A DNA stretch of 64,000 nucleotides, from the NCBI RefSeq assembly GCF_018128065.1, contig NZ_CP072360.1, positions 1,306,501 to 1,370,500 on the forward strand. Reading direction: 5' to 3'. Position numbers and translations under genes: made by a program. Under the pieces are notes generated by a model, which was not told the DNA's origin, did no database searches, and saw only the letters and a program-made list of their open reading frames with translations. Of the stretch, positions 1-64,000 are shown in pieces (position 1 is the stretch's first letter; every line of letters starts with the position of its first letter). The DNA comes from Prevotella melaninogenica (GTDB lineage Bacteria; Bacteroidota; Bacteroidia; Bacteroidales; Bacteroidaceae).

Positions 1-663
1 CTCCTCAAGAAGATAGAAAACCAACAGGCTTTAATGTTACTTTTTAACAATGGAAACCATCCCGAAGTAAAGACAGAAAAGAACATTGCACGGTTGGAAG
101 ATTATCGTACTAAAATTCGCAAACTTGATGGCGAGATTGTTAACGACATAGCACCTATGTTACGAGGATGGGAGGGGCAGGCTTCACGTATATATTTTAG
201 CACGATAAATACCTTCCTTCCTGAACAGTATCGATTCAGTGTCCGTTCACAACATCCTGCCCTTGATATTACAAATGCCTTCCTCAACTATGGATATGGT
301 ATTCTCTACGGACGTATTGAAGGGGCACTTATAAAAGCAGGAGTTGACCCGTATATCGGTATACTACACCGTGATGATTACAATCGTCCTGTACTTGTCT
401 ATGATATCATTGAGATGTATCGTATATGGGTTGATTATGTGGTTTATACACTTCTTGCACAAAACGTGATTACGGAAGAATTCTATTCTGTCCGCGAAGA
501 CGGCTCTTACTGGCTTGAGGCATTAGGACGACGTGTACTCATACAATCACTCAATGACTATATGGACGAAGTAATAACCCAAAAAGGAGTAACGAGATCT
601 CGCCTTACAATGCTCTCGCTTTATGTTCAATCACTTGCTCAAAAGTTTAAGGAAGAACTATAA
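1..663 (+). CDS. cas1: CRISPR-associated endonuclease Cas1, C-terminal part
   Basis: The reading frame is open from the first base, so the N-terminus lies outside the window. The visible 220 residues are the alpha-helical catalytic half of Cas1, the integrase that with Cas2 inserts new spacers. Family signatures are visible: an EGAL helix with the catalytic Glu, the GVDPYIGILHRDD segment with the catalytic His, and the VYDIIEMYR helix with the acidic residue. Whether the missing N-terminus carries a reverse transcriptase or Cas6 fusion, as in many Bacteroidota type III loci, cannot be seen. The gene ends naturally at KFKEEL, and ICE sequence begins within about 50 bp. Its usual partners lie 53 kb away at 53965-57521. 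Confidence 0.92.
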   Translation, partial: LLKKIENQQALMLLFNNGNHPEVKTEKNIARLEDYRTKIRKLDGEIVNDIAPMLRGWEGQASRIYFSTINTFLPEQYRFSVRSQHPALDITNAFLNYGYGILYGRIEGALIKAGVDPYIGILHRDDYNRPVLVYDIIEMYRIWVDYVVYTLLAQNVITEEFYSVREDGSYWLEALGRRVLIQSLNDYMDEVITQKGVTRSRLTMLSLYVQSLAQKFKEEL

Positions 664-1099
664 AAAGCAAAAGCTATGAAAATAAATATTTCAACTTAGC
701 CCAGCATATACCTTATACTTTCATTACATTTTTACCCAAAAATCTATCCCCAAGGTTCAAGAAAAGGCGAAATAGCGTGAATGATTTGTGAGTCAGTCGG
801 TTCTGATTTTTAAGCCTTTCGGAGCAAAACCTCGAAAAGACGGGGTTATACCAATTTCGGACAGAGCAACGTTACCAAAACATTACCACCTCCTTTGCAA
901 GTGAGGATTGGGAAAAGCGGTAACGAACAGCACAAAATCCGACCTGAACTTCGGGGATTACCTCCTGCAAAGGTACGTCGATGAAAAGAAACAGGCAAAT
1001 AAATTGCGGATTGTTTCTTTACCATTGAACGACAATGTTTTGCATAGCAACAAATAACCTGACAATGAATAGTTTTGTAAACCGTAAAAAGTCAGAGTT
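664..1099. other. Junction and ICE left-end region, no gene
   Basis: No convincing gene lies in these 436 bases. The first 40-50 bases are AT-rich like the flank. From about 720 onward the sequence is GC-richer and holds short repeated elements that could be arm-type integrase sites: GTTACC at 871, ATTACC near 883 and GGTAAC near 920. The segment CACCTCCTTTGCAAGTGAGG (about 887-906) has CCTC/GAGG arms around TTTGCAA. At 967-976 lies GCAAAGGTAC, the reverse complement of the GTAnnTTTGC core known for CTnDOT. These are visible motifs; their function is inferred. Confidence 0.5.
706..714 (+). repeat. Candidate left attachment-site repeat (attL)
   Basis: The nine bases ATATACCTT recur at 53803-53811, just before chromosomal CRISPR sequence resumes. 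The copy here is 43 bases past the cas1 stop and about 385 bases before the integrase start. Similarity continues weakly (ATACTTTC versus TATCTTTGC). A shared 9-mer in two AT-rich windows of a few hundred bases can arise by chance, so the exact boundary is tentative. Confidence 0.35.
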
Positions 1100-2335
1100 A
1101 TGCGTAGTACGTTTAAGGTTCTGTTCTACCTCAAAAAGAACGCTCCCAAGAAGAACGGTTCCGTTCCCGTGATGTGTCGTATCACCATTGACGGCACCAT
1201 TGCCCAGTTCAGTTGCAAATGCGATATCCATCCTGATTTGTGGGACATCAAGAGCAATAGAGCTTCGGGAAAAAGTGCCGTTGCGTTGGAAACCAACCGT
1301 TTCTTGGACAAGATACGTGTCGGCATCAATGCCAAATACAAGGAGATAGCCGAGCGGGATAACTATGTCACTGCCGAGAAAGTGAAGAATGCTTTCTTGG
1401 GCTTGGAAATGCGGCATGAAACCTTGCTGAAAGTCTTTGCCCAGCACAATGAGGACTTTTTCAAACAGGTAGATGCGGGCTTGCGAAGCCCATCCACCTA
1501 CCACAAGTATTGCACGGTCTATAAACATTTGGAGGAGTTCATCAAGACCCGCTACCGTGTCAGCGACATTGCACTGAAAGAACTCACTCCGGCTTTCATT
1601 ACTGATTTCGACATCTTCCTGCGTACCGAAAAGCAATGTTCCCACAATACAGTATGGATTTATATGATGCCTTTGCGTCGTATGATTACCATTGCCCAGA
1701 ACCACGGATGGATAGTTCGTGACCCGTTCGTGGATTACAGCATATCCGCCGAGAGTACCGACAGGGACTATCTGACCAAGGATGAAATCCGCAGGCTGTT
1801 GGATTTGAAATTCAGGCGTAAATCAATGGAACTTGCTCGGGATTTGTATGTTTTCTGTTGCTTTACAGGCTTGTCCTTTACCGATATGAAGAACCTGACC
1901 AAGGACAACCTTCAGACTTCCTTTGACGGGAAACTCTGGATTATGACCAAGCGACAAAAGACGGGTGTGGAGTCCAATATCATGCTTTTGGATATTCCGA
2001 AGCAGATTATCGAGAAGTACGATGGCACGGCGAAGGAGGATTACCTCCTGCCCGTTCCGCAGTATATTACCGCCTGCAAGAACATCAAGAAAATCATCGG
2101 ACTCTGCGGTATCGGAAAAGAGATTACGTGGCATACCAGCCGCCATACTATGGCGACGGAAATCTGTCTGACCAACGGCGTTCCCATCGAAACCCTTTCC
2201 AAGATGCTCGGACATACGAACATCCGCACCACGCAGATTTACGCCAAAATCACCCACGAAAAGGAAAGTCGGGACATGGCGGCACTTTCCGACAAACTGA
2301 GTAAGATAGAGCAGTTCAATGGTATCACTATATAA
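1100..2335 (+). CDS. int: Tyrosine recombinase (IntDOT-like integrase)
   Basis: A 411-residue site-specific recombinase that should integrate and excise the ICE. The N-terminus (about 1-95) is an arm-binding domain, the middle (about 105-205) a SAM-like core-binding domain, the rest catalytic. Visible catalytic residues are Lys287, His345, Arg348 (HTSRH), His372 (LGHT) and the nucleophile Tyr381 (QIYAKI). The position of the usual first Arg is Ser259 (TGLSFTDM), the substitution known for IntDOT of CTnDOT, and the length equals IntDOT. It is the first gene of the element and reads inward. A short gene follows 14 bases later. Confidence 0.95.
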   Translation: MRSTFKVLFYLKKNAPKKNGSVPVMCRITIDGTIAQFSCKCDIHPDLWDIKSNRASGKSAVALETNRFLDKIRVGINAKYKEIAERDNYVTAEKVKNAFLGLEMRHETLLKVFAQHNEDFFKQVDAGLRSPSTYHKYCTVYKHLEEFIKTRYRVSDIALKELTPAFITDFDIFLRTEKQCSHNTVWIYMMPLRRMITIAQNHGWIVRDPFVDYSISAESTDRDYLTKDEIRRLLDLKFRRKSMELARDLYVFCCFTGLSFTDMKNLTKDNLQTSFDGKLWIMTKRQKTGVESNIMLLDIPKQIIEKYDGTAKEDYLLPVPQYITACKNIKKIIGLCGIGKEITWHTSRHTMATEICLTNGVPIETLSKMLGHTNIRTTQIYAKITHEKESRDMAALSDKLSKIEQFNGITI

Positions 2336-2349
2336 AAGGAGGACGAACG

Positions 2350-2709
2350 ATGAAAAGAGAAATCATAACCATTGGAGAGAATGGAAAGGTACATATCCCG
2401 ACAGCTCCCGTTTGGATGTCGGCTTGCGAAATAGCCTCCTTGTTCGGAGTATTCTCCGGTAAGGTAAACAGTCACATCAAATCTGTCTTCAAAGAGGGCT
2501 TGCTCAGAGAAGATGAGGCGATGCAAACCCTATTGTTCAAGGGCGGTGCGGTGGATTTATACAACATTGAGATGATAATGATGCTGTCATTTCGTTTTGC
2601 CTCTCCTCACGCCCAACTCTTCCGCAAATGGGCTATCAGGAAACTTACCCAAAAGAAATCTACCACTCCGCTACTTGTATGTTACAACAAAGATGGATGG
2701 TATAGTTAA
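2350..2709 (+). CDS. Small conserved ICE protein, RhuM-like N-terminal type
   Basis: A 119-residue protein 14 bases after the integrase stop and preceded by AGGAGG-like sequence, so probably cotranscribed with int. The N-terminus contains a winged-helix-like segment (VWMSACEIASLFGVFSGKVNSHIKSV in part), and the body resembles the DNA-binding start of RhuM/Fic-associated proteins, with the typical features of a target-recognition or regulatory domain. No catalytic motif is visible. A role in recombination control is inferred from position only. A strong bidirectional terminator follows. Confidence 0.7.
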   Translation: MKREIITIGENGKVHIPTAPVWMSACEIASLFGVFSGKVNSHIKSVFKEGLLREDEAMQTLLFKGGAVDLYNIEMIMMLSFRFASPHAQLFRKWAIRKLTQKKSTTPLLVCYNKDGWYS

Positions 2710-2716
2710 ATATGAG

Positions 2717-2752
2717 AACAGGCAGTAAGAAGCTCTTTTCTTACTGCCTGTT
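2717..2752. terminator. Bidirectional terminator hairpin
   Basis: A perfect 15-bp inverted repeat, AACAGGCAGTAAGAA with TTCTTACTGCCTGTT, with a six-base loop, between the convergent int operon and the leftward HTH gene. T-rich sequence follows on the plus strand. Confidence 0.8.
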
Positions 2753-2757
2753 TCTTG

Positions 2758-3060
2758 TCAAGGCTTCTCAAACCGAGGACGGTAATTCTCCTGCAACAGC
2801 TTTTCCACATCTTCTTCCCGGTAGAGTACCTTTCCGCCTAACTTGATAAAGGAGATTCTTCCCATGTTGCGATAATCCTGCAACGTGCGCCGGTTGATAT
2901 GCAACAAGCGGGACAGCTCATCGTCCGTCAGATAGCGATGCCCGTTAAGCAGAGGTCTGTTCTTTTTCCGCAGGACATCTATTCCCTTTATCATGCGGTC
3001 GCTCGCGTTGAGAAAGTGCGCAATCTCTTCGTTGTTCTTGGTCTTTACATCGTTGTCCAT
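2758..3060 (-). CDS. Helix-turn-helix DNA-binding protein (excisionase/MerR-like)
   Basis: A 100-residue protein with a C-terminal HTH_17-type domain (about 42-92): LTDDELSRLLHINRRTLQDYRNMG followed in the family by a wing (KLGGKVLYREEDVEKLL). Such small proteins in CTnDOT-type elements (Xis2c/Xis2d class) act as excision factors and regulators; that role is inferred here. It lies 37 bases after a similar HTH gene on the same strand. The region before its start shows the leader motif CACCACTAAATCC found before several ICE genes. Confidence 0.8.
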   Translation of the reverse strand: MDNDVKTKNNEEIAHFLNASDRMIKGIDVLRKKNRPLLNGHRYLTDDELSRLLHINRRTLQDYRNMGRISFIKLGGKVLYREEDVEKLLQENYRPRFEKP

Positions 3061-3097
3061 ATTTTACATCGGATTTAGTGGTGATACTATTCATTGG

Positions 3098-3376
3098 TCA
3101 TAAAGCGGAGGATTGTTCGAGCAATTTCCCGACATCCTCCGGCTTGTAGAACATCTTATACCCTATTTGCGTATAGGGCAGCATCCGGTTGCTGCGGTAA
3201 GTTTGCAGGGTACGCAAACTGATGTTCAGGATTTGGCAGACATCCTGATTGTCCAGCCACCTGCCCATACGCTTTTCGTCACACTCCCGACACAGGGCAT
3301 CGACTTTGGCGGTCAAAATGCGGAAACACTCCATCATGGCTTCATACGTTTTCTTCTCGATTGTTATTACTTCCAT
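3098..3376 (-). CDS. Helix-turn-helix DNA-binding protein (excisionase/MerR-like)
   Basis: A 92-residue HTH_17-type protein. An N-terminal helix rich in charged residues precedes the DNA-binding part (WLDNQDVCQILNISLRTLQ, about 40-60) and the wing (IGYKMFYKPEDVGKLL). It is first of a leftward pair with the gene at 2758. Its promoter region at 3408-3471 holds a TACATTTG -7 box and one of four copies of the ICE operator. A divergent HTH pair starts at 3598, so the two pairs share a 221-base control region. Confidence 0.82.
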   Translation of the reverse strand: MEVITIEKKTYEAMMECFRILTAKVDALCRECDEKRMGRWLDNQDVCQILNISLRTLQTYRSNRMLPYTQIGYKMFYKPEDVGKLLEQSSAL

Positions 3377-3407
3377 ATTTCTGTTCGTTTTAAGATTACA
3401 CTTTGTG

Positions 3408-3471
3408 CAAATGTACTTACGGAGTAAGTATTCAAAAGCAGCTTTTCCCTTACTGCGTACTTGTGGCTTCG
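3408..3471 (-). promoter_or_regulatory. Promoter with operator copy 1 of the ICE regulon
   Basis: On the minus strand the -7 box TACATTTG (3408-3415) faces the HTH pair at 3376-2758. Exactly 36 bases upstream of it sits the conserved 20-mer (plus strand ACTGCGTACTTGTGGCTTCG, 3452-3471). The same pair of elements with the same spacing occurs at 13971-14034, 32681-32744 and 36247-36309. An activator site is inferred from the upstream position. Confidence 0.65.
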
Positions 3472-3597
3472 ATATGGATACTTTTGTCGTATGGCTTTTG
3501 GAATCATACAGAAAAATCTCTATTCAGTACATATTTAGCATACAATCCGGACGATTTTAACTCCCGAACTTTGCAGCATAATCAAATTCAAAGCGTC

Positions 3598-3951
3598 ATG
3601 GATGTCATAACAATCGAAAGTAAAGCCTACCACGAACTGATGGGCAAGATAGAGAAAATCCTCCGTTATGTAGAGAAAGAGGAAAAGGCAAAGATAGAGT
3701 ACGAAAACCGCCTTGTTACCAACGATGAGTTAGCCGAGATCCTCGGTATCAGCAAGCGTACCCTTCAGCGTATGCGCAGTACGGACAGAATCAGCTACAA
3801 GATGATTTATGGGCGTTGCTACTACGACCTGCATGACATCGAGAAGGCGATACGCAACAAGAGCCTGTACTGCAATCCTCAGAACCTGAAAGAGCTACGG
3901 CATAACTTCGAACTTAAAAGCAGGAGGGTAAAGAATGGAACTATTAGATAG
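3598..3951 (+). CDS. Helix-turn-helix DNA-binding protein (excisionase/MerR-like)
   Basis: The frame is open further upstream, but ATG at 3598 gives the family-typical start (MDVITIESKAYHEL), matching the start of the gene at 3376 (MEVITIEKKTYEAM), so I chose it; the product is 117 residues. A coiled helix precedes the HTH (VTNDELAEILGISKRTLQR, about 41-59), followed by a wing (IYGRCYYDLHDIEKAI). The stop overlaps the next HTH gene by 17 bases, suggesting translational coupling. The regulator/excision-factor role is inferred. Confidence 0.8.
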   Translation: MDVITIESKAYHELMGKIEKILRYVEKEEKAKIEYENRLVTNDELAEILGISKRTLQRMRSTDRISYKMIYGRCYYDLHDIEKAIRNKSLYCNPQNLKELRHNFELKSRRVKNGTIR

Positions 3952-4255
3952 AGAGACCTTCCTTGAATGGATGGAACGCATCATGAAGCGTTTTGATGAG
4001 TTGAAACAGACGGCTCCCGACATCCCCCAACGTCCGATGATAGATGGAGAACCGCTGCTGGATAACCAAGAGGTCTGTCTGATGCTCCAAATCAGCAAGC
4101 GCACCTTGCAACGTTATCGGGCATCGGGTACACTTCCTTTCCACATCGTTTACCACAAGACGTGGTATTTGGAATCGGAAATCCTTGCCTTTATGCAAAC
4201 CCACTTTACGGAGAACCTCAAACGCAAGAGGAAGAGAGTGCCCAAAGACACGTAA
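3935..4255 (+). CDS. Helix-turn-helix DNA-binding protein (excisionase/MerR-like)
   Basis: A 106-residue HTH_17-type protein with the DNA-binding segment LLDNQEVCLMLQISKRTLQR (about 40-59), a wing (VYHKTWYLESEILAFM) and a basic tail (KRKRKRVPK). It overlaps the preceding HTH gene. Together with the leftward pair it makes four related small DNA-binding proteins within 1.5 kb, a common arrangement in this ICE family. It ends just before a bidirectional terminator facing the methylase-helicase gene. Confidence 0.82.
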   Translation: MELLDRETFLEWMERIMKRFDELKQTAPDIPQRPMIDGEPLLDNQEVCLMLQISKRTLQRYRASGTLPFHIVYHKTWYLESEILAFMQTHFTENLKRKRKRVPKDT

Positions 4256-4272
4256 TTTTGGATTGATCGCAA

Positions 4273-4320
4273 CAGCAAAGCTCCCGTTTTGTCGTAATGA
4301 CAAGTCGGGGGCTGCTGCTT
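4273..4320. terminator. Bidirectional terminator between convergent genes
   Basis: The stem AGCTCCCG/CGGGGGCT encloses an inner TTGTC/GACAA hairpin, in the 75-base gap between the rightward HTH gene and the leftward methylase-helicase gene. Confidence 0.6.
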
Positions 4321-4330
4321 GAATTACAGA

Positions 4331-7300
4331 TTACATTTTCGGTCTGACGATAAACACCTTTTCTGTCAGAGACGGCGGTAGTCCGTCCATTGCGGGCTGT
4401 GTAGCAGAGCTACTCTGCCCATTGCTTTCCAACGGTCTGTCGGTTTGAGCCACGGAGGTGCTGACGGAGGAGGCGGCGACAGTTGGCTCAATCGGACGTG
4501 ACCGTTCCATTTCTTCCCTCGCTCTTTCGCCATCCTGCATCATTTCCACTTCCTCTTGCGTACTCTCCGACTGCTCAATGGGCTTTAGAGAGAGCTGTAT
4601 TTTTCGGTCAAGGGCAGCAAGTTCCGTTTTGAGGTCTTTGAGCTGCTCTTCCTTCTTCCAAGATCCGTTCACGACCTCTTGCAAAACAGGAATATCCTTG
4701 GCTATCTTTTCCGTGTCCGCCTTAAACTTCTCAATCAAGCCGGGTATCTTCTCCAAGGCGTTCAGGAAATTCATACTGGCGAGTTGCGGGTCTGCCGCAA
4801 TCCTACCATTGTTGTAACTGTACTTCATTCCGCTTTCTCCCATAACGAAGAACTTGTTCTGCGAAAGGTCGAAAAGGTCTTTGGAGGAGGACTCCGTCTT
4901 GACCACAAGATTAAATCCGTAGAGTGTTCCGATATTGAAATACTCTCCCCGTGTGCAGGCTTTCTCGTTGATTTCCGCAAGCTTGGCGGCAATGCGTTTC
5001 GGGTCGCTTCCTTCCACCCCTTTGAGTGTTATCGGGTTGAGGATATTGCCCTCCTTATCCTTCTGTACACGACTTTGGTACAAGTCCCAGTCGCTTTGGA
5101 AACGGGCTATCAATTCCTTGTTTCCGTCCACCGTTCTCATAACTTCGTCCAATCGGCTTCGGGAGGATGATTTACTGCGTATGAACGCCTGCCGTTCGCT
5201 GTCCAAGCCGGCAATCTTCTTTTCCAATTTTGCCTTTTCCAGCAAGTCGGTATTGCCCGAGAGGATGGCGACATATTCGGAAAAGTTCATTCCCGACTTC
5301 TCGTCCATACTTCCCTCATCAATGGTACGGCTACCCATACGGTTGTTTTTAAGCTGTTCGATGAAGAGTTGCTTGTTGTGCAACAAGTTGAATTTATAGC
5401 TGTCAAGCGACTTCTCCACGGCGTAGATGATGACATCCACCTTATTGTCCGCATGAAATTTGGCGACCTCGTTCCCCTTACGCACGGCTCTTCCGTCCCT
5501 CTGCTCCAAGTCGGAAGGACGCCACGGTGTGTCCAAATGATGGATGGCAACGGCACGCTTCTGGGCATTCACGCCCGTGCCGAGCATAGAAGTGGAACCG
5601 AACAATACACGGATTGAGCCTTCATTCATCCCTGCAATGAGCGTCTTTCGAGCCTTGTCGGTCTTGGCTTCCTGAATGAAGCGTATCTCCTGAGCGGGAA
5701 TGCCGTGGTCTTCCACCAATTTGCGTTTGATTTCGCTGTAGGGATTCCACTCGCCCGGCTTGTATGTGCCGAGGTCACTGAACACAAACTGCGTTCCTTT
5801 CTGCTCATTGAACTTGCGGTAGTACTCCGCAATCTTGGCGGCACAGTGGGAAGCCTTGTTGTCCACATGATCTCCGTACCTGTTCGGGTCGATGAGCCTC
5901 AAATCCAAGCTCATCTTCCTCGCCATATCTGTGGCAATGAGCATCTTGGCTTTCTCCTCCCGTTCGGAGAGCGGTGCGCGGCCGAGCAATTCCGCATTAC
6001 CTGTCTTGGCAAACTCCACCAACTTGGCGATAAACTCCTCCTGTTCGGGTGTGGGCGGTATGTTGTGCATAATCTCCCGTTTCTCCGGTCGGTCGATGCC
6101 GATGTCCTGCGCTGTCCGGTAATCAGTGATTTGAGCGTAGAACGCTGCCAACTCCGGCACTTTGATAAAATAGCGGAAACGCTCTTTCTGCACGATTTCG
6201 TTGGTGACGGAGAACTCATAGTCCACCGACTTCTTGGCGAAGATGGCAGCCCACGCGTCAAAGGTCTTGATGTTCTGTGCTTCGAGGGCTTGGGGACGCA
6301 AATACTTGAACAGCAGGTACAACTCCGTAAGTGAGTTCGATATGGTCGTCCCCGAAAGGAAGGTTGCTCCCAAGTCTTTCCCCGTCCTTTCCTGAATGGT
6401 TCGTATGGCAAAGAGCATATTCAAGGCTCTTTGGCTGCCCTCGCTGTTACCCAACCCTGCCACACGGTCGTGGCGGGTGTTGAACATCAGATTTTTGAAC
6501 GTATGCGACTCGTCCACGAAAAGGTGGTCTATACCCATTGTCTTGAAATCCACTATATCGTCCTTGCGGTTCTCTATCTTGAACTTGATTTCATCCAGCT
6601 TCGCCTGTAAATTCATCTGCCGCTTGACAAGCCCTTTCTCCATCGCACGGGAGATGCTGCGTCCCTGCTGACGCAAAACCTCCAAGTTCTCTTCCACGCT
6701 GTCCAGCTCGCCCTGAAGGATTTTCTGCTGTATCTCGTCCGACTGCGGTATCATGCCGAACTGGTCGTGCGTGAGGACAATGCAGTCCCAGTTGTTGTTC
6801 TTGATGTCGTGGAAAATCCGTTGTCGCTTGTCGGGCGTGAAGTCGTTCTTGCCCGGATAGAGCAGTTTCGCATTCGGGTAAGCCGTTTGGAAGGTCTGTG
6901 CTATCTCCTGCACGTTGGCTTTGAGAGCGAGTATCATCGGCTTGTTTGCCAAGCCGAGCCGCTTCATCTCATAAGCTGCGGTACACATGATAAGCGTCTT
7001 TCCTGCTCCCACCTGATGATCGCAGATACCTCCCCCGTTGAGTTTGAGCATCCAAACGGCATCTTTTTGGCTGCCGTACAAACTCTCGATGCCCAAGCCT
7101 TTCAGATTGAGGTCAGGGAATGTCTGATGGGAACCATCATACTGAGGACGCACAAAACAGTTAAAGGTATTGTTGTAGAGTTTTTCCAATCGCTCCTTGA
7201 ACTCATCGCTCTGCTCGTTCAGCCAATCGGTGAAGCCGTTTCGGATCTCGTCGATTTTAGCGTTTGCCATCTGTATGGCTTCGGTATCCCGAACCTTGAC

Positions 7301-9817
7301 CTCCTTGTCGCCGACCATGATTTTCTTGGTGATGTCGGGCGTTGTATTCAGCAAGGCGTGCTTCATCAGGGCAATGCCGTCGTAGCGACGATGTTGCCCC
7401 CGTACACAGAACCTGTCCCAGATATTGGCATTGTGCATCCGTGCCTCCACGGAGTATTCGTCCGCACTTGAATTGTAGCGTACCGTCACTTCCGTGTCGA
7501 AGAGGTGCGAGGCATAGTCTGAGTAGAGATTTACGGGAATCCATCGCTCCCCGAAGTTGAAATCCAAGTCCACGAAAGGTATCGGTTCGGGGATGGCATC
7601 TTTCAGCGCCTGCAAGGAGGCTTGCGCCCTTGTGTCTTCCGGATGCTCCAAAAGGTATTGTTCGATACGCTCCGATGCGGCGACCACATTGCCCGATATG
7701 AATTTCTCGGCAATTTCATACTCTCCCTCCAAGGGATTGTAGTAAATCCTGCCGTGCAATTCGGAGAGCATCTCCTCTTCGGAACTTTCGGGAAGCAAAG
7801 AGAGCATATACTCGGTGTCCACCGCTCCGAATTTATTGAGTGAAGCCGAGAGCGCCTCTTGGGCATTGCCCACCTCTGTCACTTCGTGCAGGCTGAAGGA
7901 AACGGGCTGATGGAAAATATCGGCTTTGAGCGTTTCTTTATCCACCTTCCGTTCCAAGAAGAGGATTTCCCTGCCACCGGCATCCATCAGGATCTGCTCG
8001 TGGTTCTTGCGGTCGTTCAAATGTCCGTACTGCCGCACGAAACGGTCGTACAGTTCATTGAGGTTCTGTCGTAGGGATTCATTCGCCACCTTGCGTTCCG
8101 CTTCATAATCATAGAGGGCGTGGTAGGCATCCCGCAGGTCTATGTAGAGCAACATTTTCTGTCGTTCTTGGGACGGGAGGTCTATGGGCTGGAACATGCG
8201 GTTGTCCTCCATATCACGGACAAGCATTCCGACCTGAAAGTCCGAAGCCAGCAAAGACCCCTCTTTGAGATGTTCGTGCCATACTCCCTCATAGGAACGC
8301 TGCTGCATCCCTTTCTCCTTGTCCTGTTGCCACCACAGCTCGTTCGTGTCTTCCAGTCCGTGTGCCGTCTCATCGCTTTGTGAAACCTCGGAAAATGGGG
8401 GAGGTGAAGCGACAGGCTTCTGTTTTGTGGCAGCTTTACGTTTGGGCTTTTCTTCCGGGATAACATTGCCGAAAAGGTCGAGCAGTTGTACCTGTGGTGT
8501 GACACTGCTTCGGGCTTGCTCCACAGGCTGTTCCTCTCTCGGCTGCACCACCTTTTGGTGCGGTTGTTCCTCTGTCGAAGCGGCTGGTGTAAGCGTTGGC
8601 TCTTCCTGCTTGACTTTGGGAGAAGCGGCAACTTTGGGCTGCTCCTGAATGGAGATATGCCTTTGGTACAACGCCATATCCAAGCGTTTGGCTAAATCCG
8701 CCAGCAGGATTTTTCCCATATCGGTGGCGATGCCTTCCGCTCCACCCTCGTGATGGAACAGGATGGCGGGCTTGCCGTAAGGGTCGGTGTCCTGCTTCCA
8801 TTCGGTATGTACGATTTGCGACATGCTTCGCAGATAGGTGTTGAACAGTACTCCGCTGGGGCGTTTCTCGCTCTTGATGAAACGCTTTTCCTCTTCGGTA
8901 AGACTTTTCTTATTGCTCTGCTTTTGCAGGACGATAAGGTCACTGCCCACTTCCGTCCCTGCATTTTCCGAGAAGAGATTATTAGGAAGGCGAACTGCCG
9001 AAATAAGGCGGGTATGGTTCATCAGCCACTCCCGTACCGGTTCATTCGTCGGGGCATTCATGACGCCTTGCGAGGTGATGAACGCCAACACGCCACCCTC
9101 ACGGAGCATATCAACGCCCTTGACGAAAAAGTAATTGTGCAGGGATGTGCGTGCGACCTTTCGGGCAGGTTCTGCCGTCTTGCTGAAAACAGGGTCGAAG
9201 ACGGCCACATCTCCGAAAGGGATGTTACTGCTGACCACATCGAAAGAACCGTTGAGCTTGGATTCGATTTCCTCGAAGCCTCGGATGCGTATCTTGTCTT
9301 CGGGATACAGGGCGGAGAGCATCTGTCCTGTGAGAATATCTTTTTCAAAACCGAAAGTCGTATGTCCTTCGGCTGCAATGCCGTCAAAAGAGCGGATGAA
9401 CTCGCCCATTCCCGCCGAAGGGTCGAGGATGCGTTGAGGGACGATGCCTGCCTCCCGTAAGGAAGCGGCAATCTCCCGTACTACGGGTGCAGGAGTATAG
9501 AAAGCGGTCATCACGGAATTTTTCAGGCTCTGCATATAGCTCTTGTATTGCGATTCGGAGGTGGTGTTATCCCGAATGGTGCGATGCAGTTCCATCACCA
9601 AGGGGAATAGCTCCAACTCCGACTTGTTCCATCGGGCAATGTCCTCCATCGTGTTGGCAGGAGAGAGGATACACTTCAATGCGCCGAAGCCCGTATAGGC
9701 TGCCAATATCGTGCGTTCTTCGGGTGTCGCCGTGCGTTGTTCCCGATGCAGGGCAAAGATGGTCTTGATGGCTTCTATGTTTGCCCTTAGATGCTCCTTC
9801 TTGTTATAACTTGCCAT
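4331..9817 (-). CDS. Giant N6-adenine DNA methylase/SNF2-type helicase protein
   Basis: A 1828-residue protein. The N-terminal third is a Rossmann methyltransferase: FYTPAPVV then DPSAGMGEF (about 132-140, AdoMet loop) and a SNIPFGD variant of the NPPF catalytic motif. After a proline/glutamate-rich linker (about 380-490) comes a superfamily 2 helicase: Walker [10 protein letters not shown] near 935, DESH box near 1100, and motif [12 protein letters not shown] near 1442. The C-terminus is coiled. Such proteins are standard in Bacteroidota ICEs and are thought to protect or process element DNA. It overlaps the DUF1896 gene by 14 bases, in one leftward operon with the topoisomerase. Confidence 0.93.
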
Positions 9818-10235
9818 CCTCTTCGAGTTTTAGTTGGACAAAACCCGTAATCTCCGTATAGAGGGAGTTGTATTCGGGCATATAGGCGAACTCGTCCGAA
9901 ATCGGATACTTGGCAAAAACCTCTTCCAAGAGCGGGCGCAGACGGATGGCGGTCTCCCTGACAGCTTCAAGCGGCACTTCAGCAGAGAACTCGTTCCAAA
10001 GAACAGAGGAGATGGTATCATGGTGGGAAAAGTGCAAACCCGCATAGAGCGTCTTATTGGCAATGCCGATACATTCGGCTATGGGAAGACCGGTATCGAA
10101 GGCTTCGGCATAGGCTTCGGAAGCGGCTGCCGCACGCTCTTTGACGAAGGGAATGTCATCGGCTTTTTCGGGATGGCTTTCCCGAAGAAAAGAGAGCAGG
10201 GATAGCTCGTAATAGGAAAATCGAATGGCTGTCAT
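9804..10235 (-). CDS. DUF1896 family ICE protein
   Basis: A 143-residue protein starting at [17 protein letters not shown]; a longer open frame exists upstream but runs into an intergenic hairpin, so the internal ATG was chosen. The family is known only as small helical proteins encoded next to the large methylase-helicase in Bacteroidota conjugative elements. No catalytic residues are evident. The 14-base overlap with the downstream gene indicates translational coupling. The function is unknown. Confidence 0.8.
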
Positions 10236-10266
10236 ATCTGTAATTTTAATGGGTATATAATGCAAA

Positions 10267-10292
10267 GGCACTCGACGTCCCCGCCGAGTGCC
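10267..10292. promoter_or_regulatory. Intergenic hairpin between topB and DUF1896 gene
   Basis: GGCACTCG pairs with CGAGTGCC around a ten-base loop. It lies in the 137-base gap of a leftward operon and overlaps a plus-strand copy of the motif CCACCACTAAAATCC. It may act as an intra-operon attenuator or RNA-processing site; this is inference. Confidence 0.4.
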
Positions 10293-10372
10293 ACCACTAA
10301 AATCCGCAGTAAAAACAACAGGATTGTTTATGACCGCATCATTCAGTGGCAAAATTAGCAAATTACGGGGAT

Positions 10373-12502
10373 TTACCTTCGGGATTTGCCCGGTTTTTTA
10401 CGCTCGGGGAAGACAAAGACCGTCTTGAACTCTCCGTCCAAGGAGAGAGAAGCCTCGAAGCTCTTGCCCGTTTTGGAGGTAAAGCCCTTGATGATGCCAG
10501 TCTCTCCGTTTACCGCCAACTGCGTCAGTTGCTCGTCCGTGAGGCTCTTGCCTGCCACGCTGCGGAAAAGCGTCAGCCCACAATCGGCATCAGAGCATTT
10601 GGCACATCGGGGATAGAAGACCAGTGAGCCTTTGCCGCATTTGGGACAATGGATGTCGCTCTGTTTTTTGGGGAAGAGGATTTTGGAGGAGAGCAGTTCG
10701 TCGGTAATCTGTGTGGCGTAGTTTTCGATGCCCTTGCGAAACTCTTGCTCTTTCAACTCTCCCCGTTCGATTCTCGCCAAGTCCGCTTCCCACTGTCCGG
10801 TCATCTCGGCATTACCGATTTTCATTTCCCTAACGATGGAATAGACGGCAAGTCCTTTCTCAGTAGGGACGAGCGACTTCTTTTGGCGCACCATGTACTC
10901 GCGTGCAAAGAGGGTTTCGATGATGGCGGCACGGGTAGCGGGCGTGCCGATACCGCAATCCTTGAGCTGCGCACGCAATTCTTCGTCCTCCAACTCTTTG
11001 CCCGCCGTCTCCATCGCTGCCAACAGCGAACTTTCCGTGTGCAGGGGCTTGGGCTTGGTCGTTCCTTGTGCCAGCGAACAGGCACAGAGCGGAAGTTGCT
11101 TACCTTCCTCCCATTGAGGGATGATGATGCCTTCTCCATTCTCTCGGCTTTCCCGTTCTTCGGCTTCCGCCTGCTCCTTGTCTTTTTTTCTGCTGTTTTT
11201 GAGGACGGCACGCCAACCCTCTTCCTTGATGATTTCACCTTTGAGGATAAACTTCACATCCTCGCAGGCGGCAGTAACCGTACTGACATCCTTCACGCAA
11301 CGGGCCGAGAAGGCTTCGAGCATACGTCCGACTATCATATCGTAGATGGCTACTTCCTCTCCGAACATGTCTATCGGCTTCTTGCCCGTAATGAGCAGGG
11401 CGTGGTGGTCGGTCACTTTCTTGCCGTCCACCGAATGCGCATTAAATTCGGTCAGTCGGCGGGCATGGACACCCCAGATGGGATGGTCGTGCAAAAAGGC
11501 TATCAGGGCAGGTATTTCGGCAAAGACATCTTCGGGAATATATCGGCTGCCCGTGCGAGGATAGGTGATGTATGCCTTTTCGTAGAGCTTCTGCGCCAAG
11601 GAAAGGGTCTGTTCCGCCGAATAGCCGAATCGACTGTTCGCTTCTTTCTGTAGGGTGGTCAAGTCGTACAGAAGCGGTGGCTCCTGTCTGGTCTCCTTGC
11701 GCACAATCGTTTCCACGGTGGCATAAGGAGCCTGTTTGAGTTTATCATACAGGGCGGTGGCTTCCGCCTTATCGAACCAGCGGTCGGCAGAAGAGAAACG
11801 GAAACTCTCATCACCTTCCTTTACAGTAAGGCTGAGTTGCCAGAATGGCTGCGGCTCGAACTTCTTGTTCTCCAAGAAACGGGAACAGACCATACAGAGA
11901 GTCGGAGTCTGTACCCTGCCCAAGGAGTAAGTGCCTCTTCCTGCCGCAATGGATATGGCTTGGGTGGCATTGATACCCACCAACCAATCGGCTTCGCTGC
12001 GGGCACGGGCGGCATAATAGAGATTGTCATACGCCGCTCCGCTTTGTAGATGGGCAAGTCCCTCTTTGATGGCTTTGTCCGTCAAAGAACTGATCCATAG
12101 GCGGTCGAAGGGACGGGGAATGCCCAAGTATTCGTAAATGAATCTAAATATAAGTTCACCTTCCCGTCCGGCATCGGTGGCTACGATAATACCCTCGCAT
12201 TCCCGGAAGAGTTTTTCGATGACTTTGAGTTGGGCTACTGCCACAGCATCGGCTTTATAACCTTTGCCCTCCTTAATCTGACGGGGAATAAGGGTAAAGA
12301 CGGGAGGAAGAATCGGCAGGTTCTCTTTGTGGAAACCCTTGATGCCGTAAACTTCGGGCATGGCTGCCGTTATCAGGTGCCCCAATGCCCACGTGACGGT
12401 ATAGCCGCCTCCTTCGATATAACCATTCTTCTTGTTGGTTGCCCGAACGACACGGGCGATTTCACGAGCTACGCTCGGCTTTTCTGCTATGATGACTTTC
12501 AT
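10373..12502 (-). CDS. topB: Type IA DNA topoisomerase III (Exc-like)
   Basis: A 709-residue single-strand-passage topoisomerase. The Toprim domain starts the protein (IIAEKPS with Glu7; ATDAGREGE with Asp110 and acidic residues 114/116). The catalytic Tyr is Y314 in YITYPRTGSRYI. The C-terminus has a four-cysteine zinc-finger-like segment (CPKCGKG...CAKCSDADC) and a DUF3945-like repeat (GIIKGFTSKTGKSFEASL). In CTnDOT the homologue Exc takes part in excision and regulation. It follows the DUF3945 gene by 34 bases on the same strand, and its leader holds the CCACCACTAATATCC motif. Confidence 0.93.
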   Translation of the reverse strand: MKVIIAEKPSVAREIARVVRATNKKNGYIEGGGYTVTWALGHLITAAMPEVYGIKGFHKENLPILPPVFTLIPRQIKEGKGYKADAVAVAQLKVIEKLFRECEGIIVATDAGREGELIFRFIYEYLGIPRPFDRLWISSLTDKAIKEGLAHLQSGAAYDNLYYAARARSEADWLVGINATQAISIAAGRGTYSLGRVQTPTLCMVCSRFLENKKFEPQPFWQLSLTVKEGDESFRFSSADRWFDKAEATALYDKLKQAPYATVETIVRKETRQEPPLLYDLTTLQKEANSRFGYSAEQTLSLAQKLYEKAYITYPRTGSRYIPEDVFAEIPALIAFLHDHPIWGVHARRLTEFNAHSVDGKKVTDHHALLITGKKPIDMFGEEVAIYDMIVGRMLEAFSARCVKDVSTVTAACEDVKFILKGEIIKEEGWRAVLKNSRKKDKEQAEAEERESRENGEGIIIPQWEEGKQLPLCACSLAQGTTKPKPLHTESSLLAAMETAGKELEDEELRAQLKDCGIGTPATRAAIIETLFAREYMVRQKKSLVPTEKGLAVYSIVREMKIGNAEMTGQWEADLARIERGELKEQEFRKGIENYATQITDELLSSKILFPKKQSDIHCPKCGKGSLVFYPRCAKCSDADCGLTLFRSVAGKSLTDEQLTQLAVNGETGIIKGFTSKTGKSFEASLSLDGEFKTVFVFPERKKPGKSRR

Positions 12503-12536
12503 TTGTTCTTACTTTTTGGATATTAGTGGTGGCGGA

Positions 12537-13931
12537 TTACATTTTCATTCCCTTGGAACGCTTCTTCTCTTCTTCCTTCTGTTCCTGTCCGGCAGTAGGC
12601 TGTGTCTGTCCCTGCTTGAGCGGTTCATTCACCAGCTTGGTAGCCTCGTTGGTCTTGCCTTCGGAATTGACGGCGACCTGCGTGCGGGAAGCATTGTCGG
12701 GAGTTACCTCTTTGGCTTGGGACTTGTCAGGATTCCATTTGAGGAAGTCGAACTTGTTCTTCTCGAAATTCGGACGTACATAGGCATTGAAAGGCTCTCC
12801 TTTCTTGTCGATAAGCCCGGTCATATAGACCGTCTGACCTGCTTTGAGCTTCGCTTGCTCTTCGGGAGAGATGTCACGTCCCAACATCTTCTTGGGGACA
12901 CGCAGTTCTTTCTGCTCCGTTTGTTCCTGTCCTTCGGGAGCTTGTCTTTGGCGTTGTCCTTGCTTGGGAGAGCCGAAACGAAATTCAATAGATCGCTTGT
13001 CGGCATTGAATTGAAGGTTGGCATTGAAATGCTTTCCCATTTTGGAGGTCATGCCCTCTACATAGATGCTCCTTCCTTCCGAGAGTTCCTTTTTCTGCTC
13101 ATCGCTCAGCTTCACGCCCTTGATTTCATCGGGGATGCGTACCCTGTCGGCACTCAGGGCGATGATGTCGTTCGTCAGGCGGTCGATGCTCACGAAGCTG
13201 CGGGTCGGCTCCTCTTTGCCGGGGAAGGTCAGCTCCACGGTGCGACCGAGATTACCCGTTTCTCTGAGGGCTTTCTTGTCCTCGTCGGTGAAGGTATGCC
13301 CGAAGAACTCGCGCTCCAATTGAGGTTCCTTGCGGATGGCATGGACAACGGGAATGAATGTTCCGTCTCCGGAGGCTTTCAGGGAAAGACGGGCATCGGT
13401 ATGCAGGGAGACTTCCCCGATTTTGATGCTGATGGGAACAAGTGGAGTCTTTCTGTATTGAAGCAGGTCATCAAGATGCTTGCCCTTTTCCAGACTCTCA
13501 CGGCTTATGCCCATCTGCTCAAACTGTTCCCATTTCACCTTGTCGGGGTCAATGCCTTGGAAGGACTGTTTCTGCTCTCCCGCATAGTCCGAAGGATTGA
13601 TACGGGCGGAGTCCAGCATCTCCTTATTGGAGGGGACATCCGGTGCTTTGAGTATCTCCGAGAGCACACGTGCACTGGCAACGGCACTCTCAAAAGGCAC
13701 TTTGAAGAAGTTCAGCGGTGTGGGATGCTTGAACTGACGCATGAAGTTGGAGAGGAAATTCTCCAGCGCATTGCTGTGCTTGTCGAACTTCAGGAAACTC
13801 TGTTCATGCTCGGCGGTGGGCGGAACGGTTCTCAGCCCGCCTTTCTCGTCCGTACCTGTGACGGCTTTGAGATTCTCGTCCTTGGAATCTTTCACCAAAA
13901 GGACTTCTTGGTCTTTGATTTTTTCGTCCAT
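12537..13931 (-). CDS. DUF4099/DUF3945 domain ICE protein
   Basis: A 464-residue protein, first gene of the leftward block to the methylase-helicase. The N-terminal half matches DUF4099 (DKVKWEQFEQMGISRESLEKG, near 130-150). The C-terminal half has two DUF3945-type repeats (YVEGMTSKMGKHFNANLQ and YMTGLIDKKGEPFNAYV), the same module that ends the neighbouring topoisomerase. The tail is Gln/Lys/Glu-rich. The biochemical role is unknown; the shared repeat suggests a partner or DNA-binding module of the topoisomerase. Transcription probably begins at the operator-linked promoter at 13971-14034. Confidence 0.82.
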   Translation of the reverse strand: MDEKIKDQEVLLVKDSKDENLKAVTGTDEKGGLRTVPPTAEHEQSFLKFDKHSNALENFLSNFMRQFKHPTPLNFFKVPFESAVASARVLSEILKAPDVPSNKEMLDSARINPSDYAGEQKQSFQGIDPDKVKWEQFEQMGISRESLEKGKHLDDLLQYRKTPLVPISIKIGEVSLHTDARLSLKASGDGTFIPVVHAIRKEPQLEREFFGHTFTDEDKKALRETGNLGRTVELTFPGKEEPTRSFVSIDRLTNDIIALSADRVRIPDEIKGVKLSDEQKKELSEGRSIYVEGMTSKMGKHFNANLQFNADKRSIEFRFGSPKQGQRQRQAPEGQEQTEQKELRVPKKMLGRDISPEEQAKLKAGQTVYMTGLIDKKGEPFNAYVRPNFEKNKFDFLKWNPDKSQAKEVTPDNASRTQVAVNSEGKTNEATKLVNEPLKQGQTQPTAGQEQKEEEKKRSKGMKM

Positions 13932-13970
13932 ATTACAATGTATTTAATAACACCAACAGCGGTGCACGGA

Positions 13971-14034
13971 CAAAAGTAAACCAAAGAAACCGTGTATGTT
14001 AGAGGTTTGAGATAACTGCGTACTTGTGGCGTCG
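13971..14034 (-). promoter_or_regulatory. Promoter with operator copy 2 of the ICE regulon
   Basis: The minus-strand -7 box TACTTTTG (13971-13978) lies 40 bases before the DUF3945 start at 13931. The operator 20-mer ACTGCGTACTTGTGGCGTCG occupies plus-strand 14015-14034, 36 bases upstream of the -7 box. No TTTG -33 element is seen at the usual distance, which fits an activator-dependent promoter. Confidence 0.65.
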
Positions 14035-14051
14035 ATATGGATGGAAGTGGC

Positions 14052-14084
14052 AAAAAAAGAGGTATGGCTCAAACTCCATACCTC
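14052..14084 (-). terminator. Rho-independent terminator of the ABC operon
   Basis: On the minus strand GAGGTATGG, an eight-base loop and CCATACCTC are followed by seven T residues, 21 bases after the stop of the ABC gene at 14105. This is a classical intrinsic terminator. Confidence 0.85.
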
Positions 14085-14104
14085 CATATTTTTCATTGAT
14101 TAGG

Positions 14105-15802
14105 TTATTGCATTGACAATAGTTTGCAATACACTCCGCCTTTTGCTTCGAGTTCGGCGTGCGTTCCATTCTCTACAAGTTGTCCCTTGTCCATCACGAT
14201 AATCTGATTAGCGTTACGGATGGTTTGCAAATGATGGGCAATGACCAAGACTGTGCGATTTCGGATAAGGGCAGACATTGCCTGTTGTATCTTATATTCA
14301 TTGACAGGGTCAACATTGCTCGTTATCTCGTCCAAAAGAATGATGGGAGCGTCTTTCAAGAAAGCACGGGCGATTGAAAGCCTTTGTTTCTGCCCTCCAG
14401 AGAGTCCCAAACCGTTTTCTCCGATTTTTGTTTCATAACCTTCTGGCAGACTGATGATAAAGTCGTGTATCATCGCCCTACGTGCTGCTTCTTCAATTTC
14501 TTCCTGCGTAGCATTGCGGTTGCCCACTTTGATATTATTGGCAATGGTGTCTGAAAAGAGAATAACATTCTGCATCACCACACTGATTTCACCGAGTAGA
14601 TAATCATAGTCCATTTCTCGAATGTCTATACCTCCGATACAGATTCTGCCAGCCTGCGGTTCCCAGAAACGGAGCAAAAGGTTGGTAATGGTTGTTTTAC
14701 CAGAACCTGACGAACCAACAAGTGCCGTTACCGTTCCTTCGGGAACATGGAACGTGAGAGCTTTCATCTCAAAGCCTTCCTTCTCATAATGGAAACCGAC
14801 TCCTTCGAATGACAGGTCGAAGCGTTCCGCTGTTTTCGGCTGTTCAGGATTGGTGATAACAGGGGCATTCAACAAATGGGAAATGCGTCCATAGCTGTCC
14901 TTTACCTTGATGTAATTCAGCCAATGACTCTCCATATTGACAAAAGGTTTGTAGAACTCTTTCGAGACAATAATGAACATAAGATAGGCGAAAACGGAAA
15001 ATTCTCCGTACCAAGTCCACCAAAGACCGATTGTAGCCATCAGAGCGAAAGCCAACTCTATCAGGAAAGTGTATCTGCCCACACTCACAGCTGCCAAACG
15101 AGAAGTATTCTTACTGCTTTCTCCAAATTCACTGACAGAGTGGTCGAGTCTGTCACGGAACATTCCTTTTTCTCCAAACACTTTCAAAACCGGAATGCCC
15201 TTGACGTATTCTACAAAGAGGCTGACCATATCCGCCAGATTGTCCTGAGACTCTTCCTGTGCTTTCATTCCCGAGCGAATGCCCCGATACAGAGAAAACA
15301 GGGCAATAGGAAGAATGGCTACCATTGTCAATCCCATGCGCCAGTCCACACAGAACAGTCCGATGCCAAGTATCAGAGCTACAATGAAATCAGCAGACAT
15401 CCGTGTCCATAGATGTCCTACTACCATTTCCATGTTATCCACGTCTTTGTGAATGACTGTACTTATCTCTCCCAGACGCTCATTGGTATAGAAACCGAGT
15501 GAGAACATTTTCAGTTTCAATATGATTTTCTCGCGGATACGTTCCACAAGATCAAATCCGGCAAAATGCTTGCTCATATCGGCAATGGCATTGGATAGGG
15601 TTTTCAATACCAGCAGACCGCCAAGTAACCATGCTGCCGAAATGAAAGAGATGCTTTCTCCCTGTATATGACGGTCGATAAGGAACAAGACGGTTAGCAT
15701 GATTGCCGTGCCACAAAGAGCATAAACCACGAAAAACAGTGCAGAGATAATCAGATGCCGCACTCCGCGAGCGGTCAATTCATTCAATATATTGCGTACC
15801 AT
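14105..15802 (-). CDS. ABC transporter, fused permease and ATPase (half-transporter)
   Basis: A 565-residue exporter-fold ABC half-transporter: about six membrane segments in the first 300 residues, then an ATPase with Walker A GSSGSGKTT (near 362), signature LSGGQKQR and Walker B IILLDEIT. It is the second of two adjacent half-transporters three bases apart, probably a heterodimer. Such pairs (YbtP/YbtQ, Irp6/7 type) import ferric siderophores in other bacteria; the divergent TonB receptor and AraC regulator suggest similar use here. The direction of transport cannot be read from sequence. The partner gene appears frameshifted. Confidence 0.9.
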   Translation of the reverse strand: MVRNILNELTARGVRHLIISALFFVVYALCGTAIMLTVLFLIDRHIQGESISFISAAWLLGGLLVLKTLSNAIADMSKHFAGFDLVERIREKIILKLKMFSLGFYTNERLGEISTVIHKDVDNMEMVVGHLWTRMSADFIVALILGIGLFCVDWRMGLTMVAILPIALFSLYRGIRSGMKAQEESQDNLADMVSLFVEYVKGIPVLKVFGEKGMFRDRLDHSVSEFGESSKNTSRLAAVSVGRYTFLIELAFALMATIGLWWTWYGEFSVFAYLMFIIVSKEFYKPFVNMESHWLNYIKVKDSYGRISHLLNAPVITNPEQPKTAERFDLSFEGVGFHYEKEGFEMKALTFHVPEGTVTALVGSSGSGKTTITNLLLRFWEPQAGRICIGGIDIREMDYDYLLGEISVVMQNVILFSDTIANNIKVGNRNATQEEIEEAARRAMIHDFIISLPEGYETKIGENGLGLSGGQKQRLSIARAFLKDAPIILLDEITSNVDPVNEYKIQQAMSALIRNRTVLVIAHHLQTIRNANQIIVMDKGQLVENGTHAELEAKGGVYCKLLSMQ

Positions 15803-15805
15803 TGT

Positions 15806-17670
15806 TTATACCTCCTCTTCTTTCAGTTGCCATTTACTTACTTGTTCTTGCGTCTCCGTCATATTGCGGTACAGAGAACAGTCTTTCATCAGTTCTTGGT
15901 GTGTTCCTTTTGAGACAACCTGCCCTTTGTCCATCACAACAATACGCTCCATATCCTGAATCGTATTGAGACGATGGGCAATGGTAATGACGGTCTTGTT
16001 GCGCTGCAATTCATCAAGAGCTTCTTGGATTAGTTTCTCATTCTCTCCGTCCAAAGCAGCGGTGGCTTCATCGAGAATAACTATTGGAGAGTCTTTGAGT
16101 AACATTCGGGCAATGGAAATACGCTGTTTTTCTCCGCCGGAGAATTTTACGCCAGCTTCGCCTGCCAGCGTATCATAACCATTCGGCAATCCCATGATAA
16201 AATCATGAATATGAGCACGCTGTGCTGCCGTTTCCACTTCCTTTTGTGTGGCGGTAGGTCTTCCTATACGGATATTATCCCGAATGGTTGTGTTAAAGAG
16301 AAAAACCTCCTGCTGTACCATCGAAAAATAATCAGCGATATTACGTTCGGAGAGTTCCGTAATATTCTCTCCTCCCAATCGGATAGTACCTGTTTGGGGG
16401 TGCCAGAACCCCATCATCAAACTTGCCAGCGTGGTTTTTCCCGACCCTGACTCGCCTACGATAGCTGTATGACTACCTTTCGGAAATTGAAGACATACAT
16501 CTTTCAGCGCATTGTCTTCCTTGTTTGGATAGGAAAATGTAACGTGCTCGACACAAACATCCGTTTGTGTCGTATCCGTTTTCTTGTTCGCAGTTTCCTT
16601 TGCCTGTACCTCTGTAATGGACTGTACTTTTGCCAACGACTGACCATAGACGATTCGGAAATGTTGGAATGTTGCCAACTTAGCAAAGGAGGATGAGAAC
16701 AGTCCACCCAATATCAGGGCAAGGATAAAACGTGCCACCGTCAGTTCGCCCGAAGTCATCAGCCATAGCCCGACAAGAGTCATTACCACGATACCACCTT
16801 CCAAGAGTATCGTTATCAATGTCATGGGAACGGTAACGCTAAACATGCTCCGCTTTACCCAACGGATGTAGTCGCGCATACCACCAAGTACTCGTTCCGT
16901 TCTATTTTCCTCGTTACTGAAGGCTTTGATTACCGATATGGTAGCCACATATTCCAAAAGGTCTTCCGACATTTTTGCGTACTTTCCATAAAGTGTTGAA
17001 AGCTCCTTCCCCAAAGTGTTTTAACAGCCATTTGCAGAAGAAATGCTACAGGCAAAAGAGAAATGAGCGACAGCCCCAAACGCCAGTCCAACACCATAAT
17101 GATTACCCAGAGTAAGGCAGGAAAAAGCGTAGCCGAAAGGATTTCGGGTAATCCATGTGCTAAATAAATTTCAATTTGTTCCACATCATGGTTGATAATA
17201 TTCACCAAGTCGCCAACTTTCCGTTCTTGAAAGAAACCGAGCGGCAAGCGTTGCAGATGACTTATGATACGCAACCTCAATCGTGTAAGGGCATTGTAAG
17301 CCGACCGGTGTGCCCGCCAAATTGAGGTTCCATAGAATACGCCTCGAAGCATTGCAAATAGTATCATTATTCCTCCAATACCCCAAACTATTAAGGGAGA
17401 GAGTGTGCCATTCATCAGCTTGTCCACTGCCCACACTACCAGCAGTATAGGGAGTGTACCTAAAATAAGGTGCAATATGACCACTGCATTGGAGAGCAGG
17501 CTGCGGCTCTCCCGTTCCTCATCAAGAGGTCTGACTTTTTGTTTATCCATATATGTGATGTGTCGTTTTGATTTTTTCTGCTGCAAAAGTACGGCAACAA
17601 ACAGGAATAAAATAACCCCAATAAGCATTACACTGCCCCAAAACAACAATTTGCTCGCATATAAACACAA
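15806..17670 (-). pseudogene. ABC half-transporter, split by a frameshift
   Basis: Two overlapping frames make one transporter. Minus-strand 17670-16930 encodes the N-terminal membrane part to AVKTLWG. Minus-strand 17014-15806 continues with GKELSTLYGKYAKMSEDLLEYV and the ATPase (Walker A GESGSGKTT, signature FSGGEKQR, Walker B IVILDEAT). The break falls in a GGGG run near 17010; one extra G restores a continuous product of about 620 residues. This is either a recent inactivating deletion or a homopolymer sequencing error. If real, the heterodimeric transporter with the gene at 14105 should be inactive. A divergent TonB receptor gene starts 85 bases away. Confidence 0.85.
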
Positions 17671-17720
17671 CAGGGGTATAAGCGTGGATAATAGGGTTAT
17701 TTATTTGCTCGGCAGGTAAG

Positions 17721-17728
17721 TACCTTTG
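17721..17728 (+). promoter_or_regulatory. -7 box of TonB receptor promoter
   Basis: TACCTTTG matches the Bacteroidota -7 consensus 27 bases before the receptor start codon. No TTTG lies at the standard -33 spacing, so activation by the downstream AraC protein is plausible. The divergent ABC operon begins within the same 84-base gap. Confidence 0.5.
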
Positions 17729-17754
17729 CACAGAATCTCACAAACAAATATGAT

Positions 17755-20130
17755 ATGTCAATCAGCTCAATAGTCCATTTATACAAAAGAATGCTCATTG
17801 TCGGCTTTCTATTGTTGTGGTCTTTTCCTATGTTTGCACAACTGCAACCAACAGAAATAAAAGTTATTGATGCAGAAAATGGGAACAGTATAGAATTTGC
17901 CGCCGTACATTGGAAAGGTTTGAATGCTCCAACGTACACAAATGGTACGACTACAAACAGGAAAGGTATTGCAAAACTAAGTGCATCAAGTAATCAAAAA
18001 CTTATGCTTATGGTAAGTTATGTCGGTTATCAGACCATTACCGATACGATTACTGCAAATGGGAAGCGTTATACCATAAGACTACTCCCGGAATCAACAG
18101 AGTTAGCAGATGTAGTGGTCTTCGGAAAAACAAAAGCACAAGTTCTCAGAGAGTCGCCTGAAGCAGTTTCTGTAATAAATGCGAAAGAACTTCAAGGCAG
18201 ATCTATTTCGTTAGAAACCGTTTTGAATAAAACCATAGGTTTGAAAGTTGGGCAGACCGGCGGTTTGGGAAGCAGTTCGAGAATTATTGTTCATGGATTG
18301 GAAGGAAACCGCATTCAAATCTTATGGGACGGAATACCAATGAGTACTTCTGACGGGGCTTTTTCTCTTGATGAAATTCCGATAGACATTATAGAAAGAA
18401 TAGAAGTCTATAAGAGTATCATACCCGCCCGTTTCGGATGTGATGGATTGGGGGGAGCCGTCAATATCGTTACTAAAGAGTTTAGTACGGACTATTTAGA
18501 TGCCTCGTATGAATTCGGGTCTTACCAAACACACAAAGGAAGCGTCTTCTCTCGCAAGAACTTTCCAAAGAGTGGCGTTCTACTCGGTGCGGGAGGTTAT
18601 TATACATCTGCAAAGAATGACTACTCTTTCAGAGTTCCCGAGAGAGAAAATCTGTTGGTAAGACGTGACCATGACCGTTTTCGTTCGTATATGTTAAAGG
18701 GAAAAATTGCTTTCACGAAACTTTGGTTCGATGAGATTAGTACCGAGTTCGGGTATTACAATCGTTTCAATGAAATCCAAGGTATCTTAAAAAACATACA
18801 ACATGCCGAAAACCAATCAGGAATGTTTATGTTGGAAAACAAACTGATAAAAAGCGGAATGCTGAACGACCGCCTTAATCTTGAGTCCCATTTCTCCCTT
18901 TCACATACAACAAACAATTTTGTGGATACGGCACGAGTTAATCACGATTTCGAAGGAAACATATATCCGAGTCCGAATGGGCAGGGAGAAACAGGAGATG
19001 TTCCTCACAACTCAAATGACAAAGGCTTGGAAATCAATGAACGTATCAATTTTGATTACAAGTTGTCCGCCAATCACAGTTTGAATCTGAACACACTTAT
19101 TAACTACGCCAGAAGGCAACCGAGCGACAACATTGCAAGTCAGCATGCAGGTTTTGTTATCGGAGGATTTCCCAGCAAAAAGACCAGTGTCATTTCGGGG
19201 TTGACTTGGGAGTCAAAACTCTTTGATAAGAAACTGACGAATATGCTCTCCGCAAAGTATTTCCACCTCCATTCCGAGATAGAAGATTTGACTTCATACG
19301 AGCTGATTGAGGCTCCGAAGAAAAAGAACAATACGACCTCACAAATAGGCTGGATAGAGGCAATAAAATACGAGCCCTTCAGAGGTTTTCACTTGAAAGC
19401 ATCTTACCAGCGGGCAATACGCCTTCCCAATTCACAAGAACTATTCGGTGATGGTATCATCACCTTTCCTGCAGCCGGATTGAGACCAGAGAAAAGCCAC
19501 AACTTCAATCTGGGGTTCTTAATAGACAAAAATGATGTCCTCGGATTATCGCGATTGCAGTTTGAAGTGAACGGCTTTTATATGCAGGTAAGCGATATGA
19601 TAAAACTGATGAAACAGCACATGGCAGCCGGATATGTAAACGCAGAAAAGGTACATATTAAAGGTATAGAAACCGAAATAAAATTGGACATATCGCCAAC
19701 GGTCTATGCCTACGGAAATCTAACTTATCAGGATGTGCGTGATGTCTTGAACTATTTACCCGGTACCCAAGCCCCCAATCCGACAAAAGGATTGCGACTG
19801 CCGAACATTCCCTATTTGTTCGGCAACTTCGGGGCGGAGTATCACAGCAACCGATTATTCAAGAATTGGTATGTCAAGGCTTTCTGGGACGGCAAATTTA
19901 CTGAGGAGTTCTTCTACTTCTGGGAACTTACCGAATTACAGAAACGACGTATTCCCCGCAGTTTCGTCAATGACATAGGGCTATTGTTGACCTACAAAAG
20001 CAAATATTCCGTAGCCTTGGAATGCCATAATATAATGAACAAAGAAGTTTGGGACCAATTCCGCCAACCATTGGCAGGACGGACACTTCACCTCAAATTC
20101 AGATATGTCTTCTCAAAAGGAATTTTCTAA
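17755..20130 (+). CDS. TonB-dependent outer-membrane receptor
   Basis: A 791-residue receptor. A signal peptide (FLLLWSFPMFAQ) is followed by a carboxypeptidase-regulatory-like domain (about 35-110), a plug domain (ESPEAVSVINAKEL to GLGGAVNIVTKEF, about 135-245) and a 22-strand-type barrel ending in LHLKFRYVFSKGIF. It should import a TonB-energised ligand such as a ferric siderophore or heme; the absence of a SusD partner argues against glycans. It lies upstream of a DUF4374 lipoprotein (18-base gap) and divergent from two ABC transporters, which together look like a complete metal-chelate uptake set. The ligand is not predictable from sequence. Confidence 0.93.
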   Translation: MSISSIVHLYKRMLIVGFLLLWSFPMFAQLQPTEIKVIDAENGNSIEFAAVHWKGLNAPTYTNGTTTNRKGIAKLSASSNQKLMLMVSYVGYQTITDTITANGKRYTIRLLPESTELADVVVFGKTKAQVLRESPEAVSVINAKELQGRSISLETVLNKTIGLKVGQTGGLGSSSRIIVHGLEGNRIQILWDGIPMSTSDGAFSLDEIPIDIIERIEVYKSIIPARFGCDGLGGAVNIVTKEFSTDYLDASYEFGSYQTHKGSVFSRKNFPKSGVLLGAGGYYTSAKNDYSFRVPERENLLVRRDHDRFRSYMLKGKIAFTKLWFDEISTEFGYYNRFNEIQGILKNIQHAENQSGMFMLENKLIKSGMLNDRLNLESHFSLSHTTNNFVDTARVNHDFEGNIYPSPNGQGETGDVPHNSNDKGLEINERINFDYKLSANHSLNLNTLINYARRQPSDNIASQHAGFVIGGFPSKKTSVISGLTWESKLFDKKLTNMLSAKYFHLHSEIEDLTSYELIEAPKKKNNTTSQIGWIEAIKYEPFRGFHLKASYQRAIRLPNSQELFGDGIITFPAAGLRPEKSHNFNLGFLIDKNDVLGLSRLQFEVNGFYMQVSDMIKLMKQHMAAGYVNAEKVHIKGIETEIKLDISPTVYAYGNLTYQDVRDVLNYLPGTQAPNPTKGLRLPNIPYLFGNFGAEYHSNRLFKNWYVKAFWDGKFTEEFFYFWELTELQKRRIPRSFVNDIGLLLTYKSKYSVALECHNIMNKEVWDQFRQPLAGRTLHLKFRYVFSKGIF

Positions 20131-20148
20131 TTTAACAAATATAAAAAG

Positions 20149-21330
20149 ATGAATACAACAATTTTCAATCGTATAGCTTTTTCTGCTATGCTGGTCGGCT
20201 TCATAGGGCTGACATCTTGTAACAAAAATGATGAACCTACGCCTACTCCTCAAGAGGTGCAGCAACATTTCACCTTTGTGCATTATGTGGACAAAAGTGC
20301 TTATGTAGGGACATTCAGTGATTTGACTCCTCAAGCGACCAACAATAAGAAAGCATTTGAATTCGGGTTCGGTTGCTACCTCTTTGCTAAGGGTAATACA
20401 GTGCTTGTACCCGAAGGGAAATTCGGGGATAAGATACATAAGTTTACAAGAGGTGCCCATGGAGAACTGATAAAAGCAGGTACTATGACATTTGAACAGA
20501 TGGCTCAACCCGGAGAAATTAACTTCGTTGATGAACAGCGGGCATACGTTGCTTTGCATGGACGTGGAAAAATTGCGTTAATCAATACTTCAACATTGCA
20601 AAAGGAAGATGAAATTGACCTCTCGTCTTATGCGGTTCAAGACAACAATCCTGATCCCGGCTGTAATGTCATCCGTGATGGAAAGATGTATGTTGCCCTC
20701 AATCAGCTCAATTCGCCTCATACCTCTGTACCGGGTACTGGAGCAGAGGTAGCTATCATTGACCTCAAGACGAAAAAGACTGAAGTTATCAAAGATAACC
20801 GCACAAGTGTTGTAGGATTGTTCCGCCATTCTGACGCATTCATAGACGAGCGGGGTGACATCTACTTTTACAGTGCGGGCAACAACTTCAATGTTGCCGA
20901 TAAGGAAGGTTTCCTGCGTATCCGCAAAGGAAGCGACAAATGGGATAGCGATTATCTGTTCAACCTATCGAAGACAACCATAAAAGGAATAGGCAAAACA
21001 GGGCAGTATATGATTAAGTCTTTCTATGCAGGTAATGGTATTGTGTATAGTTGCGTGAAAGTAACGGATACAGAATTTGGAATACTCAAGAAAGACTTCC
21101 AACCCGTGAAAATCGACATTTGGAACAAAACCATCGAAAAACTTGATTTGCCAATGACCGACAGCAATGGCTCTTTTGCTATAACTCGCTACAAGGACCT
21201 CATCGTCTTTGGAATGACATGTAACAATGGTACGGGGTATTACACCTACAATACCAAGACAGGCGAATGCTCGCAAAACCCAATTGTTACTGCCATAGGA
21301 GTTCCTTCAAGTTTAGTCGCATTTGAGTAA
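20149..21330 (+). CDS. DUF4374 domain lipoprotein
   Basis: A 393-residue lipoprotein. The signal sequence ends in the lipobox LTSC (Cys about 24), after which the body shows repeated beta-propeller-like blades (TSTLQKEDEIDL, DLKTKKTEVI, NTKTGECSQ). DUF4374 proteins are commonly encoded beside TonB receptors in Bacteroidota; from that association it is probably the surface or periplasmic ligand-binding partner of the receptor upstream. The gene starts 18 bases after the receptor stop and ends before a strong hairpin at 21382-21423. No enzyme motif is seen. Confidence 0.85.
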   Translation: MNTTIFNRIAFSAMLVGFIGLTSCNKNDEPTPTPQEVQQHFTFVHYVDKSAYVGTFSDLTPQATNNKKAFEFGFGCYLFAKGNTVLVPEGKFGDKIHKFTRGAHGELIKAGTMTFEQMAQPGEINFVDEQRAYVALHGRGKIALINTSTLQKEDEIDLSSYAVQDNNPDPGCNVIRDGKMYVALNQLNSPHTSVPGTGAEVAIIDLKTKKTEVIKDNRTSVVGLFRHSDAFIDERGDIYFYSAGNNFNVADKEGFLRIRKGSDKWDSDYLFNLSKTTIKGIGKTGQYMIKSFYAGNGIVYSCVKVTDTEFGILKKDFQPVKIDIWNKTIEKLDLPMTDSNGSFAITRYKDLIVFGMTCNNGTGYYTYNTKTGECSQNPIVTAIGVPSSLVAFE

Positions 21331-21381
21331 ACTCTCATTAAAAATATTTCTCATGGAGCTATTGGTTCTTTTTTGAGAGTA

Positions 21382-21423
21382 ATACGGATAAAAACTTACG
21401 ATAATTCAAGTTTTTATCCGTAT
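21382..21423. terminator. Long perfect hairpin after the DUF4374 gene
   Basis: A perfect 16-base inverted repeat (ATACGGATAAAAACTT and its complement) around a ten-base loop, with T-rich sequence after it. It lies 51 bases past the stop and just before a TAACTTTG -7 box (21431-21438) of the AraC gene, so it may terminate one operon and also bind a regulator. Confidence 0.7.
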
Positions 21424-21455
21424 TTGTTTGTAACTTTGCAAAAAGACATGATAAA

Positions 21456-22436
21456 ATGACCATAGAATTTTGTGCAATCAATAAGCCTGAAGATTGGATG
21501 GAGATGGTTGCCGAACAATTTGGCACATCAGTAATAAACAATGGATTTACCATTCCTTCTTCTATTGGTAGTGGATTCTTCAAACAATATTATCCTCTGC
21601 CATGGCTAACATTGACTTATATCAGTTTCGTAGCATACGAGCCGATAACTATGATACGTCGCTCGGTGGAAAACTCGAAATGGATTCCTGTCATGTTCTA
21701 TATCAATGAGCATAAACACGAGCAGATAATAGGAACAAGTACAAAAACGGTCGGAGTGGACACGCTCGATGGCATTTTCATGCCTTCAAGTAGCATCCCG
21801 ACTGAGTGGAGTTTTCCTCCAAAGAAACGATACGAAAATATTACACTGACTTTCAATAAGGATTGGATTGAAAAGATTGATGCAGCACATGAAACCTATA
21901 TCGGTCGGCTTCTCCAATCGGACAAGGCTTTTTATTTGTTTGAGACCATTACACCTGCAATGCAACAGGTCTTGGATAACATTAAGTCTATAACTGAAAT
22001 CGACAATCCTTTTTCAACGCTTCATTTGCATGGAAAAACTATGGAATTACTGACAATGTTCCTTGAAAAGCTCGAAAAACGTTCGGAAGTAAAATCTCTT
22101 GCCAACCTAAACTTGAATGATGTTGAATCAGTATTCCGTGTTCGTCGCCAGATTCTTCAAAGTCTCAGTAATGTACCGAGTATTCCCGAATTGGCGCGTG
22201 AAGCCAATATGAGCAGTTCCAAATTACAAAAGTGCTTCAAGCAGGTTATTGGAAAAGCCATCGCCGAATATGCCCTATCTGAAAAGATGGAATGGGCAAA
22301 ACGACTGCTTTCCACTCGCCTCTACTCGGTGTCAGAAGTAGGCTATAAAGTTGGATATGCTAACCTCAGTCATTTCACAGAGGCTTTCTGCAAATATCAC
22401 AGGATAAAACCTAAGCAATATCTTGATTCATTATAA
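21456..22436 (+). CDS. AraC-family transcriptional regulator
   Basis: A 326-residue regulator. The C-terminal 90 residues form the double HTH of AraC proteins: IPELAREANMSSSKLQKCF and the second motif VSEVGYKVGYANLSHFTEAF ending KYHRIKPKQY. The N-terminal two thirds show no clear known fold but would be the ligand-sensing part. By analogy with YbtA-type regulators beside siderophore ABC and TonB genes, it probably controls the adjacent transport genes. A -7 box TAACTTTG precedes it by 17 bases. Confidence 0.92.
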   Translation: MTIEFCAINKPEDWMEMVAEQFGTSVINNGFTIPSSIGSGFFKQYYPLPWLTLTYISFVAYEPITMIRRSVENSKWIPVMFYINEHKHEQIIGTSTKTVGVDTLDGIFMPSSSIPTEWSFPPKKRYENITLTFNKDWIEKIDAAHETYIGRLLQSDKAFYLFETITPAMQQVLDNIKSITEIDNPFSTLHLHGKTMELLTMFLEKLEKRSEVKSLANLNLNDVESVFRVRRQILQSLSNVPSIPELAREANMSSSKLQKCFKQVIGKAIAEYALSEKMEWAKRLLSTRLYSVSEVGYKVGYANLSHFTEAFCKYHRIKPKQYLDSL

Positions 22437-22524
22437 GTTTTACACAATAGGGACATTACTTGCTTTCTGAGGGTTATTTTGCCCTAAACAATCTTTCGAA
22501 CTTTGCCTGCAAAAACATCAGGCA

Positions 22525-23820
22525 ATGAAAATAACGACATTTAAGTTTCATTTTTTTGCCGGAGTAACAATCTTATCATTGTTTTCCGGTATTTCTGTTT
22601 ATGCACAATCTCCGAATGAAACAGACTCTCTCTATACAGAAGAAATCTCATCGGATAACCGCATTAAACTCAATGGTTATCTCCGTGCAGGTTTTTTCGG
22701 CGGAGAAAAAGAAATACGCAATTACTACGGAGAAGGTGCCTTGAAATTAGAAGTTCCCATCGGCATAAGTGCTTCTGCCTTTTCGGAAGTCCGTTACAGA
22801 GCTGATGGCAACAACAATCATAAGTTCGATATCCGCGAGGCTTATCTAAATCTTAATCTTGGTAAGTTCGATTTTCGTGTGGGTGAGCAAATCGTTCTTT
22901 GGGGGCGTGCAGATGGATTCAATCCGACCAACAACGTTACTCCCCAAGACTTTTGTGTATTCTCTCTGGAAGAAGATGATAAGCGGTTGGGGAATTTTGT
23001 CGTGAAAGGTGTCTTTAATCCTTATCCCTTCCGTATCGAAGTGGATTGGGTACCTGTTTATAAATCGTCATTGTTCCCATTCATCGGAAACCCTATGGGA
23101 GATGGGATTGTATGGAACAATGAAAAACGTCCTTACCGATGGAAGAATCAGTCTTTCGGAGTGAAAATAGATTTGGAAAAACCGTCTTTCGACCTCTCTC
23201 TTTCCTATTACAACGGGCTGCATAAATTTCCCGGCATCGCGTATAAAAAAACTCCTTCTGAAATCCAGTTATCACAAGAGCCCTATCGGGTGCATATTGT
23301 TGGAATGGACTTTTCCTCCTCGTTGGGCAACTACGGACTAAGAGGGGAATTTGCCTGTTCACTCCCCGAAAAAAGTAATAATTCCATTTATTCCGTTCCC
23401 AATAAGCAAATAGAATACACGATCGGGATTGACCGAAGCTGGGATAATTTCAGTTTGATTGTACAGTACATAGGTAAGTATATACCGGACTTGGCGACAG
23501 ACATCAAAGGCAATCCGATAGAACAGAAACTTAACTCGCTGAACCGTATTCTTTTCACGCAACACGAACGTTGGAATCATTCGGTTTCAGTCAGACCTGC
23601 ACTGTCATTATTTCATGAGACATTAAATGTGGAACTACTTGGGTTATGCCAATTCAGTACAAAAGAATACTTCTTTCAACCCAAGGTACGCTATGCCATA
23701 GCCGATGCCGTTACGCTTACGGTGGGAGGTCAGCTGTTTTACGGACCAGATGACCGATTATTCGGAATATTGGAAAAGACCAAGAACTCGGTTTTTACGG
23801 AGTTGAAAGTTTCGTTTTAG
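22525..23820 (+). CDS. Outer-membrane beta-barrel protein (DUF1302/porin-like)
   Basis: A 431-residue protein with a signal peptide (FFAGVTILSLFSGISVYAQ) and alternating amphipathic strands ending in a terminal Phe (FTELKVSF), typical of outer-membrane barrels. Segments such as LNGYLRAGFFGG, DIREAYLNLNLGKFDFRVGEQIVLWGRADG resemble, in part, DUF1302-type proteins that sit beside RND/MMPL pumps. The two genes after it are such a pump and a periplasmic lipoprotein-binding-like protein. A TTGCCTG/CAGGCAA hairpin (22503-22524) ends right before the ATG. The substrate is unknown. Confidence 0.75.
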   Translation: MKITTFKFHFFAGVTILSLFSGISVYAQSPNETDSLYTEEISSDNRIKLNGYLRAGFFGGEKEIRNYYGEGALKLEVPIGISASAFSEVRYRADGNNNHKFDIREAYLNLNLGKFDFRVGEQIVLWGRADGFNPTNNVTPQDFCVFSLEEDDKRLGNFVVKGVFNPYPFRIEVDWVPVYKSSLFPFIGNPMGDGIVWNNEKRPYRWKNQSFGVKIDLEKPSFDLSLSYYNGLHKFPGIAYKKTPSEIQLSQEPYRVHIVGMDFSSSLGNYGLRGEFACSLPEKSNNSIYSVPNKQIEYTIGIDRSWDNFSLIVQYIGKYIPDLATDIKGNPIEQKLNSLNRILFTQHERWNHSVSVRPALSLFHETLNVELLGLCQFSTKEYFFQPKVRYAIADAVTLTVGGQLFYGPDDRLFGILEKTKNSVFTELKVSF

Positions 23821-23846
23821 ATTATCTCATCTCAAAATAATATCGA

Positions 23847-26132
23847 ATGAAGAAATTAGCTGAATTTGTGATACGATACCGCTGGGCGGTCATCGTATTC
23901 TTTCTTGCACTGACAGCTTTTATGGGCTTTCAGATGAAGAATGCAAGTTTTAATCCCGACCTGCTTACCTATCTGCCGGAGCATCTGCCTTCCCGCATGA
24001 ACCAAAAACAGATAGAAAAGATGTTTGGAGGAACGGATATGGTGATGATTGTCGTACAGACAGATGATGTCGTGAATGGCAAGACACTGAAGCGTGTAGA
24101 GCATTTCTCACAGGACATGCAGAACATAAAAGGCATAGAACGAGTGATGTCTGTCTTTGAATTGAAAAATGTCCGTAGTGAGAATGACGCAATGACCGTT
24201 GATGCGGCCGTGAAAATGATTCCACGGACTGCTGAAGATGTTGCCACTATTAAGAAAGAGCTTGCCGGTAACGACCTTGTCTATGGAAGCGTGATTTCCA
24301 AAGATTTTACGACCACAGCCATTATTGGATTGCTTGAACCTGGAGCAAAGGACAAGGACGTAATAGACCAAGTGGAGGCAATGATTGCCAAGTATCCCGG
24401 CACAGAGAAAGTTCTTTTGGGAGGTTCTCCGTATATGCGAATGCAGAATGCGGGAATGATGCAGAAGGATATGGCTCGGCTCATTCCTCTCGGATTGTTG
24501 TTGATGATGGTCTTTCTCTTTATCAGCTTCCGTCAGTTCAGAGGGGTATGGCTTCCCATTCTGATTGTAGTCATGGCGATATTCACGGCATTGGGTGCAA
24601 CACCTTTGTTGGGATGGAAGTTTGCCGTTACGACCATTATTTTAGTTGTATTGCTGATTGCCACCGCCAATTCCTATGGCATACACATGTTTGCCCGCTA
24701 CCAAAGAGACAATCTTCCCGGAAACAACTATACAGCAAAAGAATTGTCTGTCAAAATGGTTACAAGTCTCGGCGCTCCCATTATCTTGTCAGGATTGACA
24801 ACCATTGCAGGGTTGCTCTGTATGTTGGGACATGTGCTGATTCCCGGTGGACAGATGGGAGTTCTTGGCAGTATCGGTATCGGACTTGCCTTGATTGGAA
24901 GTCTGTTCTTTATACCTGCATTGAGTTCGGTACTTCCCAAAACCAAACCTCGATTGAGAGCGGATAACAACCCTAAAAGCAAAAGAGGAATAGGGTTAGA
25001 CAGATTGTTGGACTTTATTGCCGATTGGGTAACGAAAAAGCCCAAGACTATTTTGGCTTTATTCGTGGTCATTTCTCTAATCGGAGCAGCCGGACTGTTG
25101 CGTTTCAGCATCAACTCAAATCCCGCCGAGTTGTTCCCTGACGGACATCCTGCGAAGGAGTCCGCACAAATCATCAATAAGGAACTGGGGGGCTTCTTTC
25201 CTCTCTGTGTCGTGTTCGAAGGCGACATCAAAGACCCTGCCTTGTTGAAGAAAATTGATGATTTGGAGAAAAAGGTGCGAGAAATCCCCGAAGTGGGAAC
25301 AACGCAGTCTATCGCAAAAGTTACACGTCAGATCAGCCGTGCTCTCTATAACAAAGGCGAAGAAGGTTATGATAAAATCCCCGACACCTACGATGCCGTA
25401 TCACAATACTTCGAGTTGTATCTGATGAGCGGCAGTCAGAAGGATTTGGAAAAGATGGTGGATTTCAATTTTGAGAAAGCTCTCTTGATGATTCGTTTCA
25501 AGGAATTGAACACACCGGTATTGCGACAATGTGTTGCTCAAATCAAGGAAATGGTAAAAGATGACCCCAATGTGAAACTTGTTGGTGGCAATGCCGATGT
25601 ATTCACGGATATGGACAAGCATGTCGTAAGCGGGCAGTTCCTTTCTTTGTTGATTTCCCTCGTTGTTGTATTTATCATTATATCCCTCGGTTTCAAATCG
25701 TTTAAGGCAGGATTACTGCAAATCGTTCCACTCATGTTTGCCATGTTGATGCTTTTCGGACTGATGGGATATTTTGGTATTGACCTGAACTTTATGACCG
25801 CCTTCCAAGCCTCTATCCTTATTGGAGTCGGCGTGGACTATACGATTCATGTTGTCTGGCGGTATCGGGAGGAACGACGTGCGGGTTACGACGATAAGGA
25901 GGCTGTACATCGCTTGTTCAAGGCAACGGGACGCGGTATCGTATTCAATGCCATTGCCGTTATTATCGGATTTGTAGTTCTGCTCTTTTCAGGCTTCCTG
26001 CCCGTTCGCTTTTTCGGAATGATGATGGTAACAATCATTTTCGTATGCCTCATTGCCGCAGTGCTGCTCGTACCTGCGCTATGTATGGTGTTGAAACCGA
26101 AATTCTTGAGACAGAAAATCCATTGCAAATAA
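23847..26132 (+). CDS. RND/MMPL-type transporter
   Basis: A 761-residue inner-membrane protein with duplicated architecture: one N-terminal membrane helix, a periplasmic domain (about 35-205), five helices (about 210-355), then helix, second periplasmic domain (about 410-590) and five further helices. This is the small RND form (HpnN/MMPL-like) rather than the large AcrB type. Neighbours with beta-barrel and LolA-like proteins suggest movement of a lipid or hydrophobic compound between membranes; this is inference from context. The start is 26 bases after the barrel gene, one operon. Confidence 0.9.
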   Translation: MKKLAEFVIRYRWAVIVFFLALTAFMGFQMKNASFNPDLLTYLPEHLPSRMNQKQIEKMFGGTDMVMIVVQTDDVVNGKTLKRVEHFSQDMQNIKGIERVMSVFELKNVRSENDAMTVDAAVKMIPRTAEDVATIKKELAGNDLVYGSVISKDFTTTAIIGLLEPGAKDKDVIDQVEAMIAKYPGTEKVLLGGSPYMRMQNAGMMQKDMARLIPLGLLLMMVFLFISFRQFRGVWLPILIVVMAIFTALGATPLLGWKFAVTTIILVVLLIATANSYGIHMFARYQRDNLPGNNYTAKELSVKMVTSLGAPIILSGLTTIAGLLCMLGHVLIPGGQMGVLGSIGIGLALIGSLFFIPALSSVLPKTKPRLRADNNPKSKRGIGLDRLLDFIADWVTKKPKTILALFVVISLIGAAGLLRFSINSNPAELFPDGHPAKESAQIINKELGGFFPLCVVFEGDIKDPALLKKIDDLEKKVREIPEVGTTQSIAKVTRQISRALYNKGEEGYDKIPDTYDAVSQYFELYLMSGSQKDLEKMVDFNFEKALLMIRFKELNTPVLRQCVAQIKEMVKDDPNVKLVGGNADVFTDMDKHVVSGQFLSLLISLVVVFIIISLGFKSFKAGLLQIVPLMFAMLMLFGLMGYFGIDLNFMTAFQASILIGVGVDYTIHVVWRYREERRAGYDDKEAVHRLFKATGRGIVFNAIAVIIGFVVLLFSGFLPVRFFGMMMVTIIFVCLIAAVLLVPALCMVLKPKFLRQKIHCK

Positions 26133-26235
26133 CTTAAAAGGACTGAAAGGATAAAAGCAATAAAAGAAACAGTCAAAAGCTTATGAGCTTTTCAAAGAAG
26201 ATTGATACACGAATATTCATCAAACAATAAATACA

Positions 26236-27039
26236 ATGAAGAAAGTTTTTTTATCGGCGGTTATAATAATCGCAACCATGTGGGCAAATGTTGCTCATGC
26301 ACAAGGAGGAGTATCTCCGCAACAAGTACAACAAAAAGCCATTGAAGCCACTCGTATTGCCGGAATGGAAACAGAATCATCAATGACGATTTACAGTCCG
26401 TCCGGAGACAAACGAGTTCGCAAGATGACTATCGTCAGTAAACTCTACGAGAATGGTAGTTTGGAAAAAAAACTCATTCGGTTTATCGAACCTGCTGATG
26501 TGAAAGGCACCGGGTTTCTATCGTTCGATTATTTGAAGAAGAACGATGACAAGTGGATTTATATGCCGGCTCTTCGTAAAACCCGACGTATTGTAAGTTC
26601 AGAGAATGCCAAAAGTTTCATGGGGTCTGAGTTTTCTTACGCCGATATGTCCACACCAGCTGTCGAAGATTTCAACTATAAATTCTTGAAAGACCAAAAT
26701 GTAGGTAATCATGTCTGCTATGTCTTAGAAATTACGCCAAAGAACAAAACCATTGCCAATGAAAACGGTTTCTCTAAGAAAATAGCCTATATCGACAAGC
26801 ATATTTTTATTATCCGTAAGGCTACATACTACAATCTTGCCGGAGAGAAAGAAAAGGAGATGACCGTCTCTGCAATCACGGAAGTGGATACAAAGCACCA
26901 TAAGTATCGCTTTAAGGAGATGACAATGATTAATCTGAAAAATAAAAGAAAGTCGGTATTGAATAACAACGTTATTAAGTTCACCCCTTCAATTTCGGAC
27001 AGTTATTTCACCACTCGCACACTGGAACAAGGCAAGTAA
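26236..27039 (+). CDS. Outer membrane lipoprotein-sorting (LolA-like) protein
   Basis: A 267-residue secreted protein: signal peptide MKKVFLSAVIIIATMWANVAHAQ (written here only as positions 1-23), then a LolA/DUF1329-like fold with DKWIYMPALRKTRRIVSSENAKSF recognisable in part and GSEFSYADM. In this family such proteins accompany RND pumps and bind lipid-like cargo in the periplasm. It follows the RND gene by 103 bases, likely the same transcription unit. No catalytic residues are seen. Confidence 0.82.
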   Translation: MKKVFLSAVIIIATMWANVAHAQGGVSPQQVQQKAIEATRIAGMETESSMTIYSPSGDKRVRKMTIVSKLYENGSLEKKLIRFIEPADVKGTGFLSFDYLKKNDDKWIYMPALRKTRRIVSSENAKSFMGSEFSYADMSTPAVEDFNYKFLKDQNVGNHVCYVLEITPKNKTIANENGFSKKIAYIDKHIFIIRKATYYNLAGEKEKEMTVSAITEVDTKHHKYRFKEMTMINLKNKRKSVLNNNVIKFTPSISDSYFTTRTLEQGK

Positions 27040-27150
27040 AACTTCTCTTTTCCATTCTACCTCCATTTGTTGCAATCAGAAGTTGTAACAGGTGGAGGTT
27101 TTGTGCATTTATCATAAGCACAAACAATTTAGCAATATAAAAATCATAAT

Positions 27151-27733
27151 ATGAAACAACTGATTGAAACAGAAACCTTTGAGTTGCTGCTATCAGACAA
27201 TAGCAAAACTGCAACAGACAATCTTATCAAGGAAATTATAAGGTTGGGGGAAACCGAAGCAAACCTTGCTTCATTGTATCGTACTCTCCATTACACTCGA
27301 TTCCATTTAGAAAGTATGACTGAAACATCAGGCATACCAACTGAAATGGGAAAAAAATGTATCAGAGCTGCTCTTTGTCATTGACACGGAGCTGGAATTA
27401 GTGAAAATGCGAATGCAGGGACTTCTTCCTGCTTTGTCCGTCAAACCCGCCAAGAAACTCTGTTGGACAGGCAAGGCAACAGATTTAGTTGAACTCCTTT
27501 ATGCTCTTGACACCTGCGACTGTATCAATGATGGAGAAATAGGTGTGGAGGAATTAGCTGATGTTCTTTCTGAAATCTTTGGAGTGGAGATAAAGAACTG
27601 CTACAACGTCTATATGAACATGAAACGCCGCAAGGATGACAGCCGTACCTACTTTCTTGATGAACTCCGTGAGAAGCTGAACAAGCGTATGGTGGAGAGT
27701 GACCTGAAAGGTGGCAAGTTCAAGAAACGGTAA
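27151..27733 (+). pseudogene. RteC-like regulator fragment, frameshifted
   Basis: Two frames join into one protein. 27151-27384 encodes MKQLIETETFELLL to TEMGKK, then shifts. Using one A fewer in the A7 run at 27350-27356, the frame continues as NVSELLFVIDTELELVKMRMQ into 27401-27733 (ELLYALDTCDCINDGEIG ... RTYFLDELREKLNKR). The latter part matches the C-terminal region of RteC, which in CTnDOT activates the excision operon. The protein is also short compared with RteC. Whether the frameshift is biological or a sequencing artefact is open. Confidence 0.65.
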
Positions 27734-27777
27734 ATCAAAAGGGAGATATTCCGGTATTTCGGAGTACCTCCCTTCAT

Positions 27778-28000
27778 TCATTCTTTGATAAGCACTTCCA
27801 ACTTCTTGGCTATGTCCTCAGATGTTGGAAGCAGTTCCTTGTATGCCTCCGGCAATTCGGGTGAGAGGCTGTATGTTGCCACCCCGATAGGCATTGCAGA
27901 AGTTTTGAGGGCATACTCCACAATCGTCCTGCTTTTGGATTTGCAAATGATGATGCCGATGTGAGTGGTATATTGTGCGTACTCATATTCTTTCTTCTTT
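27778..28000 (-). pseudogene. DUF1016 (YhcG/PDDEXK nuclease) C-terminal fragment
   Basis: The minus strand from about 28000 to the stop at 27778 reads HIGIIICKSKSRTIVEYAL, then a segment ending in PEAYKELLPTSEDIAKKLE. This matches the C-terminal end of DUF1016 nuclease-domain proteins, with the IGIIICKSK strand bearing the PDDEXK Lys. No start codon or N-terminal two thirds is present, so it is a remnant. It abuts the split B-box membrane gene. Confidence 0.6.
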
Positions 28001-28023
28001 ATAGATGTTATTCTTGCCGCCTC

Positions 28024-28466
28024 TTACCGAAAAGCCTTTATTACCCTGAACACTGCCCACAAGCAGGTGAAAGGTGCGGTGAAGACTCCTATGACGACAA
28101 AGAGGAGCAGTTTGACAATATAGTAAACAATCCACTGCCCATTTGTCCCAGCCATCATCTTATAAGGAATGTACTTTTCCACAAAGAGATAGCCTGACCA
28201 TATCGCCATCAGCACATATCCGGACATCCATCGCATATCCTCAACGCCTTTGGTCGCCAAGAAGTTCCATTTGAAACCTATGACAAACAAGGCGATGAGA
28301 AACAACAGACTGAAGATGCTTCGCCAAATCTCACTACGTTTTCTTTTCTGAAACAAGGTGTACAGAGTATCGGCTGATATCTTTCCGCACATTCTGAGCA
28401 TAGTCCTTTCCCGCAATCTGAGCATTGGGCAACTGCTGGTTCTTGGGTATGATTAAAACAATTCAT
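28024..28466 (-). pseudogene. B-box zinc-finger membrane protein, split by frameshift
   Basis: The first frame (from 28466) encodes MNCFNHTQEPAVAQCSDCG and a cysteine-rich B-box-like finger (CSDCGKGLCSECAERY ... CTPCF). The second frame (to 28024) continues KRKRSEIWRSIF and three to four membrane helices (IFSLLFLIALFVIGF, YVLMAIWSGYLFV, IVKLLLFVVIGVF). The break lies at an AAAA run (plus-strand TTTT 28344-28347); one extra A restores a single protein of about 147 residues. The function is unknown. It lies downstream of the coupling-protein gene with opposite neighbours. Confidence 0.65.
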
Positions 28467-28530
28467 AGTGTAATCAATTAACGTGTTCAAAAATACAAAA
28501 ATTCTGCCTTAGAGCCAAGAAAAACAACCG

Positions 28531-30540
28531 TTATTTCTTGGTATTGAGTAGTTTGGAAAGTTCCGGATCATCGGCAATCCGTTGCAACTCCCGTTCCACG
28601 ATGTCCCGCACATCCGTCTTTACCCGTTCGTAATTCGCCTTGATTTCCTGTTCCAACATATCCTCTCCGTTTTCATTCGTGAAGTCTGTCAGAATGGGTA
28701 TCGGGCGGTAAGCAGCCGTTTCCTTTGCAACTTTCGCATTGTCCACTACAATCTCACAGTGGAATATCTTCTGCTCGATACGTTCGGAGAAGTTATCTGC
28801 GACCGCTCCCACGAACATTCCCTGTGTGAGCGTGGAAATCTTGCTCTGCGGAATCAGGCTGTCCATCTGTGTGGAGATGGAAGTGGTCTTATCGCTACGG
28901 GTGATGCTCATGCTCTGCCGTTTCTGAAGCACCTTGCCAAACCTCTCTGAGAGCGTCTTTGCCGTTTCGCCGACCACCTGACCGGAGAAAATGTTTCCGA
29001 CAGTGTTCATCACCACGGCAGCTTCCTTGTCTCCATAATCGCGCTTCAGTTGCGAAAAGTCCTGAAAGCCCAAGCATACCGCCACTTTGTTGCTTCGTGC
29101 AGTGGCAATCAGATTGTCGAGCCCTTTGAAGTATATGGTAGGTAGCTCATCTATCAACACGGAACTTTTCAGCATTCCTTTCTTATTGATGAGCTTGACA
29201 ATGCGCGAATTATACAACCCCAATGCTGCTCCGTAGATATTCTGTCTGTCAGGGTTATTCCCTACACACAGGATTTTAGGCTCTTGGGGATTATTGATGT
29301 CGAGTGTGAAATCATCTCCTGTCATAATCCAATAGAGCTGCGGACTTATCATCCTTGACAAGGGTATCTTGGCGGAGGCTATCTGCCCTTGCAACTGGTC
29401 AGCCGCCCCTCCGAGCCAAGCGTCCATAAAAGGAGAAAGGTAATTCTCCAATTCGGGATAAGAAGTCAGTATTGGGAAAATGTCTTCATACTTACGGCAG
29501 AGAAACTCAATAGCGTGCGGAAAGGTACAGTATTTTCCTCCCTCGAAAATGCGGAGATACCAAATGATAGCGGCAAAGAGTACGATTGGCGACTCCACAA
29601 AGAAATCTCCTTGTTTCTGTACCCACGTCTTGTTAAGGTTGAGCATGATGGTGTACGCCGACTCGTAGGCATCTGAAATGTCGCTCATGAAATCGGGGTG
29701 TATCGGATTGCAACGGTGCGACCGCCGAGGGTCGTCGAAGTTGATCACGTAAAACTTCGGCTTGACTTTATATCCTTCCGAGTGATGCAGCAAATGATTG
29801 TACACAATCGTGGAGAGGTCGGGATATTTGAAGTCGTAGCAGTAGATGGCAAAACCTTTTTCGATTTGCTGCTTGATGAAATTATTGATGATGGCATAGG
29901 ACTTACCGCTGCCCGGCGTTCCCAAGACGGAGACAGCTCGGAAAGGATTGACCACGTTTATCCACCCCTTGTTCCATTTCTTGCGGTAATAGAATCGGGT
30001 CGGCAGATTGACCGAGTACTCGTTCTCCAAAAGTCTTGTCTCCTGCATAAAGGATTCATTCTCTTGATTGAAGACATCCTCCATCAGGTTGTTCTTCAAG
30101 AGTCGGCTCATATAGAGTCCCGCCATCAGCAGACAAACATAGCCTACGGTTATCGTAAAAGTATAGAGAGCCGTATTCGCCTCTATGGGCAGTGGCAAGG
30201 CAAGTATCCACCAATTGAGGAAGAAAAAGACAAAGCCGGCGCTCATGAATGCCCATATCTTCGACCACGTGATATGCTCCTCTTTCACACCCTTTGTACC
30301 CAAACAGGAAAGCCCCATCAGTACCAGCGCAAAGAGCTTGGTGTAAAGCATATTTCCAAATAGTCCCGCCGTGCGATGGAAATTCATCAGTATCCTGTCC
30401 ACCACACCGATGTTCAGCCCCCATAGTTTGATGGCTTCATAGCAATACCAATAGAGATGGGCAACCACCAGTATGATACTTACGGCACGCAGAAAATCCA
30501 TGATTTTCGCCAGTGCTCTCAAATCGTCTTCTTGTTGCAT
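28531..30540 (-). CDS. mobC: Type IV coupling protein (MobC/TraG-type ATPase)
   Basis: A 669-residue VirD4/TraG-type ATPase that brings the relaxase-DNA complex to the conjugation channel. Four membrane helices occupy about residues 15-145, followed by Walker A GTPGSGKS (207-214) and Walker B-like SSVLIDELPT. The C-terminal part contains the TraG conserved LGFQDFSQLKRDYG. In Bacteroidota ICEs this gene is called mobC and follows mobB and mobA, as here. The 186-base gap to mobB carries three palindromic operators at 22-bp steps (30586-30645). Confidence 0.93.
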   Translation of the reverse strand: MQQEDDLRALAKIMDFLRAVSIILVVAHLYWYCYEAIKLWGLNIGVVDRILMNFHRTAGLFGNMLYTKLFALVLMGLSCLGTKGVKEEHITWSKIWAFMSAGFVFFFLNWWILALPLPIEANTALYTFTITVGYVCLLMAGLYMSRLLKNNLMEDVFNQENESFMQETRLLENEYSVNLPTRFYYRKKWNKGWINVVNPFRAVSVLGTPGSGKSYAIINNFIKQQIEKGFAIYCYDFKYPDLSTIVYNHLLHHSEGYKVKPKFYVINFDDPRRSHRCNPIHPDFMSDISDAYESAYTIMLNLNKTWVQKQGDFFVESPIVLFAAIIWYLRIFEGGKYCTFPHAIEFLCRKYEDIFPILTSYPELENYLSPFMDAWLGGAADQLQGQIASAKIPLSRMISPQLYWIMTGDDFTLDINNPQEPKILCVGNNPDRQNIYGAALGLYNSRIVKLINKKGMLKSSVLIDELPTIYFKGLDNLIATARSNKVAVCLGFQDFSQLKRDYGDKEAAVVMNTVGNIFSGQVVGETAKTLSERFGKVLQKRQSMSITRSDKTTSISTQMDSLIPQSKISTLTQGMFVGAVADNFSERIEQKIFHCEIVVDNAKVAKETAAYRPIPILTDFTNENGEDMLEQEIKANYERVKTDVRDIVERELQRIADDPELSKLLNTKK

Positions 30541-30585
30541 AGTTTTTCGTTTAATTTCGTTCTTACTTTTATGATTGTTGAAATT

Positions 30586-30645
30586 GTCTTATAAGACTTT
30601 TCAAATTGTCTTATAGGACAATTTTAATTCCCTTATAAGAGAATT
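30586..30645. promoter_or_regulatory. Three palindromic operators at 22-bp spacing
   Basis: Palindromes GTCTTATAAGAC (30586-30597), ATTGTCTTATAGGACAAT (30605-30622) and AATTCCCTTATAAGAGAATT (30626-30645) have centres exactly 22 bases apart, so a dimeric protein would bind three times on one DNA face. They lie between mobB and the start of mobC at 30540. A repressor or relaxosome-binding site is inferred. Confidence 0.7.
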
Positions 30646-30726
30646 TGACACCTCTGATAATTCCTGATAATCAACATCTTACAATCTTCGTTTTTTTTTC
30701 TACACTTTAGAGATGGAAAATACGGT

Positions 30727-31962
30727 TTATAACCGAGGCTTCTTCTGTTTCTTCTTTCTCTGCATCCGTCTACGGAACTGTTCTTCCTCCCAATCCGTTC
30801 CGTTGGCTTCCATAGGCAAATCAAGAAGACCGCCCAAGAAGGAATTTTCTTCCGACGGGAGCGTATGAGATGCAGACTGATTTTCACCTTGAGGAGTATT
30901 AACAGAGAGTTCGGGATGCGGACGGTCGAACCACTCGGCAATAGCGTTTGCCGAAAGTTCCTTGCCCAATCTCGAGCCATTGATGACACAGCCGTTGTTA
31001 TGGTCTATAAAGGTGACACCATAGAGCCGCCCTTCCTCGTTCTCTCGGAAGATGACATCAATACCCCTGTGATGCAGGTTCCCCCTGAAATCCTCTCTTG
31101 TGGCAGAACGCTTCAATGCTCCGGCTACGATTGCTTTGGTCTTAGGAGCAAGATGCTTTTCCTTCAGTTTCTCCTTTGACGCCTTGAATCTATTTTGCAG
31201 AGCTTCATATCCGACAGACTTCCCAAAGAGAGAGGATTTAAATACTTTTCCGACTTTATTCCCCTTGTCATCCGTGGCAAAGTAGAGAAGTCCCATATAG
31301 GTTTTTCCGCGTATCTCTCCCTTAACCTCCTCCACACATATATTATAGGTGGAGAGCAAAGCACGGTATTCCTTAAAACTCGGACAATGGTAGAATTTTG
31401 CTGCCGGTTTGATAACCGAAGCCAGTTGCTTTTTAAGATTCTCTCCGTCGCCGTAGCAGACTTTTTGCAGGCGAAACACTTCTTTTTCCTTCCGCATTTG
31501 CGCAGGGATCAAACCGTACTTCTGTTCCAGTTCTTTGAGAATACGGGTACTGGTATAGAAATTATTACCATCGTTAATCTTCTTTCCCCGTTCATCGACA
31601 GCTAAGGTGACAATATGCAGGTGATGCCTGTCTATGTCTTCATGCTTATAAACGATAAAGGGTTGATTAGCGTAGCCCATCTTTTCGATATACTCCCGTG
31701 CGATGGCTGAGAACTGCTCATCGGTAAGTTTGTCATCGGGATGCGGATTCAAGGAGATATGTATAACCGGTTTCTTAGTGAGGACATGACTCGGCATATA
31801 TGCCATAAAGTCCTGCATACAGGCGGATATATCGTGTGTTCCATCAGCCGGAGAGAACACTTTGTTGGTCTCCAGAATCTTGGCAATGCCCTCATTTACT
31901 TTCTCTCCATTGTACGCCAACGCGCCGTAAAGGGAACTGCCATAGTTTATCTTTGCGACCAT
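30727..31962 (-). CDS. mobB: Relaxase/mobilization nuclease (MobB)
   Basis: A 411-residue relaxase that nicks oriT and pilots the single strand. The N-terminal domain shows candidate tyrosines (Y7, Y12, Y17) and the metal-binding histidine motif in HEDIDRHHLHIVT (His113, His114, His116). The C-terminus after about 300 is charged (RKKKQKKPR). It overlaps the mobA gene by 16 bases. Bacteroidota ICEs use this MobP/MobV-related relaxase class, known as MobB. Confidence 0.92.
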   Translation of the reverse strand: MVAKINYGSSLYGALAYNGEKVNEGIAKILETNKVFSPADGTHDISACMQDFMAYMPSHVLTKKPVIHISLNPHPDDKLTDEQFSAIAREYIEKMGYANQPFIVYKHEDIDRHHLHIVTLAVDERGKKINDGNNFYTSTRILKELEQKYGLIPAQMRKEKEVFRLQKVCYGDGENLKKQLASVIKPAAKFYHCPSFKEYRALLSTYNICVEEVKGEIRGKTYMGLLYFATDDKGNKVGKVFKSSLFGKSVGYEALQNRFKASKEKLKEKHLAPKTKAIVAGALKRSATREDFRGNLHHRGIDVIFRENEEGRLYGVTFIDHNNGCVINGSRLGKELSANAIAEWFDRPHPELSVNTPQGENQSASHTLPSEENSFLGGLLDLPMEANGTDWEEEQFRRRMQRKKKQKKPRL

Positions 31963-32360
31963 TTCTCTTGAAATTCACGGGTTAGATGTACGATTTCGCC
32001 TCCGACAGCCGCCAATTCGAGTGTCAGTTTCTCCAGTTGGGCAAGCATCGCAAAGGCTTTTTTCTCGGTGAAATTGCTCTTTAAGGCGACCACAGCTTGG
32101 TTATAATTCACCCCGACACTGCGAAATTGTCCGTACAAAGTCGTCAGTTTTTGATAGTAATCAAGCAGTGAACGATCTACTTTTATCACTCGGAAAGTCT
32201 CATCAAAGACCCTTGCCTTGATGAAAACAGCCCTGTTCGGGACACCTGACTGTTCATAAAGCGTCAGGAAACGCGCAAACTCCGTGTCCGTAAACCGAAC
32301 CATGCAACAATGGCTGGCTTTCTCTTTTTTCAGGGGTCTCCCCACATGTCTCTTTGTCAT
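31947..32360 (-). CDS. mobA: Relaxosome accessory protein (MobA)
   Basis: A 137-residue protein with an N-terminal ribbon-helix-helix-like segment (MVRFTDTEFARFLTLYEQSGV) after a basic start (KRHVGRPLKKEKA), then helices ending in a coiled stretch. It is the typical MobA of Bacteroidota conjugative elements, expected to bind oriT and help the relaxase. The start is preceded by the leader motif CACTAAAATCCAAAGTAAA. The region upstream (32361-32560) is the expected oriT. Confidence 0.85.
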   Translation of the reverse strand: MTKRHVGRPLKKEKASHCCMVRFTDTEFARFLTLYEQSGVPNRAVFIKARVFDETFRVIKVDRSLLDYYQKLTTLYGQFRSVGVNYNQAVVALKSNFTEKKAFAMLAQLEKLTLELAAVGGEIVHLTREFQEKWSQR

Positions 32361-32560
32361 TTTACTTTGGATTTTAGTGTTTCACGGCATCACCGGCATT
32401 CAAGACAAGGCATTCTCTCTTCCAAGAAAAAACGACTTCGGAGTTTTTTCAGCCCTCTGCAAGAGCAAGAGTTCTGAGTTACCGAATTTATTTCGAGTAA
32501 CGCAGGACATATCTTGCTATTTGCTCCGGCGCAAATAAATCCGTCCGCGAAGGACGGAAG
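32361..32560. other. Candidate origin of transfer (oriT) region
   Basis: The noncoding 200 bases upstream of mobA contain three hairpins: GAAAAAAC/GTTTTTTC (32426-32450), ATTTGC/GCAAAT (about 32519-32536) and CCGTCC/GGACGG (about 32541-32557). An oriT just upstream of mobA is the rule in this family. The nic site cannot be identified by eye. Confidence 0.5.
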
Positions 32561-32680
32561 TCGAGTCCCTCAAAAAAGAACGCTTTATGCCTCGAAGGCT
32601 TCGGCTTACCGCTTGGGTGCAAAGTTACTAAGCGTTGTGCCTAAATCACTTACCTCTTACGGAGCCACAAATACGCAAAT

Positions 32681-32744
32681 CGAAGCCACAAGTACGCAGT
32701 TAGCAAAAAGGGCAGAAACAAGGGGATAAAGGCTTCTATATTTG
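32681..32744 (+). promoter_or_regulatory. Promoter with operator copy 3 of the ICE regulon
   Basis: The operator (reverse complement, CGAAGCCACAAGTACGCAGT, 32681-32700) is followed after 36 bases by the -7 box TATATTTG (32737-32744), reading toward the ParA/DUF3408 genes. A second, weaker half-site GCCACAAATACGCA lies 21 bases upstream (32664-32677), suggesting tandem binding. Confidence 0.65.
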
Positions 32745-33156
32745 CCCCGTCAAACAGGTGTTTGCAGGTTGGTGGACATACCTGCCTGCCCAAGTCTGAA
32801 AACCTGTCCGCAGCCATTTGAACAGACAATTACGGAAATGGAAATAGGAATGAGAATGTGTACAAGTTATTGCACCCGTCACCCCTCACACCCTTGCGCA
32901 AGGGTACAAGTGTGGACATATGGATGGGTGGACGTGTGCAAGTATGCCTCCCGTCATATAGCTCCACCCTTATACAGGGAGGGACATATCCCGAAAGGCA
33001 GGTCTATGTTCCCTTATCGGAATACCTCGCCGTATGTCTGTCCGGGGATTTATTCCCTCACAGACTCATTTCCATATCTGCCTTTTCAAGGAAACAAGCC
33101 AAGGCGTGCATGCGCCTTTCCTCACATATATGTAGAACCATTAAACAGAAAATGAA
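32745..33156 (+). other. Long leader before the ParA operon
   Basis: If transcription starts after the -7 box at 32737, about 400 bases precede the ParA start codon. Open frames here lack family resemblance and have unusual composition, so I do not call a gene. A perfect 16-base palindrome, ACCCTTGCGCAAGGGT, lies at 32890-32905. A regulatory leader is possible. Confidence 0.45.
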
Positions 33157-33939
33157 ATGAAAAAGAAACCTGTTTTCATTGCCTTCTCCACCCAAAAGGG
33201 CGGTGTCGGCAAAACGACCTTTACGGTCTTGGCGGCAAGTTACCTGCACTATGCCTGCGGGTATAACCTTATTGTGGTGGATTGCGACTATCCGCAATTC
33301 AGCATCAATGCCATGCGTCAGCGTGACGCACAGGGCGTGGATCGCAACCCCGCACTGCAAGAATTGGCAGCCACCCAATTCTCCGAGTTACAAAAGCCTA
33401 CGTACACCATCCTTTGTGCCACGGCAGAGGCAGCCGTGGATACGGTCAGGGAATATCTGGACACGCACGAGCCGGATACGGATTTCGTCTTTTTTGACCT
33501 GCCCGGAACCATCAACAATGACGGTGTGCTGACCACTCTCTCCGGTATGGATTACATTTTCACACCCATCTCCGCCGACCGTATATCCTTGGAAAGCACG
33601 CTGAGCTTTTCAGCCATCATCAAGGATGCGATAACCGACAATACAGACACTGCCAACAAAGGGATCTACCTCTTTTGGAACATGGTGGACGGCAGAGAGA
33701 AAACACCCCTCTATGCGATGTATGAAAAGGTCATTGCCGATTTGGGACTTCCCATCTTAAAAACGGCAGTCCCCAATACGACCCGCTACAAAAAGGAGGT
33801 AATGGAGGAGGGTACGACCCTCTTCCGTTCAACCATCTTTCCCGCCTCTCGCACGCTGCTTAGAGGCAGTCGTCTGAAAGAGCTTGTGGAGGAAATCTTG
33901 TCCATCGTAAAACCTGAAGCATATGGTAGGAAAGAATAA
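33157..33939 (+). CDS. ParA-family ATPase
   Basis: A 260-residue deviant Walker ATPase: KGGVGKTTFTV near residues 14-24, VVDCDYPQ near 40, and FFDLPGT near 112. Such proteins partition plasmids or, in ICEs, may support maintenance or positioning of the transfer apparatus. It begins the rightward block that leads to the tra operon and overlaps the following DUF3408 gene by 17 bases, implying translational coupling. A second ParA-like gene lies at 35353. No ParB is visible; DUF3408 proteins may serve as DNA-binding partners (inference). Confidence 0.92.
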   Translation: MKKKPVFIAFSTQKGGVGKTTFTVLAASYLHYACGYNLIVVDCDYPQFSINAMRQRDAQGVDRNPALQELAATQFSELQKPTYTILCATAEAAVDTVREYLDTHEPDTDFVFFDLPGTINNDGVLTTLSGMDYIFTPISADRISLESTLSFSAIIKDAITDNTDTANKGIYLFWNMVDGREKTPLYAMYEKVIADLGLPILKTAVPNTTRYKKEVMEEGTTLFRSTIFPASRTLLRGSRLKELVEEILSIVKPEAYGRKE

Positions 33940-34351
33940 AGGGGCGATAGATCCCGTCGCTATCCGGGAATTGATTTCACAGGGTATCCCGATGAAAAAG
34001 AAAGAGAGCGAGATGATACCCCCTCCCACAGTCGAAGAGGAGGATGAGTCTGTTTCGGAAATACAGAAAGAGGCTTTGGAAGAACCACAACTACCCATCC
34101 GAACACGTCGCAAGAATCCCGCCAAAGGAGATTACATCTCACTCTTCATGCACCGCAATGACCTGTATGACCGCAAGGCAATCTACATCTCCAAAGAGTT
34201 GCAGGACAAACTGTCGGAAATCGTCCTCTTCATCCGAAAGAGAGAGATGACATTGGGTATGTACGTGGAAAACATCCTTCTCAAACATTTGGAGGACTAC
34301 AAGGAAGAAATCAACCGATTAAGTGAAAAGAACTTCAAGAAATTATTGTGA
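33923..34351 (+). CDS. DUF3408 family protein
   Basis: A 142-residue protein with an acidic/proline-rich N-terminal half and a C-terminal conserved domain (about 75-140): DRKAIYISKELQDKLSEIV followed by LGMYVENILLKHLEDY. The latter resembles a ribbon-helix-helix DNA-binding fold. It overlaps the ParA gene and is followed at once by a paralogue, the usual ParA-DUF3408-DUF3408 order in these elements. The role as ParB-like partner is inferred. Confidence 0.83.
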   Translation: MVGKNKGAIDPVAIRELISQGIPMKKKESEMIPPPTVEEEDESVSEIQKEALEEPQLPIRTRRKNPAKGDYISLFMHRNDLYDRKAIYISKELQDKLSEIVLFIRKREMTLGMYVENILLKHLEDYKEEINRLSEKNFKKLL

Positions 34352-34352
34352 T

Positions 34353-34730
34353 ATGAAACAGAAAAAAGATCGACCAATGACAGGTCATAAGTCCTGCAGA
34401 GAACGAAAAAGCGTCTCTTCAAAAGTAACCATCCGTAACTCCACCACGCTCATCGAACATTCCGAGGGACACCCTACAGGTCTCCTTCAGGAAGAGAGAA
34501 GCGATTACGAAACCGCCTTTCTTCAACCCCTGAACATTGGAGACCGAAAGGGCGTGTTCATTTCCAAAAAGACACAGGAAGAGATTTCCGAAATCGTCTA
34601 TGTGGCAGCCGCAGGCAAACTGACGATTGGGGCATTCGTAGAACATATTCTCCGGCATCACTTAGAGAACTATCATGATGAGATAGATGCCTTGTTCGAA
34701 CAACAGTTCCGTAAACGTTTCGAGCGATGA
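34353..34730 (+). CDS. DUF3408 family protein, second copy
   Basis: A 125-residue paralogue of the preceding gene. I chose ATG at 34353 (MKQKKDRPMTGHK), one base after the upstream stop, rather than an earlier in-frame ATG that would overlap more. The basic N-terminus leads to the conserved part DRKGVFISKKTQEEISEIV and IGAFVEHILRHHLENY, parallel to its neighbour. The 4-base overlap with the next gene indicates coupling. Confidence 0.83.
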   Translation: MKQKKDRPMTGHKSCRERKSVSSKVTIRNSTTLIEHSEGHPTGLLQEERSDYETAFLQPLNIGDRKGVFISKKTQEEISEIVYVAAAGKLTIGAFVEHILRHHLENYHDEIDALFEQQFRKRFER

Positions 34731-35323
34731 AGCAGGTGATTGTTATTCTGCTGTCGGTAGGCTTAGCCTATCTCGGCAGCGTACAGGTCGTCCGCTTTCT
34801 ATACGGGCGCTATTGGAGTGCCGTGAGACTCTATCGTGACTTGCAACTCTTTTTCAGGGAACGGGGCAAGGGCAAAGTCGTCGTCACCATCCGTATCCCC
34901 CAAAAGGAATCCTCCCAAGAGGAGAATGTCCTTTTAGCCGAGTTGCCCATTGAGACCGAAAAAGAGGAATCACAGGATGAGAACCCAGACTCCGGAGGGT
35001 TGAAAGAAAACGCTCCCGTCATTCCCGAAGAAGAGGATTATGTATTGGTGGAAGTCCAAGGTGAAAGCCACTCCTTTTCGGAAAGCATCACAGCGGAAGA
35101 GCTGCAACAAATGGGTAATGTCCTCTCTTGCAAAAATGCTCCGATAGAGGAAGCTGCGAAAGCCGCTGAAACCATCTATAAGATACACGACTCCCCTATG
35201 TTCCAAGCGATTAAGAAAGCGGCCGGGGAACGTGTCCGCGAGCTGCTGGAGCGCGTTGCCGAAGAAGCTCCGAAAGAGGTTCAGTCAGGCAACTTCGATT
35301 ACAAACGATTTATCAAGACATAG
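34727..35323 (+). CDS. Conserved ICE membrane-anchored protein
   Basis: A 198-residue protein with one N-terminal membrane helix (VIVILLSVGLAYLGSVQVV), a short basic stretch and then a strongly acidic, probably cytoplasmic, region (EKEESQDENPDSG) and a helical C-terminus. It matches the class of small proteins found between the ParA/DUF3408 genes and the tra operon in CTnDOT-like elements. I do not recognise a biochemical function. It starts four bases before the previous stop. Confidence 0.7.
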   Translation: MKQVIVILLSVGLAYLGSVQVVRFLYGRYWSAVRLYRDLQLFFRERGKGKVVVTIRIPQKESSQEENVLLAELPIETEKEESQDENPDSGGLKENAPVIPEEEDYVLVEVQGESHSFSESITAEELQQMGNVLSCKNAPIEEAAKAAETIYKIHDSPMFQAIKKAAGERVRELLERVAEEAPKEVQSGNFDYKRFIKT

Positions 35324-35352
35324 TATTCACCCACTCAAAGAAAAGAGAAAAT

Positions 35353-36093
35353 ATGAGTAAACCCATTTATCTCGCCATCGCTTCCCCCAAGGGAGGTGTC
35401 GGCAAAACCTCGCTTACGGTACTTGCCGCAAGCATTCTGCATTACCACAGAGGATGCGATGTCGCCGTCGTGGATTGCAACCATCCCGTCTATACCATCG
35501 CCCGTCTGCGGCAACAAGAGTCGGAAGAACTGAATCATCAAAACCTGATGCGTCTGAAGCATCGGGCATCCTATGCTCCTTATCCGATTATCTGCGCTCC
35601 GGCGCGGGAAGCCCTGAACCGGGTGGAGCGACACTGTGCGGACAATCCTCCTCGCTGCATCCTCTTCGACCTCCCTCCATTGATGCGTACCGAAGGGACG
35701 GTGGAGCTGCTTTCAGCAATGGATGCCGTCGTCTTTCCCGTTACGGGCAGTCCGATGGATATGGAAGCCGTCCGCCATTTCATAGACATCTTGGGAGAGC
35801 AGATACTGACGATGGGCAAAGGCAATATCAAGGAGCTTTACCTGCTTCGCAATATGACACAGGCTTGGGAACGTGAGGAAGCCGACGAACGCTGCCGCAC
35901 CCTTGGCGATGAAACGGGAGTCCTCTTGATGCAGACCTCATTGAGCCACTCCCGTTTGTATCGTCCGCTGCTTTCCGAACGCAGAAGAGGGGTATGCACC
36001 CTCTTCCCACCCCACGGAGGGAAGTTGAGCAGGCTCTGTATTGAGTTAGGTAATGAGCTTCACGAAATCCTGCAACGCCTATGTACCGAATAG
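35353..36093 (+). CDS. traA: Second ParA-like ATPase (TraA-type)
   Basis: A 246-residue ATPase with the deviant Walker A KGGVGKTSLTV (about 13-23), VVDCNHP near 41 and LFDLPPL near 108. It is related to but diverged from the ATPase at 33157. In CTnDOT-type elements a ParA-like protein opens the tra region and is called traA; the symbol is used by position. The stop overlaps the next gene by 13 bases. Confidence 0.85.
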   Translation: MSKPIYLAIASPKGGVGKTSLTVLAASILHYHRGCDVAVVDCNHPVYTIARLRQQESEELNHQNLMRLKHRASYAPYPIICAPAREALNRVERHCADNPPRCILFDLPPLMRTEGTVELLSAMDAVVFPVTGSPMDMEAVRHFIDILGEQILTMGKGNIKELYLLRNMTQAWEREEADERCRTLGDETGVLLMQTSLSHSRLYRPLLSERRRGVCTLFPPHGGKLSRLCIELGNELHEILQRLCTE

Positions 36094-36683
36094 TCCTTGT
36101 CCTTCTCTTGCTCTACCTTTTGTGGTTGCTTCTTTTTCTCTTGTATGAGGGGAAAAGAAGAAAAAAGAGAACACCCCCAAAAGAGCCTTTTCAAACGGTC
36201 AATGAAGCCGAAATCATCGGTAAAAGTCACTTCAAACTCAGCCACTCGACGCCACAAGTACGCAGTTATCCAAAAGGCGAGGCAGAAGCAAAAAAGGCTT
36301 CTATATTTGCCCTCGAAAATGGACAAGAGCCATCGGAAGAGCCAGATGATCTGCCCGACATAGACGAGATTCCTTTAGTGTATGAATCTTCGGATGCTCC
36401 ATCCTTTGAAGAAGAGGAAGATGAAGAACTTCCCGTATCGGGAGAAAGCGAATATGCCACGGGAATTGATTTTGAACGGGTGCTGGAAGCCTTGGCGGTC
36501 ATTCACCGAAATGCCTCTTCCATAGCGGAGCGACAAAGGGCCGGTGAGACATTGACCGAATTGGAAGGCACTCGTCTGATGGAAACACTCCGAAGCGACA
36601 AAGTTCGTTCTTCCACGATAGACGATATTGTCCGCAACCGTTTTGAAGAGCTTTATGTTCCTTCTGACGGCAGGGACAAATAG
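36081..36683 (+). CDS. ICE transfer-region membrane protein (TraD-position)
   Basis: A 200-residue protein: N-terminal helix (IVLVLLLLYLLWLLLFLL), basic cap, an acidic middle (EEEEDEELP) and a C-terminal helical domain (FERVLEALAVIHRNASSIA). Similar proteins occupy the slot before traE in Bacteroidota ICEs. The gene contains operator copy 4 and a -7 box inside its coding region (36247-36309), which encode part of an apparently nonconserved linker (STPQVRSYPKG). The function is unknown. Confidence 0.72.
   Translation: MYRIVLVLLLLYLLWLLLFLLYEGKRRKKRTPPKEPFQTVNEAEIIGKSHFKLSHSTPQVRSYPKGEAEAKKASIFALENGQEPSEEPDDLPDIDEIPLVYESSDAPSFEEEEDEELPVSGESEYATGIDFERVLEALAVIHRNASSIAERQRAGETLTELEGTRLMETLRSDKVRSSTIDDIVRNRFEELYVPSDGRDK
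36247..36309 (+). promoter_or_regulatory. traEp: Intragenic promoter with operator copy 4
   Basis: The operator reverse complement CGACGCCACAAGTACGCAGT (36247-36266) lies 35 bases before the -7 box TATATTTG (36302-36309). The whole segment, including AAAGGCTTCTATATTTGCCC, resembles 32681-32747. It lies inside the previous gene and points to traE, 520 bases downstream, so it probably drives the tra operon. Confidence 0.6.
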
Positions 36684-36828
36684 TAACAAACCCATTAAAC
36701 AGTCAAAGACGATGAAAGAAAAAGAGTACGGCTGACCCCAAGAGAGCCACCACTAACATCCGAAAGTAACAACAGTATTCACCCGTCGGAAGGATATATC
36801 CAATCCTCTCGGCACAAAACAAAGATTT

Positions 36829-37128
36829 ATGACCAAAAGACATTTTCTTATCGCAGCTGTTCTGCTGCTTTCCATTTCCTCTGCCTTTGCCCAAGGCAAC
36901 GGCTTGTCGGGCATCAACCAAGCCACCAACATGGTAACTTCCTATTTCGACCCAGCCACGAAACTCATCTACGCCATCGGCGCAGTCGTGGGACTTATCG
37001 GAGGGGTAAAGGTCTATTCAAAGTTCTCGTCCGGAGATCCCGACACCTCGAAGACCGCCGCGAGCTGGTTCGGAGCCTGTATCTTCCTTATCGTGGCAGC
37101 CACCATTTTAAGAAGTTTCTTCCTCTAA
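36829..37128 (+). CDS. traE: Conjugation protein TraE (DUF4134)
   Basis: A 99-residue protein with a signal peptide (LLLSISSAFAQ) and two membrane helices (LIYAIGAVVGLIGGVKVY and GACIFLIVAATILRSFF), the VirB2/pilin-like TraE of Bacteroidota type IV secretion. It is the first of the twelve-gene tra operon. The 145-base gap before it holds the leader motif CCACCACTAACATCCGAAAG and no hairpin. It is followed five bases later by traF. Confidence 0.9.
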   Translation: MTKRHFLIAAVLLLSISSAFAQGNGLSGINQATNMVTSYFDPATKLIYAIGAVVGLIGGVKVYSKFSSGDPDTSKTAASWFGACIFLIVAATILRSFFL

Positions 37129-37132
37129 GCCT

Positions 37133-37816
37133 ATGGAGACCTATCCCATCAACAAGGGGATCGGTCGCTCGGTAGAGTTTCAGGGACTCAAAAGCCAGTA
37201 TCTGTTCATTTTCGCCGGAGGGTTGCTTGCCCTTTTCGTGTTGTTTGTCATCCTCTATATGGTGGGTGTCAATCAATGGATCTGTATCGGCTTCGGAGGG
37301 ATTGCCGCATCCGTTCTGATATGGCAGACCTTCTCCCTGAACAGGAGGTATGGGGAACACGGGCTGATGAAGCGTTCCGCCTTGTACAGCCATCCCCGAT
37401 ACCTTATCAACCGACGACGCATTCCCCGTCTGTTGCGGCACAAGGAACTGCCAAGACGAAAGAGGAAACATCGTAAGAATACTGACAAAAAGAAAAGGAG
37501 GACAAAGAATGAGAAACGTACTGAAAGCCACCACGCTGGAGAACCGCTTCCCGTTGCTTGCCGTCGAAGAGGGCTGTATCCTCTCGAAAGACGCCGACAT
37601 TACGGTCGCCTTTCGGGTCGAGCTTCCCGAACTCTATACGGTGACGAGTGCGGAGTATGCCGCCATCCATTCTTCTTGGGTAAAGGCAATCAAGGTGTTG
37701 CCGACCTACAGCGTCGTACACAAGCAGGATTGGTTTGTCAAGGAGGGCTACCGTCCGGACTTGCAAAAGGAGGAGATGAGTTTCCTCTCCCGCAGTTTCG
37801 AGCGACACTTCAATGA
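37133..37816 (+). CDS. traF: Conjugation protein TraF (DUF4133), C-terminus probably frameshifted
   Basis: Residues 1-104 match TraF/DUF4133: two helices (YLFIFAGGLLALFVLFVILY and ICIGFGGIAASVLIW) and RYGEHGLMK. DUF4133 proteins are usually about 105-115 residues, but this frame runs to 227 residues and overlaps traG by 308 bases with an Arg-rich, out-of-frame-looking tail. One extra A in GGAACTG (about 37444) would give HKETAKTKEETS and a stop at 37474-37476, a normal length. I treat residues beyond about 104 as non-native. TraF is a VirB3-like inner-membrane component. Confidence 0.75.
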   Translation: METYPINKGIGRSVEFQGLKSQYLFIFAGGLLALFVLFVILYMVGVNQWICIGFGGIAASVLIWQTFSLNRRYGEHGLMKRSALYSHPRYLINRRRIPRLLRHKELPRRKRKHRKNTDKKKRRTKNEKRTESHHAGEPLPVACRRRGLYPLERRRHYGRLSGRASRTLYGDECGVCRHPFFLGKGNQGVADLQRRTQAGLVCQGGLPSGLAKGGDEFPLPQFRATLQ

Positions 37817-39995
37817 GCGACCGTTCTTGAATCACGCCTGCTACCTGTTCCTGACCAAGACGACCAAGAACCGCAACCGGCAGCAAAGCAACTTCTCCAC
37901 CCTCTGCCGGGGGCATATCATCCCCAAGGAGGTGCGGGACAAGGATACTGCCCGCAAGTTCCTCGAAGCGACCGAGCAATTCGAGCGGATTATGAACGAA
38001 AGCGGTTTTATTCGCCTCTCTCGCCTGACGGACGAGGAGATTATCGGGACGGCGGAGACACCGGGACTGATTGAGAAGTATTTCTCGCTGTCCCTCTCCG
38101 ACACGACGGTTTTGGAGGACATCGACCTCAAAGCCGACCAAATGCGTATTGGCGATAAGCGGCTCTGCCTGCATACCCTTTCCGATACGGAAGACCTGCC
38201 CGGGCTGGTAGGCACGGATATGCGCTATGAGCGATTATCCACCGACCGAAGCGACTGCCGCCTTTCCTTTGCCGCTCCCGTAGGGCTGTTGCTGCCGTGC
38301 AACCATATCTACAACCAGTATGTACTTATTGATGACAGTGCCGAGAACCTGCAACGCTTCGAGAAGAGCGCACGGAATATGCATTCACTCTCTCGTTATA
38401 GTCGCTCCAATCAAATCAACAAGCAATGGATTGACGAGTATCTGAACGAGGCGCACAGCTTCGGGCTTACCTCCGTCCGCTGTCATTGCAACGTTTTGGC
38501 GTGGAGCGAGGATGAGGAGGAACTCCGCCGTATCCGTAACGACGTGGGCGGTCAGCTGGCTCTGATGGAGTGCAAGCCACGACACAACACGGTGGATGTG
38601 CCGACACTCTTTTGGGCGGGTATTCCCGGCAATGAAGCCGATTTTCCTGCCGAAGAGAGTTTCTACACGTTCATCGAACAGGCGGTCTGCTTCTTCAATG
38701 AGGAGACCAACTACCGTGATTCGTTGTCACCGTTCGGCATCAAGATGGCAGACCGCAGTGGCAAGCCCATTCATCTCGATATCTCCGACCTGCCGATGAA
38801 GAAAGGCATCACCACGAACCGAAACAAATTCATCTTGGGTCCTTCGGGCAGTGGCAAGTCGTTTTTCACCAACCACCTCTTGAGGCAGTATTGGGAGCAG
38901 AACACCCATATCGTCTTGGTGGACACGGGAAACAGCTATCAGGGCTTGTGCGAGATGATACGCCACAAGACGCAGGGCGAGGATGGGGTGTACTTCACCT
39001 ACTCGGATGAGAGCCCCATCAGCTTCAATCCCTTCTATACCACCGACAAGGTGTATGATGTGGAGAAAAGGGAAAGCATCAAGACACTGCTGCTGACCCT
39101 TTGGAAGAAGGATAACGAGCCAGCCACCCGTTCGGAGGAGGTCGCCCTTTCCAATGCCGTTTCACTCTTTATCGAGCGTATCAAGACGGACGACGGTCTC
39201 GTTCCTTCGTTCAACAGCTTTTACGAGTATCTCACCACCGACTACTCGGCATTGCTCCGTGAGAAAAAGGTCAGGGAAAAGGATTTTGACTTGGCCAATT
39301 TTCTCAACGTGCTGGAGCCGTACTACAAAGGTGGCGAATACGACTACCTGCTGAACTCGGACAAGCAGCTCGACCTGTTGAACGCCCGCTTTATCGTCTT
39401 CGAAATCGATTCCATAAAGGATCATCCCATCCTTTTCCCCATTACCACCATCATCATTATGGAACTCTTCATCAACAAGATGCGACGTCTGAAGGGAATA
39501 CGGAAAGTCATCCTTATTGAGGAGGCTTGGAAAGCGATTGCGTCCGCGAATATGGCGGGATATATCAAGTATCTCTACAAGACGGTAAGAAAATTCTTCG
39601 GTGAGGCGGTCGTGGTGACGCAGGAGGTGGATGACATCATCTCCTCAGACATTGTCAAGGAGTCCATCATCAACAACTCCGACTGCAAGATACTGCTTGA
39701 CCAGCGCAAGTACATGAACAAGTTCGACCAGATTCAGGCACTCTTGGGACTGACGGACAAGGAGCGGGGGCAGATACTCTCCATCAACCAGAGCAACGAT
39801 GCCACACGGTCGTACAAGGAGGTGTGGATCGGACTGGGAGGTGTGCAGTCTGCTGTCTATGCCACCGAAGTTTCGAAAGCCGAATACCTCACCTACACGA
39901 CGGAGGAGACCGAGAAAATGCGCGTACTTGCCCGTGCCGAGCAACTCGGCGGGAATATGGAGCTTGCCGTCAGGCAGCTCGCCGAAGAAGAGTAA
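37509..39995 (+). CDS. traG: Conjugation ATPase TraG (VirB4-like)
   Basis: An 828-residue ATPase of the type IV secretion channel. The N-terminal half is the TraG-P-loop-associated domain, then Walker A LGPSGSGKSFF near residue 445 and Walker B VILIEEAWKAI near 672, with VVTQEVDDII after it. The start is preceded by AAGGAGGACAAAGA, an unusually clear ribosome site for this phylum. It energises pilus assembly and substrate transfer. The length and motifs are normal for the family. Confidence 0.94.
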   Translation: MRNVLKATTLENRFPLLAVEEGCILSKDADITVAFRVELPELYTVTSAEYAAIHSSWVKAIKVLPTYSVVHKQDWFVKEGYRPDLQKEEMSFLSRSFERHFNERPFLNHACYLFLTKTTKNRNRQQSNFSTLCRGHIIPKEVRDKDTARKFLEATEQFERIMNESGFIRLSRLTDEEIIGTAETPGLIEKYFSLSLSDTTVLEDIDLKADQMRIGDKRLCLHTLSDTEDLPGLVGTDMRYERLSTDRSDCRLSFAAPVGLLLPCNHIYNQYVLIDDSAENLQRFEKSARNMHSLSRYSRSNQINKQWIDEYLNEAHSFGLTSVRCHCNVLAWSEDEEELRRIRNDVGGQLALMECKPRHNTVDVPTLFWAGIPGNEADFPAEESFYTFIEQAVCFFNEETNYRDSLSPFGIKMADRSGKPIHLDISDLPMKKGITTNRNKFILGPSGSGKSFFTNHLLRQYWEQNTHIVLVDTGNSYQGLCEMIRHKTQGEDGVYFTYSDESPISFNPFYTTDKVYDVEKRESIKTLLLTLWKKDNEPATRSEEVALSNAVSLFIERIKTDDGLVPSFNSFYEYLTTDYSALLREKKVREKDFDLANFLNVLEPYYKGGEYDYLLNSDKQLDLLNARFIVFEIDSIKDHPILFPITTIIIMELFINKMRRLKGIRKVILIEEAWKAIASANMAGYIKYLYKTVRKFFGEAVVVTQEVDDIISSDIVKESIINNSDCKILLDQRKYMNKFDQIQALLGLTDKERGQILSINQSNDATRSYKEVWIGLGGVQSAVYATEVSKAEYLTYTTEETEKMRVLARAEQLGGNMELAVRQLAEEE

Positions 39996-40063
39996 TCAAT
40001 GAATGTTTAACCGCGTAATACAACAAGTCCGAAAAATATGATGTCATATTTCAAGAAAACAGT

Positions 40064-40096
40064 CGACTGATTTTCAGATTTACTCGACTGATTTTT
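40064..40096 (+). repeat. Short direct repeat upstream of traI
   Basis: CGACTGATTTT occurs at 40064-40074 and again at 40085-40095, 21 bases apart, in the 149-base gap between traG and traI. The spacing equals two helical turns and could mark a regulator site; no promoter is obvious. Confidence 0.4.
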
Positions 40097-40144
40097 CCGA
40101 GTGGTTCGAACGACATTGTATCTACGCTAAAATCAATTTGAAAA

Positions 40145-40774
40145 ATGAGAAAGAAAATTTTAATGCTTATGGCGTGCGGTTGCCTCTTGGCAGGCAGCGC
40201 ACACGCCCAGTGGGTGGTCACAGACCCCACCAATCTTGCACAGAGTATCATCAACACGACCAAGGAAATCGTGCAGACCTCCAAGACGGTCAAGAACACG
40301 CTTGACAACTTCAAGGAGGTCGAGAAGCTCTACAATGAGAGCAAGAAATACTACGATGCCCTGAAAAAGGTGAACAACCTCGTGCGGGACGCCCAACGGG
40401 TAAAGGAGACGATTTTGATGGTCGGAGAAATCTCCGATATCTATGTGAAGAACTACAAGAAGATGCTCTCCGACCCGAACTTCCGACCGGAAGAGCTGGT
40501 TGCCATTGCCAACGGCTACACCAAACTGCTCGGAGAAAGCAACAACCTACTCAAGGAACTGAAGCAGGTGGTGAACATCACCACGCTGAAGATGACCGAC
40601 AAGGAGCGTATGGACGTGGTAGATCGCTGCTACAAGGAAATCAGGGACTACCGCAACCTTGTGCGTTACTACACGAACAAGAACATCTCCGTGAGCTATC
40701 TCAGAGCCAAGAAGCAGCAGGATACCGACCGGGTGCTTTCGCTCTATGGAACGGATAACGAAAGGTATTGGTAA
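40145..40774 (+). CDS. traI: Conjugation protein TraI (DUF4141)
   Basis: A 209-residue secreted protein: signal peptide ending AGSAHAQ, then a long helical coiled body (VEKLYNESKKYYDALKKV) and a C-terminal DRVLSLYG. It corresponds to the VirB5-like TraI of Bacteroidota elements. traH, which in CTnDOT lies between traG and traI, is not seen here. It ends two bases before traJ. Confidence 0.85.
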   Translation: MRKKILMLMACGCLLAGSAHAQWVVTDPTNLAQSIINTTKEIVQTSKTVKNTLDNFKEVEKLYNESKKYYDALKKVNNLVRDAQRVKETILMVGEISDIYVKNYKKMLSDPNFRPEELVAIANGYTKLLGESNNLLKELKQVVNITTLKMTDKERMDVVDRCYKEIRDYRNLVRYYTNKNISVSYLRAKKQQDTDRVLSLYGTDNERYW

Positions 40775-40776
40775 TC

Positions 40777-41853
40777 ATGGGAGCGGAATTTGAAAACCTG
40801 CACCAAGTCCTCCGTTCGCTTTACACGGAGATGATGCCGATGTGTGGTGACATGATAGGTGTCGCCAAAGGCATTGCGGGCTTGGGCGCACTCTTCTATG
40901 TGGCACTCCGGGTATGGCAGACGCTTGCCCGTGCCGAACCCATCGACGTCTATCCGTTGCTCCGTCCCTTTGCGCTCGGTCTCTGCATCCTCTTCTTTCC
41001 GATGGTCTTGGACACCATCAACGGCGTGCTCAGTCCCGTTGTGCAGGGGACACACAAGATGCTCGAAAAGCAGACTTTCAGCATGGACGAATACCGCAAG
41101 TTGCGGGACAAGCTGGAGTACGAGGCGATGGTGAAGAATCCCGAAACAGCCTATCTGGTGAGTAACGAAGAGTTTGACAAGAAACTGGATGAACTCGGTA
41201 TCTCTCCCTCGGATATGGCGACGATGGCGGGAATGTACGTGGAACGCAGTATGTACAACCTCAAGAAATGGTTCCGCAATATGGTGCGGGAGCTCTTGGA
41301 ACTGCTTTTCGCCGCTGCCGCCCTGCTCATCGACACGCTTCGGACATTCTTCCTGATTGTCCTCTCCATCTTGGGACCGATAGCCTTTGCCATCTCCGTG
41401 TGGGACGGTTTCCAAAGCACCCTCACGCAGTGGTTCACGAGGTATATCTCCATCTATCTGTGGTTGCCTGTAGCGGACTTGTTCAGTTCGATGCTGGCAA
41501 AGATTCAGGAACTGATGCTCAAACACGACATCACGCAGTTACAGAATGATCCCACCTATACGATAGATGCTTCGAACGGGGTGTACCTCGTCTTCATGAT
41601 TATCGGCATCATCGGCTACTTCACCATTCCAACGGTTGCAGGCTGGGTAATACAAGCCGGAGGAGCGGGTAACTACGGTAAAAACGTGAACTATGCGGCA
41701 GGAAAGGGTGCCGGTATCGCAGGTGCTGCGGGCGGAGCCGTTGGTGGATTTGCCGGAGGACACGGAAAACAGGTCTTGCATAGTGCGGGACATAAAGCCA
41801 AGGAGGTGGCAGGGCAGCTTTTCCGCAGGAGAAGCGGAAATGCTCCCGAATAA
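40777..41853 (+). CDS. traJ: Conjugation membrane protein TraJ (VirB6-like)
   Basis: A 358-residue polytopic protein starting at MGAEFENLHQ (an upstream TTG would add three residues). Membrane segments include GIAGLGALFYVALRVW, FALGLCILFFPMVLDTI, LLELLFAAAALLIDTL, FFLIVLSILGPIAFAI and YLVFMIIGIIGYF. The C-terminus is Gly/Ala-rich (AAGGAVGGFAGGHG). It is the channel component TraJ. The gene is followed by traK after 19 bases. Confidence 0.9.
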   Translation: MGAEFENLHQVLRSLYTEMMPMCGDMIGVAKGIAGLGALFYVALRVWQTLARAEPIDVYPLLRPFALGLCILFFPMVLDTINGVLSPVVQGTHKMLEKQTFSMDEYRKLRDKLEYEAMVKNPETAYLVSNEEFDKKLDELGISPSDMATMAGMYVERSMYNLKKWFRNMVRELLELLFAAAALLIDTLRTFFLIVLSILGPIAFAISVWDGFQSTLTQWFTRYISIYLWLPVADLFSSMLAKIQELMLKHDITQLQNDPTYTIDASNGVYLVFMIIGIIGYFTIPTVAGWVIQAGGAGNYGKNVNYAAGKGAGIAGAAGGAVGGFAGGHGKQVLHSAGHKAKEVAGQLFRRRSGNAPE

Positions 41854-41872
41854 TAAACAAAAATGAAAAGCA

Positions 41873-42496
41873 ATGGAATTTAAGTCATTAAAGAATATCG
41901 AAACAAGTTTCAGGCAGATACGCCTCTTTACCTTGGTCGTCGTCTGCCTGTGTACCGCCCTTGCGGGCTATTCGGTATGGAGTGCCTACTCCTTTGCCGA
42001 AGCCCAGAGGCAGAAAATCTATGTGTTGGATGGCGGTAAGTCGCTGATGCTCGCCTTGTCGCAGGATCTGTCGCAGAACAGACCCGCAGAAGCCAAGGAG
42101 CATGTGCGCCGCTTCCACGAGTTGTTCTTCACCCTTTCGCCCGATAAGAGTGCCATTGAGGGGAATATCTCCCGTGCGCTGCTCTTGGCGGACAAGAGTG
42201 CCTACAATTACTATCGGGATTTCTCCGAGAGAGGGTACTACAACCGTATCGTGGCAGGAAACATCAATCAGGTCGTGCAGGTGGACAGCGTGCTCTGTGA
42301 CTTCGACCGCTATCCCTACGCGGTACGGACGTATGCCCGGCAGATGATTATCCGTGCCACCAACGTGACCGAGCGCAGTCTCGTGACCGTATGCCGCCTG
42401 CTCAATACGAGCCGCAGCGATGACAATCCGAACGGTTTCAATATCGAAGGATTCGAGATTGTGGAGAACAAGGACATCAGTACCCGTAAGCGATGA
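41873..42496 (+). CDS. traK: Conjugation protein TraK (VirB8-like)
   Basis: A 207-residue protein with one N-terminal membrane helix (LFTLVVVCLCTALAGYSVW) and a periplasmic domain. This is the bitopic TraK assembly factor of Bacteroidota type IV secretion. The C-terminus overlaps traL by four bases. The helical region EHVRRFHELFFTLSPDKS is family-typical. Confidence 0.9.
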   Translation: MEFKSLKNIETSFRQIRLFTLVVVCLCTALAGYSVWSAYSFAEAQRQKIYVLDGGKSLMLALSQDLSQNRPAEAKEHVRRFHELFFTLSPDKSAIEGNISRALLLADKSAYNYYRDFSERGYYNRIVAGNINQVVQVDSVLCDFDRYPYAVRTYARQMIIRATNVTERSLVTVCRLLNTSRSDDNPNGFNIEGFEIVENKDISTRKR

Positions 42497-42825
42497 AAAA
42501 GAAAAGTCTGTTCCGAATGATGCAGGAGGGAGCGGAGGCAAGACTCCGCCGCCTGTGCGGACGCATCCCCGCTCACCTGAGGCTGTATGTCGTCCTGACG
42601 ATGCTTCTTTTCTTCGCTTTCCTTGCCAATTATGTTTTCTTCAGCGGTTTGTTCCGCCTCTTCTCCGACGGAGACTCCGAGGAGGAAACGTTACCGGCAA
42701 TCGAGCATATAGAAGCTCCTGACGTAAGGCGGCTCTATCCCAAAGACAGTATCAACCTATTAAAGTATTACGATTATGTTCCCATTCAAAAGAAAGACAG
42801 CCTCCGATACGAGCACCTCGCCTGA
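42493..42825 (+). CDS. traL: Conjugation protein TraL
   Basis: A 110-residue protein with a central membrane helix (LYVVLTMLLFFAFLANYVFF) and a basic N-terminus; it matches DUF3989-type TraL. It overlaps traK by four bases and traM by 50 bases. The long overlap is unusual but both frames encode plausible conserved ends. The function is a membrane component of unknown detail. Confidence 0.82.
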   Translation: MKKKSLFRMMQEGAEARLRRLCGRIPAHLRLYVVLTMLLFFAFLANYVFFSGLFRLFSDGDSEEETLPAIEHIEAPDVRRLYPKDSINLLKYYDYVPIQKKDSLRYEHLA

Positions 42826-44143
42826 GCTGACGGAGGAAGAGAGACAAAGGCGAAAGAAGTTTATCATTTACCCCCTGATGTTTCTGCTTTTTGCAGGCTC
42901 TATGTGGCTCATCTTCGCTCCTTCGGAGAAAGAGGAGGAGAAACAGTCAAAGGGCTTCAATACGGAAGTACCGGATCCGCAAGCCTCGGAACTCATCGGC
43001 GACAAGAAGAAAGCCTATGAAAAGGAGATGATGGAACAGAAGGAGCAGGAACGAAGTCGTGCCATGCAAAGCCTCAGTTCCATGTTCGGCGAGATGACAG
43101 GAGGGCAACCGGTGCAGAGTTCCGAAGAGTTGGCCTTGAAGACGAATTTGTCGGAAAGAGACAACGGTTTCGGCTCTCGCACTACTGCTCCGCAGGAGGG
43201 ATTCCATGCTTCGGCTTCCGCTTACCAAGACATCAACCGCACGCTCGGCAGTTTCTATGAGATGCCGAGAGAAGATCCGGAAAAGGAGGAAATGCGTACC
43301 CGTTTGAAGGAGTTGGAAAGTCGTATGAGTAATGAACAACAGTCGCCCGCTATAACCGTGAACGACCAGATGGCTCTGCTTGAAAAGTCCTATCAGCTGG
43401 CAGCCAAGTATATGCCCGCAGGAGGCAGGGGGCAGTCCGTTCCCGCTGCTCTTCCTTCGACTTCGGGGAGTGAGACGGCTTCCGAAAGGAAAGCGGTCGC
43501 AACCACCCGAAACGGGAAGGCGGTAGCCTTTCCCGTTGCCCCCGTGAGCGAACAAGTGGTGTCGGCTCTGGCACAGCCGATGAGCGACTCGACTTTCCGC
43601 TCCGAATATGTCAAGGAGAGGAACTACATATTCCATACCGCCATCGGAACAGCCCCGCTGACGGAGAAGAATACCATCTCCGCCTGTGTGCATACCCGGC
43701 AGACGGTTACGGACGGGCAAACGGTACGTTTCCGTCTCTTGGAACCGATGCTGGTATCCGGCAAGGAAATCCCTCGGAACACCTCGGTGGTCGGCGTGGC
43801 GAAGATACAGGGTGAACGCCTGAACGTACTCATCTCTTCGCTGGAATATCACGGGAACATCATCCCCGTGGAGTTGGCGGTGTACGATACGGACGGACAA
43901 GCAGGGATATTCATCCCCGGCTCGATGGAGCGCAGTGCCGCCAAGGAGATTGTCGCAGGAATGGGTACTTCCGCAGGCAGCAGTATGAACTTCTCCACCG
44001 ATGCGGGCGCACAGCTTGCCGCTGATTTGGGGAAGGGACTGATACAAGGCACTTCGCAGTATTTCTCAAAGAAAATGCGCTCCGTCAAGGTACATCTCAA
44101 AGCAGGATACAAGGTATTGATCTACCAACCTGAAAACAAGTAA
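42776..44143 (+). CDS. traM: Conjugation protein TraM (VirB10-like)
   Basis: A 455-residue protein with an N-terminal membrane helix (FIIYPLMFLLFAGSMWLIF), a coiled and Gln/Glu-rich middle (about 70-240) and a C-terminal conserved domain with RFRLLEPMLVSGKEIPRNT and GMGTSAGSSMNF. This is the TraM scaffold linking inner and outer membrane parts. It overlaps traL. A gap of 38 bases with the motif CACCACTTTAATCC precedes traN. Confidence 0.9.
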   Translation: MFPFKRKTASDTSTSPELTEEERQRRKKFIIYPLMFLLFAGSMWLIFAPSEKEEEKQSKGFNTEVPDPQASELIGDKKKAYEKEMMEQKEQERSRAMQSLSSMFGEMTGGQPVQSSEELALKTNLSERDNGFGSRTTAPQEGFHASASAYQDINRTLGSFYEMPREDPEKEEMRTRLKELESRMSNEQQSPAITVNDQMALLEKSYQLAAKYMPAGGRGQSVPAALPSTSGSETASERKAVATTRNGKAVAFPVAPVSEQVVSALAQPMSDSTFRSEYVKERNYIFHTAIGTAPLTEKNTISACVHTRQTVTDGQTVRFRLLEPMLVSGKEIPRNTSVVGVAKIQGERLNVLISSLEYHGNIIPVELAVYDTDGQAGIFIPGSMERSAAKEIVAGMGTSAGSSMNFSTDAGAQLAADLGKGLIQGTSQYFSKKMRSVKVHLKAGYKVLIYQPENK

Positions 44144-44181
44144 TTCACAGTTATTATTCACCACTTTAATCCAAAGTAAAA

Positions 44182-45102
44182 ATGAGAAGAACAGTTTTAG
44201 CCATCGCCCTGATGCTGGGCGCAGTCTGTGCCAACGCACAGGAAACGACTTCAAGCGGAGACCTCTATGAGGGTCTGACCCGCAAAATTGCCTTTGAGCG
44301 GATGATACCGCCTCACGGTCTGGAAATCACCTATGACAAGACAGTGCACATCATCTTCCCCTCTACCGTCCGCTATGTCGATTTGGGTTCGCCCAATCTC
44401 ATTGCGGGAAAGGCGGACGGAGCGGAGAACGTTATCCGTGTGAAAGCGACGGTCAAGGAGTTCCGTGAGGAGACGAATATGAGCGTCATCACGGAGGACG
44501 GTGCGTTTTACACATTTAATGTCAAGTATGCTGATGAACCGCTGCTTTTGAACGTGGAGATGACGGACTTCATTCATGACGGTGCGAGCGTAAACCGCCC
44601 GAACAACGCGATGGAGGTCTATCTAAAGGAACTCGGCAGCGAGAGTCCAATGCTGGTAAGGCTCATCATGAAGTCCATCCATAAGGAGAACAGGCGTACC
44701 GTCAAGCACATCGGCAGCAAGTCCTTCGGCATTCAGTACCTGCTCAAAGGGTTGTACTCGCACAACGGACTGCTGTACTTCCATACGGAACTGCGCAACA
44801 AGTCCAATGTACCGTTCGACATCGACTTCATCACGTTCAAGATCGTGGACAAAAAGGTCGCCAAACAGACGGCCATGCAGGAGCAGGTACTGCTTCCGCT
44901 GCGTGCCTACAACTATGTTACCTGCGTGGCGGGACAGAAGAGCGGTCGCACGGTATTCACCCTGCAAAAGTTCACCATCCCCGATGACAAGCAGCTCATT
45001 GTGGAGATGCACGAGAAGAACGGTGGAAGACACCAGTCTTTCATTGTGGAGAATGAAGACCTTGTGCGTGCAAGGGAAATCAACGAACTCAAAGTGAAGT
45101 AG
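44182..45102 (+). CDS. traN: Conjugation protein TraN (DUF4138, VirB9-like)
   Basis: A 306-residue periplasmic protein: signal peptide ending GAVCANAQ, then a beta-rich body (GLEITYDKTVHIIFPS, YVDLGSPNLIAGKADG, AENVIRVKA). TraN is an outer-membrane-complex component. It ends one base before traO. The start is preceded directly by AATCCAAAGTAAAA, a leader repeat seen before other ICE genes. Confidence 0.9.
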   Translation: MRRTVLAIALMLGAVCANAQETTSSGDLYEGLTRKIAFERMIPPHGLEITYDKTVHIIFPSTVRYVDLGSPNLIAGKADGAENVIRVKATVKEFREETNMSVITEDGAFYTFNVKYADEPLLLNVEMTDFIHDGASVNRPNNAMEVYLKELGSESPMLVRLIMKSIHKENRRTVKHIGSKSFGIQYLLKGLYSHNGLLYFHTELRNKSNVPFDIDFITFKIVDKKVAKQTAMQEQVLLPLRAYNYVTCVAGQKSGRTVFTLQKFTIPDDKQLIVEMHEKNGGRHQSFIVENEDLVRAREINELKVK

Positions 45103-45103
45103 T

Positions 45104-45688
45104 ATGAGAAAGTCTTTGTTTTTCCTGTTTGTCGTGTCGCTTGCCCTCTTTGCAGGGCAGGCGCACGCCCAGCGTTGTCTGCCCAAGATGAAAGGTATAC
45201 GCCTGACCGCTGGTATGGCGGACGGTTTTTATTCTCCCTCTTCCAAGAATGAAACGGGCTATTCGTTCGGGGCTTCGCTTGCCACCTACACCAAAGGCGG
45301 GCATCAATGGGTGCTTGGGGCGGAGTATCTCCGCAGATACCACCCTTATCGGGAGAGCCGTATTCCTGTGGAGCAGTTCACGGGCGAGGGAGGTTTCTTC
45401 TCTGGCGTGCTTTCAGACGGAAGTAAAACCTTTTTCCTATCAGCAGGTATTTCCGCCTTGGCGGGCTATGAGACGGTCAATGGTGGAAAGAAACAGCTCT
45501 TTGATGGCTCCACACTACATAATAAAGACGGTTTTATTTACGGTGGGGCAATCACCCTACAGGCGGAGACCTATCTGAGTGACCGCCTTGTACTGCTGCT
45601 CTACGGCAGGGAACGTTGTCTGTGGGGAGGCTCTACGGGGCGTTTTCATACACAGTACGGTGTCGGACTGAAAATCATGCTGGACTGA
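45104..45688 (+). CDS. traO: Conjugation protein TraO
   Basis: A 194-residue secreted protein (signal LALFAGQAHAQ) with beta-strand-rich sequence (FSFGASLATYTKGGHQW-like segments) that resembles a small outer-membrane barrel. TraO is needed for conjugation in CTnDOT relatives. The stop TGA overlaps the ATG of traP by one base (TGATG). Confidence 0.88.
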   Translation: MRKSLFFLFVVSLALFAGQAHAQRCLPKMKGIRLTAGMADGFYSPSSKNETGYSFGASLATYTKGGHQWVLGAEYLRRYHPYRESRIPVEQFTGEGGFFSGVLSDGSKTFFLSAGISALAGYETVNGGKKQLFDGSTLHNKDGFIYGGAITLQAETYLSDRLVLLLYGRERCLWGGSTGRFHTQYGVGLKIMLD

Positions 45689-46542
45689 TGGATGCACGAC
45701 AGATGAGAGAGATTCCCATTGCGGACTTCCTGAACGCAATGGGGATTCATCCGACTAAACAGAAAGGAAATGCCTTGTGGTATTCCGCTCCGTACCGCAT
45801 GGAGCGGAGACCCTCCTTCAAGGTTGATATAAATAGAAACGTATGGTTCGACTTTGGCATTGGCAAAGGCGGAGACATCTTTGACTTGGCAGGAGAGTTT
45901 ATCGGAAGCGAGGATTTCCTCCTGCGGGCGGCATTCATTGCACGGAACGGAGCTTATCCGCTTCCCATAATAGAACATCCACAAAGGAATGAAGAGAAAG
46001 AACCCGTCTTCAATGATATTTGGGTGCGACCGTTGCAGGATACCAGACTGCTGGGTTATCTGGAAGAACGAGGAATCAATGCCCACGTTGCCATCCCCAA
46101 CTGCGAGGAGGTGAGGTATCGTGTACGGGGCAAGCGGTACTATGCCATCGGCTTCCGTAATATGAGTGGAGGACTGGAATTGCGCAACCGTATCTTCAAG
46201 GGTTGCATACCGCCCAAAGACATTTCACTGAAGCGCAACGGCTCGGACGTCTGTTCCGTCTTTGAGGGCTTTATGGATTATCTCTCTGCTATGCAATTAG
46301 GTATCATCGCTTCGGACTGGCTTGTCCTTAATTCCGTTTCCAACGTGGAGAAGGCGGTGAAAGTCTTGCAGGGCTATGAGAGGATAGAATGCTTCCTCGA
46401 CAATGACGAGGCGGGGAGAAGGACTTTTCAGAGACTACACGACTGTTTCGGAGAGAGGGTCATCGACCGTTCCTCCCTGTATGCCGACCACAAGGATTTG
46501 AATGAGTTTCTGCTTTCCAAGAATGTAGGGAACAATGTATAA
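45688..46542 (+). CDS. traP: TraP, CHC2-type zinc finger/Toprim primase-like protein
   Basis: A 284-residue protein starting at the TGATG overlap with traO. The N-terminus resembles the CHC2 zinc-finger primase domain (IPIADFLNAMGIHPTKQKG, FDFGIGKGGDIFDL) but lacks obvious Cys ligands; the C-terminal half is Toprim-like (VFEGFMDYLSAM, CFLDNDEAGRR). Toprim residues Glu and DNDEAG are visible. It probably primes or processes transferred single-stranded DNA; the catalytic role is inferred. Confidence 0.85.
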   Translation: MDARQMREIPIADFLNAMGIHPTKQKGNALWYSAPYRMERRPSFKVDINRNVWFDFGIGKGGDIFDLAGEFIGSEDFLLRAAFIARNGAYPLPIIEHPQRNEEKEPVFNDIWVRPLQDTRLLGYLEERGINAHVAIPNCEEVRYRVRGKRYYAIGFRNMSGGLELRNRIFKGCIPPKDISLKRNGSDVCSVFEGFMDYLSAMQLGIIASDWLVLNSVSNVEKAVKVLQGYERIECFLDNDEAGRRTFQRLHDCFGERVIDRSSLYADHKDLNEFLLSKNVGNNV

Positions 46543-46566
46543 CGAACAACAAAACGATAATGAACA

Positions 46567-47028
46567 ATGAAAAAGAAAATATTGAATACGATTTGGGTAA
46601 TGGGAGTGCTTGTCCTCGCCGGGTTTTGTCTATCTGCTTGTAATCACGAGTTGGATATTCAGCAGGCGTACCCCTTCACGGTAGAGACGATGCCGGTGCA
46701 GAAGCACATCGTCAAGGGACAGACGGCGGAGATACGCTGTACGCTCAAACGGCAGGGACGGTTTGAAGACGCACGCTATACCATTAGATACTTTCAACCT
46801 GATGGAAAGGGACTGCTGAAGATGGACGACGGCACGGTGTTCAAACCCAATGACCGTTACCCTCTTACAAAAGAGGTGTTCAGGCTATACTATACCTCTG
46901 CTTCCTCTGACCAGCAGACGATAGATGTGTATGTGGAGGACAATTTCGGACAGACGGAAAAACTCTCGTTTGAGTTTAACAGTCAAAAGGACGAGGAAAA
47001 GGAGAAAACGAATGGGGACAAGAAGTAA
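46567..47028 (+). CDS. traQ: Conjugation lipoprotein TraQ (DUF3872)
   Basis: A 153-residue lipoprotein with lipobox FCLSAC (Cys about 25) and a C-terminal immunoglobulin-like body (AEIRCTLKRQGRFEDARY). It is the DUF3872 TraQ protein at the end of the tra operon. It overlaps the lysozyme gene by 17 bases. Confidence 0.87.
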   Translation: MKKKILNTIWVMGVLVLAGFCLSACNHELDIQQAYPFTVETMPVQKHIVKGQTAEIRCTLKRQGRFEDARYTIRYFQPDGKGLLKMDDGTVFKPNDRYPLTKEVFRLYYTSASSDQQTIDVYVEDNFGQTEKLSFEFNSQKDEEKEKTNGDKK

Positions 47029-47527
47029 ACTTCTCGTTTTATCGTTCTGCCTTGTTTGCCTATCCTGCTTCCGCCTTTCCGCTCAGGAGGGCGGAAAGGC
47101 TCTCTTTTCACTACCGCCGTTCGAGCGTGCCGTTGTCTGCATCAAACACTTCGAGGGCTTACACGGACTCAAGGACGCTCCCTATGTCGGATACGGGCAT
47201 CAGCTCTTACTGGGCGAACACTTCACGGCAGCAATGACGGAACGGCAGGCGGACTCTATGCTCCGTGTAGACCTGATGAAGCGTCTGATGATATTCAAGG
47301 ACTACGGCAAGGATGCCCTGCTGCTTGCCGTTCTGTCCTACAACGTTGGAACGGGCAGGTTGCTGGGATATGGTAAACACCCCAAAAGCCAATTGCTGCG
47401 AAAGATAGAGTCGGGCGACAGGAATTTCTACCATGAATTTGTCTCTTTCTGCCGATACAAGGGCAAAGTCCTCAGGGGGCTTGTCAAACGACGAAAAGTA
47501 GAGTTTGTCCTGTTTTATATACCCTGA
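47012..47527 (+). CDS. Conjugation-associated lysozyme (GH24-like)
   Basis: A 171-residue secreted muramidase starting MGTRSKLLVLSF; a longer frame exists but the internal ATG gives a proper signal peptide. It shows the GH24 features IKHFEGLHGLKDAPYVGYGHQLL, with the catalytic Glu in HFEG, and AVLSYNVGTGRLL. It opens peptidoglycan for the conjugation channel. It closes the tra operon; a terminator follows 10 bases after the stop. Confidence 0.9.
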   Translation: MGTRSKLLVLSFCLVCLSCFRLSAQEGGKALFSLPPFERAVVCIKHFEGLHGLKDAPYVGYGHQLLLGEHFTAAMTERQADSMLRVDLMKRLMIFKDYGKDALLLAVLSYNVGTGRLLGYGKHPKSQLLRKIESGDRNFYHEFVSFCRYKGKVLRGLVKRRKVEFVLFYIP

Positions 47528-47536
47528 TTTTCAAAT

Positions 47537-47574
47537 ACGCCTCTTGCGATATTTTTATGCTTCGCAAGGGGCGT
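47537..47574 (+). terminator. Terminator of the tra operon
   Basis: ACGCCTCTTGCGA pairs with TCGCAAGGGGCGT (one G-T pair) around a twelve-base loop and is followed by TTT, 10 bases after the lysozyme stop. Confidence 0.8.
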
Positions 47575-47613
47575 TTTCCTGTTGTTTTCTTCGCCTTTCT
47601 CGCTATGAATGAG

Positions 47614-47621
47614 TAACTTTG
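47614..47621 (+). promoter_or_regulatory. -7 box of the defence cargo operon
   Basis: TAACTTTG, matching TAnnTTTG, lies 21 bases before the start codon at 47643 and after the tra terminator, so the HEPN/caspase genes have their own promoter. Confidence 0.6.
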
Positions 47622-47642
47622 CAAACTTAATAAGAAAAGATA

Positions 47643-48521
47643 ATGATTATATCGCAGAAGACTATTGAAAAGTTGAGAGAGTTAATAAATGAAGAAACAG
47701 AATATCGTTCTGGTTCTAAGCTTGTTGCTTTTTTCAATCAATATGGATTTAGAGATGTGTATGGAAATGGCTTTCCCTCAAGATGGATATACACAGAGGA
47801 GAAAATACGTGCATTGAATGGAAAGCCCGAATTAGATAGATGTATTAAGGATGTTTTTGCGCCAGTAAATTTTATCGGAAGATTCTCTGAATTAGATTCT
47901 TTTATAGCAGACTTCAATCAATACCTCTGTTTTGATGGGTGGAATGTTATACGTAAAGGTCGAGAAATAACTTTTTCAAAAGCAACAGGGGTAGATATTG
48001 ACAAGGAAAAGGAGAAAGAACGCATCGTAAATAATACGGAAGCAGAATTCCTAAATGCGGAATTTACAGATATTTCAATTGAAAGTCTCCCTATAGACAA
48101 TTATGTGCTACCCTATATAGCAGCACGTATCAGCGAAATCAAAACTTGTTTATCTGCAAAAGCTGCTTTATCTGTAATATTCCTTTCTGGAAGTACATTA
48201 GAGGGTGTTTTGTTGGGATTAGCTCAAAATAATCCAGCAATGTATAATCAAGCTAAATCTGCTCCAAGAGATAACAAAACGGGAAAGATTCGGCCGTTTC
48301 ATGAATGGACACTTAGTAATCTTATTGACGTATCTTGTGAGGTTGGTTTCCTAAGAGAGGATGTCAAGAAATTCAGTCACTCATTGCGAGATTTTAGAAA
48401 TTATATTCATCCATTTCAGCAGATGTCAGAGCATTTTTCCCCAGATGAAAATACCGCAAAAATTTGCTTTCAAGTACTGAAGGCCGCATTATTTCAAATA
48501 ACTCAAAACAAGAAAAGATGA
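47643..48521 (+). CDS. AbiJ-type N-terminal domain/HEPN nuclease-like protein
   Basis: A 292-residue protein. Residues about 15-100 resemble the AbiJ N-terminal domain (AFFNQYGFRDVYGNGFPSRW, YTEEKIRALNG, FNQYLCFDGW). The C-terminal third is HEPN-like with the RNase motif R-X4-6-H in RDFRNYIHP. HEPN RNases act in abortive infection and toxin systems. The 4-base overlap with the caspase gene suggests one functional unit: infection-sensing RNase plus protease (inference). AT content is much higher than in the tra genes, a sign of separate acquisition. Confidence 0.78.
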   Translation: MIISQKTIEKLRELINEETEYRSGSKLVAFFNQYGFRDVYGNGFPSRWIYTEEKIRALNGKPELDRCIKDVFAPVNFIGRFSELDSFIADFNQYLCFDGWNVIRKGREITFSKATGVDIDKEKEKERIVNNTEAEFLNAEFTDISIESLPIDNYVLPYIAARISEIKTCLSAKAALSVIFLSGSTLEGVLLGLAQNNPAMYNQAKSAPRDNKTGKIRPFHEWTLSNLIDVSCEVGFLREDVKKFSHSLRDFRNYIHPFQQMSEHFSPDENTAKICFQVLKAALFQITQNKKR

Positions 48522-49959
48522 AAACAATTGCTTTTGTTATCGGGAACAATGATTATTTTGAAGGTGCTCAGCTAAAGTGTGCTGTAAATGATGCCTCGGA
48601 GATAGCAAAGATCTTTCGTCGTCTTGGGTATGATGTTCGTGAGGAACTAAATATCAAGTCAGAAGATTGCTCACGTATACTAACAGATTTTGAAGATCAG
48701 ATAAAGGATTACGATGCTTCTATCTTTTACTTTGCAGGACATGGCTTTGAACTTGAAGGCGAAAACTATTTAATACCAATAGACTATCAAATACCCCCTG
48801 TAAATAAACATGACGCAAACAGATTCTGCCTTAGGTTAACAGAGGTCTTAGGAATTCTCAAAACACATTCAGGAAAAGTAAATATAGTAATAATAGATGC
48901 CTGTAGAAGAACTTTTGATAGAGGAGTTGCAAGTTCTTTTGCACAAGTACAGGCTCCCAAGGGAACTCTTATTGCCTTTTCCACCTCTCCAAACGAAGGA
49001 GCGAAAGATGGGAATGGGCAAGATGGTCATAGTGTGTATACAAGTGCCTTATTGCAATATATAGGAAGGGAAACATTATCTGTTGAGAGTCTTTTTAAGA
49101 AAGTCAGAAAAACGGTCTATAACCTAACTAATGGAACTCAAACGCCATGGGAACATACGTCTTTAATTGGGGATTTCTTTTTCAATACTGGGCAATTGGT
49201 TTATTCGGTAGAAATCCCTTATGATGAAGTTGTCGTTAAAGACTCACTGTTTGATGGAGGCGATGTTTTTGGCAATTTAATCTTGGAACTCCGTTCTTGT
49301 GATTGGAATAGACAAAACCCTGCAATGGAAAAGGTTCGCAGAATACCTGCTTCTGACCTCAACAAAATCAACAGTTTATTTTGGGACGCAATTTATACCA
49401 AGCTAATGGTTATGCGTGGGAAGTGCAAAGATTTTTTGAAAACCTTGGGAATAACCTATTAAAATACAATAAAGATGGAGAAAATCATGTACTCAATGGT
49501 ATTCTGTTCGAGATATACTTTGATAGTAAAGGAGATTTTCGGAATGAACTAAAAAGACATAATTTTGACAGAGTGTTTTTTCTTCGGAAAAATCCAATAT
49601 TTGCAAAATCTTTTGGCTTTATAGGGGATGTTCTCCAACCATATAAAGAACAACTCTTTTATATTCCTACTATTCATGATGAGCCAATTGATATTGACAT
49701 CAGTGCAGAAGAAAAAAACAACTCAACAATATTTGGAGATGAAACAATTCAAATTATACACAAAGTTAATGTAGAGAATAAAGATATAACGAAAGCTTTC
49801 TCTCGCAGATGTGATGATGGCATAAATGAGTTAGGAGTAAAATCTTGTTTGTCTAATTTGCTTACAGCTCCGCAAGATTTGATTCAAATACATAGCAATG
49901 TTTCGTTACAGAATATAGCTTTTGCAAAAGAACTGTTTAATGAAGATTTAACTTGGTAA
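48518..49959 (+). pseudogene. Caspase-like peptidase, broken by a frameshift
   Basis: 48518-49462 encodes a C14 caspase-fold protease: FVIGNNDYFEGAQLKCAVND, the catalytic His in FYFAGHGFE (about 79) and Cys in IIDACRRT (about 129). Near 49378 the frame shifts; the continuation LGRNLYQANGYAWEVQ lies in the minus-one frame to 49959 (192 residues, no ATG). One extra T in the TTTT run restores NSLFLGRNLYQ and a protein of about 480 residues. No canonical slippery site is present. Caspase plus HEPN partner fits a regulated cell-death defence, possibly inactive here. Confidence 0.75.
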
Positions 49960-49968
49960 TGGCTTTTT

Positions 49969-50096
49969 GTTACTTTTGAGCCGTCTCAACTCACTGTCAA
50001 AAGTAACGAGGTGTTTTCATCGGGGTTTCTTTGCTCCTTTCTTTGTCCGCCCGAAGCTCACGAAAGAAAGGAGCGGTCGGCAAATCTGCCGACCGC
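49969..50096. terminator. Three tandem hairpins
   Basis: Perfect arms GTTACTTTTGA/TCAAAAGTAAC (49969-50007), GCTCCTTTCTTT/AAAGAAAGGAGC (50033-50074) and GCGGTCGGCA/TGCCGACCGC (50073-50096) stand between the caspase gene and a leftward small gene. They are probably a bidirectional termination zone between convergent genes. Confidence 0.65.
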
Positions 50097-50097
50097 A

Positions 50098-50328
50098 TTA
50101 CTCCATCTGTTTGTCTTGAACGGTTATCCGTCCCATCCTTACATCGGGGTGCGTGGAGAAAGCCCAATTGATTTCCTCATCAGGAAGAGTGCTGTGAATG
50201 CTTCCATCCATCACCATTCCGCAATCCTGAATGACCTTTTGCCGTGCATCCTCTCTGCTCTCGGCAACCACTTCAAACACTCCTTCGAAGATGTACTGCG
50301 TCCGTATTCTGTAAACTCTCTTCTTCAT
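50098..50328 (-). CDS. Small conserved ICE protein
   Basis: A 76-residue protein starting MKKRVYRIRTQYIFEGVF; an in-frame ATG six codons earlier is less likely. It has a beta-alpha-beta pattern (VYRIRTQYIFEGVFEVVAE then REDARQKVI). Short proteins of this sort sit beside pcfJ in Bacteroidota elements. The function is not recognised. Confidence 0.6.
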   Translation of the reverse strand: MKKRVYRIRTQYIFEGVFEVVAESREDARQKVIQDCGMVMDGSIHSTLPDEEINWAFSTHPDVRMGRITVQDKQME

Positions 50329-50332
50329 GTTC

Positions 50333-50587
50333 TCAAAATTTAGCAATTAGTAATCTGTGTTCCTTTGGTTCTCCATTTGATAACCTGCGCTGGGTAAGCC
50401 AAAAATGGTGTGCGCCATAACCGTATGCAAAGAACTTGTCAAGTTCCGTTTCTTCGGCTATCCGCTTGACGGCTGCCCTCAGTTCCTCTTCATTGGCGGA
50501 TAGAGTAATGGCATTGATTACTCTTACAAGAATATTGGGTATCTCGTCCGCCCAATTACATACGATGCTTTCTATTTCTGCTTTCAT
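50333..50587 (-). CDS. Hypothetical ICE protein
   Basis: An 84-residue protein (start MKAEIESIVCNWADE) chosen because the longer frame overlaps pcfJ. It is helical, with GYGAHHFWLTQRRLSNGE at the C-terminal side. It lies between pcfJ and the small protein at 50328, five bases from the latter. No family or function recognised. Confidence 0.55.
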   Translation of the reverse strand: MKAEIESIVCNWADEIPNILVRVINAITLSANEEELRAAVKRIAEETELDKFFAYGYGAHHFWLTQRRLSNGEPKEHRLLIAKF

Positions 50588-50613
50588 ATCTGTGATGTTT
50601 TGGTGATTGTTGC

Positions 50614-51888
50614 TTATGCTGTCGCTCTCATTCTCTGCCTTATCAATTTGCGGTTGGCATTGACAAGGCTCACTATCTGCTCGTGATACTCCGTGTTCTT
50701 GTTGCACACGCCACGGCTTTGCACGACTTTGAGTGTGTCCAAACTAACTTCAATCGTTTCTATCCGTCTGCCCTCAATGGTCGCCGAAAGGATAAGCGAG
50801 TTCTCTTTGAGATAGTAGGCATTGTCGAACACACAATGGTGCATTGCCACACCCTCATCCAAATGTTCCTGCACGCTCTCCAAAACGTGGACTTGGATTG
50901 TGCCGTCCGTGAAACGGATACCGAAGAATTTTGATTTGAGTTCGTGAAAACGTTTCTCGTCCTCCATTGCCTTTTTGCGTCTCTTCTCCTTTTCTTCCCT
51001 TTCCCTTTGTCTGCGGAGTTCGTGTTGTCTGCGGTCGTGTTCCCTATGCAGGTCGGTGGGGCAAACATACTTCGGACTGTGTATGTCCTTGCCCAATCTG
51101 CGGAGCATATCCACATAATCGCACCATATTGAAATGTCCTCTATGTCATAGCCGTTGCGAGTGGCGACTTTATAGGATTGCCAACAAGCGTCAAATGCCC
51201 TCGAATTGTCAAGAAAGTATTTCAGATGCTCGGCTCTACCTGCTTTAATCAATGTTTCCGCACGGCTGTCGGACAATAGGGCTGGAATGAGAACAGTTGG
51301 TGCGATGTCGTGAAAATCATTCTTAAATCCATTCCTGCGGAATGCTTCCGTTGCCTTGAACTTCGGATATATCGGAGAGTATGATATATGGCGGTAGGCT
51401 TCGTTGTCGTTTCTCACTGCCATAGGCGAGCAATAGGAAAAGGTGTCGATGTATCTGCCCAATACTCTCTGAACGGCAACAATCGTCTTTCGTCCTTGTG
51501 CGCTCCACCAATACTGACCGATTTCAATAACGTAGGACGTTGGTTTGCATCCTTTCTCCATTTCTGCGGAGAGGAGGAACATTCTTAATACTTGGTACTC
51601 TCCACAAGTGGTAAGTATCGTAAAGTATTGCTTCTGTCTTATCTTACGTTCAAAAGTCGTTCGGACTTGCAACTTTGCTCTACAATGAGGGCAAGTGCAA
51701 TGTTCGGTTGTCTTCTCTATTGTCCAACTATGCCCACAATCCATACACGTGATACGACCTTTGGGAAGTCGGTAGGCGAAATGGTCTATACACTCACGGA
51801 ATGCCCATTTGCTCTGTGTCTTGGTTATCGGTCGTAGGTTCTTGCTCTCGGCAAGTACTGCTTTCTCGAACTTGTTTCTCGGTTTCAT
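50614..51888 (-). CDS. pcfJ: PcfJ-like protein
   Basis: A 424-residue protein with an N-terminal four-cysteine zinc ribbon (CMDCGHSW and CTCPHCRAK, about 40-63) and a C-terminal PcfJ domain (GVAMHHCVFDNAYYLKENSLILSA, in part, and EVSLDTLKVVQSRGVCNK). PcfJ homologues accompany PcfK in conjugative elements; their biochemical role is not established, though the region HHCV resembles nuclease-type motifs. The gene is leftward in a cluster with ardA and pcfK. Confidence 0.88.
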   Translation of the reverse strand: MKPRNKFEKAVLAESKNLRPITKTQSKWAFRECIDHFAYRLPKGRITCMDCGHSWTIEKTTEHCTCPHCRAKLQVRTTFERKIRQKQYFTILTTCGEYQVLRMFLLSAEMEKGCKPTSYVIEIGQYWWSAQGRKTIVAVQRVLGRYIDTFSYCSPMAVRNDNEAYRHISYSPIYPKFKATEAFRRNGFKNDFHDIAPTVLIPALLSDSRAETLIKAGRAEHLKYFLDNSRAFDACWQSYKVATRNGYDIEDISIWCDYVDMLRRLGKDIHSPKYVCPTDLHREHDRRQHELRRQREREEKEKRRKKAMEDEKRFHELKSKFFGIRFTDGTIQVHVLESVQEHLDEGVAMHHCVFDNAYYLKENSLILSATIEGRRIETIEVSLDTLKVVQSRGVCNKNTEYHEQIVSLVNANRKLIRQRMRATA

Positions 51889-51904
51889 AATCTGTCCTCC
51901 TTAA

Positions 51905-52435
51905 TCAGTTATTGCGAAATACATAACCGTCCTTGTACCAAAAGTCCATATCGAAAAGGTCATTGGCATATTTGGAGAAGTCGAAGTAATTCAGTGCAAA
52001 ATCGGATAACTCATTCTCCATTTTTGCAAGTTCCTCCGCAAAATCCTCCCTGCTTGCATAACTTCCTATGTAGTCCGATTGGAAAGACTTCACAAGGCTG
52101 TATGCGTCTTGTGTGAGTTGGGTGTTGTTGCCCTCCACCCATCTCCAAAAGGCTTCTTTCTCCCTGTTGTTCAGTCTATCCAATTCGTCCCGAAGTTCAA
52201 AGAAGTTTTCCTTCAAATGCCCCTCGTCAATCAGACCATCGGGGATTTCCTCCCACGCTTGGAACATAAATTCGGGTTCTTCCTCATCCTCGTATATCTC
52301 GGCACAACGCTCCATAAAGCCGTCTAAGTCGTAGAAGTCCGAAAGTTCCACCCATTCACCCTGCAATGAGCCGTTGTTGTACTTGGCATAAGTGCCTACA
52401 TAGATGCGTGCTTCGTTCAAATCCTTTGCTTCCAT
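51905..52435 (-). CDS. ardA: Antirestriction protein ArdA
   Basis: A 176-residue, strongly acidic DNA mimic (start MEAKDLNEARIYVGTYAKY; six earlier residues possible). ArdA hallmarks are ARIYVGTYAKYNNGSLQGEW near the start, in part, and the acidic stretch EIYEDEEEPEF. It protects incoming single-strand-transferred DNA from type I restriction. It lies between pcfJ and pcfK, typical of conjugative cargo. Confidence 0.9.
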   Translation of the reverse strand: MEAKDLNEARIYVGTYAKYNNGSLQGEWVELSDFYDLDGFMERCAEIYEDEEEPEFMFQAWEEIPDGLIDEGHLKENFFELRDELDRLNNREKEAFWRWVEGNNTQLTQDAYSLVKSFQSDYIGSYASREDFAEELAKMENELSDFALNYFDFSKYANDLFDMDFWYKDGYVFRNN

Positions 52436-52456
52436 TTTTCTTTTGTTGTTCAAGGG

Positions 52457-52873
52457 TTAAAACTCGAATAATGAGGGTTGTGCTATCTGCTGTTCCACCT
52501 GCTTCTCCGCTTTTGGTTTCTTGGCGGTCAGTTTGCGGTATTCCTCTGCTTGGTATCGCTCGATAGCCTTTTTCCGTGCTTCTGCTTTTTCCTCCTCTGT
52601 AAGTTCGATAGTATGGTTTACCACGACTTGGCAGTTGATGGACTTGCCCACCTCGATGTTATCCTCATCGTAGTAGTGAACGGCAAGGGAATATACCTCC
52701 TCATCGGACAGACCTGCACACCCCATTCTTTGGACTTCCGTCAAGATGTAGGTAATGCACTCGTCTATGTTTTTATTCTCCTTGCGGAAACTCTCTGCAA
52801 AGAGTTCATCGTATGATGCTCTCGTTTCCAAATAGTTTTGGATAACGTCCTTGAAATGTTCTGTTCCTTTCAT
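52457..52873 (-). CDS. pcfK: PcfK-like protein
   Basis: A 138-residue PcfK family protein: KDVIQNYLETRASYDELFAE near the start, a Cys-containing middle (GCAGLSDEEVYSLAVHYYDED, in part) and a Lys/Glu-rich tail ending QPSLFEF. PcfK is co-encoded with PcfJ in many conjugative elements; the function is unknown. It lies three bases before the ArdA frame on the same strand. Confidence 0.88.
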   Translation of the reverse strand: MKGTEHFKDVIQNYLETRASYDELFAESFRKENKNIDECITYILTEVQRMGCAGLSDEEVYSLAVHYYDEDNIEVGKSINCQVVVNHTIELTEEEKAEARKKAIERYQAEEYRKLTAKKPKAEKQVEQQIAQPSLFEF

Positions 52874-52885
52874 TGTCTTATATAG

Positions 52886-53104
52886 TTAGATGGTTTCTAA
52901 AATGATTTCTTGGATATGAATAGGTTCAACTTCTGAAAAGAGATAGAGTATAAATTCCTTTCTGTCCTTCCGATAGAGTTCCTTGTATAGTTCCCCAAAG
53001 GTGGATATGTTTCCGTTGAGGTAAACCGATACCATATACTCGAAGATGTTGTCCACTTCGTAGTATCTGCATTGCTGTGCGATTGTCTTGCTTCTTCTTT
53101 TCAT
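52886..53104 (-). CDS. Small hypothetical ICE protein
   Basis: A 72-residue protein (MKRRSKTIAQQCRYYEVDN) upstream of pcfK, 12 bases away, same strand. It is basic at the N-terminus and otherwise helical with no known motif. It is likely part of the same leftward operon. The function is unknown. Confidence 0.55.
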   Translation of the reverse strand: MKRRSKTIAQQCRYYEVDNIFEYMVSVYLNGNISTFGELYKELYRKDRKEFILYLFSEVEPIHIQEIILETI

Positions 53105-53116
53105 ATATCTGTCTGT

Positions 53117-53326
53117 TTAAGAAATGAGTATCCAAAGTATTGTCCCGATGATGAGGGCATAAGCCAAAATGTATGCGGCGATTGCCAAAGCAATGGTAAG
53201 GAGTAGCCGAATGAGGAGTTTTCCCACACATATCCATGCCAGCCAAAGCCAGACGCTTCCGCCACAAAGGAGAGAGCCTGCGAGTGCAAGTACCACCCAA
53301 ATTGATATTTTGTATCTCAGTTTCAT
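53117..53326 (-). CDS. Small membrane protein near the ICE right end
   Basis: A 69-residue protein with two or three hydrophobic segments (ISIWVVLALAGSLLCGG, WLAWICVGKLLIRLL and IALAIAAYILAYALIIGTI). It is the last gene at this end and shares the leftward orientation of pcfJ/ardA/pcfK. The function is unknown; it may be membrane-bound or antitoxin/holin-like, which I cannot decide. Confidence 0.5.
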   Translation of the reverse strand: MKLRYKISIWVVLALAGSLLCGGSVWLWLAWICVGKLLIRLLLTIALAIAAYILAYALIIGTILWILIS

Positions 53327-53964
53327 CTTGTCTGATTTTTTTGATTTTATGCGGATTTTAGAGGTGAGGGAGTTGAGTTTCCATTTTCTTTTTCCCTGCT
53401 TCTCGCATATCCGACATTTTTTTTATGCGTCTTTCCGTCGGGTCGGTCGTTTTCGTTTCAGTGGCGTAAAAAGGTAGGGCTTAGGACAAACAAGGTTTTA
53501 TGGCGAGAATACTACCTGCAATGAAATGGAAGTGTGGAGATTGTCGTCTAAACGGCTTGCCGCCCCGACCTTTTTTGTCCGTGGAAGCCCGGAACTACCT
53601 TTGCCGCTGACAACGAACAACCGATCCCGACATAATACACGGGCATAAGTGGAGGATGTGCAGACGGAGAAGCGGGGCGAAAACAAAAAACGCAGTTTTC
53701 GAGACTGCATCTTATCATAAAAACGGAATACACGGAAAACAAAAAGCCGCCCCAACGGACGGCTCTATGAAAATAATTTGGAGAAAATTCTTTTTTCTCA
53801 CGATATACCTTTATCTTTGCAATAGGTTATTCGAGTTATGCAAAGCGTTGTATATCACTGTTGAAGATAGGTCGCTAAATCATTACCTACTGCATTTCAT
53901 AACTCATAAGGCTGTTCATAGCCAATTACTTAGACCTAAATGATAGATTTTATGCAAAAACAAT
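53327..53964. other. ICE right-end and junction region, no gene
   Basis: Up to about 53760 the sequence has ICE-like composition without credible coding potential. AGCCG/CGGCT arms at 53744-53763 form a hairpin, and a GCAG/CTGC hairpin lies nearby. AT-rich flank follows. The string TATCTTTGC (53812-53820) matches both a -7 box and most of the CTnDOT core GTAnnTTTGC. From 53821 to 53964 no gene is clear before the primase-polymerase start. Confidence 0.5.
53803..53811 (+). repeat. Candidate right attachment-site repeat (attR)
   Basis: ATATACCTT repeats the sequence at 706-714. It stands directly before TATCTTTGC and 154 bases before the CRISPR primase-polymerase gene. The assignment is tentative because nine bases can match by chance. 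Confidence 0.35.
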
Positions 53965-54981
53965 ATGCTATTATTCGGAACCAACATACAATCTGCGGCG
54001 GACGAACTAAAGAAGGTACAGGAAGAATATCTCTATAACAGTCTTCGCAATCCTAAACCCTCTATTGCTGCTACAATACAGCAACTACGTATAGTCTACA
54101 GCATGGATGCCAAAGGCTATGCACAACTAAAACGTAAGCTACCTTATTTCGTCTGTGGACAATTTAATCCACCTTTCCGCAGAAAAGAGAACTTCGCCTA
54201 TACGGAGAGTTTTATTCTTGACTTTGACCACCTGGCATCCAAACAACTGTCACTAAAAGCCATACGTAACGATATCATCCAAGATGAACAGGTTATGATG
54301 TGTTTTACCTCACCAAGTGAAGATGGTCTAAAAGTTATGTTTCGTCTGAAAGAACGATGCTATGATGCTGGATTATATTCTATCTTCTATAAGGCTTTTG
54401 CAGCAACTTTTGCTATGCGTCATAATCTTACACAAGTAGCCGATAGCAGAACGTCTGATGTTGCACGGGCATGCTTCGTTAGCATAGACCCTGATGCCTA
54501 TTTCAACCCCAACCCAACACCCGTTGATATAAAAGCCTATATTGACGAAACAAATCCCGACTCTCTCTTCAAAATGAAACATGAACAAGATGAACATGAT
54601 AAAGTCACCAAGAAGAGCGAGGAAGAAAAGACACCCCTACCGAAAGATCCCGATAAGGATGTACTGGCACGTATTAGAATGCAACTCAATCCAAAAGCAC
54701 AAGCGCAGGTTGAACAACGACCAGCCTACGTACCAGAGCGACTCAATGATATTATCGGTGACTTAAAACTCTTTATAGAAGAAACTGGATTACAAGTGAC
54801 TGAAATTATTAATATTCAATATGCCAAGAAAATCCGAGCACGACTTGGACAAAATGAGTCTGAGATAAATCTCTTTTATGGGAAACGTGGATTCAGCGTC
54901 GTCATATCTCCCAGACTTGGAACAAATGAAGAACTGAATGAGTTGCTTGCCGACTTAGTAAAAAGTTTCTTGCAGAGATAA
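53965..54981 (+). CDS. CRISPR-associated primase-polymerase (VirE-N/BT4734-like)
   Basis: A 338-residue protein of the BT4734/VirE-N primase-polymerase class. The catalytic DxD is in FILDFDHL (Asp86, Asp88), followed by SPSEDGLKVMF (about 116-126) and the third acidic motif in CFVSIDPDAYFNP (Asp175). These fit an archaeo-eukaryotic primase fold. Family members beside cas1 and cas2 in type III loci are called CRISPR-associated primase-polymerases and are implicated in spacer acquisition. After residue 200 a charged linker leads to a C-terminal domain of unknown role. cas2 follows, cas1 is now 53 kb upstream. Confidence 0.82.
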   Translation: MLLFGTNIQSAADELKKVQEEYLYNSLRNPKPSIAATIQQLRIVYSMDAKGYAQLKRKLPYFVCGQFNPPFRRKENFAYTESFILDFDHLASKQLSLKAIRNDIIQDEQVMMCFTSPSEDGLKVMFRLKERCYDAGLYSIFYKAFAATFAMRHNLTQVADSRTSDVARACFVSIDPDAYFNPNPTPVDIKAYIDETNPDSLFKMKHEQDEHDKVTKKSEEEKTPLPKDPDKDVLARIRMQLNPKAQAQVEQRPAYVPERLNDIIGDLKLFIEETGLQVTEIINIQYAKKIRARLGQNESEINLFYGKRGFSVVISPRLGTNEELNELLADLVKSFLQR

Positions 54982-55118
54982 AAGGATAGGAAACAATCGT
55001 ACTATCTGGCAAACTTCTTACTTGGAACTTCGCCATTCATGAACAAATGTATCGGAGTTGAATATTAACAATGAACCGACTCGGACTATTCACAACTGAC
55101 GTTAGCGTCCAGCACACA

Positions 55119-55183
55119 TGGTGTATATGGTCAGCACCATTGGTGTTAACAACTAACACGCTATGTGCTGACTACATACACCA
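55119..55183. repeat. Large imperfect hairpin between primase-polymerase and cas2
   Basis: Two 30-base arms (55119-55148 and 55154-55183) share TGGTGTAT, GTCAGCAC and TGTTA blocks in inverted order around a five-base loop. The flanks carry CGTTAG on both sides (about 55100 and 55184). It resembles a dispersed palindromic element or a structured RNA; it is not a simple terminator since no T-run follows. Confidence 0.7.
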
Positions 55184-55226
55184 ACGTTAGATAGTATCAA
55201 TTGCAAATTAAACGAATACAAACATA

Positions 55227-55697
55227 ATGCGAAAAACTATCCCCTACATAGAAATACTACGGAAACTCTGTAGAGCTGGCGTACAGAATTCACCTCCCAT
55301 CAACCGAAGGACGGGTGATTTCAGCGATATGCAGACTCTACAAGGGCGTGTAGACTTTCTCTTGGGAGTAGTAAACAAACCAGCTCGACCCGCTACTAAT
55401 ATGCTATTCTTCGTTATGTATGATATTGAAAGCAACAAGGTGCGCTATCATATTGCAAAATATTTGGAACGTAAAGGATGTACTCGCATACAACGATCCA
55501 TCTTTCTTGCCGACCTCGACAAGACCGTTTATGACCAAATCAAGAATGATCTTGCCGAAGTACAGTCATTATACGACAATCATGACAGCATCATCGTATG
55601 TCCCGTCTCCACTGATCAGTTGCAAGCTATGAAGATTATCGGTGAAGATCTCAATATAGATATTATCACTCATTCGCGTAATACATTGTTCTTTTAA
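55227..55697 (+). CDS. cas2: Cas2 with N-terminal extension
   Basis: A 156-residue protein. The C-terminal part (about 60-156) is Cas2: NMLFFVMYDIESNKVRYHIA with the first-strand Asp, RIQRSIFLADLD and DSIIVCPVSTDQL. Cas2 is the structural partner of Cas1 in spacer integration. The first 55 residues (PYIEILRKLCRAG ... LQGRVDFLLG) are an extension longer than the usual 90-residue Cas2. It lies 245 bases after the primase-polymerase gene and about 200 before the array. The extension may contact the primase-polymerase (inference). Confidence 0.9.
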   Translation: MRKTIPYIEILRKLCRAGVQNSPPINRRTGDFSDMQTLQGRVDFLLGVVNKPARPATNMLFFVMYDIESNKVRYHIAKYLERKGCTRIQRSIFLADLDKTVYDQIKNDLAEVQSLYDNHDSIIVCPVSTDQLQAMKIIGEDLNIDIITHSRNTLFF

Positions 55698-55763
55698 TAG
55701 GGTAAATAAGAAGTAATATTCCAGTAAGATTACCTCTCTTAAAGAATATTTAACGCATCGATC

Positions 55764-55795
55764 TTTGAAATTTTGAATAATTATTTGTACCTTTG
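55764..55795 (+). promoter_or_regulatory. Promoter of the CRISPR array in the leader
   Basis: TTTG (55764-55767) is followed after 20 bases by TACCTTTG (55788-55795), a full Bacteroidota -33/-7 promoter about 100 bases before the first repeat. It sits on the cas2 side, and the AT-rich stretch 55698-55894 is the likely leader. Confidence 0.7.
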
Positions 55796-55894
55796 CAGTC
55801 GCAAACAAAGTGGTTAATTTATGTTAACTAAAGCGTTCTGCCAAAAGTAAATACACTTCAAACAGCGATAAACAAAGAAATATAAGTCTTAGCT

Positions 55895-57521
55895 CTCCGA
55901 GAGTATCTTCCATTAAAACAAGAATTAAGACTTATCCCTGATACAAGCTGTAACCTTTGTGGCAATGCTCCGAGAGTATCTTCCATTAAAACAAGAATTA
56001 AGACGTTCAACAACATTCTTTTCATAATTTGCAGCACAAACTCCGAGAGTATCTTCCATTAAAACAAGAATTAAGACATCGTATGCTGTACCTTCTGTGT
56101 TCTTAGGCGATCTCCGAGAGTATCTTCCATTAAAACAAGAATTAAGACGAGTACGAACTACTTTTACTTGCCATATATCGCACTCTGCTCCGAGAGTATC
56201 TTCCATTAAAACAAGAATTAAGACAACTCTCTTAGCGCTTGTAGTAATTAATACGTACACTCCGAGAGTATCTTCCATTAAAACAAGAATTAAGACATTG
56301 CAGCTATTCCTATGTTAGCTGCTGGTATTCTCCGAGAGTATCTTCCATTAAAACAAGAATTAAGACACAAATCTACGGCTACTAAAAATGGTAATTTCTG
56401 TTGGCTCCGAGAGTATCTTCCATTAAAACAAGGATTAAGACTAATTTCAAGATTATGATATTTAGCTGTATAATGCTCCGAGAGTATCTTCCATTAAAAC
56501 AAGGATTAAGACTCTTGAGATGGTTTCTCTAATTGTAAGCATAAGTGTAACTCCGAGAGTATCTTCCATTAAAACAAGGATTAAGACATTCCTAGCATCT
56601 TCTTCTAAAAGAATTTCTTTTAATCTCCGAGAGTATCTTCCATTAAAACAAGGATTAAGACAAATTATTATCTTTAAACCATTGCCAATTAGTTTCTCCG
56701 AGAGTATCTTCCATTAAAACAAGGATTAAGACAGATATTATCAAGTACTTTAGTTGTTTGCAATGCCTCCGAGAGTATCTTCCATTAAAACAAGGATTAA
56801 GACCTAAGTGAGACTCGAACTCACGTAACCTGTTTTGCTCCGAGAGTATCTTCCATTAAAACAAGGATTAAGACTAATTTTTACTTTAAAAATGGTACTT
56901 CTGAAATGCTCTCCGAGAGTATCTTCCATTAAAACAAGGATTAAGACTCTACGTCTTTGCAGATGTAACCTGTAACTGAAAAACTCCGAGAGTATCTTCC
57001 ATTAAAACAAGGATTAAGACTCGAAGTTTTTAACGTCTGCGTCTTTGCAGATGCTCCGAGAGTATCTTCCATTAAAACAAGGATTAAGACTTTGCCATTG
57101 TCTCCGACAACCATTTTGGCAAACTCCGAGAGTATCTTCCATTAAAACAAGGATTAAGACCCAGTAACGTCTGTCTTTCGCATCCTGGACGCGACTCCGA
57201 GAGTATCTTCCATTAAAACAAGGATTAAGACAAGCTATGAAAAATAATAGTTCTAATTGTACATTCTCCGAGAGTATCTTCCATTAAAACAAGGATTAAG
57301 ACCATCGTTATAATCAGAGTCTTCAATATAGTCTGTCTCCGAGAGTATCTTCCATTAAAACAAGGATTAAGACCCGTTTCTGTTCTCCTTACTTGCTATG
57401 CCGATAGCTCCGAGAGTATCTTCCATTAAAACAAGGATTAAGACCGCACAACATTATACTGAACAAGTCCCTCTGTCTTGTTACCTCCGAGAGTATCTTC
57501 CATTAAAACAAGGATTAAGAC
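55895..57521 (+). CRISPR. CRISPR array, 23 repeats of 37 nt, 22 spacers
   Basis: Repeats begin CTCCGAGAGTATC and end ATTAAGAC; total length 37. Spacers are 33-40 nt. The leader is to the left: the nearby promoter, cas2 and intact repeats are there, and decayed repeats lie at the right. Seven leader-proximal repeats (55895 to 56366) have ACAAGAATTAAGAC; the other sixteen have ACAAGGATTAAGAC, a single A/G difference. The eight-base 3-prime end ATTAAGAC would serve as crRNA handle. The class is probably type III-B, inferred from the primase-polymerase; effector genes are outside the window. Confidence 0.97.
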
Positions 57522-58121
57522 ATACCAGCCTGCCCATAAATCATCATCTTTATTGGGTTCTGTGTGTCCTATTACATAGGGAAACTTACTTCATCACTCT
57601 GCATTTCGAAAGAGCCCAAAAGTATCTATACCATTTAGCCGATTTCGTTTTACAGAATTACCCCAAACTTGATTTCCTGTCATTCCTGTCATTTGTAGTA
57701 GGTTATTAACTTACTATATTACAGTAAGATAAATTAAATGTTAAACGTGACAGCAAAACGGAAATAAAACTTTCTGTTGTTTTATGTAACAAATATCTTT
57801 CTTCTTTGGGAATACTTATTACCCGATAGTGTGGAAGAACTTTTTTATAATTAGCTTTTTGTGTACACAAGGATTAAGACAACTAAAATTATAAACTAAA
57901 AATTAAAACACCGAGAGTAATTTCCATTAAAACAAGGATTAAGACCTTGTTAAACACACGCCTTATAGCAACAACCTTGACTCTAAACTCTAAGAGAACT
58001 TCCATTAAAACATAAAACAAGGATTATTAAAGTGGACGGTTAAAAATCATTATATCGCAAGATTTTTATGCCTTGCCAGATAAATAATTCAATGATTTTA
58101 TGTAAGTTTGCACAAAAGAAT
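57522..58121 (+). other. Array trailer with degenerate CRISPR repeats
   Basis: After the last full repeat no gene is seen for 600 bases. Partial repeats occur at 57865-57880 (only ACAAGGATTAAGAC end), 57909-57945 (37 bases, three differences) and about 57988-58033 (several differences and an inserted six to nine bases). These are eroded leader-distal units separated from the array by about 340 bases. An ATG in frame at 58068 opens a longer DUF488 reading frame, but its first codons do not look native. Confidence 0.75.
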
Positions 58122-58709
58122 ATGACTATGGAAGAACTATCATATTTATACTCTATCGGGCATGGAAACAAAAGCCTTGAAGAGTTTATCGCTGAACTGA
58201 ATCAATTTAACATTGAGTATCTTATTGATATTCGATCAAAACCTTATTCTAAATTCTACCCATGGTTCAATAAGGAGGCACTACAACATTCTATCAATGA
58301 AACCAATAATATTAAATATGGGTATATGGGCAACCTCATTGGGGGACTGCCAGATAAGAAATTCCCCTGCTATACAGACGACCGCATTGATTACGAAAAA
58401 TTAGCGAAAATGGATTTCTTTCAGGAAGGCTTGAGGAGACTCATAAAAGCTAATAATAAGAAATTCAAGACTTGTATCATGTGTAGTGAGGCAAATCCGA
58501 ATATGTGCCACCGAACAAAACTAATTGGTGTAGAACTCCAAAAGCAAGGTATCAACTTACAACACATTTACCTAACCAAACGCGGAGAAATTATTCTAAA
58601 AGGTCAAACAATGGTTATGAATGAAATTCTAAATAATAATAACAATTTCAATAACATTTTTCAAGACAACACCGATATTCACCTAACATCAAGAAAACAA
58701 TATGTATGA
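58122..58709 (+). CDS. DUF488 family protein
   Basis: A 195-residue protein; I chose the start MTMEELSYLYSIGHGN. DUF488 hallmarks are SIGHGNKSLEEFI near the start, DIRSKPYSKFYP (about 47-58) and CSEANPNMCHRTKLIG with the conserved Cys and CHR. The family is proposed to act in nucleic acid or stress-related chemistry but has no settled activity. Its stop overlaps a second, diverged DUF488 gene by eight bases. The AT-rich composition matches the flank, not the ICE. Confidence 0.85.
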   Translation: MTMEELSYLYSIGHGNKSLEEFIAELNQFNIEYLIDIRSKPYSKFYPWFNKEALQHSINETNNIKYGYMGNLIGGLPDKKFPCYTDDRIDYEKLAKMDFFQEGLRRLIKANNKKFKTCIMCSEANPNMCHRTKLIGVELQKQGINLQHIYLTKRGEIILKGQTMVMNEILNNNNNFNNIFQDNTDIHLTSRKQYV

Positions 58710-59190
58710 CTTTGAAATCTACACAATCGGGGTCTATGCTTCCACAGAAGAATCATTCTTCAATAAGCTAACAGACAACAAAATTGATGTATTCTGCGAC
58801 ATAAGACAACGCCGTGGAGTAAGAGGTAGTAAATACAGCTATGTCAACATCCGTTATTTACAAGAAAAACTTACACAGTTGGGAATCAACTATGTATATG
58901 CAAAAGAACTGGCACCAACAACTGAAATAAGAGAGAAACAACATGCTGAAGATGCCCTAAAAAAAGAACAGAAAAAAGATCGTAAAGAATTGGGACTTAC
59001 ATTCAGAATGGCTTACAAGCAGCTTATCCTACGTGATTTCAACTATAAACCATTATTGAATTCCCTGCAAAAAATGAATTGTAAGAAAATTGCCTTATTC
59101 TGTGTAGAAGAAAGTCCATTCGCATGCCATCGTTCCTTAGTTGCAACTGACTTACATAATAAGTTTGGACTACAAATTAAACATCTTTAA
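58702..59190 (+). CDS. DUF488 family protein, second type
   Basis: A 162-residue protein with DIRQRRGVRGSKYSY near residues 33-47, a charged middle (EDALKKEQKKDRKEL) and FCVEESPFACHRSLVATDL, the Cys/CHR motif of DUF488. It starts within the preceding gene (8-base overlap) so the two are translated together and may form a heteromer. Its role is unknown. The dual-OB gene follows after 237 bases. Confidence 0.85.
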   Translation: MYDFEIYTIGVYASTEESFFNKLTDNKIDVFCDIRQRRGVRGSKYSYVNIRYLQEKLTQLGINYVYAKELAPTTEIREKQHAEDALKKEQKKDRKELGLTFRMAYKQLILRDFNYKPLLNSLQKMNCKKIALFCVEESPFACHRSLVATDLHNKFGLQIKHL

Positions 59191-59427
59191 TTTTCTGCAT
59201 ATGACTAAAATTTAACACCTAAATTCTTAAGTGATAATGTTTAATCTTTAAATGTCATGTTCTGTTTTTACCCAAGGGAACAAGATAAGCTACAAAGAAA
59301 AGGGCTGAAAAAGCTGATTTTAACAGACATAAGCTAACTGACACGATTGCGTGCAGCAGACAAGCCATCAAATTTATCACCTATAAATCTATTCAACTAA
59401 TTCATAAAAGAAACGAATTAATTCATT

Positions 59428-60048
59428 ATGGAAACAGTATTAATCGTGTCAAGGACACGCATGGCTAAAGGAGTTTGTGTAAGTGGAATCATAGAGAATA
59501 CTTGTGAATTTATCCGCATCCATGATCATAAGGGGGCTTGTCTTAAGGATGACGCACCCTACCAAGTTGGCGAAAGGTGGGAAATGGATGTAAAAAAAGC
59601 ATGGAACGCAAGACAACAACCACATATAGAAGATAAACAAGTTACTCCTCATAGGCGTATTGGACAGATTAGCATGAAAGACCTTACAACTTTTGTGACA
59701 AACAACTGCCATATAACAAAAGGAAGTATTATGGAACTCTTTGACTATAAACTCACTTTTGAAAATAGTCATTACCCCACGGCTTATATCACTGATAAAG
59801 ACACACCAGACCATAGTGTAGAGTTCTGGATTGCAGATAAAGATTTAATTAAAAAAGTATACACCTTTGATACAGGACACAAAATATACTATCGCTATGG
59901 AGATTACAAAATTAAATACGTTGGTTTTCAAGAACCTTTAGAGATTATCCCACAAGGAACAATGATTAGAATGTCTCTAGCAAATTGGTGGTCAAAAGAC
60001 CCAAATCTCGAAGATAGGTGCTATCTACAGCTTTCTGGCTGGTACTAG
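59428..60048 (+). CDS. Dual OB-fold domain protein
   Basis: A 206-residue protein resembling the dual OB-containing family: VLIVSRTRMAKGVCVSGII at the start, then FIRIHDHKGACL, a linker with EDKQVTPHRRIGQI and a second beta-rich half (IKYVGFQEPLEIIPQGTMI). OB domains bind nucleic acid or small ligands. Such genes are repeatedly found with DUF488 genes in genomes (family knowledge), so the three may form one module. No enzymatic residues are seen. Confidence 0.75.
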   Translation: METVLIVSRTRMAKGVCVSGIIENTCEFIRIHDHKGACLKDDAPYQVGERWEMDVKKAWNARQQPHIEDKQVTPHRRIGQISMKDLTTFVTNNCHITKGSIMELFDYKLTFENSHYPTAYITDKDTPDHSVEFWIADKDLIKKVYTFDTGHKIYYRYGDYKIKYVGFQEPLEIIPQGTMIRMSLANWWSKDPNLEDRCYLQLSGWY

Positions 60049-60205
60049 ACAGAAAAAGAATAAAGAAAACGAAACTACGCAAAAATATGCACACCATACA
60101 AATCATCAGTCACGACTTTGTCTTTTGTAATCATTAATTCTATTATTTTAAAAAGTGAAAGCCTTTTAGCCGTGTAAGTCAATGCTTAAATAAGTAAGGT
60201 AAATG

Positions 60206-60238
60206 TTATTGAGATATAGAAGTTTTTTTGTAACTTTG
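60206..60238 (+). promoter_or_regulatory. serS promoter
   Basis: TTATTG (60206-60211) and TAACTTTG (60231-60238) are 19 bases apart, close to the Bacteroidota -33/-7 spacing, 37 bases before the serS start. Confidence 0.6.
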
Positions 60239-60274
60239 CTCTCAGAAATAAATTAAAATAAAGATTAGAACGTT

Positions 60275-61564
60275 ATGCTTACATTAAAGCTCATCAGTGA
60301 AGAAACTGAACGCGTCATCAAAGGATTGGAGAAGAAACACTTCAATGGTGCACGTGAAGCAATTGAGAAAGTATTGGAATATGACCACTTGCGTCGTGAG
60401 ACTCAGCAGAAGCTTGACTCAAACAAGCAACAGCAAAACCAACTCTCGAAGCAGATTGGCGGACTGATGAAAGAAGGAAAGAAAGACGAAGCTAACAAGA
60501 TAAAGGAGGAGGTAGCACTCTTAAAGTCTTCTGACAAGGCTCTCCATGAGATTATGGAGAAGGCACAGAAAGACATGACAGATGTGTTGCTAACCATTCC
60601 TAATATCCCTAATGATCAGGTACCAGAAGGTAAGGATGCTTCTGACAATGTCGTTGTAAAAGAAGGTGGTGAGAAACCTAACCTACCTGCTGACGCATTG
60701 TGCCACTGGGACTTGCTGAAGAAGTTTAATTTAGTAGACTTCGACCTTGGTGTGAAAATTACAGGTGCTGGCTTCCCACTCTATATCGGTAAGATGGCTC
60801 GCTTCCAGCGTGCTTTAGAGGCTTTCTTCCTTGACGAAGCCCGTAAGAGTGGATACTTGGAGGTACAGCCACCATTGGTAGTAAATCAAGACTCTGGTCA
60901 GGCAACAGGTCAGCTGCCAGACAAAGAGGGACAGATGTATCACGCCAACCTTGACGACCTCTATCTCATCCCAACAGCAGAAGTTCCTGTAACCAACATC
61001 TTCCGTGATGAGATTCTCAACGAACAAGACCTACCTATCAAGCGTTGTGCTTATTCAGCTTGTTTCCGTCGTGAGGCAGGTAGCTATGGTAAAGACGTAC
61101 GTGGTTTGAACCGTTTGCACCAGTTTGACAAGGTTGAGATTGTACGTATTGACAAACCAGAACATTCTTACGAATCATTAGACGAGATGCTTGTGCACGT
61201 AGAAGGATTGTTGAAGAAGTTGGAACTCCCTTACCACATCCTCCGTCTTTGTGGTGGTGACATGAGTTTTACATCAGCTATCTGTTATGACTTCGAGGTG
61301 TGGAGTGCTGCTCAAGAGCGTTGGTTAGAGGTATCGAGCGTATCAAACTTCGAAAGCTATCAGGCTAATCGTCTACATTGTCGCTTCCGTCATGCGGAGG
61401 ACAAGAAGATTGAACTCTGCCACACGCTGAACGGTTCAGCACTTGCTCTGCCACGTATCGTTGCAGCTATCATCGAGAACAACCAGACCCCGGAGGGTAT
61501 CCGTGTACCAAAGGTGCTCGTTCCTTACTGTGGTTTCGAGATGCTCGACGACAAGATGGACTAA
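60275..61564 (+). CDS. serS: Serine-tRNA ligase
   Basis: A 429-residue class II synthetase that charges tRNA-Ser. The N-terminal coiled-coil arm (about 25-105; KKHFNGAREAIEKVLEYD, LSKQIGGLMKEGKKDEANK) is followed by the catalytic core with motif 2 CFRREAGSYGKD and motif 3 NGSALALPRIVAAI. The length is normal. It is a housekeeping gene of the host chromosome with its own promoter and a hairpin terminator. Confidence 0.97.
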   Translation: MLTLKLISEETERVIKGLEKKHFNGAREAIEKVLEYDHLRRETQQKLDSNKQQQNQLSKQIGGLMKEGKKDEANKIKEEVALLKSSDKALHEIMEKAQKDMTDVLLTIPNIPNDQVPEGKDASDNVVVKEGGEKPNLPADALCHWDLLKKFNLVDFDLGVKITGAGFPLYIGKMARFQRALEAFFLDEARKSGYLEVQPPLVVNQDSGQATGQLPDKEGQMYHANLDDLYLIPTAEVPVTNIFRDEILNEQDLPIKRCAYSACFRREAGSYGKDVRGLNRLHQFDKVEIVRIDKPEHSYESLDEMLVHVEGLLKKLELPYHILRLCGGDMSFTSAICYDFEVWSAAQERWLEVSSVSNFESYQANRLHCRFRHAEDKKIELCHTLNGSALALPRIVAAIIENNQTPEGIRVPKVLVPYCGFEMLDDKMD

Positions 61565-61569
61565 GAATA

Positions 61570-61598
61570 CTGCCCCTCCGTATAAAAAGGAGGGGCAG
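61570..61598 (+). terminator. serS terminator hairpin
   Basis: CTGCCCCTCC pairs perfectly with GGAGGGGCAG around a nine-base loop, five bases after the serS stop. No long T-run follows. The core CCCCTCC/GGAGGGG is repeated inside the next gene (62535-62551). Confidence 0.7.
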
Positions 61599-61734
61599 CA
61601 TTACTGCGAACAACTAATAAAAACAACAAAAGTTACTTACCCTATTCAATCTTTCACCTTTCTCTTTACATTGGATAACACCCATTGTATAAAGGGAATA
61701 TAGGGTCAGAACTTCTAATATCTATTACCACTCC

Positions 61735-64000
61735 ATGAACAAGATTATCCGTAAACAACAGTTTTCAGAGAAGGTCTTCTGCATAGAAGTAGAAGCACCA
61801 CTCATTGCACGAAGCTGCCGTCCTGGCAACTTTATCATCGTGCGTGTTGACAACCACAGCGAACGTGTACCTTACACCATTGCGAAATCGGACCCAGTAA
61901 AGGGTACGCTCACCATGGTTATTCAAGAGGTGGGACGCTCATCAACAAAACTTTGCCAGCTGAATGAAGGCGATGAGATTGTCGATATTGTCGGTCCACT
62001 TGGCACCCCATCCCACATTGAGAACTACGGTACGATTATCTGTGCTGGTGGTGGTATCGGTATTGCTGCCATCCTCCCTATTCTTACAGCACTAAAGAAA
62101 GCTGGCAACAGAGTCATCTCTGTTCTTGCTGGTCGTACCAAGGAATTGGTTATCATGGTAGATGACGTAAAGAAATACTCTGATGAGGTTATCATCATGA
62201 CCGATGATGGCTCATACGGAGAAAAAGGTGTCATTACTGTCGGTGTAGAAAAGGTGATTCAGCGTGAACATGTAGACAAGGTATTGGCTATCGGTCCTCC
62301 TATCATGATGAAGTTCACCTCCCTTTTGGCTAAGAAATACGGCATCCCTAACGATGTTTCACTCAATACTATTATGGTGGACGGAACTGGAATGTGTGGT
62401 GCTTGCCGCCTTACAATTGGCGGAAAAACTCGCTTTGTCTGCATTGATGGTCCTGAATTCAATGGCGACCTCGTTGACTGGGATGAGATGTTCAAGCGAA
62501 TGGGGACGTTTAAGGAAATTGAGACCTCCCCCAACCCCTCCGAAGGAGGGGAGTGCCTGGCGGAAAACAAGCTGGGGGAAAAGGCTAAAGAAAAGACAAC
62601 AGATAAGAACAACACTGATAAGGGTGCTACAGACTGTCAGAAAGAAAATACAGCCCACTTATCAGAAGAGATGAAGGGCGACGATTGGCGCACCGCTTTA
62701 CGCAAGGCACTTAAACCAAAAGAGCGCACTACCATTGAGCGTGTAAAGATGCCAGAGCTTGATCCAGCTTATCGTGCGAAGACTCGTTTAGAGGAAGTAA
62801 ACATTGGTCTGACACCTGAAATGGCAATGCAGGAAGCTAAACGATGCCTTGACTGTCCAAAACCATCTTGCATAGAGGGTTGTCCTGTAAACATTCATAT
62901 TCCTGATTTTATTAAGAATATAGAGCGTGGAGACTTCCTCGAAGCAGCCAAGATACTCAAGGAAACATCAGCTTTGCCAGCCGTATGTGGTCGTGTTTGT
63001 CCACAAGAGAAGCAATGTGAGAGCCGTTGTATTCACCTCAAAATGAACTCACCAGCCGTAGCCATCGGTTATCTTGAGCGTTTCGCTGCCGACTACGAGC
63101 GCGAGAGCGGACATATGGCATTGCCAGACGTAGCACCAGCTAATGGCATCAAAGTGGCTGTTATCGGCTCTGGTCCTGCAGGATTGAGCTTTGCTGGAGA
63201 TATGGCAAAGCGTGGATTTGAGGTTTATGTCTTCGAGGCATTACATGAAATTGGTGGTGTATTGAAATATGGTATCCCTGAGTTCCGCCTTCCAAACAAG
63301 ATTGTGGATGTTGAAATAGATAATCTTCGCCGCATTGGTGTGCACTTCCAAACAGATACTATCGTTGGTAAGACCATTAGTATAGAAGAGTTGAAGGAGA
63401 AAGGTTTCAAGGGAATCTTTGTTGGTTCAGGTGCAGGATTACCTAACTTTATGGGTATTCCGGGTGAGAACGCCATCAACATCCTTTCAAGTAATGAGTA
63501 CCTAACACGTGTAAACCTCATGGATGCAGCCAACCCAGAGACCGACACACCTATTATTATGGGTAAGAAAGTTTTGGTTATTGGTGGTGGTAACACGGCA
63601 ATGGACTCTTGTCGTACGGCAAAACGATTAGGCGGCGATGTAACCCTCGTCTATCGTCGTTCAGAAGCAGAGATGCCAGCACGTCTTGAAGAGGTGAAGC
63701 ATGCTAAGGAAGAAGGTATTAACTTCCTCACCCTCCATAACCCAAAAGAATATAAGACCGATGAAAAGGGACGTGTCTGTGCTGCCGTCTTAGACGTAAT
63801 GAAACTTGGAGAACCAGACGTAAGTGGACGTTGCCGTCCAGAGCTTACTGGTGAGACCATCACCGTTGACTGTGATCAGGTCATCGTTGCCGTAGGCGTA
63901 TCCCCTAACCCATTGGTTCCAAAGTCTATAAAGGGATTGGAGTTAGGACGCAAAGATACGATTGTCGTCAACGACCAGATGCAGAGTTCACAGCCTGAAA
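61735..64000 (+). CDS. gltA: Fused dihydroorotate dehydrogenase B NAD-binding subunit/glutamate synthase small subunit, partial
   Basis: The frame is open to the window end (755 codons seen). Residues 1-260 are a PyrK/ferredoxin-reductase-like subunit (GTIICAGGGIGIAAILPIL and the iron-sulfur cysteines GTGMCGACRL). After a linker (about 262-314) comes the glutamate synthase small-subunit part: CLDCPKPSCIEGCPV cysteines, CGRVCPQEKQCESRC, FAD motif VIGSGPAGLSFAGDMA and NADPH motif VIGGGNTAMDSCR. It supplies electrons for glutamate synthesis. This fusion is common in Bacteroidota. Confidence 0.93.
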   Translation, partial: MNKIIRKQQFSEKVFCIEVEAPLIARSCRPGNFIIVRVDNHSERVPYTIAKSDPVKGTLTMVIQEVGRSSTKLCQLNEGDEIVDIVGPLGTPSHIENYGTIICAGGGIGIAAILPILTALKKAGNRVISVLAGRTKELVIMVDDVKKYSDEVIIMTDDGSYGEKGVITVGVEKVIQREHVDKVLAIGPPIMMKFTSLLAKKYGIPNDVSLNTIMVDGTGMCGACRLTIGGKTRFVCIDGPEFNGDLVDWDEMFKRMGTFKEIETSPNPSEGGECLAENKLGEKAKEKTTDKNNTDKGATDCQKENTAHLSEEMKGDDWRTALRKALKPKERTTIERVKMPELDPAYRAKTRLEEVNIGLTPEMAMQEAKRCLDCPKPSCIEGCPVNIHIPDFIKNIERGDFLEAAKILKETSALPAVCGRVCPQEKQCESRCIHLKMNSPAVAIGYLERFAADYERESGHMALPDVAPANGIKVAVIGSGPAGLSFAGDMAKRGFEVYVFEALHEIGGVLKYGIPEFRLPNKIVDVEIDNLRRIGVHFQTDTIVGKTISIEELKEKGFKGIFVGSGAGLPNFMGIPGENAINILSSNEYLTRVNLMDAANPETDTPIIMGKKVLVIGGGNTAMDSCRTAKRLGGDVTLVYRRSEAEMPARLEEVKHAKEEGINFLTLHNPKEYKTDEKGRVCAAVLDVMKLGEPDVSGRCRPELTGETITVDCDQVIVAVGVSPNPLVPKSIKGLELGRKDTIVVNDQMQSSQPE
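62535..62551. repeat. Perfect palindrome inside the gltA linker
   Basis: CCCCTCC, GAA and GGAGGGG form a hairpin within the coding region for the low-complexity linker of the fused enzyme (TSPNPSEGGE). The same seven-base arms make the serS terminator stem, so an intergenic palindromic repeat may have been captured into the gene. Confidence 0.6.

Follow-up and report, generated by a model that had tools for sequence, protein, structure and literature searches.

In the Bacteroides ICE CTnDOT, which is governed by the RteABC cascade, the proteins Xis2c, Xis2d and Exc control excision as well as the tra and mob genes. Xis2d binds between mob and tra, Xis2c and Xis2d together activate tra, and the xis2c promoter bears an inverted repeat to which RteC binds. 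Three further described systems resemble parts of the locus presented here. BldC of Streptomyces is a MerR-like protein, described in PMC5859096 as binding direct repeats head-to-tail. In ICEMlSymR7A, according to PMC11963761, an activator that arises from a programmed frameshift, FseA, drives an HTH_17 excisionase, RdfS, which controls excision and transfer, and NBU1 is reported to answer to the ICE regulators RteA and RteB (PMC1976400). The -7 consensus of Bacteroidetes sigma-ABfr promoters is TAnnTTTG (as quoted in PMC7366714).

The DNA analysed in this work, in the following termed the window, comprises 64,000 nucleotides of Prevotella melaninogenica (contig NZ_CP072360.1). It contains a tyrosine integrase, HTH_17 excision genes, topoisomerase III and RteC, of which the C part was matched, and the Bacteroidales MobA/B/C and TraG/TraM profiles were matched above their curated cut-offs. 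The element is an ICE of the CTnDOT superfamily. Among the window ORFs scanned, which are a part of all ORFs, a tetQ-rteA-rteB module was not seen, and a search for an att direct repeat gave none. CTnDOT has the same gene set and its own cognate repeat operator, which occurs at traA, at tra and before HTHb and is 36 nt away from the mob box; however, its repeat letters differ, and in the window topoisomerase III belongs to a separate operon that has an operator to itself.

Operator Copies and Repeat Structure

A sequence-only reading of the window had described four identical 20-mers, and a motif search gave exactly these four, with exact matches at 3452-3471 and 14015-14034 on the plus strand and at 32681-32700 and 36247-36266 on the minus strand (0 expected). 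Allowing up to three mismatches yielded no further match in the window, and the 20-mer was seen in 0 of 100 shuffled sequences. The rest of the genome contains two more copies, with one and two mismatches, within a remnant ICE on the other contig; the stretches of this remnant that were fetched yielded neither tra genes nor mobA or mobB. The 20-mer is real and exact but incomplete, as it forms the promoter-proximal half of an operator of about 37 bp, which reads as four direct repeats of 10-11 bp each. The repeat periodicity within the operators appears at lags 21, 11 and 10, the repeat letters of the window operators are GCCA-like, and the sequence flanking the copies is unrelated from copy to copy.

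Operator 1 (37 bp, 3452-3488, minus strand), which contains the 20-mer at 3452-3471, lies before the targets HTHb (3098-3376, minus) and HTHa (2758-3060, minus), both HTH_17 proteins. Operator 2 (14015-14051, minus) precedes the gene of a DUF4099/DUF3945 protein (12537-13931, minus), the first behind this operator, and topoisomerase III (10373-12502, minus). Operator 3 (32664-32700, plus) is centred between the -7 boxes of mob and traA. Operator 4 (36230-36266, plus), whose outer half is the weakest among the four, is situated inside orf36081 before traE-traF-traG (36829-39995, plus). All 14 non-redundant orf36081 homologues carry the site. Their third-base identity is 0.88 within the operator, 0.82 just after it and 0.72-0.73 further out; this conservation proves little, because the amino acid identity rises too (0.87, 0.84 and 0.72-0.77 in the same zones) and the loci came from motif searches. 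A search of literature listings retrieved nothing in print on this operator.

Promoters and Spacing

The sigma-ABfr -7 box was present at the window sites: TACATTTG at 3408-3415 (minus) for the HTHb/HTHa promoter, TACTTTTG at 13971-13978 (minus) for the DUF4099/topoisomerase promoter, and TATATTTG both at 32737-32744 (plus) for the traA promoter and at 36302-36309 (plus) for the internal tra promoter. The gene traA (ParA-like, 33157-33939, plus) is the first of the operon behind operator 3. Recomputed from the box coordinates, the distances between 20-mer and box are 36, 36, 36 and 35 bases, as the first reading had given them. The four promoters named there hold, but a fifth had been overlooked: a reverse box, TAACTTTG at 32620-32627 (minus), belongs to the mob promoter, and operator 3 is located midway between the two divergent boxes with 36 nt to each. 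Since operator 3 thus also faces the mob box, five promoters are involved, and the mobABC operon (28531-32360, minus) is the fifth target. Of 32 mob|tra sites, 31 have a reverse box at exactly 36 nt, compared with 0 of 58 other sites.

The spacing was also fixed where it had been left free. In a scan in which core and box were defined by pattern, whereas spacing (23-53 nt), outer repeat and context were free, all Bacteroidales matches listed sit 37 or 38 nt core-to-box, figures which rest on 80 of 117 stretches. The same 37 or 38 nt separate core and box in 24 of 25 sites that were collected without requiring a box, the four of the window included.

The claim that a -33 TTTG is mostly absent was borne out: only one of 33 non-redundant sites has a TTTG 16-24 nt before the box, and the other 32 have none. 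Because the operator lies upstream and there is no -33 element, an upstream activator, as suggested before, is likely at these promoters. The opposite effect, with the operator as a silencer on which a BldC-like protein would keep the transfer operons off for as long as it stays bound, is improbable, as promoters lacking the -33 TTTG are expected to be activator-dependent and CTnDOT genetics indicate positive control by Xis2c/Xis2d. What speaks for such a silencer is the repression of whiI by BldC: the site used there lies at -50 to -80 according to PMC5859096, which is near the position found here.

Conservation in Other ICEs and in Small Elements

In related ICEs, across genera, the motif precedes the operons known from the window, with the distance unchanged. 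The proposal of an ICE-wide regulon was thereby supported; ICEs lacking the motif before these operons would have contradicted it, and the motif is present there. In CTnDOT-type and other ICEs the layout is kept at large, but the repeat letters differ. Among 30 MobA loci picked without the motif, 27 show repeats with other letters and have a box pair 97-99 or 108-109 nt apart, two sizes which differ by about one repeat, and the remaining three (L297, L301, L313) have no box pair. Searches of G094, G000_C1b and G000_C2b found no operator. The element occurs in oral and gut bacteria. Repeats, distances, common targets and conservation can be read directly from the sequences, and on this basis operator and regulon are strongly supported.

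It is most improbable that the copies lack a regulatory role and represent a repeat family of recent origin or mere chance. In favour of this view, they are near-identical and one is located within a gene; against it, their flanks are unrelated, the distance to the -7 boxes is constant, the two-sided arrangement occurs at the divergent promoter only, and other ICEs show the same layout with different letters.

The operator of the window is also present in two kinds of small mobilizable element. This recalls the helper dependence of NBU1, as far as it is described in PMC1976400, with the difference that here the common sign is a tandem-repeat operator which occurs in ICEs as well; the response to a helper is putative.

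The Candidate Binder

Any of the four HTH genes had been considered as the source of the activator, and this choice can be narrowed. HTHa and HTHb are themselves targets, and both are absent from the 40 kb fetched of Bhep_C2, in which the layout is kept; they were set aside, which leaves HTHc (3598-3951, plus) and HTHd (3935-4255, plus), HTH_17 proteins in the xis2c and xis2d positions of CTnDOT. HTHd matches HTH_17 (PF12728) above cut-off and is tentatively predicted to adopt a fold of the excisionase/MerR/BldC type, and its recognition helix follows the repeat letters in part. HTHc is unlikely as the sole specificity factor: in two CTnDOT-type ICEs it is 56% identical, whereas HTHd is identical, RteC is 92% identical and the operators are nearly the same. 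HTHd is most likely the operator binder, to judge from these comparisons.

No operator was found at the HTHc/HTHd promoter. A different conserved block, at which RteC may enter, precedes HTHc (3512-3546, plus). Among the loci searched for this block it was found at the HTHc promoter only, except for one weak 22-base match with four mismatches in L238.

In the model that we favour, the binder is a small HTH_17 protein of the excisionase-like type, and HTHd, alone or together with HTHc, is its most likely identity. It would line up head-to-tail along the operator repeats, with one protomer for each helical turn. The -7 boxes of the operons for conjugation, mobilization and excision-accessory functions follow about 36 nt downstream. 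The bound protein would activate promoters without a -33 element, and the one operator between mob and traA would serve both directions. RteC would probably act on the block before HTHc, giving a cascade from RteC via HTHc/HTHd to HTHb/HTHa, DUF4099-topoisomerase, mob, traA and tra. As a whole this model is probable, with binder, activation and RteC step as the parts that we infer. It is supported by the fixed spacing and the same targets across genera, by the reverse box at mob|tra sites, by the repeats at lags 21, 11 and 10, by the MobA loci in which box pair and repeats recur in other letters, by the HTHc/HTHd promoter without operator and the helix of HTHd, and by the role of Xis2d and Xis2c in CTnDOT. 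The predicted fold of HTHd points in the same direction, as BldC, according to PMC5859096, binds 9-bp direct repeats head-to-tail. Both systems would share an HTH_17-type fold, which for HTHd is a prediction, and in both a site comprises two or four direct repeats of about one turn each; however, the BldC repeats described there are AT-rich, in contrast to the GCCA-like repeats of 10-11 bp in the window, and BldC is a developmental regulator, whereas the candidate here is an ICE excisionase-like protein.

Alternatively, RteC itself could bind the operator and directly activate all five promoters, with HTHc/HTHd acting in excision only. This is unlikely: at four loci with the layout (L299, L300, L302, L312) RteC is absent from the contig or from the surrounding 1 Mb, seven of 34 operator genomes lack RteC, the HTHc promoter bears another block, and RteC of CTnDOT targets the inverted repeat at the xis2c promoter. 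On the other hand, L213/L214, L231 and similar compact elements keep RteC beside MobA and the operator, with 97 and 91% identity, respectively, to the C part in the window, several genomes with compact elements have no HTHd at 1e-15, and RteC is described as controlling CTnDOT excision and transfer genes (PMC1976400). L299 and L300 show the layout with neither HTHd nor RteC found nearby, which would fit some regulator other than HTHa-d and RteC; such a binder is quite improbable, as in the fully read ICE types RteC and the HTH_17 genes are the only conserved DNA-binding candidates seen.

With HTHd as the favoured binder, a broader and more tentative reading can be formulated. The CTnDOT superfamily may drive conjugation by one design, an excisionase-type filament, short and head-to-tail on 10-bp repeats about 36 nt from the -7 boxes. 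One mob/tra filament would serve two directions, and its length steps of one repeat would give the box pairs of 97-99 and 108-109 nt. The repeat letters would represent ICE dialects, one of which is copied by mobilizable elements that answer a helper ICE. RteC, as the activator at the top, would in one of the dialects be gated by a conserved programmed frameshift. Taken together, these statements have somewhat less than an even chance of being correct. For a large Bacteroidales ICE family, some members of which carry tetQ, the results provide a rule on the sequence of the transfer-control region. If the model is true, the ICE to which a small element answers could be predicted from the repeat dialect, the mob/tra regulator would be testable on a defined 37-bp site, an excisionase would double as a filament-type activator of two divergent promoters from one site, and the repeat number at that site would change in whole steps.

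Two Overlapping Frames in rteC

The rteC region (27151-27733, plus) consists of two overlapping frames, the upstream one at 27151-27384 and the downstream one open from 27320 to 27733. A search of literature listings found no rteC frameshift in print, and for the C part of RteC AlphaFold gave no usable model (pLDDT 54.9). The arrangement of RteC and HTHd resembles that of FseA and RdfS, with the RteC frameshift itself only probable; a difference is the operator, as PMC11963761 reports that no consensus RdfS motif was found. In the window, a conserved purine tract of 10 nt is located at 27348-27357 (plus). The gene is split over two frames at this tract, at one and the same place, in 33 of 40 unique loci, and in 32 of these 33 the stop of the upstream frame follows 24 nt on. 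A conserved tract in a fixed frame relation is the pattern expected of a programmed frameshift, which rteC probably undergoes.

The 20-mer and Its Promoter Spacing

The sequence-only reading had described one 20-mer that recurs at a fixed distance from −7 boxes (TAnnTTTG). Four exact copies were confirmed, at 3452-3471, 14015-14034, 32681-32700 and 36247-36266, with no further match at three or fewer mismatches, and the 20-mer occurred in 0 of 100 dinucleotide shuffles of the window. Each box is on the correct strand, and the gaps measure 36, 36, 36 and 35 nt as described. The copies precede HTHb/HTHa, DUF4099/topoisomerase III, mob|traA and, within orf36081, traE-traG.

The window contains an ICE of the CTnDOT superfamily, whose Bacteroidales MobA/B/C as well as TraG/TraM score above the curated cut-offs and which also encodes a tyrosine integrase, four HTH_17 proteins (HTHa to HTHd) and a topoisomerase III; the RteC match covers the C-terminal part. 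The operator-bearing blocks are separated by cargo (14105-27039) comprising ABC transporters, a TonB-dependent receptor, an AraC-family regulator, an MMPL-type transporter and a LolA-like protein, and a cas1 gene (34-663) is located just beyond the integrase end. In the rest of the genome two copies with one or two mismatches were detected, both within a remnant ICE. This remnant (L048/L049) has kept two operators (HTHb, DUF4099) and MobC in part, and its fetched stretches showed none of the tra genes and neither mobA nor mobB.

Recurrence across Genomes

A match with at most two mismatches was present in 13 of 60 genomes, including the window's own, and several strong copies within one ICE were found in this genome and four others (G012, G016, G017, G029). 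A search that did not require a promoter box yielded 25 sites, among them the four of the window, and in 24 of these the 14-bp core of the motif lies 37 or 38 nt away from a box. A wider scan of one genome per species, in which the pattern fixed core and box but left the flanks free and allowed any spacing of 23-53 nt, gave 117 stretches, of which 80 were listed. The pooled set (window and loci L037-L135) comprises 106 unique sites, with a spacing of 38 nt in 68 and 37 nt in 22. Thirteen sites at 59 nt are copies of the outer repeat; the remainder are one site without a box, one at 39 nt (an actinomycete) and one at 28 nt (Nocardia).

The 90 sites at 37/38 nt are distributed over the mobA to traA interval, or DUF3408 replacing traA (32), the region ahead of DUF4099/topoisomerase (21), ahead of HTHb (18) and inside orf36081 ahead of traE (15), with four left outside these classes. 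Related ICEs lacking the motif before the same operons had been named as evidence against a shared regulon; in the related ICEs found here the motif is present, with the same targets and the recurrent spacing.

Operator Anatomy

The full operator spans 37 bp, and the 20-mer is its half nearer the promoter. Across 33 non-redundant sites (27 at 38 nt, six at 37), profiled column by column, conservation begins 21 bp ahead of the core, and self-similarity against column shuffles is seen at lag 21 (p 0.001), lag 11 (p 0.024) and lag 10 (p 0.052). The operator at the mob|tra site, GCCACAAATAC GCAAATCGAA GCCACAAGTAC GCAGT, is made up of four 10-11-bp repeats. Tested one at a time, none of the window's operators reached significance at lag 10/11, and two of the four did so at lag 20/21; the outer half is weakest in site 4. 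The sequence-only reading had mostly seen no −33 TTTG, and 32 of the 33 sites indeed lack a TTTG at 16-24 nt upstream of the box.

In 31 of 32 mob|tra sites, and in 0 of 58 others, the outer repeat has a reverse −7 box at a distance of exactly 36 nt. This geometry places the mob|tra operator centrally between two divergent promoters (36 + 37 + 36 nt) and, as judged from sequence, makes mobABC the predicted fifth target.

The Same Layout with Other Repeats

In the CTnDOT-type ICE L247/L248, which carries tetQ-rteA-rteB-rteC, the repeats differ in their letters while their positions at traA, at tra and ahead of the HTHb orthologue are unchanged, with 36 nt to the mob box. ICEs of B. heparinolyticus and B. 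pyogenes likewise carry other-letter repeats at traA and tra, the mob box being 36 and 35 nt away, respectively. The operator was not found in the ICEs G094, G000_C1b and G000_C2b.

As a motif-independent set, 30 MobA loci were taken from 58 matches in 60 genomes from the same genus as G128; two (L284, L306) are the B. pyogenes ICEs already examined. Of the 30 loci, 27 contain two divergent boxes separated by 95-112 nt (300 shuffles: mean 0.25, maximum 3), and three show no such pair. The distances are bimodal, 97-99 nt in nine loci and 108-109 nt in 18, about one repeat apart. Within 14 non-redundant loci, GNCA units stand at offsets 36, 46, 56 and 66 in 11, 10, 10 and nine cases, and the lag-10 self-match is 0.538 versus 0.267 in 1000 shuffles (largest 0.329).

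HTHd and HTHc occupy the positions of Xis2d and Xis2c of CTnDOT, in which an excisionase also controls transfer. The same is described for ICEMlSymR7A in PMC11963761. The CTnDOT-type ICEs L277 and L248 share an identical HTHd, but their HTHc proteins have no more than 56% identity, pointing to gene replacement inside the HTHc/HTHd operon.

Small Mobilizable Elements

The window's operator was also found in two kinds of compact element. The first (L213/L214, L231) carries tandem integrases, RteC, MobA and DUF3408, with an additional MATE gene in L213/L214; the similar L232 has no RteC within the fetched 20 kb. In the second (loci among L215-L224) the operator is followed by an HTH pair, usually with tandem integrases, a primase-like gene and a relaxase (Mob_Pre in L217, the one locus whose genes were run through Pfam). 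RteC is absent from seven of 34 operator-bearing genomes, and HTHd, the favoured operator binder, has a match at 1e-15 in 18 of them, with at least 83% identity in ten of these. The compact elements would depend on a helper ICE for the activator, comparable to NBU1, which requires RteA/RteB according to PMC1976400.

The open-access literature searched yielded no description of the repeat operator, of its 36-nt spacing to both sides, of the steps in its length or of its sharing with small elements, nor of the rteC tract treated below; since some CTnDOT papers lie outside this literature, an account of the CTnDOT site may well have been published already.

rteC in Two Frames

In the window, rteC (27151-27733) is spread over two frames that overlap, and a purine tract of 10 nt lies at 27348-27357. 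The comparison covered 40 unique loci whose C part is 70% identical or more; 33 of them share a tract of exactly ten purines (2-5 G, then 5-8 A) with a common end position; the exceptions are L188, L196, L181, L202, L225, L178 and L182. The upstream frame stops 24 nt past the tract in 32 of the 33. In 19 non-redundant loci this frame is free of stops over the 120 nt preceding the tract, compared with 2.4 and 1.9 stops per sequence in the other two, and its peptide is poorly conserved (pairwise identity 0.29 versus 0.20-0.21), and the downstream frame past the tract is stop-free and conserved (0.80 versus 0.54-0.55). Decay would not preserve one frame relation, and separate translation starts in the downstream frame are possible; the tract probably serves programmed frameshifting or transcriptional slippage. 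A parallel case is FseA of ICEMlSymR7A, which is produced through a programmed frameshift (PMC11963761). Loci with the tract comprise ICEs and small elements alike.
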